Part shown: one piece after another, positions 1 through 32,767 of the stretch
Numbering within the stretch: the stretch's first letter is position 1
Layout of the letters: every line of letters begins with the position of its first letter
IMG/VR virus record: IMGVR_UViG_3300042691_031334
Coordinates: 1-32,767 of that record
Source: a virus
Length of the DNA: 32,767 nt
Direction: 5' to 3' (one strand)
Translations under genes and position numbers: made by a program
The notes under the pieces: model-generated
Seen by the model: the letters and a program-made list of their open reading frames with translations, nothing else
Told to the model about the DNA's origin: nothing
Database searches by the model: none

Positions 1-80
1 TTGGTGGGGGAATTGGAATGACAAGATTGGCTCGAGCATATGAGTTGATGTTGGAACAAAAATTCGCTGAATTGTATTAA
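1..80 (+). CDS. 3' end of a class II synthetase-like enzyme (AsnA-like?), partial
   Basis: Only the last 25 codons are inside the window, read in the frame beginning at base 3 and ending at TAA 78-80. The tail begins GGGIGMTRLARAYELM. The pattern G-G-G-I-G-x-x-R is motif 3 of class II aminoacyl-tRNA synthetases and of ammonia-dependent asparagine synthetase (AsnA), where the Arg contacts ATP and the motif lies close to the C-terminus. The short tail after the motif fits AsnA or AsnRS/AspRS-like enzymes. The family is inferred from this one motif; the rest of the gene lies to the left. A terminator follows immediately. Confidence 0.5.
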   Translation, partial: GGGIGMTRLARAYELMLEQKFAELY

Positions 81-89
81 TTTTTTAAG

Positions 90-115
90 TGGGGGTTGTA
101 ACCCCCATTTTTATT
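90..115 (+). terminator. Rho-independent terminator
   Basis: A perfect hairpin TGGGGG-TTGTAA-CCCCCA (90-107) is followed by a T-rich tract. It ends the synthetase-like gene. Its loop supplies the TTG of the next promoter. Confidence 0.85.
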
Positions 116-126
116 TTATATCTTTG
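96..126 (+). promoter_or_regulatory. Type A (Bacteroidetes sigma-like) promoter
   Basis: TTG at 96-98, a 20-bp spacer, and TATCTTTG at 119-126. The box ends 4 nt before the ATG at 131, so the transcript should be leaderless or nearly so. The stretch TATATCTTTGTGTTATG recurs exactly before the gene at 4577. Confidence 0.75.
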
Positions 127-130
127 TGTT

Positions 131-319
131 ATGAAACCGACTTTAACGGATGTTGATTTTAACGAACTATTGGTGATGAACCGAATTGTGACACGGTTGG
201 TGGAACAAGATATGGTTCATTCTAAGGTTAGTAAGTTAGATATCGAGGTTAGGACTAAGTTGGAGTCGGTTTTGTTTTTATTGGATGAAGTAAATAATTA
301 TTGCAATGACTATGTATAG
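131..319 (+). CDS. Small hypothetical protein, 62 aa
   Basis: The start is set by the promoter: TATCTTTG ends 4 nt upstream of this ATG, and an earlier in-frame ATG at 89 lies inside the terminator and is rejected. The protein begins MKPTLTDVDFNELLVMNRIV. It is acidic, probably all-helical, without a signal peptide, membrane segment or cysteine motif. It is the first gene of an operon; its last codons overlap the SET-domain gene by 14 nt, so the two are probably translationally coupled. No family recognised. Confidence 0.75.
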   Translation: MKPTLTDVDFNELLVMNRIVTRLVEQDMVHSKVSKLDIEVRTKLESVLFLLDEVNNYCNDYV

Positions 320-617
320 ACCATTACCACCAAACGTAACAATTAAGAATTCTAACATTGACGGGTTGGGGTTATTTGCCGTGGAACCCATAGTTTCGGG
401 AACTGATTTGGGTATGACACATATTTTTGATGACAGAGTTGAGGATGGTTTGATCCGACTACCGATGGGAGGGTTTTTTAACCATTCTAAGACACCTAAT
501 TGTAAGGTGGTAGAGGTTTTATCGCCGATCCATCATTTACGATTGGTGGTAATATCTAACGTCAATACCGGTGAAGAATTAACTGCTGAATACACAATGT
601 ACGATCCAACAAAATGA
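306..617 (+). CDS. SET-domain protein (putative protein-lysine methyltransferase)
   Basis: A 103-aa protein that is almost entirely one compact SET domain. Visible motifs, in order: the G-x-G-L-F-A strand (about residues 20-25), N-H-S-x-x-P-N-C (59-66), which forms the S-adenosylmethionine pocket and pseudoknot, and G-E-E-L-T-x-E-Y-x-x-Y-D-P (89-101) with the catalytic-type Tyr. SET proteins transfer a methyl group from SAM to lysines. There are no pre-SET or post-SET cysteines, as in small bacterial and viral SET proteins. It is driven from the type A promoter with the preceding gene, so probably expressed early. The substrate is unknown. ATG at 312 is an alternative start. Confidence 0.85.
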   Translation: MTMYRPLPPNVTIKNSNIDGLGLFAVEPIVSGTDLGMTHIFDDRVEDGLIRLPMGGFFNHSKTPNCKVVEVLSPIHHLRLVVISNVNTGEELTAEYTMYDPTK

Positions 618-645
618 TTTTAACGATTATATTAACAATTATTGT

Positions 646-1161
646 ATGGGAACTATTAAAGAAACTATTTTGGATATTGGTAAACCGATCCGCAGACTGA
701 TCAACAACATTCGGATGTCTTGGCGATGGGCTAAGTTCGGTTGGAATGATAGGGACTTTGATTATGTATATCTCTACAACGTAATGAAGTTTAAGATTGA
801 CAATATGGAAAAAACATTTGTCAAATATGGGTATCACGATAACAACGATTATGCAACATCAAGAATGAGATTGATATCTAGACTACTAGATAAAGTTTCA
901 ACTGAGTTCTATGAGATGGAATATTGGGATTACATATATGATGAAAACCATAACAAGATTGATAAGATTGACAATTACCTCGAAGCAAATAAACACAATT
1001 ACAGAAGATCGGGAAAACACTTTTCAACAAGAGGTAGGAATATGAAGTCATTCAGTGTTAAGGAGGCTTGTGCTATGGATATTGGATATTACAAACATAA
1101 GAAAGCAAAACGATTATTATTCCAACTCTTGGAACATCGTATTGATTGGTTTTGGGATTAA
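646..1161 (+). CDS. Conserved-looking phage protein, unknown function, 171 aa
   Basis: Soluble, mixed-charge protein rich in Trp, Tyr and Asp. The N-terminal third contains an aromatic segment (RMSWRWAKFGWNDRDFDYVY, residues 23-42), followed by helical segments with many Lys/Asn. I recall similar W-G-W-x-D-R-D-x-D segments in uncharacterised proteins of large phages, but cannot name a family. No signal peptide or membrane helix. It follows the SET gene by 28 nt and precedes the next gene by 10 nt, so is probably in the same operon. Confidence 0.75.
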   Translation: MGTIKETILDIGKPIRRLINNIRMSWRWAKFGWNDRDFDYVYLYNVMKFKIDNMEKTFVKYGYHDNNDYATSRMRLISRLLDKVSTEFYEMEYWDYIYDENHNKIDKIDNYLEANKHNYRRSGKHFSTRGRNMKSFSVKEACAMDIGYYKHKKAKRLLFQLLEHRIDWFWD

Positions 1162-1171
1162 AAATAAAATT

Positions 1172-1696
1172 ATGAAACGAAGTGAAACATTTAATAACCT
1201 TTTGGAATCAATAACCCCTGAAATGGAAGAAAATTGGAAACAACAAAGAATTGAAACGAAGAATAATTTAACTTCAGAATACCAACTTGGTTATTATGTC
1301 GGTGAATATATAGTGAATCGGTATTTACCAACCCTATCAACTGATATGATTCAAAATCGCAGAGTTATTACCGTATCTGAAGAAGACACTGAGGAAAACA
1401 AGAGACTAGAATCTGAGTGGTTTAACTCTAAACGTCCAAATGAAGAAGGTAGTAAGGATAAATGGGATTTATATCATCAACACAATAAGATGTTGGAAAA
1501 AAAGTATCTTCCAAACCCTCTTATTTGTCATTTAGGACCTCTTAATATCCTGAATATGGATGAGTTTAAGAAAGGGTTGCGTTATTCGTTATGGGATTGT
1601 GATATTTGTTCATATAATATTGAACCTGAGAATATCAAGATATATGATGATGAGGATGTTAGATTTACCATTGTGGAACTTAAATTAGGTGAATAA
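1172..1696 (+). CDS. Hypothetical protein, 174 aa
   Basis: Start chosen at ATG 1172 (MKRSETFNNLLE), 10 nt after the previous stop; the longer reading frame from 1055 would run 107 nt into the upstream gene. The protein is charged, acidic at the C-terminus and predicted soluble. A C-x8-C-D-I-C type cluster appears near residues 155-165 (S-L-W-D-C-D-I-C-S-Y), too incomplete for a zinc site. Family not recognised. Its TGA-proximal end overlaps an upstream GTG of the next frame, suggesting coupled translation. Confidence 0.75.
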   Translation: MKRSETFNNLLESITPEMEENWKQQRIETKNNLTSEYQLGYYVGEYIVNRYLPTLSTDMIQNRRVITVSEEDTEENKRLESEWFNSKRPNEEGSKDKWDLYHQHNKMLEKKYLPNPLICHLGPLNILNMDEFKKGLRYSLWDCDICSYNIEPENIKIYDDEDVRFTIVELKLGE

Positions 1697-1700
1697 AATT

Positions 1701-1949
1701 ATGAAACACGTATCGGCAATTGCCAAAGATGAGAATTGTTTGGAAATCCATTCAGATGATTTTGGGGTGGTAAATGTTAAAGTATTGGATGATGAACGTA
1801 AATTAATGGTCAAAATGGAAAATATTACAATAAAGGAACCATTGACCATTTGTTTATACACCGGAAAACCGATGTTTGTTGAGGTCCAAGAGGGTAAAGA
1901 AATTTTGGTACAATATGTAAAATTTTCTGGAAAAGATTTGTATAATTAA
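1701..1949 (+). CDS. Small beta-rich hypothetical protein, 82 aa
   Basis: Starts at ATG 1701 (MKHVSAIAKDENC), 4 nt after the previous stop; a GTG at 1689 in the same frame is a weaker alternative. The sequence alternates hydrophobic and charged residues (VNVKVLDDERKLMVKMENIT), suggesting a small all-beta fold, and ends with LVQYVKFSGKDLYN. No signal peptide or known motif. It is the last gene of the operon begun at 131; the next gene has its own promoter. Confidence 0.7.
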   Translation: MKHVSAIAKDENCLEIHSDDFGVVNVKVLDDERKLMVKMENITIKEPLTICLYTGKPMFVEVQEGKEILVQYVKFSGKDLYN

Positions 1950-1968
1950 AAATTGTCCTTTACCTTTG
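1937..1968 (+). promoter_or_regulatory. Type A promoter
   Basis: TTTG at 1937-1940, 20-bp spacer, TACCTTTG at 1961-1968. The upstream element lies inside the end of the preceding gene. The leader to the ATG at 1985 is about 10-15 nt. Confidence 0.75.
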
Positions 1969-1984
1969 TTGTCACAAACAATAA

Positions 1985-2395
1985 ATGTGTATGAAACACA
2001 ACATAATCAAAACAGAAAACTATCTAGTTGTTGTAGATGATTCAGAGATTAAAGAAGGTGATTATGGATTTATTACTTCTGCAGTAATGTCTTATGATGC
2101 TATGCTAAAAGAATGGAATCAACCATTAGGTTCAAAAATCATTACTCACCTACCAATAAACGATTCACCTATCCTTCAAGGAGTACCACTACTTCCAATA
2201 TTGGATGAAGGAGTTTTTGTAACACCTACTCACTTTGAGTTTGAGATGGAGAAACAATTTGAATACAGAAAAACAACGAATAATTGTATAACAGGGTTTA
2301 CATCACTTCCTTATCCAACAAATGAGGTTAAACCAAGAACAACAACCAACTCACAAGGACAAACACAAGTAGTAGGGAGGTATATTTTTAATTAA
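1985..2395 (+). CDS. Conserved-looking phage protein, unknown function, 136 aa
   Basis: Soluble protein with a central segment SKIITHLPINDSPILQGVPLLP (about residues 50-71). I recall similar H-L-P-x-N-x-x-P-x-L-x-G-V segments in uncharacterised Bacteroidetes phage proteins; I cannot assign a function. The C-terminal 30 residues are low-complexity (T, N, Q, P rich). It has its own type A promoter and is followed by another promoter, so is probably monocistronic. ATG at 1991 (MKHNIIKTENYL) is an equally possible start. Confidence 0.75.
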   Translation: MCMKHNIIKTENYLVVVDDSEIKEGDYGFITSAVMSYDAMLKEWNQPLGSKIITHLPINDSPILQGVPLLPILDEGVFVTPTHFEFEMEKQFEYRKTTNNCITGFTSLPYPTNEVKPRTTTNSQGQTQVVGRYIFN

Positions 2396-2401
2396 AAAAG
2401 T

Positions 2402-2443
2402 TTTGGAAATTAAAAAAATAGTTTTAACTTTGTATCGTTAAAC
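2402..2443 (+). promoter_or_regulatory. Type A promoter with shared initial transcribed sequence
   Basis: TTTG 2402-2405, 19-bp spacer, TAACTTTG 2425-2432. The box and the following bases (TAACTTTGTATCGTTAAA) are almost repeated at the promoter at 5990, where they read TAACTTTGTAACGTTAAA. Confidence 0.8.
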
Positions 2444-2451
2444 AAAATAAG

Positions 2452-2745
2452 ATGTTCAAATTTTTCACGTCAGGGGTTTTTTGGTGTTTCATCGTGTTAC
2501 CCGTCGCATCAGTTTCACTGATAGTTGCTTGTCACGATGAACCTCACAGATATGTGGGAGTTGTAACTTCGGTTAGTAGTTGGAATGGTGACGCTACATT
2601 AAAAACGAAGACAGAAACCGGAAAAGACACAACACTTAAGGTTGTTGCTAGAAAATATGAACATTTTGTAGAAGGTCAGGTCATCACTGTTTGGACTGGT
2701 GGTGACCTGTTTGACGGAATCGCATCTACAGAACCACAACATTAA
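2452..2745 (+). CDS. Putative lipoprotein, 97 aa
   Basis: The N-terminus is a long hydrophobic segment (FWCFIVLPVASVSLIVAC) ending in a lipobox-like I-V-A-C near residue 27, so the mature protein probably begins with a lipidated Cys facing the periplasm or outer membrane. The mature part, beginning HDEPHRYVGVVTSVSSW, is beta-rich and resembles a small OB-like barrel (GKDTTLKV...EGQVITVW). First gene of a five-gene operon that ends with the SPFH protein. The specific function is unknown. Confidence 0.75.
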   Translation: MFKFFTSGVFWCFIVLPVASVSLIVACHDEPHRYVGVVTSVSSWNGDATLKTKTETGKDTTLKVVARKYEHFVEGQVITVWTGGDLFDGIASTEPQH

Positions 2746-2758
2746 AATTATTAAAACA

Positions 2759-3160
2759 ATGTCAAATAAAGTAGTACATTTAGACACAACTAAAATCGTT
2801 TCTATTCACGAGTATAAAGAAACGGAAGTTAATTATTGGGAATGGAGACCTGAAATTAAGGAACGTTCTTATTTGTTTGGTCTTATCCGTTTAGAAGGTA
2901 AAAAGGCGGGTTGGGTTGATACTGCCGAACTATGGGACTCTGATGATAGATTAGGTGATGATAAGTTAAAAAAGAAAGGATATAAAGTTTATCCTTGGAA
3001 TGAGAGGGTCACTAACCGAGTGGTTAGAATGGCTCACGTTAAAGTGGTGTTTGTTAATGGTTATGAATATAATTGTGACTTTGGAACAAATACCGAAATG
3101 ATTAATTGGATCAGAGACCTAAAAATTAATATAACAAACAAAAAATTTATCTTAGTATAA
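2759..3160 (+). CDS. Hypothetical protein, 133 aa
   Basis: The start at 2759 (MSNKVVHLDTTK) is 13 nt after the previous stop; the open frame extends further upstream but only inside the preceding gene. Soluble, basic, with several Trp (YWEWRPEIKER; WVDTAELWDSD) and a C-terminal beta-hairpin-like part. No signal peptide. Its membership of an operon of membrane and lipoproteins suggests a cytoplasmic partner, but no family is recognised. Confidence 0.75.
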   Translation: MSNKVVHLDTTKIVSIHEYKETEVNYWEWRPEIKERSYLFGLIRLEGKKAGWVDTAELWDSDDRLGDDKLKKKGYKVYPWNERVTNRVVRMAHVKVVFVNGYEYNCDFGTNTEMINWIRDLKINITNKKFILV

Positions 3161-3162
3161 TT

Positions 3163-3393
3163 ATGAAAACGTTTTTTTTATCACTCGCACTATTCACACT
3201 TTTGAGTTGTGAAAAAGTGGCTCAAACATCAATCTCTAATGATGTTAGAAAAAATGAAGAATCAACCAAACTTGAATGCTCAGGTAGGTATGATATCTCG
3301 GCAGGTACACTTTATGTTTACGATTTAGATGGTCACACAATTTACATTGTTGAGGGTACGTCATCCAATTACCCTGTAGGTATCTCAGAATAA
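3163..3393 (+). CDS. Small lipoprotein, 76 aa
   Basis: Classic lipoprotein signal: MKTFFLSLALFTLLSC, with the lipobox L-L-S-C placing the lipidated Cys at residue 16. The mature chain is about 60 residues and ends with a beta-hairpin-like segment (TLYVYDLDGHTIYIVEG); D-G-H-x-I-Y-I-V resembles segments in small bacterial lipoproteins of unknown role. It begins 2 nt after the previous stop. Confidence 0.8.
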   Translation: MKTFFLSLALFTLLSCEKVAQTSISNDVRKNEESTKLECSGRYDISAGTLYVYDLDGHTIYIVEGTSSNYPVGISE

Positions 3394-3401
3394 CGAAGAC
3401 T

Positions 3402-3647
3402 ATGAAAGAACGTATTATAAAAATTGGTAGGGTTTTATTGGATATTATCCTATTCGTATCGGCACTCGCCTTTTCATCACAAATTATAACTTGGGGAACC
3501 AAGTTGATGAACCAATCAAGTAACCTTCTAATGTTTTTAGGTGTGTTGGTTTGTATCGTTGGTGTATTTGGTATTGTATTAACAATCAACGAAGGAGTGA
3601 AAGAAGTGTTAAAGTTATTCCCAACAAACAAAGAAGAAAACAATTAA
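3402..3647 (+). CDS. Small two-helix membrane protein, 81 aa
   Basis: Two hydrophobic helices are visible (about residues 10-30, VLLDIILFVSALAFSSQIIT, and 42-62, LLMFLGVLVCIVGVFGIVLT), separated by a short polar loop, with a charged C-terminal tail (KLFPTNKEENN). It is probably an inner-membrane protein. It lies between a lipoprotein and the SPFH gene in one operon (8 and 13 nt gaps), so it may act with the SPFH protein. Confidence 0.75.
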   Translation: MKERIIKIGRVLLDIILFVSALAFSSQIITWGTKLMNQSSNLLMFLGVLVCIVGVFGIVLTINEGVKEVLKLFPTNKEENN

Positions 3648-3660
3648 ATTTTAATAAACT

Positions 3661-4518
3661 ATGGAAACGATTTCAAAAATCAAAATCGCATTAGGTCTGG
3701 TGGGTCTATTGCTAGTGTTAATCTTATTCTCAAATTCTTGTGAGAGGATTGACGCAGGTCACGTTGGTGTCAAAGTAAATTTGTATGGTGATGGTAAAGG
3801 TATTGACGATATTACCGAAGTTACGGGTATCGCATTTTACAATCCATTCAGTCAGAAAATTTATGAATTCCCAACCTTTGTTCAACATAAAGAATATACC
3901 AAAACAGATGATCAAGATGAATCATTTGTGGTGAATTCAAAAGATGGATCAGAATTCCACGTAAGTCCAATCATTAACTATTCGGTAAAACGTGAGAGAG
4001 TACCTTATATCTTTGGAAAATATCGTAGAGATTTACCATCAATTGAGGAAGGATTCTTAAAGACTACAGTTTATGATGCGTTTAGAATGATTGCTAACTC
4101 ATATACCGCAGATGAAATGGTATCTCAGAGACAAAATTTTGAAAACAAAGTTCGTCGTCTTTTGGATAGTGTGTTAGTACCTGAAGGTTTTATCATCGGT
4201 CAAATGACATCTAATCTAGGTTATCCAAAACAATTCAAAGACGCAATTATTGCAAAGAATAATGCAATTCAATTAGGTTTAACCGCAGAAAATAGAGTTA
4301 AAACCGCACAAGCCGAGGCGAAAATCAAAGTGGCGACCGCAGAAGGTAATGCACAAGCAATGTTAACCCAAGCAAAGGCAGAGGCAGAAGCGAATAAGTT
4401 AAAACAATCAACCCTTACACCTATGTTGTTACAACAAATGTGGATCACAAAATGGAACGGTACTTTACCTTCCACACAACTCGGTTCAGGGACCAATATG
4501 ATGTATAACGTAAAATAA
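3661..4518 (+). CDS. SPFH/band-7 (prohibitin-like) membrane protein
   Basis: 285 aa. Residues 6-26 form one membrane anchor, followed by the SPFH core: AGHVGVKVNLYGDGKGIDD, an S-x-D-G-S-E-F-x-V-x-x-x-I-N-Y-S-V segment, an R-D-L...V-Y-D-A-F-R-M-I region and the R-Q-x-F-E-x-K-V-R-R-L-L helix. A long Ala/Glu/Lys coiled coil follows (about 205-245, AEAKIKVATAEGNAQAML). Such proteins form ring or scaffold assemblies at membranes and often bind proteases such as FtsH. Last gene of the operon starting at 2452, ended by a strong terminator. A role in protecting or remodelling the host membrane is inference. Confidence 0.88.
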   Translation: METISKIKIALGLVGLLLVLILFSNSCERIDAGHVGVKVNLYGDGKGIDDITEVTGIAFYNPFSQKIYEFPTFVQHKEYTKTDDQDESFVVNSKDGSEFHVSPIINYSVKRERVPYIFGKYRRDLPSIEEGFLKTTVYDAFRMIANSYTADEMVSQRQNFENKVRRLLDSVLVPEGFIIGQMTSNLGYPKQFKDAIIAKNNAIQLGLTAENRVKTAQAEAKIKVATAEGNAQAMLTQAKAEAEANKLKQSTLTPMLLQQMWITKWNGTLPSTQLGSGTNMMYNVK

Positions 4519-4538
4519 TTAAAAAAACATTTCAAGGG

Positions 4539-4563
4539 GGGTTGGTAATACCAACCCTTTTTT
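4539..4563 (+). terminator. Rho-independent terminator
   Basis: Stem GGGTTGG / CCAACCC with loop TAATA, then TTTTTT. It ends the SPFH operon; TTG at 4542-4544 in the left arm is also the upstream element of the next promoter. Confidence 0.9.
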
Positions 4564-4572
4564 ATATCTTTG
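4542..4572 (+). promoter_or_regulatory. Type A promoter nested in a terminator
   Basis: TTG 4542-4544, 20-bp spacer, TATCTTTG 4565-4572, then 4 nt to the ATG at 4577. It predicts a leaderless mRNA. Confidence 0.75.
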
Positions 4573-4576
4573 TGTT

Positions 4577-5551
4577 ATGGCAGAAACATTAAACTTAGTA
4601 AATCCAAACGACATTTTATCATTCAAATATGAAATCAGTCGTTTTCCCGATGGTCAACAATCTTTAAGATTGGTTGAAGATGGGTACAACACTTTTAATT
4701 CACTCAAAGAAAACTCACAAGGAATAACAATCAAATCTCGTTTGAATACGTTTCAGGATTTGGAAATTATTATTTGTGCAACACAAGCACTGAAAGAGGT
4801 TGGTGTTAATCGTATTCGTCTTTATATTCCATATTGTATGGGTGCAAGAAGTGACCGTAAGTTTATGGAAGGTGGAATAAATTATGTTAAGACAGTTATC
4901 GCACCTATCATCAACTCACAAGGTTATGAACAAGTAATCATCCTTGATCCGCACTCAGACGTTCTTGAAGCATGTATCAATAATTTTAAGAAGAAGGATA
5001 CATCCGATTTACTTGATTTTGCTTTTCGTGATTATTTTATCTCAAAAGGTTTTGAAACTTTCGATGCAAGTAATTTTGATGGGGTTCGTTTGGTATCACC
5101 CGATGCCGGTGCTTTGAAAAAGGTGTTTCACGCAGCAGAACAAATCAAATACAAAAATGAAGTCATCATAGCATCAAAACATCGTAATCTTGAAACCGGT
5201 AAAATTGATTACACAAATGTACCGATGTCTGTAAATGATGCCGATAAAGATGTCTTTATTCTTGATGACATTTGTGATGGTGGTAGAACATTCACTGAGA
5301 TTGCCAAAGCAATTAATGAGGTTAGAAAATTATCAAGTTCGGTTCAACCAGAACAATATGGTAAAAATTATTTGATTGTCACTCACGGTATTTTCAGTTC
5401 AGGATTTGATTCTCTTTCCCAATACTTTGATGGTATCTATACCACAAACAGTGTTAAGGATATTCAAGATGGTACCATCGTTAATACATTCTCAAGACAC
5501 AAAACCATTGATTCTTTAGTTAAACAACTCAACGTATTTTATTATGGATAA
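4577..5551 (+). CDS. prs: PRPP synthetase family enzyme (Prs or ADPR-pyrophosphate synthetase)
   Basis: 324 aa, normal length for the family. Motifs seen: the ATP-contacting loop YIPYCMGARSDR (83-94, canonical PYxRQDR), D-P-H-S (124-127), S-P-D-A-G (174-178), K-H-R-N (201-204) and the PRPP-binding loop FILDDICDGGRTF (227-239). The standard reaction is ribose-5-phosphate + ATP to PRPP + AMP. Phage homologues next to a Nampt-like gene have been shown to pyrophosphorylate ADP-ribose instead (Adps of the NARP1 pathway), and the neighbourhood fits either reaction. It overlaps the HAD gene by 8 nt, and the Nampt-like gene follows. Which substrate is used cannot be read from the sequence alone. Confidence 0.9.
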   Translation: MAETLNLVNPNDILSFKYEISRFPDGQQSLRLVEDGYNTFNSLKENSQGITIKSRLNTFQDLEIIICATQALKEVGVNRIRLYIPYCMGARSDRKFMEGGINYVKTVIAPIINSQGYEQVIILDPHSDVLEACINNFKKKDTSDLLDFAFRDYFISKGFETFDASNFDGVRLVSPDAGALKKVFHAAEQIKYKNEVIIASKHRNLETGKIDYTNVPMSVNDADKDVFILDDICDGGRTFTEIAKAINEVRKLSSSVQPEQYGKNYLIVTHGIFSSGFDSLSQYFDGIYTTNSVKDIQDGTIVNTFSRHKTIDSLVKQLNVFYYG

Positions 5552-5978
5552 TTATTTTGAATTAAATCCCGAATCCAAACCATTCTTGGATAGATTGGTA
5601 ACTGAATGGGAACAACACGGTAAGATTATTATTGCCTGTGACTATGATGACACTATTAGTCCTTGGAAAATGCACAACAATGACTTTAATCGTGTTATCC
5701 GTGTTTTGAAAGCAGCAAAATTTACGGGAGCATACTTGGTTATCTTCACAGCGTGTGACACCCAAAGATATGATGAGATTAAATCATATTGTAAATCAAA
5801 AGATTTGGAGATTGATTCCATTAACCAAACACCGATTGACTTACCTTATGGTAAGAATGGTAAGGTATATGCTAACATTTTCATTGATGATCGTGCAGGA
5901 TTGAACGAATCTTTGAATATTTTGGAATCCGCGACATATATTATTCGGGGAAAAAGTCAAAAATATTTTGAATTCTAA
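5544..5978 (+). CDS. HAD-superfamily hydrolase (small phosphatase)
   Basis: 144 aa. HAD motifs: D-Y-D-D-T (33-37; D33 nucleophile, D35 general acid), motif II T69 in IFTACD, Lys in GKNGK (about 104-107) and motif IV I-D-D-R-A-G (114-119). The K-V-Y-A-N-I-F-I-D-D-R-A ending resembles the small HAD family of phages and Bacteroides (BT0820-like), which lacks a large cap domain and acts on small phosphorylated molecules. Overlap with the upstream synthetase gene suggests coupled expression and a linked task, for example removing a phosphate from a nucleotide intermediate; that role is inference. Confidence 0.85.
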   Translation: MDNYFELNPESKPFLDRLVTEWEQHGKIIIACDYDDTISPWKMHNNDFNRVIRVLKAAKFTGAYLVIFTACDTQRYDEIKSYCKSKDLEIDSINQTPIDLPYGKNGKVYANIFIDDRAGLNESLNILESATYIIRGKSQKYFEF

Positions 5979-6008
5979 AAAATAAAAATTAACTTTGTAA
6001 CGTTAAAA
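5967..6008 (+). promoter_or_regulatory. Type A promoter with palindrome TAACGTTA
   Basis: TTTG 5967-5970, 19-bp spacer, TAACTTTG 5990-5997, then the perfect palindrome TAACGTTA at 5998-6005. It shares box and initial transcribed bases with the promoter at 2425. Confidence 0.8.
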
Positions 6009-6015
6009 ACAAATT

Positions 6016-7539
6016 ATGATAAATCCATTTTTATTAGCAGATGGGTACAAGGTTGGTCACCACCAACAGTATCCAAAAGGAACAACATTAGTTTATTCCA
6101 ATTTTACACCAAGAAGTAACAAACACGCACCGAAAGGGTGTAACGAAGTTGTTGTGTTTGGAACACAAATGGTGATGAAACAAATTCACGAAATGTTTGA
6201 TTTAGGTTTTTTCAAACGACCAAAATCGGAAGTTTGTGATGAAATCCAACGAGAACTTACGATGTATTTGGGAACAGATTACGACACATCACACATCGAA
6301 GCATTACACGACTTGGGTTATTTACCAATTCACGTTAAAACCTTAGCCGAAGGAACATTGGCACCGATTAAAGTTCCGGTATTAACAATTTACAATACTG
6401 TTCCTGAATTTTATTGGATTACAAACTTTTTGGAGACCATTTTATCCAACTTGTTATGGAAACCTATGACCTCGGCAACTATCGCCAGACAATACCGAAA
6501 AGTTTTGAATGGATGGATGGAAAAAACGGATCCATCAAATGCTTGGTTTGTTGATTGGCAAGGGCACGACTTCTCAATGAGGGGGATGGATTCTGTAGAA
6601 GCGGTTATCGCATCAGGTCTTGGTCACTTAACATCATTTTCAGGTTCAGATTCTCTTCCTACAATTTATGGAGCACGTAAATACTACAACGAAACTGATT
6701 TTGTTTGTGGTTCTGTTCCCGCAACCGAACACTCGGTAATGTGTGCCGGTGGGAAAGAAGATGAGGTGGATACATTCCGTAGATTACTTGAGACATATCC
6801 AAAAGGTATTTTATCAGTAGTATCGGACACTTGGGACTTATGGAAAGTCTGTACCGAACACGTGGTAACATTGAAAGAAGAAATCTTGGCTCGTGATGGT
6901 AAGTTGGTTATTCGTCCTGACTCTGGAGATCCTGTTGATATTCTTTGTGGTAAAGGAATTTACCAAGCCGGCGATAGATTATTAACTAATGACGAAATTG
7001 ATGAAGACGTATATGCCCCAGAGTTCAAAGGTGTTATCGAATTACTTTGGGATGTATTTGGTGGCACAATAAATGAGCAAGGTTATAAAGTTCTTGACCC
7101 CCACATCGGAGCAATTTATGGTGATAGTATTACCATTGAACGTGCTGATGAAATCTGTCGTAGATTAGAATCAAAAGGTTTCGCATCAACAAATGTGGTT
7201 CTTGGTATTGGTTCATTCACTTACCAATACAATACCCGTGATACATTTGGATTTGCAATGAAGGCAACTTATGTAGAGGTTAATAAACCAAAATTCCCTG
7301 GTGATTTTAATCCTGAAGGTCGTGAAATCTTCAAGGACCCAATCACAGATGATGGAACCAAGAAATCCGCAACAGGGTTGTTATGTGTTGAAGAACACGA
7401 TGGTAAAATTGGTTTATACGACAAGGTATCTTGGGCAACTGAGGCAGACGGACTTTTACTATCAATTTATGTTGATGGTGAGTTTATCTATAGAACCACA
7501 TTAACCGAAGTCAGGAATAAGGTTAAAGAGAGTTTGTGA
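6016..7539 (+). CDS. nadV: Nicotinamide phosphoribosyltransferase family enzyme (Nampt/NadV or Namat)
   Basis: 507 aa, close to human NAMPT (491). Conserved landmarks: FWIT-like Y-W-I-T-N-F-L-E-T-I-L-S-N (133-145), W-K-P-M-T-S-A-T-I-A (148-157), H-D-F-x-M-R-G (184-190; F186 stacks nicotinamide), G-S-D-S (210-213; D212 positions the amide), T-E-H-S (237-240; H239 is the phosphorylated His) and I-R-P-D-S-G-D-P (299-306; R300 binds nicotinamide). All key residues are present. Canonical reaction: nicotinamide + PRPP to NMN; the related phage Namat joins nicotinamide to ADPR-PP to give NAD+ directly. No NMN adenylyltransferase is seen nearby, which slightly favours the one-step route. Confidence 0.93.
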   Translation: MINPFLLADGYKVGHHQQYPKGTTLVYSNFTPRSNKHAPKGCNEVVVFGTQMVMKQIHEMFDLGFFKRPKSEVCDEIQRELTMYLGTDYDTSHIEALHDLGYLPIHVKTLAEGTLAPIKVPVLTIYNTVPEFYWITNFLETILSNLLWKPMTSATIARQYRKVLNGWMEKTDPSNAWFVDWQGHDFSMRGMDSVEAVIASGLGHLTSFSGSDSLPTIYGARKYYNETDFVCGSVPATEHSVMCAGGKEDEVDTFRRLLETYPKGILSVVSDTWDLWKVCTEHVVTLKEEILARDGKLVIRPDSGDPVDILCGKGIYQAGDRLLTNDEIDEDVYAPEFKGVIELLWDVFGGTINEQGYKVLDPHIGAIYGDSITIERADEICRRLESKGFASTNVVLGIGSFTYQYNTRDTFGFAMKATYVEVNKPKFPGDFNPEGREIFKDPITDDGTKKSATGLLCVEEHDGKIGLYDKVSWATEADGLLLSIYVDGEFIYRTTLTEVRNKVKESL

Positions 7540-7694
7540 TGGAAATAAAAATCATCAAAAGCAAATACGTTAATAAACACAACGATGTGTTTTTATTACA
7601 TATGGGATATAAACACTACGATTTGGGGTTTCAAATCCATTCTTGGGGTCTTAGATTTATGTTTATTTGGTGGCACTTGTGTATTCGCTTTTAA
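7539..7694 (+). CDS. Small hypothetical protein, 51 aa
   Basis: Starts at the ATG overlapping the nadV-like stop (TGATG, 1-nt overlap), typical of coupled translation. The chain starts MEIKIIKSKYVNKHNDVF and is rich in His and aromatics, ending FMFIWWHLCIRF, which could be a short amphipathic or membrane-interacting helix. It resembles in style the 63-aa protein at 14351 (both carry a short G-F-Q-x type segment near the C-terminus). A terminator follows. No function can be assigned. Confidence 0.65.
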   Translation: MEIKIIKSKYVNKHNDVFLLHMGYKHYDLGFQIHSWGLRFMFIWWHLCIRF

Positions 7695-7717
7695 TTAAAA
7701 ATAATTGATTATTTTTT

Positions 7718-7747
7718 AACCCCGAGATTTAGTTTTCGGGGTTTTTT
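7718..7747 (+). terminator. Rho-independent terminator
   Basis: Stem AACCCCGA (7718-7725) / TCGGGGTT (7736-7743), then TTTT. It ends the NAD-module transcript. Confidence 0.9.
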
Positions 7748-7757
7748 ATTACTAAGC

Positions 7758-7766
7758 TATATTTAA
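7758..7766 (+). promoter_or_regulatory. Type B (late-like) promoter box
   Basis: TATATTTAA, 4 nt before the ATG at 7771. No TTTG element at 19-20 bp upstream. Confidence 0.55.
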
Positions 7767-7770
7767 TTAT

Positions 7771-8580
7771 ATGAGTAAGATAGTGAGATTAAAAGAATCT
7801 GATGTAGTCAATATAGTTAAAAGGATTTTAACTGAACAACAGGTAACAAAACAACCAATTAAGATAGGTTGTCGTGACTATGACAAGATAGAAAAATACT
7901 GTACTAATATAAAATTTTCAAAATCAGAGGTAGACTCAATAGGTCGGACGAATACGTCACAGGTTAATCAACGTCTATTAGAAAAAATTGATAATATGTC
8001 AAATAGTATTAAAAAGATAGGGGGTGAAGACAATAAAGCATTTGCTGAAAGATTTTCAAAGTCAATTAATTCAGCAAAAAAGGATATTGTTAAAATTTTA
8101 TCAAAATATTATTACACAGGTCTTTATAGTTTAACAGGTCAGGGTTGGAAAATAAATAAATCCACTCTAACTTTAGAAATTATGAACATAATATATTCTC
8201 TTTTTTTAAAAGGATGGAATAGTAGTATTGTTGATCGTAATGTTGCAAAATATTATGTAGATGAAAAAAACATCGAAAAAGTTCAAAAAGTAGGTAAGGA
8301 TCTTTTAGAAAACCTTCTAATTGAGATAGAAAGTACTGTTGATTTTTATTTTTCAGATTTATCCGCCTTCGTCATTGACAATTATACCAGATCAAAATCC
8401 ACACCAAAATGTACTGACGTAATAATTACCCAAGATAGAGGTTGTAATGATTTACCTGAAGAGAAATGGTATAGCCCAAATAAGAAATACATTACTACTT
8501 ACCAAATATATGGGGATTACAAACCAGCATTTAACACTTACTCACCAATATTGACAAAGTTTTTAAATAGTTTAGTGTAA
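7771..8580 (+). CDS. Putative packaged virion protein with cleavable N-terminal leader, 269 aa
   Basis: Residues 5-22 form the leader shared by many proteins here (VRLKESDVVNIVKRILTE, then Q). The I/L-x-E motif before Q matches the cut-site consensus of T4-type prohead proteases; T4 internal proteins carry short leaders of this kind that direct them into the prohead. The remaining body of about 245 residues is helical, Lys/Ser rich, with two Cys pairs (GCRDYDKIEKYC; C-T-D...GC) that might form disulfides. No enzymatic motif recognised. Monocistronic, behind a type B box. Confidence 0.75.
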   Translation: MSKIVRLKESDVVNIVKRILTEQQVTKQPIKIGCRDYDKIEKYCTNIKFSKSEVDSIGRTNTSQVNQRLLEKIDNMSNSIKKIGGEDNKAFAERFSKSINSAKKDIVKILSKYYYTGLYSLTGQGWKINKSTLTLEIMNIIYSLFLKGWNSSIVDRNVAKYYVDEKNIEKVQKVGKDLLENLLIEIESTVDFYFSDLSAFVIDNYTRSKSTPKCTDVIITQDRGCNDLPEEKWYSPNKKYITTYQIYGDYKPAFNTYSPILTKFLNSLV

Positions 8581-8594
8581 AACACTTAAACAAG

Positions 8595-8624
8595 TTTAGT
8601 TTTCGGGGGTTTTTATTATCTTTG
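8595..8624 (+). promoter_or_regulatory. Type A-like promoter
   Basis: TATCTTTG at 8617-8624, 15 nt before the ATG at 8640. Upstream there is only a TTTA at 8595-8598 (19-bp spacing), a weak match. The preceding bases TTTAGTTTTCGGGG copy the right half of the terminator at 7718 without its left arm. Confidence 0.6.
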
Positions 8625-8639
8625 TATCCAAATTAGGTT

Positions 8640-8864
8640 ATGAAAAGGTTATTATTGTTGGTATTTTTATTCACACTCTCTTGTTTTGATTCCAAAACAG
8701 AACAAAAAGATGTGTATTATATCGTTGTTAAATTAAAGGAAACCAAAGAGTTTTCAAAGTATTATTATTCCACGGATCTTGAAAGGTCCTCGGGTCTTTT
8801 ATATGAAAGATCATTTATTGATTCTTCAAATAAATATTTTGTCGGAGACACGGTAATCAGGTAA
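8640..8864 (+). CDS. Small lipoprotein, 74 aa
   Basis: Lipoprotein signal MKRLLLLVFLFTLSC with lipobox T-L-S-C (Cys 15). The mature region, starting FDSKTEQKDVYYIVVKL, is about 60 residues and Tyr/Ser rich. Probably attached to the inner leaflet of the outer membrane. No homologue recognised. Its TAA is followed by the gene for the F5/8C-like exported protein, so the two may be cotranscribed, although the second also has its own type B box. Confidence 0.75.
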   Translation: MKRLLLLVFLFTLSCFDSKTEQKDVYYIVVKLKETKEFSKYYYSTDLERSSGLLYERSFIDSSNKYFVGDTVIR

Positions 8865-8870
8865 GGAGAT

Positions 8871-8879
8871 GGTATTTAT
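8871..8879 (+). promoter_or_regulatory. Type B promoter box
   Basis: GGTATTTAT, 13 nt before the chosen ATG at 8893. Confidence 0.45.
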
Positions 8880-8892
8880 GTTAAAAGACATC

Positions 8893-10209
8893 ATGAAAAA
8901 GTTATTGTTTATCACAATCCTTACATCCATTTTTACATTATCTTGGGGACAGTGTGCGTCTCAATGCCCTATCTTCACACCGGGTATGACCATTACACAG
9001 GTTAATCCGGGATCACCACCTTTTGGTGAAGATGTGACCAAAGTAATTGATGGAAACAGTAATACCAAATACTTGAACTTTAATAGAACAAATACGGGTT
9101 TTATTGTAAATACCGGAAAGAATACTACCGCTGTTAGGATGGACTTAACCACCGCCAACGATGAACCATCACGAGATCCTATTGATTATCAAATACAGGG
9201 TAGTAATAATGGGACTTCTTGGACTACTATTGCATCAGGTAACATCTCTTGTAACTCTAATAGATTCCTTACTAGAAGTTTTAACTTCACAAATAACACA
9301 TCATATTCTTGGTATAGAATAACATTTACATCAGTCTGTAATCTTAGTTTCGCTAACTCAATGCAAGTCGCCGAGGTGCAACTATATTCAAATAGTGTTA
9401 CACCATCAGTAACAATATCAAGGAGTTCAAATAATGTATGTCAAGGAACTAATATCACATTTACAACAACCCCCACAAATGGTGGTACCCCTACATATCA
9501 GTGGAGGAGAAATGGGTCTAATGTTGTTGGTGCGACAGGTTCTTCATGGATATCAAACAATATAAACAATAACGATGTAATCACTTGTGTTATGACATCA
9601 AACGCGCCTTGTATCACAACATCCAATGTGACATCTAATTCACTAACAATGGGTGTTACCTCAAAAGTAACACCATCAGTATCTATATTAGGAAATCCAT
9701 CTGTGGTTAGAAAAAATACGGTTACCTTACAAGCGTTACCGGTGAATGGTGGTGGAGCACCAACATATAAGTGGTATAAAAATAACGTATTAAAATCCAC
9801 ATCAAATCCTTGGACTGATAGTGCTAACGTTGCGGGTACTGACACAATTAGAGTGGTTATGAGGACTTCCCAATCTTGTATAACTATTGATTCAGCTATT
9901 GCGAATTATAATATCACTGTATTATCTTTAACCGATGTTGATGTATTTCAGACTTTAGATAAAATCCATTTTAGTTTTGTAAAAAACGCTGATGATGTGG
10001 TTTCCATCTATGAGTTTAATGAGAAAACGGGTAAGTCAAGATTGATGACCACAACTACCGACTTAAATGTGGTGTTAGAACATACGTCCAAATACTATTT
10101 AGTAGTTTCAGATGGGTATAGTCGTTATTTTGGACCTTTTTCAATAGTTGCCGAGGAACCTCGTAGAACATTATCAATCAAACAATTACTCGGACAAGTC
10201 GTAGATTAA
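8893..10209 (+). CDS. Exported adhesin-like protein: F5/8C (discoidin)-like plus two Ig-like domains
   Basis: Start at ATG 8893, so that the signal peptide (KKLLFITILTSIFTLSWGQ) begins at the N-terminus; upstream in-frame ATGs at 8869 and 8881 would spoil it. 438 aa. About residues 20-165 resemble an F5/8 type C fold: V-I-D-G-N-S-N-T-K-Y, then Y-Q-I-Q-G-S-N-N-G-T-S-W-T-T-I and A-E-V-Q-L-Y. Two Bacteroidetes-style Ig-like domains follow (CQGTNITFTTTPTNGG...YQWRRNG; VTLQALPVNGG...YKWYKNN). The last 80 residues are another beta domain ending SIKQLLGQVVD, loosely like a T9SS-type tail but without the P-N-P motif. Such domains bind glycans; the host surface or medium is the expected location. Confidence 0.8.
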   Translation: MKKLLFITILTSIFTLSWGQCASQCPIFTPGMTITQVNPGSPPFGEDVTKVIDGNSNTKYLNFNRTNTGFIVNTGKNTTAVRMDLTTANDEPSRDPIDYQIQGSNNGTSWTTIASGNISCNSNRFLTRSFNFTNNTSYSWYRITFTSVCNLSFANSMQVAEVQLYSNSVTPSVTISRSSNNVCQGTNITFTTTPTNGGTPTYQWRRNGSNVVGATGSSWISNNINNNDVITCVMTSNAPCITTSNVTSNSLTMGVTSKVTPSVSILGNPSVVRKNTVTLQALPVNGGGAPTYKWYKNNVLKSTSNPWTDSANVAGTDTIRVVMRTSQSCITIDSAIANYNITVLSLTDVDVFQTLDKIHFSFVKNADDVVSIYEFNEKTGKSRLMTTTTDLNVVLEHTSKYYLVVSDGYSRYFGPFSIVAEEPRRTLSIKQLLGQVVD

Positions 10210-10288
10210 CATAAGTTTAATATAAAGACAATATATAGATAACACCATCTTAATATACCATACCTACTTATTAAAAAACAAAAAGCGT

Positions 10289-11797
10289 ATGGTAAAAAAT
10301 TACTTAATGGTGGTATTATTGTTCTTAACCACAATAACAAAAGGACAATTCTTAGATTCAACGAATTATCGTGGTGCGTTCTCACCAAATCAATCTATGT
10401 GGACCGATGGTTGGTGTAATTGGTCACCCGAATCAACAACGTATCCAACACCAAACGTTACAATTACAGGTAACATTAGTCAGAACACAACTTGGACATC
10501 AAATAATACATATCTTCTTTCAGGACTTGTTTATGTTGATTCTGGTGTGATATTAACCATTCAACCAGGCACAATCATCAGAGGTAATTCAAGTATCTCA
10601 AACTCGTCCTTATTGATTAAAAAAGGTGGTAAGTTAATCGCACAAGGAACATCATCAAATCCTATTGTATTCACATCAAATAATAGTGTGGGAAATAGAA
10701 CCATTGGAGATTGGGGTGGTGTTATCTTATTAGGTAGAGCAACGATGAATCAAGGTGTAGGTTTTATTGAAGGGTTAGCCGCAATATCAGACCATCAATA
10801 TGGTGGTTCAGATGATAATGATAACTCAGGTATCTTATCTTATGTTCGTATTGAGTATGGTGGTTATGTATTCGCACAGAACAAAGAGATCAATGGTTTA
10901 ACTATGGGTGCGGTAGGTAGAGGAACACAGATTGACCACATTCAATGTTCATATATCAATGACGATGCGTTTGAATGGTATGGTGGGTCAGTAAATTGTA
11001 AGTATTTGGTTTCATATAGAAACTTGGATGATGATTTTGATACCGATTTTGGTTATCACGGTTTGGTACAATATGGTTTATCAGTTCGTGATCCACAGAT
11101 TGCAGATAATTCATATACATTACCATCGGGCGGATCAACTTCAGAAGGTTTTGAATCCGACAACGATGCAAATGGTTCAAACTTACAACCATTCACAAAT
11201 GCAACATTTTCAAACTTCACAATGATTGGTCCATTTAGAGGTAATAATAGTTCATCAGTTCACCCGGCATTTAGAAGAGGTGCTAGAATTAGAAGAAACT
11301 CTCAATTAAAGATTGTTAATTCAATCATCTCGGATTGGGCAACAGGAGTTATGATTGATGGTGTTGCGTGTGATTCAAACGCAAGAACAGGTTTATTAGT
11401 TGTGAATAATAACATCATCACAAACTACAGAACAAGAGTGGGTGAAAGAAGTTCATCAAGCACATTCAACGTATTAGGATTTTTGGGTGATAATAACGAC
11501 ACAATTCCGGCAAGTTCAATGATGGTTCGTCCATATGATTTTACAAATCCCGATTATAGATTAAAATCACTATCAACCGACATTATCACATCACAAATAA
11601 CATTATATCCAAACCCATCAAATGGTGAGTTCTTTATTCAATCTGAAAACGATAACCTATGGATATACAATAACTTGGGTCAAGTTGTTCATCAACAAAA
11701 ACTAATAAAAGGAACAAATAATATTCAAGTGAATTTACCGACAGGGTGTTATATTCTCAAAACACAAAATCAAATAATAAAATTAGTAATTAGATAA
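10289..11797 (+). CDS. Exported beta-helix protein with T9SS type A sorting domain
   Basis: 502 aa. Signal peptide MVKNYLMVVLLFLTTITKGQ. The body (about 30-420) has the repeating short strands of a right-handed beta-helix (VTITGNISQNTTW; GVILTIQPGTIIRGNSS; LIKKGGKLIAQGTSSNPIVF) and an Asp/Asn-rich stretch. The last 66 residues (from 437) are a type IX secretion C-terminal domain: ITLYPNPSNGEFFIQ, then the L-W-I-Y-N-N-L-G-Q-V-V strand and L-P-T-G-C-Y-I-L-K. In Bacteroidetes such tails route proteins across the outer membrane to the cell surface. Unusual in a phage: the host machinery should display it on infected cells. An 79-nt gap without a clear promoter separates it from the preceding exported protein, so probably cotranscribed. 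Confidence 0.88.
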   Translation: MVKNYLMVVLLFLTTITKGQFLDSTNYRGAFSPNQSMWTDGWCNWSPESTTYPTPNVTITGNISQNTTWTSNNTYLLSGLVYVDSGVILTIQPGTIIRGNSSISNSSLLIKKGGKLIAQGTSSNPIVFTSNNSVGNRTIGDWGGVILLGRATMNQGVGFIEGLAAISDHQYGGSDDNDNSGILSYVRIEYGGYVFAQNKEINGLTMGAVGRGTQIDHIQCSYINDDAFEWYGGSVNCKYLVSYRNLDDDFDTDFGYHGLVQYGLSVRDPQIADNSYTLPSGGSTSEGFESDNDANGSNLQPFTNATFSNFTMIGPFRGNNSSSVHPAFRRGARIRRNSQLKIVNSIISDWATGVMIDGVACDSNARTGLLVVNNNIITNYRTRVGERSSSSTFNVLGFLGDNNDTIPASSMMVRPYDFTNPDYRLKSLSTDIITSQITLYPNPSNGEFFIQSENDNLWIYNNLGQVVHQQKLIKGTNNIQVNLPTGCYILKTQNQIIKLVIR

Positions 11798-11803
11798 TAA
11801 AAG

Positions 11804-11825
11804 AGGAACTTCGGTTCCTTTTTTT
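11804..11825 (+). terminator. Rho-independent terminator
   Basis: AGGAAC-TTCG-GTTCCT hairpin with the stable TTCG loop, then TTTTTT. Confidence 0.92.
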
Positions 11826-11827
11826 GT

Positions 11828-11836
11828 GATATTTAT
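11828..11836 (+). promoter_or_regulatory. Type B promoter box (endolysin)
   Basis: GATATTTAT, 13 nt before the ATG at 11850. It lies directly behind the terminator. Confidence 0.55.
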
Positions 11837-11849
11837 TAAGAAAACTATT

Positions 11850-12446
11850 ATGGATATTAACAAACTTAAAGGACACATACCAGATTCGGTATTGACACAA
11901 ATCCCGATGGTTGTTCAAAAATTTGGAATGGACACACCATTAGAATTATCACACTTTTTGGCACAATGTGCTCACGAGAGTGGAAACTTCAAAGCGGTTT
12001 CTGAAAACCTAAACTACTCTGCAGATGGATTGAAGAAAATTTTTCCAAAATACTTTGCGGGAACATTAAACGAACAATATGCTCGTAACCCTGAGAAGAT
12101 TGCATCAAGAGTATATGGTGGTCGTATGGGTAATGGTGATGAAACAACAAAAGACGGATGGAAATACAGAGGTCGTGGATACATCCAATTAACAGGTAAA
12201 GCAAACTATCAAGAGTTTGACAAATTTGTTGATGATGATATCACAAACAATCCTGATTTGGTGGCAACAAAATATCCGTTGTTATCCGCAGCTTGGTTCT
12301 TCCACAAAAACAAATTAAATGAGATCTCAGCAAAGGGTGATACCGAAGCAGTTGTAACCTCAGTAACAAAACGAGTGAATGGCGGTACAATAGGTTTAAC
12401 CGATAGAATTAAACACTTCAAACACTTTTACGGACTACTTAAGTAA
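11850..12446 (+). CDS. Endolysin, GH19 chitinase/lysozyme-like
   Basis: 198 aa, a single catalytic domain with no signal peptide, so export through a holin is expected. GH19 features: L-A-Q-C-A-H-E-S-G-N-F (37-47) with catalytic Glu43, L-N-Y-S-A-D-G-L (54-61), A-S-R-V-Y-G-G-R-M-G-N (85-95) and the G-R-G-Y-I-Q-L-T-G-x-x-N-Y signature (108-120). Phage GH19 enzymes cut the glycan strands of peptidoglycan and release virions. ATG 11850 was chosen over 11826 because the earlier ATG overlaps the promoter box. Confidence 0.93.
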   Translation: MDINKLKGHIPDSVLTQIPMVVQKFGMDTPLELSHFLAQCAHESGNFKAVSENLNYSADGLKKIFPKYFAGTLNEQYARNPEKIASRVYGGRMGNGDETTKDGWKYRGRGYIQLTGKANYQEFDKFVDDDITNNPDLVATKYPLLSAAWFFHKNKLNEISAKGDTEAVVTSVTKRVNGGTIGLTDRIKHFKHFYGLLK

Positions 12447-12454
12447 AATTTGAC

Positions 12455-12482
12455 AATCCCCGATACTACTTCGGGGATTTTT
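12455..12482 (+). terminator. Rho-independent terminator
   Basis: AATCCCCGA (12455-12463) / TCGGGGATT (12471-12479), loop TACTACT, T-rich tail. Nearly repeated at 12971. Confidence 0.9.
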
Positions 12483-12486
12483 GTTG

Positions 12487-12495
12487 TATATTTAC
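12487..12495 (+). promoter_or_regulatory. Type B promoter box
   Basis: TATATTTAC, 5 nt before the ATG at 12501. It sits immediately behind the terminator. Confidence 0.6.
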
Positions 12496-12500
12496 ACTAT

Positions 12501-12959
12501 ATGAGAAAACTATTAACATTTGTACTACTACTAATCGGATTGGTGGGGTACACTCAGACAAATTCACACCAAAGAATTACCGGACGTATCTACACAAGAG
12601 GTCTAAACTTTGTTCCATCCAATAACGACATTCAAATTTTACTTTATGAGGTTGATACTTTTGGTGTTGCAAGACAGACCATCCTATCTAACTATACGGT
12701 TGCACAACAAGGTAATCAGTATGTTATTGACTTTATAAACCCTCCAACACAACAAGTGGTGGTATATGCCAAACTATTACCTGGAAGTCGTTTATATGGT
12801 AAATTTTTAAGCACATTCGGATTATCATCATTGAGTGTGAGACATGCCGTGAAACTTACTATTCCTTTTACACCACTTGGAACCACTTGGTTGGGTCAAT
12901 ATGATATTTATATGGTACCTGATGTTACAGTTATAGATAATAGAAGAAGTATTGATTAA
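12501..12959 (+). CDS. Exported protein, tandem paralogue 1, 152 aa
   Basis: ATG 12501 starts a signal peptide (RKLLTFVLLLIGLVGYTQ); an earlier in-frame ATG at 12450 runs through the terminator and is rejected. The mature part is a single beta-rich domain with D-I-Q-I-L-L-Y-E-V-D-T-F-G-V-A, Q-Y-V-I-D-F and L-Y-G-K-F-L-S-T-F-G. The next gene is a paralogue with about half the residues the same by eye. A type B promoter implies late expression. A periplasmic or surface role is likely; no family recognised. Confidence 0.8.
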   Translation: MRKLLTFVLLLIGLVGYTQTNSHQRITGRIYTRGLNFVPSNNDIQILLYEVDTFGVARQTILSNYTVAQQGNQYVIDFINPPTQQVVVYAKLLPGSRLYGKFLSTFGLSSLSVRHAVKLTIPFTPLGTTWLGQYDIYMVPDVTVIDNRRSID

Positions 12960-12970
12960 AAATTAACATT

Positions 12971-12996
12971 TCCCCGATACTACTTCGGGGATTTTT
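12971..12996 (+). terminator. Rho-independent terminator (second copy)
   Basis: TCCCCGA (12971-12977) / TCGGGGA (12985-12991), loop TACTACT, then TTTTTG. A copy of the one at 12455. Confidence 0.9.
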
Positions 12997-13000
12997 GTTA

Positions 13001-13009
13001 TATATTTAC
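13001..13009 (+). promoter_or_regulatory. Type B promoter box (second copy)
   Basis: TATATTTAC, 5 nt before the ATG at 13015; a duplicate of the box at 12487. Confidence 0.6.
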
Positions 13010-13014
13010 ACTAT

Positions 13015-13473
13015 ATGAGAAAACTATTAACATTCGTACTTCTGCAGATTGGATTGGTGGGGTACACTCAGACAAATGGACATCAATATATGAAAGTCAC
13101 TCTTAGTACAAGTGGCCTAAACATCTTTCCATCATTTCAGGATATTCAAATTGTACTTTATGAAGTTGATACATTTGGAGTGGCAACAGTTATCAATCCA
13201 AACAATTACACCTTGTCGGTACAAGCAAATCAGTATGTTTTCAATTTTGTATTTAAACAATACAAACCGGTTGTTGTATATATAAAAGTTCTACCTAGTG
13301 GCCGACTACACAATAAATTTTTAAGCACGTTTGGAACATCATCTGGAAGTATCAATCGAGCAACTAGAGTAAATGTTCCCAACATACTAGGTGGGAACAA
13401 TACGATAACACACAATGTTTATATGATACCCAAAATCATTAGTTGGGAACCTTACTCCACCTATATTGATTAA
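13015..13473 (+). CDS. Exported protein, tandem paralogue 2, 152 aa
   Basis: Same length and layout as the preceding gene: near-identical signal peptide (RKLLTFVLLQIGLVGYTQ), shared G-L-N-x-x-P-S, D-I-Q-I-V-L-Y-E-V-D-T-F-G-V-A and N-K-F-L-S-T-F-G segments, but divergent elsewhere (for example residues 24-33 and the C-terminus WEPYSTYID). The duplication covers terminator, promoter and gene, so each copy is an independent unit. The strongest conservation is in the leader and the first strands, as expected if the exposed loops have diversified. Confidence 0.8.
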   Translation: MRKLLTFVLLQIGLVGYTQTNGHQYMKVTLSTSGLNIFPSFQDIQIVLYEVDTFGVATVINPNNYTLSVQANQYVFNFVFKQYKPVVVYIKVLPSGRLHNKFLSTFGTSSGSINRATRVNVPNILGGNNTITHNVYMIPKIISWEPYSTYID

Positions 13474-13483
13474 AATTAACATT

Positions 13484-13512
13484 TCCCCGATGACTTATTC
13501 GGGGATTTTTTT
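13484..13512 (+). terminator. Rho-independent terminator (third related copy)
   Basis: TCCCCGA (13484-13490) / TCGGGGA (13499-13505), loop TGACTTAT, then T8. Related to the terminators at 12455 and 12971. Confidence 0.9.
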
Positions 13513-13521
13513 TATATTTAT
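13513..13521 (+). promoter_or_regulatory. Type B promoter box
   Basis: TATATTTAT, 6 nt before the ATG at 13528, directly joined to the terminator T-tract. Confidence 0.6.
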
Positions 13522-13527
13522 GGGTAT

Positions 13528-14151
13528 ATGTTAAACTCAAATATTCCATTTTTCAAATGCTTAGTTAAGCAGTCGTATTTTACAAAAGACGAAAAGGATT
13601 CCAATATTTTTCACGATTGTTACGCATTTGCCGTTCAATCCATAACAGGAAAAATATTAACCTTCCATATAATGACCGATTACGGAATGTTAAGATCAAG
13701 AGTTCCAATCTCTGAGATCTATATGAAAGAACCAAAACAAGATGTTCCATTCCACTTCAAACAACTATGGGATTGTTTTGATAACGATGTTACCGTGATT
13801 ACTTACGAATACCTGAAAGAGAAACGATGTAAAGTTATTATGAAAGACAAAACATTTGCTTGGGCCACCTATATGTTTACCGTTGATTGGCAAAATAACC
13901 CATACAGTGATGAACCAAGTGATTATAAATGTGGTCACGTATTACAGAGTGACGATGGTTACCTAATGTGTATGCCAAATAATAGAATATTTTGGAAGGA
14001 TTCAAATTGGGTTACAAAAGACTTTCCCGTTGAACCAAAAAACATTAAAGTAGATACCGAGCTTTTATCGGTGGAGTCCGTCTCTAATAGATGGATAACC
14101 GAAGACACAAATTCATTCTATTACGATATAGATGAATTAAAGAAAAATTAA
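13528..14151 (+). CDS. Conserved phage protein, unknown function, 207 aa
   Basis: Belongs, by memory of its pattern, to a family found in large phages of several hosts: N-I-P-F-F-K-C-L-V near the start, a central Q-L-W-D-C-F-D-N-D-V-x-V segment, then F-A-W-A-T-Y-M-F-T-V-D-W (about 111-122) and K-C-G-H-V...C-M-P-N-N-R-I-F-W-K-D (about 135-157). Soluble, no signal peptide. The segments are typical of a beta-sandwich-like protein, but no function is established to my knowledge. Monocistronic between its own promoter and a strong terminator. Confidence 0.8.
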   Translation: MLNSNIPFFKCLVKQSYFTKDEKDSNIFHDCYAFAVQSITGKILTFHIMTDYGMLRSRVPISEIYMKEPKQDVPFHFKQLWDCFDNDVTVITYEYLKEKRCKVIMKDKTFAWATYMFTVDWQNNPYSDEPSDYKCGHVLQSDDGYLMCMPNNRIFWKDSNWVTKDFPVEPKNIKVDTELLSVESVSNRWITEDTNSFYYDIDELKKN

Positions 14152-14158
14152 ATCTTAG

Positions 14159-14188
14159 GGGTGGTTGATAATTTAACCACCCTTTTTT
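14159..14188 (+). terminator. Rho-independent terminator
   Basis: GGGTGGTT (14159-14166) / AACCACCC (14175-14182), loop GATAATTT, then TTTTTT. Confidence 0.92.
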
Positions 14189-14199
14189 ATTATTAAATT

Positions 14200-14361
14200 A
14201 TGGGACAGATTATAGATGAAAAAATTGTAAAAACCTCTCAAAACGTAGATCCGATCTACGTTGTTGAATTGGTTAAAAATACCCCAAACGATATGGTTTT
14301 GGGTAAATTGATTAGGGAATATGTGTTAAACGCTGAAAACCAAGATATGTATGAAAATTAA
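14200..14361 (+). CDS. Small hypothetical protein, 53 aa
   Basis: Begins with ATG 14200 (MGQIIDEKIVKTSQNVDPIY), 12 nt after the terminator T-tract, and ends at TAA 14359-14361, overlapping the next start by 11 nt. It is soluble with a helical C-terminal half (VLGKLIREYVLNAENQDMY). Support comes from the coupled overlap, the good fit between two gene boundaries and codon use like that of its neighbours. No family recognised. Confidence 0.65.
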   Translation: MGQIIDEKIVKTSQNVDPIYVVELVKNTPNDMVLGKLIREYVLNAENQDMYEN

Positions 14362-14542
14362 GTTAAAATTTGAGAATATGTGGTTGTGGGACACAACAAC
14401 AATTCGTTTGATTCCTGAATTAACATTATCACACCTTTATCAAAGAAATTATTTAACTAAAAAACGTGAAGATATTGAAAATCCTGAATTCCATATTAAT
14501 TGGTTAGGGTTTCAATTCGGTATTCAGGTGATCTTAAAATAA
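14351..14542 (+). CDS. Small hypothetical protein, 63 aa
   Basis: Basic protein starting MKIKLKFENMWLWDTTTIRL and ending EFHINWLGFQFGIQVILK. The last segment is similar in style to the end of the 51-aa protein at 7539. No membrane signal. Its TAA abuts the stop of the convergent metallopeptidase gene with no spacer, so the two transcripts must overlap at their 3' ends or share a readthrough zone. Confidence 0.65.
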   Translation: MKIKLKFENMWLWDTTTIRLIPELTLSHLYQRNYLTKKREDIENPEFHINWLGFQFGIQVILK

Positions 14543-14935
14543 TTATTCAAAAATTTGGGGATTTTTCTTCCCATACTTTCTCATGATTTCACCTGCGATT
14601 GCATTAGCATCGTTTTCATGTTTTGATCCTGCAGAACTCTTCCCTTTTTGGTGAAGAGTTTTTTGTTTGTAATGCACTAATTCGTGGGCGATAGTCCTCA
14701 TAATATCACCCTCGTTTCGTTTGTGGGTTGATATCACTATTTGATCATTCTTATCATCAAAATATCCAAAAGATTTATGTTTCTTTGAAAATTCAGAACC
14801 TTTCTTAAACTCAATATCAGGAACATCTTTAAGTTTCAAAAAATCCTTACAATAATCAATAAAATGGTCAAGATCACTCTTTTTTGATTCAACCATCAAC
14901 GACTTTATTCTTGAAATCTCTTCACGTAAATCCAT
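14543..14935 (-). CDS. HExxH metallopeptidase-like protein with packaging-type leader
   Basis: 130 aa. The N-terminus REEISRIKSLMVE then S is a second version of the presumed packaging leader (M-V-E before a small residue). The body carries R-T-I-A-H-E-L-V-H-Y-K-Q (80-91): the H84-E85-x-x-H88 zinc motif of gluzincin-type peptidases, with H-E-N-D-A-N-A-I-A-G-E (106-116) supplying a plausible third ligand (Glu107 or Glu116). The fold may be like small ImmA- or SprT-type peptidases. If the leader is real, a zinc peptidase is carried in the head and injected. Driven by a type B box on the minus strand. Confidence 0.78.
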   Translation of the reverse strand: MDLREEISRIKSLMVESKKSDLDHFIDYCKDFLKLKDVPDIEFKKGSEFSKKHKSFGYFDDKNDQIVISTHKRNEGDIMRTIAHELVHYKQKTLHQKGKSSAGSKHENDANAIAGEIMRKYGKKNPQIFE

Positions 14936-14940
14936 ATATG

Positions 14941-14949
14941 ATAAATATC
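14941..14949 (-). promoter_or_regulatory. Type B promoter box
   Basis: GATATTTAT on the minus strand, 5 nt before the metallopeptidase ATG at 14935; it overlaps the stop of the upstream gene. Confidence 0.55.
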
Positions 14950-15154
14950 ATAATTTTTTATTCCTTGTTGTTTTTTTCGGAATAAAGTCACTCATCACTC
15001 TTTTCTCAACGGGATATTTTCCCGGTTTCCATTTAATCTCGGATGATACGGGTCCATTTTTACTTATTTTGGTGTTGTAAGTGAAAGTTTGGATACACTC
15101 ATCATCCTCATAAGTCACTTCAAATTTAGTGTCGTCAATCTTTTTAGTACTCAT
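14948..15154 (-). CDS. Small hypothetical protein, 68 aa
   Basis: Very basic, beta-rich small protein: starts MSTKKIDDTKFEVTYEDDE, central segment QTFTYNTKISKNGPVSSEIKW, C-terminal tail of Lys/Arg (PKKTTRNKKL) suited to binding nucleic acid or an acidic partner. It has a type A promoter placed 4 nt before the ATG, unlike the metallopeptidase gene that follows, so the two are probably expressed at different times. No family recognised. Confidence 0.7.
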   Translation of the reverse strand: MSTKKIDDTKFEVTYEDDECIQTFTYNTKISKNGPVSSEIKWKPGKYPVEKRVMSDFIPKKTTRNKKL

Positions 15155-15158
15155 AATG

Positions 15159-15190
15159 CAAATTTAATAAATTTTGAGGATATTTACAAA
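15159..15190 (-). promoter_or_regulatory. Type A promoter, minus strand
   Basis: On the minus strand: TTTG (15190-15187), 20-bp spacer, TAAATTTG (15166-15159), then CATT and the ATG at 15154. It overlaps the divergent type B box at 15179. Confidence 0.65.
15179..15187 (+). promoter_or_regulatory. Type B promoter box
   Basis: GATATTTAC, 4 nt before the ATG at 15192. It overlaps the upstream element of the minus-strand type A promoter, so the two should exclude each other. Confidence 0.55.
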
Positions 15191-15191
15191 T

Positions 15192-15458
15192 ATGAAGGGA
15201 AAATTGTGTTCATCTATTTGTGAAATGTTAAAAAGTAAATATCACAACTTTTTGGAGAATATAAACATATCTCTATCAATAGATGAGAAACGAAAAAAGG
15301 TATATTTTGAACCTACTTTGTATTTATCCGAAGCACCGACCCAACAAGAACTTTCAGAATTAAAAATGGATGTGTATGAGAATGTTATGAAAGAAACAAA
15401 ATCAACACCCATAGCAAGAAACGGTTGGAAATTAGAAAATTCTTCTTTACAAAAATAA
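15192..15458 (+). CDS. Small hypothetical protein, 88 aa
   Basis: Start at ATG 15192 (MKGKLCSSICEMLKSKYHNF), fixed by the type B box; an upstream in-frame ATG at 15174 precedes the box. Lys/Glu rich with a beta-alpha pattern (ISLSIDEKRKKVYFEPTLYL). It has the size and layout of the short acidic/basic proteins in the minus-strand arrays further right. No recognised domain. Confidence 0.7.
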   Translation: MKGKLCSSICEMLKSKYHNFLENINISLSIDEKRKKVYFEPTLYLSEAPTQQELSELKMDVYENVMKETKSTPIARNGWKLENSSLQK

Positions 15459-15467
15459 AATTATCAT

Positions 15468-15476
15468 CATATTTAT
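15468..15476 (+). promoter_or_regulatory. Type B promoter box with long leader
   Basis: CATATTTAT, 106 nt before the ATG at 15583. The long leader is exceptional among type B units and contains the folded element at 15498. Confidence 0.5.
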
Positions 15477-15497
15477 TTACAGACCTTGTGGTTTAAT

Positions 15498-15548
15498 ATC
15501 GTGAGTTAGAAATAACTTTTGAGTTGACCTGAAAATCAACGAAACGAT
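15498..15548 (+). ncRNA. Folded 5' leader element, three-way junction
   Basis: Closing stem ATCGT (15498-15502) / ACGAT (15544-15548) encloses two hairpins: AGTTA-GAAA-TAACT (15504-15517, GNRA loop) and GTTGA-CCTGAAAA-TCAAC (15523-15540). All three stems are perfect by eye. Possible regulator of the downstream gene or of mRNA stability. Confidence 0.45.
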
Positions 15549-15582
15549 CTTAAAATAAACACATAAAATAAAATAAGGTAAA

Positions 15583-16347
15583 ATGTATTATCAAACAACA
15601 ACACACCCTCATCCCGAGGCGCACATTACCGTAAATAAGAAAAGAATTAGACAATACGGTAAAAATGTCTATATGGACAACAAACAAGAGTTCGAGATCG
15701 AACTTTATAATCCAACCCAAAATAAAGTATTAGCGGTTATCACCCTGAATGGAACAAAAATGACAGGTGGTGGCGTCGTAATTAAGCCAGGACAGAGAAT
15801 CTTCTTGGAACGATACTTGGATTCAAACAATAAATTTTTATTTGATACCTATGAGGTTGAAAGTACTAACGAGATCTTGGATGCCATATCAAATAATGGT
15901 GACATCCAAATAAATTTCTACAATGAGGAACAAACACCTCATAAGTTACTAACGTATAATAACAATACTTGGTTAACAACGAACGCAACTCTTACTCTAA
16001 ATAATCCAGGAACATTGTCAGAACCTATTATGTATAATACAAATTCAGTAGGTTTCGGTTTAATTAGCGGTTCATTAAACTACTATAACACACCAAGGTC
16101 AAGGTCAAACAAAACCCTTTCCCTTGAGACGGGTAGAGTAGAAAAAGGTGCTGAAAGTAATCAAACATTTGTATCTTCAAAAGATAGATTTGAATACAAT
16201 TCATTTTCTGAATGGACTTGGAAGATCTTACCATCATCGGTTAAACCATACGATTCAAAAGACTTAAAAAAGTTTTGTACTAACTGCGGAAGTAAAATAA
16301 AAAAGGATAGTTATAAATTCTGTCCGAACTGCGGAACAAAAATTTAA
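15583..16347 (+). CDS. Phage protein with beta-rich N-terminal part and C-terminal zinc ribbon, 254 aa
   Basis: Residues 20-100 form a beta-rich module with E-F-E-I-E-L-Y-N-P-T-Q-N-K-V-L-A and K-P-G-Q-R-I-F-L-E-R-Y-L-D, a pattern I recall in structural-type proteins of large phages. A Ser/Thr/Asn-rich middle follows. Residues 232-250 are a clean zinc ribbon (C-T-N-C at 232-235, C-P-N-C at 247-250), the kind used as a small binding module. No signal peptide. Preceded by a folded leader and followed by a bidirectional terminator. Virion location is inference. Confidence 0.78.
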   Translation: MYYQTTTHPHPEAHITVNKKRIRQYGKNVYMDNKQEFEIELYNPTQNKVLAVITLNGTKMTGGGVVIKPGQRIFLERYLDSNNKFLFDTYEVESTNEILDAISNNGDIQINFYNEEQTPHKLLTYNNNTWLTTNATLTLNNPGTLSEPIMYNTNSVGFGLISGSLNYYNTPRSRSNKTLSLETGRVEKGAESNQTFVSSKDRFEYNSFSEWTWKILPSSVKPYDSKDLKKFCTNCGSKIKKDSYKFCPNCGTKI

Positions 16348-16371
16348 TTAAACAACCACAAGGTCAAAAAG

Positions 16372-16395
16372 AAAACCCACCAATCGGTGGGTTTT
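16372..16395. terminator. Bidirectional terminator
   Basis: AAAACCCACC (16372-16381) AATC GGTGGGTTTT (16386-16395). A-run on the left and T-run on the right let it serve both the + gene ending at 16347 and the - gene ending at 16400. Confidence 0.9.
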
Positions 16396-16399
16396 TTAT

Positions 16400-16762
16400 T
16401 TAGTCACTTACTAATACAGACCAAGACAATATCACATCGTCTTCTTTATAATTTGTTCCTGAATATACATATGTTGATCTAACAATATCCAAATATTTTC
16501 TAATAAATTTGATTCTATCAGTTATTCTTTCAAAATTTAAACAATTAACAAATTCTTCAGCAGTTAATATTTCATTATATTCTGGTTTTTCACATTTCCA
16601 CGTTTTTTCATTAAAGAAACCTCGTTTTACTCTAAATCTAACAAATAATGAATTGTCCCTATATTGAGAGAATTTAACATCATCTATTGACCAATTGGTA
16701 TCAAGATGATTAACTAAACGATCGGACATCATTTTAATCATTCTCTTTTGGATAAATTCCAT
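16400..16762 (-). CDS. Hypothetical protein, 120 aa
   Basis: Starts MEFIQKRMIKMMSDRLVNHL; mixed alpha/beta, charged, with a central hydrophobic beta strand (DNSLFVRFRVKRGFF) and the ending DDVILSWSVLVSD. Its size and helix-strand layout recall the paralogue family at 27778-29169, but the diagnostic Y-x-W and W-V-E motifs are missing, so it is not placed there. It has its own type B box with a 36-nt leader that holds a small hairpin. Confidence 0.7.
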   Translation of the reverse strand: MEFIQKRMIKMMSDRLVNHLDTNWSIDDVKFSQYRDNSLFVRFRVKRGFFNEKTWKCEKPEYNEILTAEEFVNCLNFERITDRIKFIRKYLDIVRSTYVYSGTNYKEDDVILSWSVLVSD

Positions 16763-16798
16763 ATTAGGTTGTTAGTAATTTAGGTGTAATACACCCTA

Positions 16799-16807
16799 AT
16801 AAATATA
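16799..16807 (-). promoter_or_regulatory. Type B promoter box
   Basis: TATATTTAT on the minus strand, 36 nt before the ATG at 16762; the leader contains GGTGT-AT-ACACC. Confidence 0.5.
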
Positions 16808-16813
16808 CATAAA

Positions 16814-17650
16814 TTATTTAATAATCACATTGGTCATTAAATTATAACCAACAGTATAAGATGCCGACATTAAAAGACTTCTTTTGATGATCTGTGACCA
16901 AGAAGTTGTTTCATAAAGACTTATTGGGAAAGCCAAAGATATTGACGTAATATAACTAGTTTTGGTCATATGCCATAGATCAGACTTAAACCAAAGATTA
17001 CCAATTCTCATTTCACGATCCCAACTACTCGGAAGACCACCCCAACCCATATGATTCCAAAACGCAGGATCCATATTAGGAAAGGTGTTTCTAAATTGTG
17101 CCGGATGATTGATAATCTCACTATTCATACCATAAGACAACCCAGCCAACATCGCAAACCCACAACCGACAGTAATTCTTGTCTTGGTGTATTGTGAAAA
17201 GTTAGTGGCGAATATCTTAACTCCGTTTTCAGTTTCTTTCATATTCACCTTAAAGTCCTTATCAAATGGTAAGAATTTTGCTTGTTCTTTAATGGTATCG
17301 TATGTAACATATAAACCTAATTTCGCAGCTTCTTCAACTTTTTGTTTATAAGATAATAATTCTTTTCTCAGAGAATCCGTTATAAATAAAACAGAGTCAG
17401 TATAAACATACTTTGTTATCACACTATCTTTATACTTAACTAAAGTATCCGTGACGGTTTTGAAAGAATCTAACGCAATTACTTGGCTTTTGAAGGTACT
17501 ATCTATTTTTTTGGATTGATCCAAGGTAATAATAACCACACTATCACCTCGATAATACTTTATCTGAGGATATTTTTGTTTACCCGGACCTTGACCAAAT
17601 GCCATAATAGACATCAATGTAAGGAAAATCAATAAATATAACTTTTTCAT
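16814..17650 (-). CDS. Exported protein with coiled region and hydrophobic C-terminal half, 278 aa
   Basis: Signal peptide MKKLYLLIFLTLMSIMAFGQ, cut before G. Residues 40-120 are a Lys/Asp/Thr-rich coiled or repeat region (DSFKTVTDTLVKYKDSVITK). The C-terminal half has W/G-rich loops (FWNHMGWGGLPSSWDREMRI) and several hydrophobic stretches (VGCGFAMLAGLSYGM; YITSISLAFPISLYE), suggesting membrane contact. Last of four tightly packed genes (2-4 nt gaps) with two holin-like and one coiled-coil membrane protein. It could be the outer-membrane component of a lysis system, but this rests on context only. Confidence 0.7.
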   Translation of the reverse strand: MKKLYLLIFLTLMSIMAFGQGPGKQKYPQIKYYRGDSVVIITLDQSKKIDSTFKSQVIALDSFKTVTDTLVKYKDSVITKYVYTDSVLFITDSLRKELLSYKQKVEEAAKLGLYVTYDTIKEQAKFLPFDKDFKVNMKETENGVKIFATNFSQYTKTRITVGCGFAMLAGLSYGMNSEIINHPAQFRNTFPNMDPAFWNHMGWGGLPSSWDREMRIGNLWFKSDLWHMTKTSYITSISLAFPISLYETTSWSQIIKRSLLMSASYTVGYNLMTNVIIK

Positions 17651-17652
17651 GG

Positions 17653-18045
17653 TTAGTTCTTCAATGGACCCAAAGGAATTTTCTTACCTTCAGTGTCTAA
17701 TTCTCTCAAATCATCTTTTAAGGACTTGATTTCATCCTTTAAATCATCTATTTGAGTTTTATACTTTTTTTCTGTAGTAGTGATTGCCGAGTTAATTGCT
17801 GAACTCATAGCATCTTTTGTACTATCAGATAGTCCTTGTGATAGTGCCGAATTTTCAGTTTTAAGATCAGAATTTTCTTCTTTCAGTTGTTCGTTTTCAT
17901 TTCTTAAACCCGTATTTTCTTTGTAGAGTTCTAAGTTTTCTTTAACTACTGTGACGTGTTTATCACCCGCAAACCCAACTTGGAAAACAACAAATCCTAC
18001 ACTACCAACAACGATACTGATGGTAATAATTCCTTTTGTAAACAT
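17653..18045 (-). CDS. Membrane-anchored coiled-coil protein (inner-membrane spanin-like)
   Basis: 130 aa. One N-terminal membrane helix (GIITISIVVGSVGFVVFQVG, about 5-24), then an almost unbroken coiled coil with Leu/Asn/Glu heptads (ENTGLRNENEQLKEENSDLK) and a second coil (QIDDLKDEIKSLKDDL). This type II topology with a periplasmic coiled coil is that of inner-membrane spanins, which help fuse the inner and outer membranes at lysis. Position between holin-like genes and an exported protein supports a lysis role; no sequence family was recognised. Confidence 0.65.
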   Translation of the reverse strand: MFTKGIITISIVVGSVGFVVFQVGFAGDKHVTVVKENLELYKENTGLRNENEQLKEENSDLKTENSALSQGLSDSTKDAMSSAINSAITTTEKKYKTQIDDLKDEIKSLKDDLRELDTEGKKIPLGPLKN

Positions 18046-18049
18046 ATTC

Positions 18050-18331
18050 TTATTTCTTTGTGTTTTTAATCACAAGAAGATCCCTCAGTTCCAAATATGA
18101 CTTTCTGTTCGTTTCAGCAAGATCTTTTAACTGATTGATATCATCTTCAACATAAGAATTAAGACGATTCTCAAGGTCGTTTAATTTAGTGTTAAGTTTT
18201 TCTTCTGTCTCAAGTTGTCTCTGTAATAACTTCCAACAAACCCAACCCAAACCTAAAGTGGCAATACCGAGAACACCATACTGTATCAGAGAATCAAAGA
18301 TTCCTGCTGACGGTACTGTTTGAAGTATCAT
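18050..18331 (-). CDS. Holin-like small membrane protein 2, 93 aa
   Basis: A single membrane segment near the N-terminus (QYGVLGIATLGLGWVCWKLL, about 17-36), then a charged coiled coil (ETEEKLNTKLNDLENRL). The membrane segment matches that of the neighbouring protein: D/Q-Y-G-x-L-G-I/L-x-x-L-x-L-G-x-V-x-W-K. This one-helix-plus-charged-tail layout is common in small phage holins and antiholins. 3 nt from the preceding stop. Confidence 0.65.
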   Translation of the reverse strand: MILQTVPSAGIFDSLIQYGVLGIATLGLGWVCWKLLQRQLETEEKLNTKLNDLENRLNSYVEDDINQLKDLAETNRKSYLELRDLLVIKNTKK

Positions 18332-18334
18332 ATC

Positions 18335-18544
18335 TTATTTCTTTTTATAAAGGTCTTGTTGACATTTATCTAACTTGTCTCTTAAATCGTCAGCTTCTTT
18401 GATCTTCTTGTCTATAAATTTCCAAGCAACAAATCCAAGTGCTAATACGATTAGTCCCAATGCACCATAATCGGTTAACATTGTAAATACACCAAAATCT
18501 TGACCTGTTTTGGTAACTGCTGCGGTTGTGTCTAGTAATACCAT
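18335..18544 (-). CDS. Holin-like small membrane protein 1, 69 aa
   Basis: One membrane helix (DYGALGLIVLALGFVAWKFI, about 25-44) followed by a short charged tail (KKIKEADDLRDKLDKCQQDL). Paralogous to the next gene (shared Y-G-x-L-G ... L-G-x-V-x-W-K core). Two adjacent, unequal paralogues of this type often form a holin/antiholin pair. First gene of the operon, behind a type B box, consistent with late expression. Confidence 0.68.
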   Translation of the reverse strand: MVLLDTTAAVTKTGQDFGVFTMLTDYGALGLIVLALGFVAWKFIDKKIKEADDLRDKLDKCQQDLYKKK

Positions 18545-18562
18545 AATTTATCCTGTTTTACT

Positions 18563-18571
18563 ATAAATATC
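18563..18571 (-). promoter_or_regulatory. Type B promoter box (lysis-type operon)
   Basis: GATATTTAT on the minus strand, 18 nt before the ATG at 18544. Confidence 0.5.
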
Positions 18572-18623
18572 ACGTAAGATTTATTTAGTTCTTTAATTTT
18601 TTTAACATTTTAATCTTTGACAA

Positions 18624-18632
18624 AATATTTAT
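18624..18632 (+). promoter_or_regulatory. Type B promoter box
   Basis: AATATTTAT, 47 nt before the ATG at 18680, in the divergent intergenic region. Confidence 0.4.
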
Positions 18633-18679
18633 AATTATTATTATTACAATACGAAAAAATACTTAAACAATTATATTCT

Positions 18680-18862
18680 ATGAAAAATTTAATTTTCTCT
18701 TTTGGTCTAATCGCCGCTTTATTATCTTGCGGTAGTAAAAACGAACCTGTATCAGGTGATGAAACTATGGTAGATACAACAGTTTGCGATTCAACAATGT
18801 GTGATTCTATGGCTTGTGATACAATCCCTTGTGATTCCTCAGTTGTTGATACAACAAAATAA
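18680..18862 (+). CDS. Cys-repeat lipoprotein, 60 aa
   Basis: Lipoprotein signal KNLIFSFGLIAALLSC with lipobox L-L-S-C (Cys 17). The mature chain is only about 44 residues, and half of it is a pentapeptide series with Cys every fifth residue: CDSTM, CDSMA, CDTIP, CDSSV, flanked by VDTT. Regular Cys-Asp spacing suggests metal binding or intermolecular disulfides on the periplasmic face; this is inference. Similar D-S/T-x-rich tails occur in Bacteroidetes lipoproteins. Followed by a strong terminator. Confidence 0.75.
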   Translation: MKNLIFSFGLIAALLSCGSKNEPVSGDETMVDTTVCDSTMCDSMACDTIPCDSSVVDTTK

Positions 18863-18878
18863 AAGACCAAACAAAATT

Positions 18879-18901
18879 GGGTCACGTAAGTGACCCTTTT
18901 T
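18879..18901 (+). terminator. Rho-independent terminator
   Basis: GGGTCAC (18879-18885) / GTGACCC (18890-18896) with loop GTAA, then TTTTT. The next ATG (18905) follows after 3 nt. Confidence 0.9.
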
Positions 18902-18904
18902 ACT

Positions 18905-19180
18905 ATGAAACACCAGAAGCTATTAGAAAAATTAATTAATGAACTTTGTAGACCTGATAGAATATTATTATTTGGTGAAAATTCAAAAATCAAATTAACA
19001 TCTATAACGTTCTCAACCCAAAAAAAATGTTATATAGTTGATTTAAAACTAACGGTTGACGAACCAGAACTCTGTGAAGAAAGTTACCCCGATGGTTTAT
19101 ACCATCTAGTTAAAACATCATTCGAATGGATAGGTGAATATGAAAAAGTTATTATTGTAAGTTCATTAGAGGTTATCTAA
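18905..19180 (+). CDS. Hypothetical protein, 91 aa
   Basis: Start at ATG 18905 (MKHQKLLEKLINELCRPDRI), just behind the terminator; ATG 18890 lies inside the hairpin. Helical N-terminus then beta strands (CYIVDLKLTVDEPE) and the motif SFEWIGEYEKVIIV at the end. Similar in size and helix-strand layout to the small proteins of the minus-strand arrays, but opposite in orientation. Its end overlaps the convergent gene by 4 nt. Confidence 0.7.
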   Translation: MKHQKLLEKLINELCRPDRILLFGENSKIKLTSITFSTQKKCYIVDLKLTVDEPELCEESYPDGLYHLVKTSFEWIGEYEKVIIVSSLEVI

Positions 19181-19830
19181 TCATAGAAAAATATCTCTTC
19201 TACGATCATATCAGTACTATCTATAACATTCCAAACACCATACAATTCTTTGATTGTACGAACAATATCTCTATCATCATACAATATAGCCTGATTAAAA
19301 TCCTCTAAATCAGGTTCATAATCTCTTCCCCAATCTCCAATTTGAATATTATCTACATCCATTTTAATACCTAATTCAGTGGCATACTCCAAATCTTCAA
19401 TCGTGAATCCATTTACTTTTTTAACATCAAAGGATCCCGATGGTGCATACATAGAATTAACGGTAATTTTTTTAATCTTAGTTAATTCCTGGTATAGTTT
19501 TTCAGAAAATGATTGACTAAATAATGTGTATCCTTCAGACTCTTCATATTCTTCAACTCTTTCATATGTAACATCATTAAATCTTGAAAACAATCTCCAA
19601 TTATGAACTCCTAATAATTCACCAAAAATTTTATCAACCTCATGGTATAATTTATAGTTACCACAGGTGTTAACACCCCAAACGTCGGTTTTAGGTACAA
19701 TATCATAAAATATGAGATAATCTGTACCATCAAAATCTAAATTACTATAAACAAAATCAACAGTTTTATATTCCTGTTTTGGTATATAGATTTCTAAAAA
19801 TTTACTTAAAATACCAATTTTATTTTTCAT
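19177..19830 (-). CDS. Hypothetical protein, 217 aa
   Basis: Acidic soluble protein beginning MKNKIGILSKFLEIYIPKQE, with alternating strands and acidic loops (GDWGRDYEPDLEDFNQAIL) and an aromatic end (VEEIFFYD). Last gene of a four-gene operon that starts with the PG-binding protein at 22029; its ATG overlaps the previous stop by 4 nt. In layout it resembles its neighbour at 19827 and the protein at 22056 (about 215-226 aa, acidic, predicted beta-rich), a loose group of unknown function. Confidence 0.72.
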   Translation of the reverse strand: MKNKIGILSKFLEIYIPKQEYKTVDFVYSNLDFDGTDYLIFYDIVPKTDVWGVNTCGNYKLYHEVDKIFGELLGVHNWRLFSRFNDVTYERVEEYEESEGYTLFSQSFSEKLYQELTKIKKITVNSMYAPSGSFDVKKVNGFTIEDLEYATELGIKMDVDNIQIGDWGRDYEPDLEDFNQAILYDDRDIVRTIKELYGVWNVIDSTDMIVEEIFFYD

Positions 19831-20474
19831 TCCCTTAGTTTAATATCATCTAAATATATGTAACCCATACCTTTATTTTCTATATATTCGAACACCTCGT
19901 GAAAATCAATTTTATGTTGGTCGTGCCACGCATAATCAGGTAAGAATTCATCCCAAAAATCAACGTTTTTACCTTTTCTAAAAATACCTCGTATCACATA
20001 ATAAATATCACAATACATCATGCTAATATCCATAGATTCTATTGATACAGTTAATTCCTTATCATTATCTCTCAGAGTATCTACTTTTTGTGCTAATCTA
20101 TCCACCTTATTTCTAAATTCAGGACTTTGATATAACTCACAACAACAGTCACCATTCCAAGGAAATACTAAATCACCATATCTAATTTCAATATCGATCA
20201 TTCCAAATGTTTTACCTCGTTCATAAAACATTAAATTATCAAATATACTATTAACATAAAATTCATACTGTTGTTCTATATACTCACCAACGCGATCAAC
20301 CTTAATTATAAAATCATCTACCAACGGTACCGCCTCAAATACTAACCTAATCTCAGGATGTGATCTCCAAGTATCCTTTTCAATAAAATCTTTCAAATAA
20401 TAATCAACATCACCAAATGTGACTTTGTCTATAGTGAGTTGCAATATCTTAAAAATTTTATATGCCGATATCAT
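19827..20474 (-). CDS. Hypothetical protein, 215 aa
   Basis: Soluble acidic protein starting MISAYKIFKILQLTIDKVTF. A CCCE cluster (W-N-G-D-C-C-C-E-L, about 108-116) is unusual but is not a recognised metal motif. It ends I-Y-L-D-D-I-K-L. Translational coupling on both sides by 4-nt overlaps (ATGA) suggests fixed stoichiometry with the repeat protein upstream and the 217-aa protein downstream. Confidence 0.72.
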   Translation of the reverse strand: MISAYKIFKILQLTIDKVTFGDVDYYLKDFIEKDTWRSHPEIRLVFEAVPLVDDFIIKVDRVGEYIEQQYEFYVNSIFDNLMFYERGKTFGMIDIEIRYGDLVFPWNGDCCCELYQSPEFRNKVDRLAQKVDTLRDNDKELTVSIESMDISMMYCDIYYVIRGIFRKGKNVDFWDEFLPDYAWHDQHKIDFHEVFEYIENKGMGYIYLDDIKLRE

Positions 20475-21115
20475 AATGTTTTAATTATATTATTAATATC
20501 TGTAGTAAGTGATGATTTATCCACTCTTCTTATATAACCCAAATCTGTTCTTAAAATATTAATCCAATTCTTTTTATATTTAACATCCGTCCTATTTGTA
20601 GTTCTTTCACTCTTATAAAGATCATTCAATTTTTGATATAGTTCTTTGAGTTGCGGTCTATTGAATATTTGTGGATACGTTTTATAAATCCCATCATAAA
20701 TTGTTTCCAATTTGTTGTTCTTAACTCCGTCCGTTATCTTTGTAAATATAGATGACAACATTTGTGAATCTCTAGAACTTAGTTCTGCAACCATTTTCTC
20801 TTCGGTTGGTTTTTCACCTTGCTTATACCCTGTGATATTTGAAACGTCCGTAGTTCCTGAGACTGGTTGTTTATATCCCGAAGTAAGTGATGATATGTCA
20901 GTACCTTTTGTTTTTTGATTATATCCCGAGGTTAAACTCGCAATATCCGTTCCTTTAGTTTTTTGACCATAACCCGAAGTTAATTTTGATATATCGGTAC
21001 TTCCTTGTGTAGATTGTGTGTATCCGCTAGTGAATTGAGAAATGTTTGTCTGTTCTATCATATACATTGATAGAATTTGTATTTTTTCACTTTCGGAAAT
21101 TATAAATTTGCTCAT
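20471..21115 (-). CDS. Putative packaged protein with leader and TSGY repeats, 214 aa
   Basis: The leader (FIISESEKIQILSMYMIE then Q) is the S/T-E-S-E-K variant also seen on the next protein, with I-E before Q as the presumed cut site. Residues 28-110 are five imperfect repeats of about 16 residues around D-I-x-x-L-T-S-G-Y-x-Q-K-T-K-G-T. The remaining C-terminal half is helical (SSIFTKITDGVKNNKLETIY). The repeat region is Gly/Thr/Tyr rich and probably extended or phase-separating. It lies in an operon with a PG-binding virion protein. Confidence 0.76.
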   Translation of the reverse strand: MSKFIISESEKIQILSMYMIEQTNISQFTSGYTQSTQGSTDISKLTSGYGQKTKGTDIASLTSGYNQKTKGTDISSLTSGYKQPVSGTTDVSNITGYKQGEKPTEEKMVAELSSRDSQMLSSIFTKITDGVKNNKLETIYDGIYKTYPQIFNRPQLKELYQKLNDLYKSERTTNRTDVKYKKNWINILRTDLGYIRRVDKSSLTTDINNIIKTL

Positions 21116-21120
21116 TTATT

Positions 21121-22029
21121 TTAATCATCTAAATTGTTGGAAGACGGTGTAGTTCTTTTTGGTGAATTACTTGCCAAATTTTGATTGGTGTTACTTGGTG
21201 TGTTTAATGCCGCAATATCACTAGCACTAGTATTATCATCAGTCATACTTGGATTACTCATTCCAATTTCTTTTTTAAATAACTCACCATATTTGGCACA
21301 ACTAGTTTTTCCAAATTTACCACTTACAGGTGTTACACCATTTTTCTTTTGCCAATTCATCAACGCTTGACGAGTTTCGTTACCAAATTTCTTATCGTTT
21401 TTAGCACCGGTTAATCCAATAATTGTTTGAACTTGCCCAACAGACTCACCTTTCATACCGTATTGTATTATTTTAGTACCTTGACACGCCTCTTGGAATG
21501 TTGGTGCCTGTACAAAAGTTGCCGCTTGTTGATTAGTTTTAGGGTTTGTATTCTGTTGGGGTTTCTGTGATCCCAACGTATAATCAATTTTTATTGATCC
21601 TGTTTTCAAATCTTGATTACCATAAGCATCGGTTTCGACTTGATATGTTAATTTTACACCCGCTTTACCTAAAATCGCGGCATAGTTTTTTACGTCTGCA
21701 AGATTGTCTGATTCCATTTCACCATTTAACATTGTTTGAATGGTTTGTTTTTCAAACTTCACAAAATCAGTATCCAACTCTCTATAATCGTTAGGTGATT
21801 TAACTAAGTTAAATACGGTAGCAATCACTTTCTCATTAGTATCCATTGCTTGAGTTGTCTTTGATGCTAAGAAATATGCGGGATCATTAATACCCGACGC
21901 TTTAGCACGATCTTTGAGTGATGTTGTTGCTTGTTCATAAAGAACCGACTTAAACTCAGTTTTAACTTCTCTCTCATAAAGAGACAGTATATTATTTTTT
22001 TCAGATTCTGTTAATTTTATTCTACTCAT
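21121..22029 (-). CDS. Putative packaged protein with peptidoglycan-binding domain, 302 aa
   Basis: The N-terminal leader RIKLTESEKNNILSLYERE resembles those of the other predicted packaged proteins, although the cut-site fit (Y-E-R-E) is looser. About residues 180-250 are a PG_binding_1-type domain: QYGMKGESVGQVQTIIGL, then DKKFGNETRQALMNWQKKNG and K-F-G-K-T-S-C-A-K. The C-terminal tail is Asn/Ser/Thr rich. Such domains bind peptidoglycan; in a virion protein they would help the phage through the cell wall during entry. First gene of a four-gene operon with a type B box. Confidence 0.82.
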   Translation of the reverse strand: MSRIKLTESEKNNILSLYEREVKTEFKSVLYEQATTSLKDRAKASGINDPAYFLASKTTQAMDTNEKVIATVFNLVKSPNDYRELDTDFVKFEKQTIQTMLNGEMESDNLADVKNYAAILGKAGVKLTYQVETDAYGNQDLKTGSIKIDYTLGSQKPQQNTNPKTNQQAATFVQAPTFQEACQGTKIIQYGMKGESVGQVQTIIGLTGAKNDKKFGNETRQALMNWQKKNGVTPVSGKFGKTSCAKYGELFKKEIGMSNPSMTDDNTSASDIAALNTPSNTNQNLASNSPKRTTPSSNNLDD

Positions 22030-22044
22030 AACCTTTTATTTATT

Positions 22045-22053
22045 ATAAATATC
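22045..22053 (-). promoter_or_regulatory. Type B promoter box
   Basis: GATATTTAT on the minus strand, 15 nt before the ATG at 22029. Confidence 0.5.
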
Positions 22054-22055
22054 AT

Positions 22056-22736
22056 TTAATTAAAAAGAGTTAATTCAATATCATCAATTACTGTGAGAGT
22101 ACCATCTTCAAGAAAATTCAGTAATTCAGAAAATAATCCTTTCCTATTACTAACACCAAATGAACTACTATTAAACTCTCCAATATATTCCGCCAAATCC
22201 CAATCATTACTACTTATTTTGGATCTTATTGTTATTCTCAATGTTAATGCGGTATAACGGTTAAATGTTTCTGTGTAATCCACGTTAACAACATTAACTT
22301 CAAACGGTAGAGGTAGGTTTATTGTATCTTGAGCGACCTCTTTCATTTTTTCAAAAATACCATCGGTTGATAATACAGGTAACGACGAATCTGTCAGGTA
22401 ATAATCATAGATATATTCTTTATCGTTATATACAACACTAACACTTAACCTATTTGATTCAAGTGCCGCAAATATTTCAATAAAAGATTTAATTTTTGAC
22501 CATATTTCAAATGCGATATTCACAGGTGATATAAAATAATCTTTAGGTGTTATTTCCAAATCATAAACCATATGATATCTATCATTCATATTATCAAAAT
22601 ATGAATTTGAAAATTTGGCGGTAACATATCCAAACAAAGTATCTTCTCTACCTAATTTGAATTGTTCAAATGTTGTTCTACCAATTACATTTAATATACC
22701 AATCATTGATTTTATTCTAGATTCTAATTCACCCAT
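22056..22736 (-). CDS. Hypothetical protein, 226 aa
   Basis: Starts MGELESRIKSMIGILNVIG; R-I-K-S-M-I resembles the R-I-K-S-L-M leader of the metallopeptidase, but the Glu of a cut site is absent. The body is beta-rich and acidic, with V-V-Y-N-D-K-E-Y-I-Y-D-Y-Y and T-L-R-I-T-I-R-S-K strands, like the 215- and 217-aa proteins downstream. It has its own type B box 5 nt before the ATG. No function assignable. Confidence 0.72.
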   Translation of the reverse strand: MGELESRIKSMIGILNVIGRTTFEQFKLGREDTLFGYVTAKFSNSYFDNMNDRYHMVYDLEITPKDYFISPVNIAFEIWSKIKSFIEIFAALESNRLSVSVVYNDKEYIYDYYLTDSSLPVLSTDGIFEKMKEVAQDTINLPLPFEVNVVNVDYTETFNRYTALTLRITIRSKISSNDWDLAEYIGEFNSSSFGVSNRKGLFSELLNFLEDGTLTVIDDIELTLFN

Positions 22737-22741
22737 AACTA

Positions 22742-22750
22742 ATAAATACT
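22742..22750 (-). promoter_or_regulatory. Type B promoter box
   Basis: AGTATTTAT on the minus strand, 5 nt before the ATG at 22736. Confidence 0.45.
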
Positions 22751-22766
22751 TTTTAATTAACTATTG

Positions 22767-23357
22767 TTAATCAATGGTTGAAAATCTCGGAAGTGGTCTA
22801 TTTAATAGTTTTATAATCTTGGTTTTTACTCCACATTGTTTAATACCCTCATTATCTTTTGGTGTGTGAACAAAGTTTGTTAACCCCCAATCATTTTCAT
22901 ATCCTTCTTCATACCACTTACGTTTGGTTCCTAAGTCTAAGTCATCTACTGCGACCCAATGTGTAACTTGTGGATTTTGTTTTAACCAATATCGTATCTC
23001 ACAACACCTTTCATATTCTAACATTTCATTAGGATCTATTTTTGATACATCGGTGGTATCCATATCAGAATTATATCTTTCAGTAACACCTATTGGTTTT
23101 TTCTTTATCTCCCAAAAATCAAACAATTGTCCAAAGTCGTGAATATCCGCCCAGTTCTTCCAATCTGAAGAAATAACAATCTCACAATCTGTTTCATCAA
23201 TTATTGAATTCAAAACCACCAATCCTTTTTTATTAAAATTGTCAAACCTCATATGAACATTTTCATGCTTTGAATGGTGTCCTTTTTTATTATATCTCGA
23301 TCCCCATTCTGATGCTAAACAAATTACTCCGTCAAAATCTAAAAAAAGTACTTTCAT
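22767..23357 (-). CDS. HAD-family phosphatase (HAD_SAK-like)
   Basis: 196 aa. HAD motifs: F-L-D-F-D-G-V (5-11; D7 nucleophile, D9 acid), I-V-I-S-S-D-W-K (60-67; motif II Ser) and V-A-V-D-D-L-D (135-141; metal-binding Asp pair). The S-S-D-W-K and V-D-D-L-D context is typical of the HAD domain found in Swiss Army Knife RNA-repair proteins and in free phage proteins. It would remove phosphates, possibly from nucleic-acid ends; the substrate is not known. The promoter region has TATCTTTA at 23371-23378, intermediate between the two promoter types. Confidence 0.82.
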   Translation of the reverse strand: MKVLFLDFDGVICLASEWGSRYNKKGHHSKHENVHMRFDNFNKKGLVVLNSIIDETDCEIVISSDWKNWADIHDFGQLFDFWEIKKKPIGVTERYNSDMDTTDVSKIDPNEMLEYERCCEIRYWLKQNPQVTHWVAVDDLDLGTKRKWYEEGYENDWGLTNFVHTPKDNEGIKQCGVKTKIIKLLNRPLPRFSTID

Positions 23358-23380
23358 TGTTTTTTTTTCATAAAGATAAC

Positions 23381-23389
23381 CATATTTAT
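23381..23389 (+). promoter_or_regulatory. Type B promoter box
   Basis: CATATTTAT, 15 nt before the ATG at 23405, in the divergent region with the HAD gene. Confidence 0.45.
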
Positions 23390-23404
23390 TTGAAAATCAA
23401 AAAA

Positions 23405-23605
23405 ATGAATGAAGTAAAATATGTCCTAAAGGGTGATCGTGGAACCGGTGGTTTAACTGTGTTATGTAAAGAATGTTATAAACCTATTGAATATATTAAA
23501 AAGGGTGAAAAACGAGAACCCAAATCGGCATATTGTGAATTACATATCCCGATGGTGGATAATTTAACTTTGAAGGATTATTCTGAAGATCTTATTTCAA
23601 TTTGA
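23405..23605 (+). CDS. Small Cys-containing (possible zinc-binding) protein, 66 aa
   Basis: Start at ATG 23405 (MNEVKYVLKGDRGTGG); the frame is open further left only because it shadows the HAD gene. It carries C-K-E-C (about 21-24) and Y-C-E-L-H (about 46-50), so C-x2-C...C-x2-H can bind one zinc. A lone plus-strand gene between minus-strand operons. Possibly a small nucleic-acid or protein adaptor; the family is not recognised. Confidence 0.7.
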   Translation: MNEVKYVLKGDRGTGGLTVLCKECYKPIEYIKKGEKREPKSAYCELHIPMVDNLTLKDYSEDLISI

Positions 23606-23619
23606 AAGGTCTCCCCAAC

Positions 23620-23931
23620 TCAAAAGAACTTTGTCAAACGTGACTGTTGGGTGTTTATACCCTCAATTTGAAAGGTTTCACCAACCCATCTACCCATAAG
23701 TGATTCTAACATAGATACTTCCATAGGAATGTAGCGAAGAATTTGATCAATAATATCACGATAGATTGATAAATAATTTTCATTTTTCAATCCCAAATGA
23801 CCATATTCTTCAGGATCTATAAACCAAATATTACCATTTCTATATTTTCTCCATTCATAATTCTTAAACTGAGTTTCCATAAATTTTTTGAAAACAGGAT
23901 ATAACTTATCTTCTGTTACTTTAACTTTCAT
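23620..23931 (-). CDS. Member of the Y-x-W / R-W-V paralogue family, 103 aa
   Basis: Shares with the tandem array at 27778-29169 the N-terminal pattern K-V-x-V-T-E-D-x-L-x-x-x-F-x-K-F-M (2-18), the N-Y-E-W motif (24-27), and the C-terminal R-Y-I-P...L-M-G-R-W-V-G-E-T-F (about 66-86). Function unknown. Its ATG overlaps the stop of the upstream gene by 4 nt. The N-terminal helix resembles the packaging leader without an obvious cut site, so these proteins may use the same recognition without processing (inference). Confidence 0.75.
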   Translation of the reverse strand: MKVKVTEDKLYPVFKKFMETQFKNYEWRKYRNGNIWFIDPEEYGHLGLKNENYLSIYRDIIDQILRYIPMEVSMLESLMGRWVGETFQIEGINTQQSRLTKFF

Positions 23932-24407
23932 TGTTCAATTAAATTTACATCAACATACGCCACAGGCCATCCAACCAATCTATTAATGTGATCAGAAAAC
24001 TCATCACTTGCGTCATCAGGGTTAAAAACAAAATCTTCAAAACATTCCGTTGTTAATAATTCAAGATCCACAGATGCGGTTAACTCAAATCTACTTTTAC
24101 TAGATTCTCGAGGTTCTATTCCAAAATTATTTATCTTAAATCTAATTGAACAATTTGTTTCAATATCTTCATCATAAAATGTTCTTGTTTCCCATTTATT
24201 CGCATACTCAGCATTCAATCCATTAATAAAAACTTGTGGATCACCATCATATTTTGTATCCAAATAATCTAAATACATTTTAAAAGACTCCCACTTATCA
24301 AGTCCTAATGAATTTCCTAATAAGTCAGGAATAAAGATACCTTTATGTTTATCCAACAACATAAAAGCGATTTGTTTAATCTTATTTTCAGTAATCAATA
24401 CTTTCAT
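23928..24407 (-). CDS. Hypothetical protein with leader-like N-terminus, 159 aa
   Basis: Starts MKVLITENKIKQIAFMLLDK, with the I-T-E-x-K/D-I pattern of the leaders. The body is mixed alpha/beta and acidic (FNPDDASDEFSDHINRL) and ends A-Y-V-D-V-N-L-I-E-Q. A type B box sits 5 nt before the ATG. First gene of a two-gene unit with the paralogue-family member downstream. Family not recognised. Confidence 0.7.
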   Translation of the reverse strand: MKVLITENKIKQIAFMLLDKHKGIFIPDLLGNSLGLDKWESFKMYLDYLDTKYDGDPQVFINGLNAEYANKWETRTFYDEDIETNCSIRFKINNFGIEPRESSKSRFELTASVDLELLTTECFEDFVFNPDDASDEFSDHINRLVGWPVAYVDVNLIEQ

Positions 24408-24412
24408 ACCAT

Positions 24413-24421
24413 ATAAATATG
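24413..24421 (-). promoter_or_regulatory. Type B promoter box
   Basis: CATATTTAT on the minus strand, 5 nt before the ATG at 24407. Confidence 0.5.
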
Positions 24422-24424
24422 CAC

Positions 24425-24620
24425 AATAAGTCCTTCTAGGAGATATTCAGCAAATAACTTCATTTTCCCAGCATCTCACCCACGAAAAACTTATATATTT
24501 ACCATTTTTGAATCTGTCGGGGACAATCTCAGATCTATTTGACCTTACCAACCCAACGTCTGTTCCTCATTTGTTACCGGACTTAAAATATAATCATAGA
24601 GGAAGTTCAAGGACTCAAAA
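24425..24620 (-). ncRNA. Candidate structured non-coding RNA (about 190 nt)
   Basis: The only sizeable gap in the window. Read on the minus strand, it starts behind a type B box (24621-24629) and has no ORF longer than about 18 codons. Its ends pair: TGAGTCCTT (24617-24609) with AAGGACTTA (24435-24427), 9 bp with one G-U. Inside, TTCCTC (24604-24599) pairs with GAGGAA (24068+500, i.e. 24568-24563), and a TGTC/GACA hairpin lies near 24520. A structured RNA is inferred; a leader of the gene at 24407 is the alternative. Confidence 0.45.
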
Positions 24621-24629
24621 ATAAATATT
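24621..24629 (-). promoter_or_regulatory. Type B promoter box for the candidate RNA
   Basis: AATATTTAT on the minus strand at the end of the DUF1653 gene, with no CDS start nearby downstream. Confidence 0.4.
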
Positions 24630-24849
24630 ATTGATTTTCAAAAATTGTAAACCGTGTTACTCTTCTATTTTCCCAAGTAACAACATCATACCATATTGAA
24701 AACGGTCGGCAATATATCGTTCCAAACAACAATGATTTATAAACAACCATCGTTTCTTGTGTTTCAGTATGTACTGCCAACGTTATTATCTCATACTCAC
24801 CACCTTTATAGTGGTTCCATTTTTCACTAGGTCTTGGGTAATTTTTCAT
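24628..24849 (-). CDS. DUF1653-family protein, 73 aa
   Basis: Matches the DUF1653 pattern: W-N-H-Y-K-G-G-E-Y-E-I-I-T-L-A-V-H-T-E-T-Q-E split over residues 11-32, then V-V-Y-K-S-L (35-40), R-P-F-S-I-W (48-53) and V-T-R-F (64-67). This small beta-barrel-like domain is widespread in bacteria and phages without a proven function. Last gene of the clpP operon; its ATG overlaps the previous stop by 4 nt. Confidence 0.82.
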   Translation of the reverse strand: MKNYPRPSEKWNHYKGGEYEIITLAVHTETQETMVVYKSLLFGTIYCRPFSIWYDVVTWENRRVTRFTIFENQ

Positions 24850-25028
24850 AAATTTTTATTTTTAATTAACATAATGATCCAAGCAATAATCATTAAAGGG
24901 TAAAACACGATCATTGCCAATCTTTCCGGCCAAGTGAACGGGTCTGTTGCCTTATAAATGTCATTCAACCATTCAACAACAAACCCGAACAAAATACCAA
25001 TAATAAAATATGTCGTAACAGGATTCAT
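24846..25028 (-). CDS. Small two-helix membrane protein, 60 aa
   Basis: Two hydrophobic helices (TYFIIGILFGFVVEW, 5-19; RLAMIVFYPLMIIAWIIMLI, 36-55) joined by a polar loop with D-I-Y-K-A-T-D-P-F-T-W-P-E. It overlaps clpP and the DUF1653 gene by 4 nt each, so all three should be made together. It might bring ClpP activity to the membrane; this is inference from context. Confidence 0.72.
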   Translation of the reverse strand: MNPVTTYFIIGILFGFVVEWLNDIYKATDPFTWPERLAMIVFYPLMIIAWIIMLIKNKNL

Positions 25029-25729
25029 CGGTTTAATACCTCTTTTTGGTAATACTCATTAAACCCTTCCAATAAAGAGGTAACGGATTGATTAGTTTCC
25101 AATCCAATAACCGTATCAATCAAACCAAACTCAACCGCTTCATCAGAATTAAACCATTTATCACGACTTGATACATTCAATACCTCGTCAAAACTCTTTC
25201 CTGTGTTTTGAGATAAGATCTTAAATAAGATGTAATTGTATTTTTCACCTTCCATTTGAGAGATTCGGGTATCTTGGACATTACCCCTCATTCCGTGAGA
25301 CACTTGGTGTGTCATTACCTTAGCGTGAATCAATGAATGTCTCTTACCTTTGGTTCCCGATGACAATAGAACCGAACCCATCGAGGCACACATTCCTATA
25401 TTGACCGTAGAAACGTCAGATTTGACGTAATTCATTAGATCTACTATTCCGAGACCATCTACCACCGAACCACCCGGAGAATTGATATAAAGGGTTATAT
25501 CACGTTTTTCCACGGAATCCAAATAAAGGAGTTGGGCTTGGACAATGTCAGACATATGCTGATCAACAGGACCTGACACCCAAATGATACGATCTCTCAT
25601 TAAACGAGAAAATACATCCATCTGTGTGGCTCGCAATTCACGTTCTTCCAAAATGTAAGGGGTTAATCCCGCATTGACATCAATATACTTGTTAATGTCA
25701 GTTTTTGATAATCCAAAATGTTTTTCCAT
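25025..25729 (-). CDS. clpP: ClpP-family serine protease
   Basis: Start at ATG 25729 (MEKHFGLSKTDINKY), because the type A box ends 4 nt before it; the frame extends 45 nt upstream through the promoter. 234 aa. The full catalytic triad is visible: Ser116 in G-M-C-A-S-M-G-S, His141 in V-M-T-H-Q-V-S-H-G, Asp190 in S-S-R-D-K-W-F. Also Y-I-N-S-P-G-G-S-V (81-89) and the E-A-V-E-F-G-L-I-D ending. ClpP forms a barrel-shaped peptidase with Clp unfoldases. No capsid genes are adjacent, and the promoter is host-like, so a role in steering host proteolysis is more likely than head maturation. Confidence 0.92.
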   Translation of the reverse strand: MEKHFGLSKTDINKYIDVNAGLTPYILEERELRATQMDVFSRLMRDRIIWVSGPVDQHMSDIVQAQLLYLDSVEKRDITLYINSPGGSVVDGLGIVDLMNYVKSDVSTVNIGMCASMGSVLLSSGTKGKRHSLIHAKVMTHQVSHGMRGNVQDTRISQMEGEKYNYILFKILSQNTGKSFDEVLNVSSRDKWFNSDEAVEFGLIDTVIGLETNQSVTSLLEGFNEYYQKEVLNR

Positions 25730-25733
25730 ACGA

Positions 25734-25765
25734 CAAAGGTAAAACATATTTTTGAAAGTTCCAAA
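25734..25765 (-). promoter_or_regulatory. Type A promoter (clpP), minus strand
   Basis: On the minus strand: TTTG (25765-25762), 20-bp spacer, TACCTTTG (25741-25734), TCGT, then ATG at 25729. Predicts a leaderless mRNA. Confidence 0.78.
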
Positions 25766-25779
25766 CCTTAACAAATAAA

Positions 25780-25806
25780 AAAACCCCGGTAGCGAATCGG
25801 GGTTTT
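25780..25806. terminator. Terminator (minus strand; can act both ways)
   Basis: AAAACCCCG (25780-25788) / CGGGGTTTT (25798-25806). On the minus strand the T-run continues; it ends the gene at 25864. Between it and that gene, 25837-25854 hold another small hairpin (CCCTC-AATGTTTA-GAGGG). Confidence 0.85.
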
Positions 25807-25863
25807 AATTTGGTCGCAACAGCAACCGGTCCTAAGCCCTCAATGTTTAGAGGGAATATCTTT

Positions 25864-26172
25864 TTAGAATCTTTCCCAATATATCCTGAAATACACCAAA
25901 TCAATTGGACAGGCAAATGAATAGGGATCGAAACCTAAATAAGTTTTTATGCTTTTACGAAATTCTGATTTTACATTAACATCATATTCGTCAGTAAAAT
26001 ATAATTGAATTACTTTTTGTTCAACGTTTCCAATACCAGCAACTAACACAAGATTATTTTTAATCTTGATATCATAAATTCTTTTATCATTAGAAAGAAG
26101 TTTTACAACCAATGTTGATAATTTATCCCCCAATATAGTAAGTTCTTCCGGTGTTTTATCTTCAAAATTCAT
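25864..26172 (-). CDS. Hypothetical protein, 102 aa
   Basis: Helical N-terminus (FEDKTPEELTILGDKLSTLV), then beta strands (NLVLVAGIGNVEQKVIQLYF) and an aromatic end (DLVYFRIYWERF). Similar in size to the tandem paralogue family but without its W-V motif. A type B-like box ACTATTTAT lies 21 nt upstream. No function assignable. Confidence 0.7.
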   Translation of the reverse strand: MNFEDKTPEELTILGDKLSTLVVKLLSNDKRIYDIKIKNNLVLVAGIGNVEQKVIQLYFTDEYDVNVKSEFRKSIKTYLGFDPYSFACPIDLVYFRIYWERF

Positions 26173-26193
26173 ATTTTAAGTAACATTATTAAC

Positions 26194-26202
26194 ATAAATA
26201 GT
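26194..26202 (-). promoter_or_regulatory. Type B-like promoter box
   Basis: ACTATTTAT on the minus strand, 21 nt before the ATG at 26172; a weak member of the set. Confidence 0.35.
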
Positions 26203-26232
26203 TTGTGAAATCAAAATTTCTACTTACCTTAG
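26202..26232 (+). promoter_or_regulatory. Type A-like promoter
   Basis: TTTG 26202-26205, 19-bp spacer, TACCTTAG 26225-26232 (one change from TACCTTTG), then CAAT and the ATG at 26237. Confidence 0.6.
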
Positions 26233-26236
26233 CAAT

Positions 26237-26725
26237 ATGAACATATTCTTTTTAGACTACGATGTAAAAAAATGTGCTGAAGATCATTGTGATAAGCACG
26301 TTGTGAAAATGATTTTGGAAACTGCCCAATTATTGTGCGGTGTACATCACGCCACGGAACAGGAAACACCAAATGTCCCATATAAATTATCACACAAAAA
26401 TCACCCTTGTGCTATATGGTCTCGTCAATCATTAACTAACTACTTGTATCTATGTGAGTTAGGGTTAGAGTTATGTTATGAATACACCAAAAGATACGGG
26501 AAAACTCACAAGTCACAACAAGTAATTGAATGGTGTATTGAAAACAAACCTGAGATTGTTGATCTTGGATTTACGGATCCGCCGAAAGCGATGCCTGATG
26601 AATATAAGGTCGATGATGTGGTTCAATCATATCGGAATTATTATATCGGAGATAAATTAAAATTTGCAAAATGGAAAACAGGACATATTCCTTCTTGGAT
26701 GGAAGATATTTATGTATATGTTTAA
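26237..26725 (+). CDS. Conserved phage/bacterial protein of unknown function, 162 aa
   Basis: The pattern M-N-I-F-F-L-D-Y-D...A-E-D-H-C-D-K-H-V-V-K-M-I-L-E-T-A-Q-L-L (1-33, split) is that of a family I recall in many large phages. Conserved polar residues include C-D-K-H (19-22), E28, H-K-N-H-P-C-A-I-W (53-61), the Y-x-x-R-Y-G-K-T-H-K-S region and P-D-E-Y-K...Y-R-N-Y-Y. Repeated His/Cys/Glu suggest a metal-dependent enzyme, but no activity is known to me. The type A-like promoter suggests early expression. Confidence 0.8.
   Translation: MNIFFLDYDVKKCAEDHCDKHVVKMILETAQLLCGVHHATEQETPNVPYKLSHKNHPCAIWSRQSLTNYLYLCELGLELCYEYTKRYGKTHKSQQVIEWCIENKPEIVDLGFTDPPKAMPDEYKVDDVVQSYRNYYIGDKLKFAKWKTGHIPSWMEDIYVYV
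26705..26713 (+). promoter_or_regulatory. Type B promoter box inside the upstream gene
   Basis: GATATTTAT, 4 nt before the ATG at 26718; it lies in the last codons of the preceding gene. Confidence 0.5.
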
Positions 26726-27236
26726 AGAGTTTGCACAAGTATTATTAAATATCCCGATGAAACAACGATTACTTGGTTTGGTAATTATTGTTCTTGCTTT
26801 TGTTGGAATGGAACTCGGATTGTCGTTGATTAAAACAAAAAATCCTGAGACCGAAGAAATGAAAAAAACTATCAGTACATTAAGGATTGAATTACAAATC
26901 ACAAGAGAGAGTGTTGTGGAGGCTCAAAGCCAACTATCAAAATTAAACACAAGGATTATTGAAAGTGAGATGGGTTGTACGAATAAAATAATGTCAAGAG
27001 AACAAGAGATTTGGAAAATGATTGACTCTGTTCAGAGAATTATGAAAACTCATAACAACAAACAACTTCAGACAATTGAAAAAGTTACGACATCATATTA
27101 TGATCCTAATGACACAGGAGTTGTTGTTTCAGCGATGGTATTACCACCAAAAACCAAAAAGGTTATTGTAAAGGATAACACTGAAGCGATTGAAGCGATG
27201 GATCTAATTAAGAAAAAGATTAAAAAATCAAAATAA
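26718..27236 (+). CDS. Membrane-anchored coiled-coil protein, 172 aa
   Basis: ATG 26718 is set by the type B box; the gene overlaps the end of the previous one by 8 nt. One membrane helix (LLGLVIIVLAFVGMELGLSL, about 18-37) followed by a long coiled coil (MKKTISTLRIELQITRES to about residue 115) and a Lys-rich tail (LIKKKIKKSK). Topology like the protein at 17653 (spanin-like), but here alone. It overlaps the convergent gene by 9 nt. Confidence 0.7.
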   Translation: MFKEFAQVLLNIPMKQRLLGLVIIVLAFVGMELGLSLIKTKNPETEEMKKTISTLRIELQITRESVVEAQSQLSKLNTRIIESEMGCTNKIMSREQEIWKMIDSVQRIMKTHNNKQLQTIEKVTTSYYDPNDTGVVVSAMVLPPKTKKVIVKDNTEAIEAMDLIKKKIKKSK

Positions 27237-27743
27237 TCCTCTAAATTCTTTTGGTAGATATAGAAAAATCTCATCATTAGTATAGTCCATATCAACTTCA
27301 CTTTCTTCAGGAAGTTCGTTAATTAATTTGAACAAAGTTTCGTACAATTCAGAATTAAAAGGAAACTTCACAAGAATACTATCAAAACCACTTGCAGATC
27401 CTCTCAAACTTTCTTTATCTACTTCACCATCATACATTTTAATTAATGCGGTTACATAGAATCCAAAACTTTCGTTATCAGGACTAACCTCCTGAGTTTT
27501 ATAACGTTGATCGGGATCATAACTAACTTCCTCTTCTTCATCATTATCAATTAATGATGATGGTATATCTGTTTTACCACCTGATATTAGATATAATTGT
27601 TCTTCTTCAGATAATGCGTCAAAACCTTTTTCATTATATAGATCTAATACTTTATTGTAAGCATCCTCATCATATGCTTCGGTTATTACTTTTTTGATCA
27701 GACGGACCAACTCAGATTCGGTAAGTTTTATAATTTTTTTCAT
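27228..27743 (-). CDS. Putative packaged protein with canonical leader, 171 aa
   Basis: Best example of the leader: LTESELVRLIKKVITE (7-22), then A, i.e. I-T-E before Ala, as in T4 head-protein cut sites. Next comes Y-N-K-V-L-D-L-Y-N-E-K-G-F-D-A-L-S-E-E-E-Q (30-50, split), a short helical module like those at the ends of Bacteroidetes rhomboid-type proteins (DUF6576-like; recalled, not tested). A very acidic linker (DNDEEEEVSYDPD) and a C-terminal alpha/beta part follow. Type B box 4 nt before the ATG. Confidence 0.78.
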   Translation of the reverse strand: MKKIIKLTESELVRLIKKVITEAYDEDAYNKVLDLYNEKGFDALSEEEQLYLISGGKTDIPSSLIDNDEEEEVSYDPDQRYKTQEVSPDNESFGFYVTALIKMYDGEVDKESLRGSASGFDSILVKFPFNSELYETLFKLINELPEESEVDMDYTNDEIFLYLPKEFRGLF

Positions 27744-27747
27744 AACA

Positions 27748-27756
27748 ATAAATATT
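27748..27756 (-). promoter_or_regulatory. Type B promoter box
   Basis: AATATTTAT on the minus strand, 4 nt before the ATG at 27743. Confidence 0.5.
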
Positions 27757-27777
27757 CTTTGTAATTAAAAAGTTGAA

Positions 27778-28119
27778 TCAATCTTGATTTAGATATGCCG
27801 CACTTACAGAATATATTCCACTGAGGTTAAGCTTCTTAAAAATAACCTTCTTAAGTGCTTGTAAAAGAGTTTTTTCATCAACAGGAAAAAATTCTTCAAC
27901 AGTTATCATAAATTTTTCATCAAAATACATAACATTCGAACGCCAACCGGAGGAATTTAACGAAACATATATCATTTTATAATCATCTGTTTTATTAATA
28001 AAAAACATTACCTCTCCCTCAACTGGAACCCACTTGTAATTCTTCTCAGGAAAAGTCATATCAAAGAACCTCTCTAACACTACAGACAATTGGTCAATAT
28101 TAACAACAACTTTTTTCAT
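27778..28119 (-). CDS. Tandem paralogue family, copy 4 (113 aa)
   Basis: Pattern shared with the three genes upstream: N-terminal strand-helix (VVVNIDQLSVVLERFFD, 4-20), N-Y-K-W (27-30), a central beta sheet with I-Y-V-S-L-N-S, and the end F-F-P-V-D-E-K-T-L-L-Q-A-L-K-K-V. In this copy the family Trp-Val-Glu is replaced by V-I-F-K-K, so it is the most diverged. Overlaps the previous gene by 4 nt (ATGA). Function unknown. Confidence 0.72.
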   Translation of the reverse strand: MKKVVVNIDQLSVVLERFFDMTFPEKNYKWVPVEGEVMFFINKTDDYKMIYVSLNSSGWRSNVMYFDEKFMITVEEFFPVDEKTLLQALKKVIFKKLNLSGIYSVSAAYLNQD

Positions 28120-28463
28120 AAATCATAAGGTATATCATCCAACAAGAAATTAAATTCTGTGTGACGTTGGATCGGTGTGATGTTTAATTCGGATTTAATC
28201 CATTCTATCAAGTGTCTTATAATAGTTTCCCATCTAATGGGAATGGAATTTTCTATAGATTTGGTAAATTCGGGATTAAATTTAAACGTTTCGTATTTTG
28301 GGTTGTACCCCATCAATGCCACATTATTTTTGTCCAAAAATAAATTTTGAAATCTTGTTTCATTTTGAGGTTCAACCCAACGAGAACCATTACTTTTATA
28401 TAATTTGTCAATATATAATGACAATAGGGTGTATATTTGGTCGTCATTTAATTTAACATTCAT
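28116..28463 (-). CDS. Tandem paralogue family, copy 3 (115 aa)
   Basis: Starts MNVKLNDDQIYTLLSLYIDK; S-R-W-V (28-31) replaces Y-x-W; F-T-K-S-I-E-N-S-I-P-I (70-80) and H-L-I-E-W-I-K-S-E-L-N-I (86-97) match the family's C-terminal signature. The tail F-L-L-D-D-I-P-Y-D-L is specific to this copy. 4-nt overlaps on both sides indicate coupled translation. Confidence 0.72.
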   Translation of the reverse strand: MNVKLNDDQIYTLLSLYIDKLYKSNGSRWVEPQNETRFQNLFLDKNNVALMGYNPKYETFKFNPEFTKSIENSIPIRWETIIRHLIEWIKSELNITPIQRHTEFNFLLDDIPYDL

Positions 28464-28789
28464 ATTCTAATAAATCTTAATATATTTGATGGTAGAACCA
28501 TACCTACCCTTAAATCTAACACCTTCTCGACCCATTTTGCTAACGCATCATATAGTCTTTCTCTATCAAAAGGAATAAATTGTTTAAGTATTTCATAAAA
28601 TGATTCATTAATATATAGAAAGTTTTTCTTACCTTCATAATGTTCTTCATATTCTACAATACTTTCACCTTTTTGGTTTTCAAAAACATAAAAATTACCT
28701 TTTTTATTCCATGAATAATCCGCATAATTAGATTTAATAAATAAATCAATTAATTTAAATACTTGTTGTTCTAATACCGATACTTTCAT
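28460..28789 (-). CDS. Tandem paralogue family, copy 2 (109 aa)
   Basis: Starts MKVSVLEQQVFKLIDLFIKS; D-Y-S-W (24-27), Y-I-N-E-S-F-Y-E-I-L-K-Q-F-I-P-F-D (about 59-75) and A-L-A-K-W-V-E-K-V-L-D-L-R-V (82-95). These positions define the family well: an N-terminal helix, a small beta sheet with an exposed aromatic pair, and a C-terminal W-V-E helix. No catalytic residues stand out. Its ATG shares one base with the previous stop (TAATG). Confidence 0.74.
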   Translation of the reverse strand: MKVSVLEQQVFKLIDLFIKSNYADYSWNKKGNFYVFENQKGESIVEYEEHYEGKKNFLYINESFYEILKQFIPFDRERLYDALAKWVEKVLDLRVGMVLPSNILRFIRI

Positions 28790-29169
28790 TATGATAATTT
28801 TGCCGGTGTTTTATTAATTTTTTCTACCTTTACATTCAACTTTTCTTCAACCCATTTTACTATAAATTCAATAATAAGATCTTCATTTACTGGTATATAT
28901 CGTTTCAAATCATTAACAAACTCATTCGTAATAAATAACCGATCACTAGTAATTCCAAAAGGTCCTTTACCAAGAGTTAAATGATAAAAACTCAAAACAG
29001 TATTGTTTTTTTCAGAATTAGAAAATGAAAATGAATAACCATGTTGATATAATATAGCAGTTTTAGACCCTTGAATAATTTTCTTTTCCCATTCATACTT
29101 TTTATATGCCGCGTCCATAAATTTACAAAACAACGAATATATCTGATCAGATGTCATTTTTAATTCCAT
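28789..29169 (-). CDS. Tandem paralogue family, copy 1 (126 aa)
   Basis: Start at ATG 29169 (MELKMTSDQIYSLFCKFMD), 4 nt after the type B box; the longer frame from 29193 spans the box. K-Y-E-W (24-27), L-F-I-T-N-E-F-V-N-D-L-K-R-Y-I-P-V-N (about 79-96) and F-I-V-K-W-V-E-E-K-L-N-V-K-V (101-115). Head of the four-gene array. An insertion near residues 35-65 makes it the longest copy. Confidence 0.74.
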   Translation of the reverse strand: MELKMTSDQIYSLFCKFMDAAYKKYEWEKKIIQGSKTAILYQHGYSFSFSNSEKNNTVLSFYHLTLGKGPFGITSDRLFITNEFVNDLKRYIPVNEDLIIEFIVKWVEEKLNVKVEKINKTPAKLS

Positions 29170-29173
29170 ATAG

Positions 29174-29182
29174 ATAAATACC
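29174..29182 (-). promoter_or_regulatory. Type B promoter box (paralogue array)
   Basis: GGTATTTAT on the minus strand, 4 nt before the ATG at 29169; the only promoter seen for the four-gene array. Confidence 0.5.
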
Positions 29183-29191
29183 ACAAAAAAC

Positions 29192-29217
29192 AAAAAACCC
29201 CAATCCGAAGATCAGGG
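29192..29217 (-). terminator. Terminator, dispersed repeat copy 1
   Basis: On the minus strand: CCCTGATC-TTCG-GATTGGGG then T6. The 20 bases 29198-29217 recur exactly at 31472-31491. It ends the gene at 29240. Confidence 0.88.
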
Positions 29218-29239
29218 TCGATAATTTTTAACCAAATAA

Positions 29240-29560
29240 TTACTTGGACATTTCTTTCATAAAACGTTTGGCTATAGGATTTTTTGAATAAACATCACCC
29301 AATGATTTGAAATCGTTCATTTTGATTGATCTTTCAATCGCATCAATTATTGCCGTGTTTTTATTCGTTTTGAACCACTGTTTCGCACCCATCTTATTTT
29401 TTGAATATAGGTCAGCCAATTTTTTGCCGAACTTTTCATTTTCATTTGCTTGTTCAGACACAAAACCTGACATACCAACCAAGGATCTATTTTGTTCTAA
29501 GATAACTTTCTTAACTAATCTAACCAAATCGGATTCGGTCAATGTAATAACTTTTTTCAT
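29240..29560 (-). CDS. Putative packaged protein with canonical leader, 106 aa
   Basis: Leader LTESDLVRLVKKVILE (7-22) then Q: I-L-E before Gln is the predicted cut. A second possible site, F-V-S-E before Q, lies at residues 33-36. The mature product of about 70-84 residues is basic and helical (KFGKKLADLYSKNKMGAKQW; R-F-M-K-E-M-S-K), like the small basic internal proteins of T4 heads that enter with the DNA. Own promoter and terminator. Confidence 0.78.
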   Translation of the reverse strand: MKKVITLTESDLVRLVKKVILEQNRSLVGMSGFVSEQANENEKFGKKLADLYSKNKMGAKQWFKTNKNTAIIDAIERSIKMNDFKSLGDVYSKNPIAKRFMKEMSK

Positions 29561-29576
29561 AACTAACGTTTTTTAT

Positions 29577-29585
29577 ATAAATATA
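29577..29585 (-). promoter_or_regulatory. Type B promoter box
   Basis: TATATTTAT on the minus strand, 16 nt before the ATG at 29560. Confidence 0.5.
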
Positions 29586-29607
29586 TTCAGATTAAGAAAA
29601 GAATATT

Positions 29608-29796
29608 TTATTCGGGATTAACTTTCCAACGAACACGATAAAGAGCATAATTTTCATCCCACTCAATCTCAGAATACGGACCACCATCAGACGGACCAAA
29701 ATCACATATAATATCATCGAGTCTAACACCAGAATTTTCGATCAGAAAATTCATGGCTTCACTTGCATTCATATCGTTAACCATCATTCTATTCAT
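29608..29796 (-). CDS. Small hypothetical protein, 62 aa
   Basis: Start at ATG 29796 (MNRMMVNDMNASEAMNFLIE), 4 nt after a perfect type B box; the long frame up to 29943 overlaps the neighbouring gene and is rejected. The C-terminus is acidic and aromatic (PYSEIEWDENYALYRVRWKV). No recognised domain. Probably monocistronic, leaderless. Confidence 0.7.
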   Translation of the reverse strand: MNRMMVNDMNASEAMNFLIENSGVRLDDIICDFGPSDGGPYSEIEWDENYALYRVRWKVNPE

Positions 29797-29800
29797 AATG

Positions 29801-29809
29801 ATAAATATA
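29801..29809 (-). promoter_or_regulatory. Type B promoter box
   Basis: TATATTTAT on the minus strand, 4 nt before the ATG at 29796. Confidence 0.6.
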
Positions 29810-29824
29810 AACCAATTTTCAAAA

Positions 29825-30382
29825 TTATTCTTCCCAATGATATATTTTAACGGTTGCCGATTTTCCCATACAATCCAAATGATCAAGTACTTCCAATTCA
29901 TTACCTTGATAATAGATCTTATCAATAATTCCCCATTCAACATCGGGGGTTAATACGGATGATTTCAAATATGTAAAGTCATCTGATTTGGGGACATCAT
30001 CAGATTCAAACTCATATGAAAAGATTCCACCCTTGAATTCATCGACGCTAAAATAGACAGAAGAATTTTCGGAAGGGAAAACCTCATAATCGTCAGGTTC
30101 CACATTTTCATTTTTCACAATGTCTTCAATTCCGAATTCCAAAATCAATAATCCATTTTCATCCAGGACCTCAAACAACATTGTTTCATTATCAAAAGGT
30201 TTTGTCATATGAAGGACATCACCATCCCACACATCAAAGGTTTCCAAATCAAAACGAATTTCACCAACATCATCAATCCCGTTTTCTTCCATAAAACGAT
30301 TGATAAAATTAACCTCACGATCAGATAGGGTTTTACCAATAAAATCAGCATTCCACCCATAAGTATTAAGAAGATATCTCAT
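29825..30382 (-). CDS. Hypothetical acidic protein, 185 aa
   Basis: Start at ATG 30382 (MRYLLNTYGWNADFIGKTLS), fixed by the type A box 4 nt upstream. Very acidic, beta-rich chain with repeated D/E-rich turns (EFGIEDIVKNENVEPDDYEVF), predicted soluble; strong negative charge is typical of DNA-mimic or antirestriction proteins but also of many phage proteins. It is the only type A gene among type B genes in this stretch, so it should be made earlier than its neighbours. No family recognised. Confidence 0.73.
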   Translation of the reverse strand: MRYLLNTYGWNADFIGKTLSDREVNFINRFMEENGIDDVGEIRFDLETFDVWDGDVLHMTKPFDNETMLFEVLDENGLLILEFGIEDIVKNENVEPDDYEVFPSENSSVYFSVDEFKGGIFSYEFESDDVPKSDDFTYLKSSVLTPDVEWGIIDKIYYQGNELEVLDHLDCMGKSATVKIYHWEE

Positions 30383-30386
30383 GATG

Positions 30387-30417
30387 CAAATATAACATAT
30401 AAAAAACCCCAATCAAA
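30387..30417 (-). promoter_or_regulatory. Type A promoter nested in a terminator, minus strand
   Basis: On the minus strand: TTTG (30417-30414), 19-bp spacer, TATATTTG (30394-30387), CATC, ATG at 30382. The TTTG lies in the loop and stem of the terminator at 30401-30426. Confidence 0.7.
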
Positions 30418-30426
30418 GGATCGGGG
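30401..30426 (-). terminator. Terminator, related to the dispersed repeat
   Basis: On the minus strand: CCCCGATC-CTTT-GATTGGGG then T6, with one mismatch in the stem. It ends the gene at 30450. Confidence 0.85.
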
Positions 30427-30449
30427 TTATAAAATATTTTAGAAACGTG

Positions 30450-31016
30450 TTATACAAACTTAAGTATTTCACTCATTTTATTAATAATTTCTTTAAGTTT
30501 TCCAGGTTCTCTCTCAAATGTCTCTTTGGCGTCCATCTTACTTTTTTCAATATTAAACGGAGCATCAAGTTTTTTAAACAAAGTCCGTTGCAAAGACACA
30601 TATTTCTTTGTAAACTCAGATAATGACATCTCGGGATTTACGGGTCGTTTATTTGTTCTACGAGCCCTCGCCGCATAACCATCTATCATATTTACAGTAT
30701 CTACTTCAACATCCAAAGACTCTTCAACCCACCGTTTAATGTAAGAATAGAAACTCGGTTCATCATATGGAAGTTCATTCATAAATAAACGACTTGCCTC
30801 CACGGTTCTCGTTGGGCGGTAATATCCAACATACGGAGTCATCATCCCGTTATCTATGAATATTACTGAGTCATCACCATCTCCAGCCCAATCAGCATCA
30901 GGGAAAAAATGATTAATATCATCTTTGAAGTCTTCATACCCTTCTTCTTGTTCATTAACAACACGTTTAACCAATCTAATCAAATCGGATTCCGTCAATC
31001 TAATTGTTTTTTTCAT
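30450..31016 (-). CDS. Putative packaged protein: leader fused to a paralogue-family domain, 188 aa
   Basis: Leader LTESDLIRLVKRVVNE (7-22) then Q-E: V-N-E before Gln is the predicted cut. About residues 28-108 then look like the domain of the tandem paralogue array: D-A-D-W, a beta sheet with S-V-I-F-I-D-N-G, F-M-N-E-L-P-Y-D and S-Y-I-K-R-W-V-E-E-S-L-D-V-E-V. A basic helical C-terminal part follows (ARARRTNKRPVNPEMSLSEF). This fusion links the leader to the paralogue family directly. Type B box 15 nt upstream. Confidence 0.78.
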   Translation of the reverse strand: MKKTIRLTESDLIRLVKRVVNEQEEGYEDFKDDINHFFPDADWAGDGDDSVIFIDNGMMTPYVGYYRPTRTVEASRLFMNELPYDEPSFYSYIKRWVEESLDVEVDTVNMIDGYAARARRTNKRPVNPEMSLSEFTKKYVSLQRTLFKKLDAPFNIEKSKMDAKETFEREPGKLKEIINKMSEILKFV

Positions 31017-31031
31017 ATTTCGTTTTTAGTT

Positions 31032-31040
31032 ATAAATATT
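31032..31040 (-). promoter_or_regulatory. Type B promoter box
   Basis: AATATTTAT on the minus strand, 15 nt before the ATG at 31016. Confidence 0.5.
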
Positions 31041-31056
31041 ATCAAAAATGAAAGAA

Positions 31057-31443
31057 TTATTCATCACAAAAAGTTGAGATTTCATCAAAATAATAGTCTT
31101 CAATCATATTACCAAATCTAAGTTCGATAAAATAATACATCTTATCCTGAAGCCACTCACTTCCGTACGCTTTATCCAAAGGATCATAAGAATACATAAA
31201 TGTGACAACACTAGATTTAATCACCTCTTCCAAATATTTGGAATACTCACCCAAATAATCACAAGGGTTTATCTCATACGATCCCTCCCCAACAATATCT
31301 CTAAGATGGTTCATTATTTCATTATCGTTGGATCGTCTTAAAAGCCATGACCAAGCCATCAGTTCATCTTTGGTGGCTTCTTGTTCATTGATAACCTTTT
31401 TTATCAATCCAATCAATTCATCTTCAGTTAATCTAACTTTCAT
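31057..31443 (-). CDS. Putative packaged protein with canonical leader, 128 aa
   Basis: Start at ATG 31443, 4 nt after a perfect type B box; the frame extends to 31467 through the box. Leader KVRLTEDELIGLIKKVINE (2-20) then Q-E: I-N-E before Gln is the predicted cut. The mature part is about 108 residues, acidic and aromatic, with E-L-M-A-W-S-W-L-L-R-R-S and the end L-R-F-G-N-M-I-E-D-Y-Y-F-D-E-I-S. Its function inside the head is unknown. Confidence 0.77.
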   Translation of the reverse strand: MKVRLTEDELIGLIKKVINEQEATKDELMAWSWLLRRSNDNEIMNHLRDIVGEGSYEINPCDYLGEYSKYLEEVIKSSVVTFMYSYDPLDKAYGSEWLQDKMYYFIELRFGNMIEDYYFDEISTFCDE

Positions 31444-31447
31444 AATG

Positions 31448-31456
31448 ATAAATATA
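31448..31456 (-). promoter_or_regulatory. Type B promoter box
   Basis: TATATTTAT on the minus strand, 4 nt before the ATG at 31443. Confidence 0.6.
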
Positions 31457-31465
31457 CCCAAAAAC

Positions 31466-31491
31466 AAAAAACCCCAATCCGAAGATCAGGG
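31466..31491 (-). terminator. Terminator, dispersed repeat copy 2
   Basis: CCCTGATC-TTCG-GATTGGGG and a T-tract on the minus strand; the stem-loop is identical to 29198-29217. It ends the gene at 31502. Confidence 0.88.
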
Positions 31492-31501
31492 TTTAATAAG
31501 G

Positions 31502-31762
31502 TTATTCACCATCAAATATGATTCCCCAATCTTCGTTGCTAATTTTATCACGACGAATATCGGAATCCATCAACTCCTGATGTAGGGAATCGTAATATTC
31601 ACCATTCATTGGTTTCATATCACTCGAATTATAACGAATGTGTTCCTTGATCTCATCTTCGGTCATTCCCGCCAATTCAGGATAATTATCGGTGTCAACC
31701 TCAATCGGTTCTCTAACAATCCAAGTGCAATACGACTCGGTAGAATAAACATTTAACTTCAT
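31502..31762 (-). CDS. Hypothetical protein, 86 aa
   Basis: Starts MKLNVYSTESYCTWIVREPI and contains L-A-G-M-T-E-D-E-I-K-E-H-I (30-42), a helix common in small phage proteins, then an acidic tail (EDWGIIFDGE). Predicted soluble, acidic. No clear promoter box directly upstream; it may be read from the tRNA/lipoprotein transcription unit to its right. No function assignable. Confidence 0.7.
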   Translation of the reverse strand: MKLNVYSTESYCTWIVREPIEVDTDNYPELAGMTEDEIKEHIRYNSSDMKPMNGEYYDSLHQELMDSDIRRDKISNEDWGIIFDGE

Positions 31763-31859
31763 AATATTTTGTTTTTAATAATTATAATCATCAATTTTTT
31801 CATTGTCAAATCAAAAAAGGGGGTTGGGGGATTTTAACCGAAGGTTGTTAAAAAATTTT

Positions 31860-32039
31860 TCAAAAACAATCCTTACAATATTTCCATTCAACAACAGTCT
31901 CACCATCCTCAAAGGTCTTACTTTCAAAATAGGATCTCCAACCATCACTAAAATATACAACCTCATACCAAGAAGATGTCCCCAAGTCAGTAATGTGGGA
32001 TATCTTTGCCAATATCGGCTCAAACTCATTAATTTCCAT
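31860..32039 (-). CDS. Small hypothetical protein, 59 aa
   Basis: Found on the minus strand, from ATG 32039 (MEINEFEPILAKISHITDLG) to TGA at 31862-31860. The chain is acidic and aromatic (W-Y-E-V-V-Y-F-S-D-G-W-R-S-Y) and ends E-W-K-Y-C-K-D-C-F, a C-x-x-C pair. The composition is protein-like, and the frame fills the space between the tRNA-like gene and the next gene, which supports it; a 72-aa frame on the same strand (31811-32029) is rejected as its shadow. Confidence 0.62.
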   Translation of the reverse strand: MEINEFEPILAKISHITDLGTSSWYEVVYFSDGWRSYFESKTFEDGETVVEWKYCKDCF

Positions 32040-32057
32040 ACATTTTATTTTTGTTTG

Positions 32058-32169
32058 TAGTCAGGACAGGATTCGAACCTGTATTTGTATATGTTTGTGA
32101 CCTCGACTGCAGCTGTATCCTCAAACTAAATCACCTGCCGATGTGCGTCTACCATTCCGCCACCTGACT
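32058..32169 (-). tRNA. Abnormal tRNA-Leu-like gene 1 (112 nt)
   Basis: Minus strand. Acceptor AGTCAGG / CCTGACT pairs fully over 7 bp, the D arm GCGGAATGGTAGACGC is typical of tRNA-Leu, and the T arm ACAGG-TTCGAAT-CCTGT is perfect; discriminator A; CCA is not encoded. The centre does not give a normal anticodon arm: after the D arm, CATCG can pair with CGAGG (one mismatch) only across a 33-nt loop. Compared with the usual 85-87 nt, about 25 nt are extra. It may be an intron-like insertion, a decoy, or a decayed gene. Confidence 0.6.
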
Positions 32170-32177
32170 ATTTGTTT

Positions 32178-32261
32178 TTAGTATACTATACAAAATGCAA
32201 GCAATAATGTTAAGATAATCATTGCTGAAGCTAAGGATAGGGCAAATAACATTTTTTTCAT
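32178..32261 (-). CDS. 27-aa single-helix membrane peptide
   Basis: Between the two tRNA-like genes on the minus strand, ATG 32261 opens a 27-codon frame: MKKMLFALSLASAMIILTLL followed by LAFCIVY. It is a short basic start with one long hydrophobic helix, as in small phage membrane peptides. The frame lies exactly in the spacer, and codon content is ordinary. Coding status is plausible but rests on composition alone. Confidence 0.45.
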   Translation of the reverse strand: MKKMLFALSLASAMIILTLLLAFCIVY

Positions 32262-32276
32262 AACTTTTATCTTTAG

Positions 32277-32377
32277 CAGTCAGAACAGGACTCGAACCTG
32301 TATTAAAGAACTCACTATCTACCGTTACCAGCATCCTTAATAGCCCATTGAATTGTTCCCAATTCCGCCACCTGACC
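32277..32377 (-). tRNA. Abnormal tRNA-Leu-like gene 2 (101 nt)
   Basis: Minus strand. Acceptor GGTCAGG / TCTGACT pairs with two G-U, T arm ACAGG-TTCGAGT-CCTGT is perfect, and the 5' part GGTCAGGTGGCGGAATTGG matches its neighbour at 32058. The D arm is replaced by GAATTG-GGAA-CAATTC, a perfect hairpin with a GNRA loop. GCTAT pairs with ATAGT only across a 21-nt loop, so no anticodon can be named. It is either a tRNA-like RNA or a decayed tRNA-Leu. Confidence 0.5.
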
Positions 32378-32383
32378 ATATAT

Positions 32384-32647
32384 TTATCGTACCCCAGGAT
32401 ATATCACATCATCGGCTACGATATCCATTTTAACACCATCAACCCAAGCGGATGCTTTCCTTGTTCCATACATTTGAAAACTATCACACTCAACAACCGA
32501 ACCACCACTAGACCATCCACTTCCATTTCTAACATCCAACCGACATTTGCGGTGTTCAACCTCCTTCACATCACAACCATAAAAAATAATTGTCATCAAG
32601 AGCACACAACCAAAGGTTCGGGGAAGAATTCTTTTTCCTGTTTTCAT
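32384..32647 (-). CDS. Putative lipoprotein, 87 aa
   Basis: Signal KRILPRTFGCVLLMTIIFYGC with a lipobox-like F-Y-G-C (Cys 25) after a hydrophobic core and basic start. The mature chain (DVKEVEHRKCRLDVRNGSGW) has two further Cys, possibly a disulfide, and Gly/Ser-rich turns (SGWSSGGSVVEC). Probably attached to the outer membrane. It is led by a type A promoter and followed on the same strand by the two tRNA-like genes. No family recognised. Confidence 0.73.
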   Translation of the reverse strand: MKTGKRILPRTFGCVLLMTIIFYGCDVKEVEHRKCRLDVRNGSGWSSGGSVVECDSFQMYGTRKASAWVDGVKMDIVADDVIYPGVR

Positions 32648-32670
32648 ATCACTTATTTAACTTAACACCA

Positions 32671-32702
32671 CAAAGGTAATAAACAAAATCCATATTGCCA
32701 AA
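32671..32702 (-). promoter_or_regulatory. Type A promoter, minus strand
   Basis: On the minus strand: TTTG (32702-32699), 20-bp spacer, TACCTTTG (32678-32671); 23-nt leader to the ATG at 32647. It may also drive the tRNA-like genes. Confidence 0.7.
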
Positions 32703-32767
32703 TTAAAAATCAATATTCCGATATATTCTTCTGTACTCCAAAATCACATCCTTCAAATTATGAACAA
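32703..32767 (-). CDS. 3' end of an unknown gene, partial
   Basis: The minus-strand frame at the right edge is open from the border to TAA at 32705-32703. It encodes VHNLKDVILEYRRIYRNIDF. The rest lies outside the window. It could be a chance open frame; its support is the lack of any stop, gene-like composition, and the promoter for the next gene starting directly behind its stop. Confidence 0.4.
   Translation of the reverse strand, partial: VHNLKDVILEYRRIYRNIDF

Follow-up and report, generated by a model that had tools for sequence, protein, structure and literature searches.

A candidate T4-like capsid-targeting system with distinct leader sequences in a giant uncultured phage

Eight genes of a virus fragment of 32.8 kb (the window, that is, the whole stretch of 32,767 nucleotides analysed here) begin with short leaders that form three families with a common exit. 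The leaders are very probably cleaved, head-directed propeptides, similar in kind to the capsid targeting sequences of T4, and together they are best interpreted as an extensive system for capsid targeting, T4-like but using leader sequences of its own. It also appears likely, with less confidence, that the proteins carrying them are injected into the bacterium. In T4, the prohead protease gp21 recognises L/I-X-E and cuts behind the glutamate, and the propeptides that it takes off measure 7-65 residues (PMC9026906); the first ten residues of the IP leaders suffice for packaging, which is why these leaders were named capsid targeting sequences.

The window phage and its host

The window overlaps two longer records, G001 (IMG/VR 3300008262_000003, 165.5 kb), with 100% identity over 20,334 bases, and G065 (46.8 kb), with 99.97% identity over 9,990 bases; the three together represent about 215 kb of one phage. 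Its DNA polymerase shares 65-76% identity with those of a clade that encodes an S77 protease and carries the leaders. The description of the window as DNA of a Bacteroidetes phage, made in an earlier sequence-only reading, is favoured by the gene at 10289-11797, which has a type IX secretion sorting tail (Por_Secre_tail, 9e-9) and thus suggests a host among the Bacteroidota; against it, a Flavobacterium phage and a Microcystis phage are about equally close by capsid similarity. The leader pattern gave 20 matches in GTDB genomes, none of which was confirmed, so that no host name was obtained.

Other genes of the window include a SET-domain protein (306-617, 3e-8) and an SPFH/Band 7 protein (3661-4518, 1.5e-16). 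The genes at 12450-12959 and 13015-13473 are tandem paralogs, whose DNA is about 82% identical at one end, and near copies of the gene at 23620-23931 are found in G001 at 34.1 kb and at 145-146 kb.

Three leader families

Start positions and N-termini of the eight genes are as first reported, and the five that were said to share one leader (7771, 27228, 29240, 30450 and 31057) all match the class-1 matrix at the gene start. The remaining three had been considered variants of the same module: they do carry leaders with the same exit, but these belong to two separate families and are not loose copies, gene 14543 having a class-2 leader (MNLQENIxRI... type) and genes 20471 and 21121 class-3 leaders (h(I/L)(T/S)ExEKxxILxLY/H type). 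The features are the following.

7771..7836, plus strand: class-1 leader MSKIVRLKESDVVNIVKRILTE/Q of gene 7771-8580; matrix score 46 bits, at gene start
14888..14935, minus strand: class-2 leader MDLREEISRIKSLMVE/S of the M78-type metallopeptidase gene 14543-14935; Pfam PF06114, 4.6e-6; E/S junction common to orthologs
21053..21115, minus strand: class-3 leader MSKFIISESEKIQILSMYMIE/Q of gene 20471-21115; class-3 matrix
21934..22029, minus strand: class-3 leader of gene 21121-22029 (PG-binding); class-3 matrix; PG_binding_1 1e-4, just under the cutoff
27678..27743, minus strand: class-1 leader MKKIIKLTESELVRLIKKVITE/A of gene 27228-27743; score 57 (g1 14795)
27778..29166, minus strand: leaderless paralogs 27778, 28116, 28460 and 28789, neighbours of 30450; alignment with 30450
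29495..29560, minus strand: class-1 leader MKKVITLTESDLVRLVKKVILE/Q of gene 29240-29560; score 59 (g1 16807)
30951..31016, minus strand: class-1 leader MKKTIRLTESDLIRLVKRVVNE/Q of gene 30450-31016; score 63
31384..31443, minus strand: class-1 leader MKVRLTEDELIGLIKKVINE/Q of gene 31057-31443; score 38 (g1 18624)

The class-1 matrix has 21 columns, the start methionine and P1' being left out, and was applied to about 2,640 proteins of G001, G002, G005-G010 and the 5' part of the window at a threshold of 12 bits, the best reversed-sequence score being 9.9 bits. The leader was found in 81 proteins of these eight records and the window, well beyond the genes listed at first; 76 have it at the gene start, and no reversed protein exceeded the threshold. 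Matches per record were 17 in G007, 12 in G005, 10 each in G006 and G010, nine in G009, eight each in G008 and G002, and seven in the window phage, which adds G001 55139 and 79773 to the five window genes. A few leader-like segments lie inside proteins; an LTExELIxxIEKIxxE segment is found in the interior of one protein family (G005 306427, G006 271627, G010 204054). When IMG/VR was searched with the leader alignment, 244 loci were confirmed and 80 of them retained; tblastn against INPHARED gave no match with the leader, which is a short query, and a literature search found no paper describing the leader.

Leader genes often lie in tandem runs, an arrangement that would favour copying of a DNA-level module, such as a recombination seed or a translation signal, from gene to gene, with no function in the protein. 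This origin of the common starts is very improbable, since identical leader residues are encoded by different codons in 31-46% of cases, which indicates selection on the peptide and not on the DNA, and since conservation follows an amino-acid pattern and stops at a protein position.

The other two families show the same ending: an h-x-E end is present in 52 of 56 class-2 leaders (93%, against 35% of control windows) and in 27 of 32 leaders of class 3, the h-x-T/S-E-x-E-K-x-x-I-L family (84% against 32%). Counts outside class 1 are approximate, because some MKhhITES proteins are similar to class 3 and yet have the appearance of folded domains. At locus L006, 2.8-11.4 kb (G001 22.8-31.4 kb), several class-2 leader genes follow one another, and one of them has an ADP-ribosyltransferase domain; two MRLRLTExQLRxLTEGILLE/D genes adjoin this run.

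The exit site

Statistics on the exit were obtained from the 78 class-1 leaders with a nearby start codon. Glutamate occupies P1 in 76 of them and I, L or V occupies P3 in 77, the leader ending in I/V-x-E in 76 cases. At P1', the residues I, K, L, V, R, Y, W, F, P and C amount to 1%, compared with 26-51% at positions P2'-P10'. The constraint therefore ends one residue past the glutamate, on bodies that are unrelated, as expected for the subsite of a protease, and we infer, with good support, that the restriction at P1' marks the predicted scissile bond after the glutamate. Over the first 10 residues of proteins outside class 1, hxE[SQA] still shows a 2.3-fold enrichment, and none is seen for hxD, hxK or Exh.

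In gene 21121, the cut had been placed at YERE-V, which does not fit hxE and was misplaced; the exit of this leader is probably SVLYE/QATTS, at residue 32.

Head genes and the S77 protease of the relatives

A gp21-like prohead protease had been proposed as the enzyme to look for. No match to S77, capsid or portal was found in the approximately 215 kb of the window phage, from which the whole head module is absent, and extension of both contig ends did not recover it; on the other hand, the clade sharing its polymerase does have S77, next to portal, core and gp23-type capsid genes. A genome devoid of a prohead protease, which had been named as a refutation, is not what these data indicate. All eight leader records of at least 250 kb, most of which have the polymerase type of the window phage, encode S77, and the leader records negative for S77 also lack intact capsid and portal genes. 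As proof, this co-occurrence was rejected on a nadV control, in which 17 of 19 large contigs have S77 and nearly all are without the leader; it is weak evidence, which passes a test that could have failed.

Twenty modules in the relatives comprise, in this order, terminase, portal, two core-like genes, S77 protease, scaffold and a gp23-type capsid gene. PHROGs names the module genes portal (213), head maturation protease (207) and major head protein (138); the clade capsid protein was found by PHROGs, the Pfam gp23 model having no match in G001-G003. The proteins of this module carry sites that match the exit of the leaders. The capsid propeptide ends in LINE/A or S in 19 of the 19 seen, the S77 protease has hhxE/S/N/A near residue 35, and the gp67-like core protein contains 9.0 hxE sites against 2.3 in shuffles. 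Against the T4-type reading, the P1' preference differs, being Q/E/S in leaders and S/N/A at core sites (rank correlation only 0.43, p=0.06). Two further structural proteins, encoded after the capsid gene and before the terminase gene, vary at the N-terminus in length and sequence, and most of these N-termini end in hxE/A/S/T, the junction of the latter protein being lost in three jumbo orthologs; one of the N-termini is the class-1-like MGNLTNREIDNIVKRVLNE/APIDY. Immuto, the nearest cultured flavophage, has S77 and the capsid site and no class-1 leader. Two short proteins resemble pieces of the capsid protein (G033 20995-21390, locus L253, and G013 79735-80244, locus L251), the former corresponding to the propeptide region with its cut site lost.

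The window itself encodes a ClpP-like protease (25025-25738), whose PHROGs matches bear the name "head maturation protease", so it might be the cutting enzyme in place of S77. This is highly improbable in view of its strong match to cellular ClpP (Pfam 1e-56) and of the S77 gene of the relatives, which lies inside the head module and has an hxE site itself.

The scaffold was considered as a source of the leader and discarded, scaffolds not being ranked high by the leader matrix. The gp67-like core gene (L121-L140) has LTES/LNES repeats and, by this matrix, is placed among the highest non-leader proteins in five of six genomes, at about the top 3%, a suggestive finding by which the core protein may possibly be what the leaders mimic in docking.

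Leader exchange in M78 peptidases

The M78 peptidase of the window (14543) starts with MDLREEISRIKSLMVE/S, where its orthologs in other phages have T4-like leaders: MKTFVEFLTE/S, MKKYTEFLTE/S, MNLQQFLTE/S or MKPFRQFLNE/S. The body and the E/S junction are kept and the leader is changed. The first two of these starts are near-identical to MKTYQEFIAE/A, with which T4 ipII and ipIII begin (NC_000866), whereas leaders of classes 1-3 have no visible match to it. G059, a record with an ortholog of this kind, has S77; the ortholog of cyanophage B23 starts with MNYKQFLRE/S, and that of S-SRM01 has no cut site. Because the head proteins of the relatives carry hxE/A/S sites and the M78 orthologs carry T4-like leaders, the earlier interpretation of the leader as T4-type with a gp21-like cut is supported.

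The leader might instead remain uncut, as an N-terminal strand and helix docking on another structure of the phage or of the cell, with hxE representing only the end of the helix. LTES does resemble a helix cap after a strand, and many MKhhITES proteins have this start without the terminal hxE. Such docking is nevertheless unlikely: it would not account for a restriction confined to P1', for three unrelated leaders with one exit, for the same sites in head proteins of the relatives, or for the M78 orthologs. Cleavage of the leader during head maturation is thus the preferred reading.

Bodies and cargo

After the leader, the 78 class-1 proteins have a median mature length of 107 aa and fall into 69 body clusters. 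This largely agrees with the statement that the bodies have nothing in common; an exception is 30450, whose body appears, by weak alignments (19-29% identity), to be related to the leaderless 27778, 28116, 28460, 28789 and 23620. The peptidase and the PG-binding protein reported among the leader genes were both recovered, as 14543 and, by a match just under the cutoff, 21121. Other leader bodies are TseH-like, GH19 and PG-binding proteins, and bodies vary between phages. An ART-PolyVal protein of the window phage (E=3e-13) starts with the leader MNLQEHIRKVLRE/E, its gene lying in the run of leader genes at G001 22.8-31.4 kb. The ART-PolyVal family was named from polyvalent phage proteins and is tied to virion-borne anti-host functions.

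Proteins cleaved in the prohead could also belong to the core or scaffold and afterwards be degraded or lost, and not injected. Most fragments of the T4 core proteins leave the head (PMC9026906), and hxE-rich core proteins are found in the relatives. This fate has a low probability for the leader proteins, as their bodies resemble effectors (ADP-ribosyltransferase, TseH-like, GH19, M78) and differ between phages, as in T4 IPs; injected cargo is the likelier reading.

Comparison with known systems

The closest likeness is to IPI, IPII, IPIII and Alt of T4 with gp21, where a short N-terminal leader with an hxE exit precedes unrelated proteins; the relatives of the window phage share with T4 the order of the head module with S77, and the leader on an ADP-ribosyltransferase in the window phage recalls Alt. 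Unlike those of T4, the leaders of classes 1-3 are mostly longer (13-32 residues) and have other sequences, with about 20-30 candidate cargoes per genome against about four. SPN3US and phiKZ are also giant phages with many processed internal proteins; in the parts of the source consulted, their propeptides are mostly long (111-254 residues), with only two of 20-24, compared with 13-32 here, and no common short leader is reported (PMC10052503). Finally, the window phage shares the ART-PolyVal domain with the polyvalent or Dar-type proteins carried in phage heads, from which it differs by a separate short leader placed before a single domain.

Proposed mechanism and significance

According to the proposed mechanism, an N-terminal helix of 13-32 residues, which probably binds core proteins, would bring its protein into the core of the prohead, and as the head matures, the S77 protease of the gp21 type encoded by the phage would cut after h-x-E. 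The cargo in its mature form would remain in the head with the DNA and presumably be injected along with it. More than 20 cargo proteins of the phage, among them an ADP-ribosyltransferase, a metallopeptidase and a peptidoglycan-binding protein, would carry leaders of at least three different sequences that share one exit site. For the window phage, we infer from its genes and those of its relatives that the protease would be present and that cleavage, packaging and injection would take place. A broader view, tentative and at slightly less than even chances, is that of a general code for head export, in which interchangeable leaders, perhaps mimics of the LTES-rich core, load 20-30 or more fast-changing effectors into each virion, a repertoire that could be read from sequence.

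The proteins injected by T4 are few, and their list took decades of genetics. If the leader has the meaning that it has in T4, sequence would be enough to list what hundreds of giant phages, as yet uncultured, carry in their heads, and such lists would add up to a catalogue of anti-host and anti-defence candidates, most without a known domain. The leaders of classes 1, 2 and 3 would also be new sequences for trials of loading proteins into phage heads.

Follow-up and report, generated by a model that had tools for sequence, protein, structure and literature searches.

A phage gene for a beta-helix cargo of the type IX secretion system and its candidate role in phosphorus acquisition by Bacteroidota phages

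The gene, its product, and its surroundings

The window analyzed here is the whole 32,767-nucleotide stretch of the virus record IMGVR_UViG_3300042691_031334. It carries an F-type gene, i.e., one of the FI/FII/FIII kind discussed below, with the following features.

8869 to 10209, plus strand: upstream neighbor, an exported F5/8C and Ig protein with a conserved C-terminal tail, not shown to share the function of the F gene
10206 to 10221, plus strand: weak, degenerate Pho-box-like repeat TTAAC-N6-TTAAT (9/10), 68 to 83 bp before the start codon and overlapping the stop codon of the upstream gene
10289 to 11797, plus strand: F-type gene with an ATG start, encoding a secreted beta-helix protein of 502 amino acids with a type IX secretion system (T9SS) type A sorting domain
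10289 to 10345, plus strand: Sec signal peptide, residues 1 to 19, with Gln20 as the presumed mature N terminus (from sequence; the model has a helix at residues 2 to 16)
10346 to 11578, plus strand: right-handed beta-helix body, residues 20 to 430 (predicted model, fold comparison, and invariant Asp-rich motifs in 33 relatives)
11603 to 11791, plus strand: T9SS type A C-terminal sorting domain (CTD), residues 439 to 501 (TIGR04183, PF18962, and structure matches)
11826 to 12446, plus strand: GH19-type endolysin, directly 3' of the F gene; the two genes are also close in the related phages G002 and L002
16814 to 18544, minus strand: four small genes, a lysis-cassette-like block displaced in the window, whose homologues in G002 separate the F gene from the endolysin

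A first-pass annotation had read this gene as encoding a T9SS cargo with a Sec signal, a beta-helix, and a type A CTD, and our searches bear this out. The N terminus of the protein is a Sec-type signal, MVKNYLMVVLLFLTTITKG, with the cleavage site read by eye before QFLD. A Gln directly after the presumed cleavage site fits the Bacteroidetes “Q-rule” (PMC5837995). The proposed check of the CTD by profile search gave a significant match, with TIGR04183 covering residues 439 to 501 at an E value of 3.4e-10 and 39.8 bits (cut-off of 23), and PF18962 reached 35.9 bits (cut-off of 27). The same annotation had implied a T9SS-bearing Bacteroidota host. This agrees with the presence of the T9SS translocon protein SprA in 6/6 genomes that carry close bacterial homologues of the phage copies.

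We modeled the protein with AlphaFold2 using a 33-row alignment, replacing a 9-row model with a pLDDT of 59.7. The new model had a mean pLDDT of 85.2 and a pTM of 0.81, with the CTD portion at about 70 to 77. Its body is a right-handed beta-helix that matches the AlgE4 epimerase, PL6 lyases, polygalacturonases, and tailspikes with Z scores of about 20 to 23, and Asp-rich motifs are invariant across the 33 relatives. The C-terminal beta-sandwich aligned with the RgpB CTD (5ag8) with an rmsd of 2.2 over 71 columns, and the T9SS CTD chains 7pzj, 8glk, and 8glj were matched by the family profile. We found no PHROGs family for the protein.

The window contig is a genuine phage fragment. The record encodes, besides the GH19 endolysin, a ClpP-like head maturation protease, NAMPT, and PRPP synthetase. 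Homologues of 12 window proteins occur in a 159-kb relative, G002, that encodes a terminase large subunit. As separate observations, PRPP synthetase, a phosphoheptose-isomerase-like gene, and NAMPT lie in a row at 4577 to 7539 as a phage NAD salvage module, and positions 3661 to 4518 encode a phage SPFH/Band 7 protein (phrog_200) that is possibly membrane associated.

The whole window protein is kept at 73 to 76% identity in L002 and in L003, the locus of G002. Among these three proteins, the body is far more conserved than the CTD, which retains its PNP and GxY motifs. A GH19 endolysin lies near the F gene in all three phages, and this placement beside the lysis region suggests late expression. 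In G002, four small genes separate the F gene from the endolysin; the same four are inverted at 16814 to 18544 in the window. Terminator-like hairpins lie just 5' of the F gene in L002 and L003. No TonB receptor gene was found in the window or G002, both of which may be fragments.

We also considered whether the upstream neighbor (8869 to 10209) is a truncated second T9SS cargo. This was rejected, as its LSxKQLLGQ tail is the conserved end of 8 phage proteins and holds no CTD remnant. The full tail, Y-K-YIGPFEL..DEP+K-LSTKQLLGQ, ends this protein and its relatives in L002, L008 to L011, L013, and L014, proteins of differing lengths, and could be a C-terminal tag on an F5/8C and Ig protein encoded before a GH19 endolysin.

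Relatives in Bacteroidota hosts and in phages

A profile search found the beta-helix body family in 195 of 296 sampled Bacteroidota genomes. Where we read the loci, drawn mainly from the best-scoring matches, a TonB-dependent receptor adjoined the body-family gene in 16/20; none adjoined it in L107 and L112, the closest bacterial relatives. The family also lies near phosphate genes. Among the 27 genomes having phoU, again mainly best-scoring matches, phoU fell within 10 kb of the body gene in 6, with 0.20 expected (P of 4e-8). At L167, pstA, pstB, and phoU lie upstream of a body-receptor pair, L176 has PiT and DUF47 at the body-family locus, and several host loci also carry pst/phoU, PiT, or PhoB/PhoR-like genes.

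In Flavobacterium johnsoniae, the low-phosphate cluster PUSIII spans Fjoh_3859 to Fjoh_3853 (PMC8115612). Its FI protein (Fjoh_3856) is both the most induced gene and, at 18.7%, the most abundant exoprotein at low phosphate, while FII and FIII are Fjoh_0546 and Fjoh_4889 (PMC8115612). FIII is an orphan, such that an adjoining TonB-dependent receptor is usual in the FI-type family and not universal (PMC8115612). We found the PUSIII layout (receptor, body lipoprotein, secreted protein, lipoprotein, and S41-like peptidase) in L184, L194, and L195. Pfam confirmed an ECF sigma factor, FecR, a T9SS-CTD adhesin, and the S41 peptidase in L184, and the gene at the FI position was matched by the family profile at about 1e-84. 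The window protein thus appears to belong to the FI-type family, an assignment based on PUSIII synteny and on homology to G265 and similar genomes.

The window family resembles FI/FII/FIII in its homologous body, which occupies the place of FI in clusters arranged like PUSIII, in the TonB-receptor partner of many members, and in predicted export to the surface. One difference is the anchor, as the F. johnsoniae exoproteins are reported to be lipoproteins (PMC8115612) and the window protein is a T9SS cargo; both anchors occur in the family. Another is that the window protein is phage encoded. A more distant parallel is ElpS of Caulobacter crescentus, a low-phosphate surface lipoprotein associated with alkaline phosphatase activity (PMC2996285) and reported to be related to the F proteins at 31 to 36% identity (PMC8115612). 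ElpS comes from another phylum and is a lipoprotein released in a T2SS-dependent manner.

We then examined viruses. A scan for the family gave 56 viral loci, of which 55 were examined for a receptor, and with LR745206 and the window added these formed 22 clusters. The family tree requires five switches between bacterial and phage carriers, each of them demanded by branches with good support. Phages have captured the family at least five times, as separate phage branches lie inside the bacterial tree. At 18/55 viral loci, a TonB-dependent receptor lies within 10 bp of the F gene, with a recognized CTD in 18/18. Plug and barrel domains were confirmed by Pfam in three phage receptors. In L206, about 1.7 kb separates the pair from the gene for a major head protein (phrog_138, 5.8e-68). 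The 635-kb phage LR745206 has a lipoprotein form of the F family followed by a TonB-dependent receptor. Terminase was present in 12/20 F-family viral contigs, one of them only a weak match. Searching a phage collection for the body returned three unannotated records, two being short gut records of doubtful origin.

It had been raised that the contig could be a chromosomal segment. This is countered, and chromosomal contamination as the source of the T9SS gene is rejected, by the terminases, the genes common to the window and G002, and the repeated capture.

Four further observations concern these viral genomes. In five related phage contigs (G358, G359, G361, G362, and G370), the match to the terminase large subunit reads through one in-frame TAA, which may reflect an intron, a split gene, or recoding. 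LR745206 carries, by sequence look, a patatin-like phospholipase gene (L006:5197-6192) about 6 kb from its pair of F protein and TonB receptor, possibly a phosphorus or lipid gene. A second and commoner phage T9SS cargo of about 640 amino acids occurs in L086 to L106 (e.g., L090:22-1740 and L106:4-1740) and at L201:10844-12778; some of these proteins have a cohesin domain, and repeats resembling dockerin are visible by eye. More broadly, a T9SS CTD was found in 20/50 viral records sharing the endolysin, mostly within about 11 kb of it.

Pho-box-like repeats upstream of the genes

Searching the regions 5' of the operons for spaced repeats, we found TTAACA/CTTAAC pairs at 11-bp spacing. Within the target regions, only 11 stood out among periods 6 to 19, and repeat searches at other spacings gave no comparable signal. 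The perfect form, TTAAC-N6-TTAAC, was present in 7/22 phage clusters versus 1/395 other upstream regions of the same loci (P of 3e-9), where all seven perfect phage boxes belong to one phage clade and are not seven independent events. For host operons, the count was 5/27 versus 6/199 controls. The TTAAC repeat also preceded 8/18 host pst/phoU operons versus 4/60 controls, each target having been chosen as the best among several candidate promoters. Part of the data later used for counting had already served to discover the motif, and, as the motif shuffles do not keep dinucleotides, the controls from upstream regions carry the argument. In the close relatives of the window, the best repeat in L002 scores 8 and the copy in L003 is AT-rich.

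The published form of the Pho box, PyTTAAPyPyT/A, is matched by the TTAAC repeat, while prediction of Pho boxes in phages is unreliable (PMC10976474). We found no published Bacteroidota Pho box with the TTAAC-repeat sequence in the open-access literature.

Proposed role at the cell surface and alternative explanations

We consider that the window gene is probably an auxiliary gene for phosphorus acquisition, captured from a Bacteroidota host and working at the surface via the host T9SS and, in many relatives, via host PhoB. Its product would be a surface beta-helix protein of the FI/FII/FIII kind, which phosphate-starved hosts would make as the partner of a TonB-dependent transporter. During infection, it would be exported by Sec, its CTD would direct it to the host T9SS for passage across the outer membrane, and it would be displayed on the surface. 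There it may bind organic phosphate or process it and so supply a TonB-dependent transporter, which would be the host's own for the phage of the window and phage encoded in many relatives. In many relatives, a Pho-box-like promoter would let host PhoB turn on the gene or operon under a shortage of phosphate, which phage DNA requires. What we computed directly is the family, the sorting domain, the fold, the pairing with TonB receptors in hosts and phages, the phoU linkage, the PUSIII synteny, the repeated capture, and the repeat motif; from these, we infer secretion and surface display, the ligand, the transport partner, PhoB control, and the benefit to the phage.

The first-pass annotation had offered blocking of receptors, altered adhesion or motility, or a depolymerase as functions for the displayed protein. 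We do not favor these as the leading function because homology, host operon context, PUSIII synteny, receptor pairing in phages, and the Pho-box-like promoters point to phosphorus acquisition. TonB receptors often serve as phage receptors, and Llp of phage T5 acts on one such receptor, FhuA, to mask it. The displayed protein could likewise cover a TonB-dependent receptor used for phage entry, preventing superinfection or loss of progeny on the debris of lysed cells. The common use of TonB receptors for entry and the pairing of the family with such receptors in hosts would suit this, as would the fact that window-type phages encode the partner without a receptor, with the gene beside the endolysin in a place consistent with late expression. 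However, 18/55 viral loci and LR745206 encode a receptor beside the partner, which would add receptors to the surface, and Pho-box-like promoters are unexpected for an exclusion factor. In addition, the whole body is kept and strongly conserved between phages, fitting a retained native function. We regard receptor masking as unlikely overall, but given the location in the lysis region and the lack of a receptor in the clade of the window, it stays the main rival for this particular phage.

Rather less probable is an enzyme that cuts host capsule, exopolysaccharide, or an environmental glycan from outside, aiding the release or spread of progeny. The likeness of the fold to alginate epimerases, PL6 lyases, polygalacturonases, and phage tailspike depolymerases would fit, as would the neighboring endolysin and the modeling of the F proteins as polygalacturonase-like (PMC8115612). 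Yet right-handed beta-helices also occur in non-enzymes such as NosD and PfbA, a common fold shows no function, and Pfam matched no lyase or glycosidase family in the window protein. Furthermore, in the loci that were read, the genes of the host relatives neighbor those for TonB receptors and phosphate functions. A tailspike depolymerase is a beta-helix virion protein lacking an export signal, whereas the window protein has a Sec signal and a T9SS CTD. These same signals would remove the protein from the cytoplasm, the site of virion assembly, and a receptor partner cannot be part of a virion. A component of the particle, e.g., a tail or neck adhesin, is for these reasons the least probable reading, even with a neighbor (8869 to 10209) resembling tail proteins by PHROG and the L206 pair close to a major head protein gene. 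It is also very improbable that the gene represents host DNA in misassembled contigs or a chance capture with no function. The IMG/VR records are predictions, several of them short, and MT838075 and MT837092 may be host DNA, but the gene occurs among phage genes in three phages, at about 75% identity, its open frames and sorting domain are preserved, terminases occur in 12/20 contigs, and there were five or more separate acquisitions.

The proposed role in phosphorus acquisition has precedents in part. Cyanophage pstS and other phage phosphorus genes are under host PhoBR and likewise represent phage-carried phosphate acquisition with host-type Pho boxes (PMC10976474, PMC10987575), but they act in the periplasm or cytoplasm. 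Neither an outer-membrane receptor nor a protein exported by T9SS is on a list of phage phosphorus genes from soil (ppa, ppx, phoD, pstSCAB, pit, ugp, phn, phoBRU, and yjbB) (PMC10987575). Nor is the window protein the first T9SS cargo of a phage. As in the window, type A sorting domains of the T9SS are encoded in Cryophage (PMC7468147) and near the ORFs of crAss-BACON, as in its cluster 2 (PMC6949934). Those cargos differ in being endoglucanase, GH39, PA14, and BACON proteins with proposed roles in virulence, competition, or exclusion. The “SusC” of the megaphages Mar_Mega_1 and LR745206 (PMC9723777) is a phage-encoded TonB-dependent receptor, as in the relatives of the F gene, and in LR745206 a receptor directly follows the gene for an F-family lipoprotein. 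The accessible part of that report reads “SusC” as carbohydrate uptake and does not note the partner protein or a link to phosphate. We found no report in the open-access literature joining a phosphorus function to a phage module of T9SS cargo and TonB receptor.

Taken together, we lean, by a modest degree, toward a wider model in which Bacteroidota phages repeatedly carry an outer-membrane module for phosphorus uptake. The module would consist of an FI-type protein, anchored via T9SS or by lipid and in some phages accompanied by its own TonB-dependent transporter, in many cases under a host-type Pho box. By remodeling the surface, the phage would bring in organic phosphate once starvation is sensed by the host. 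If so, the outer membrane and type IX secretion would join what phages use to feed replication, whereas the phage phosphorus genes described so far, best studied in cyanophages, act in the periplasm or cytoplasm. It would also give a function to a type of T9SS cargo that recurs in phages of Bacteroidota, suggest that the megaphage “SusC” be reread as a transporter of phosphate and not sugar, and provide a candidate Bacteroidota Pho box as well as a handle on the biochemical role of the FI-type family.
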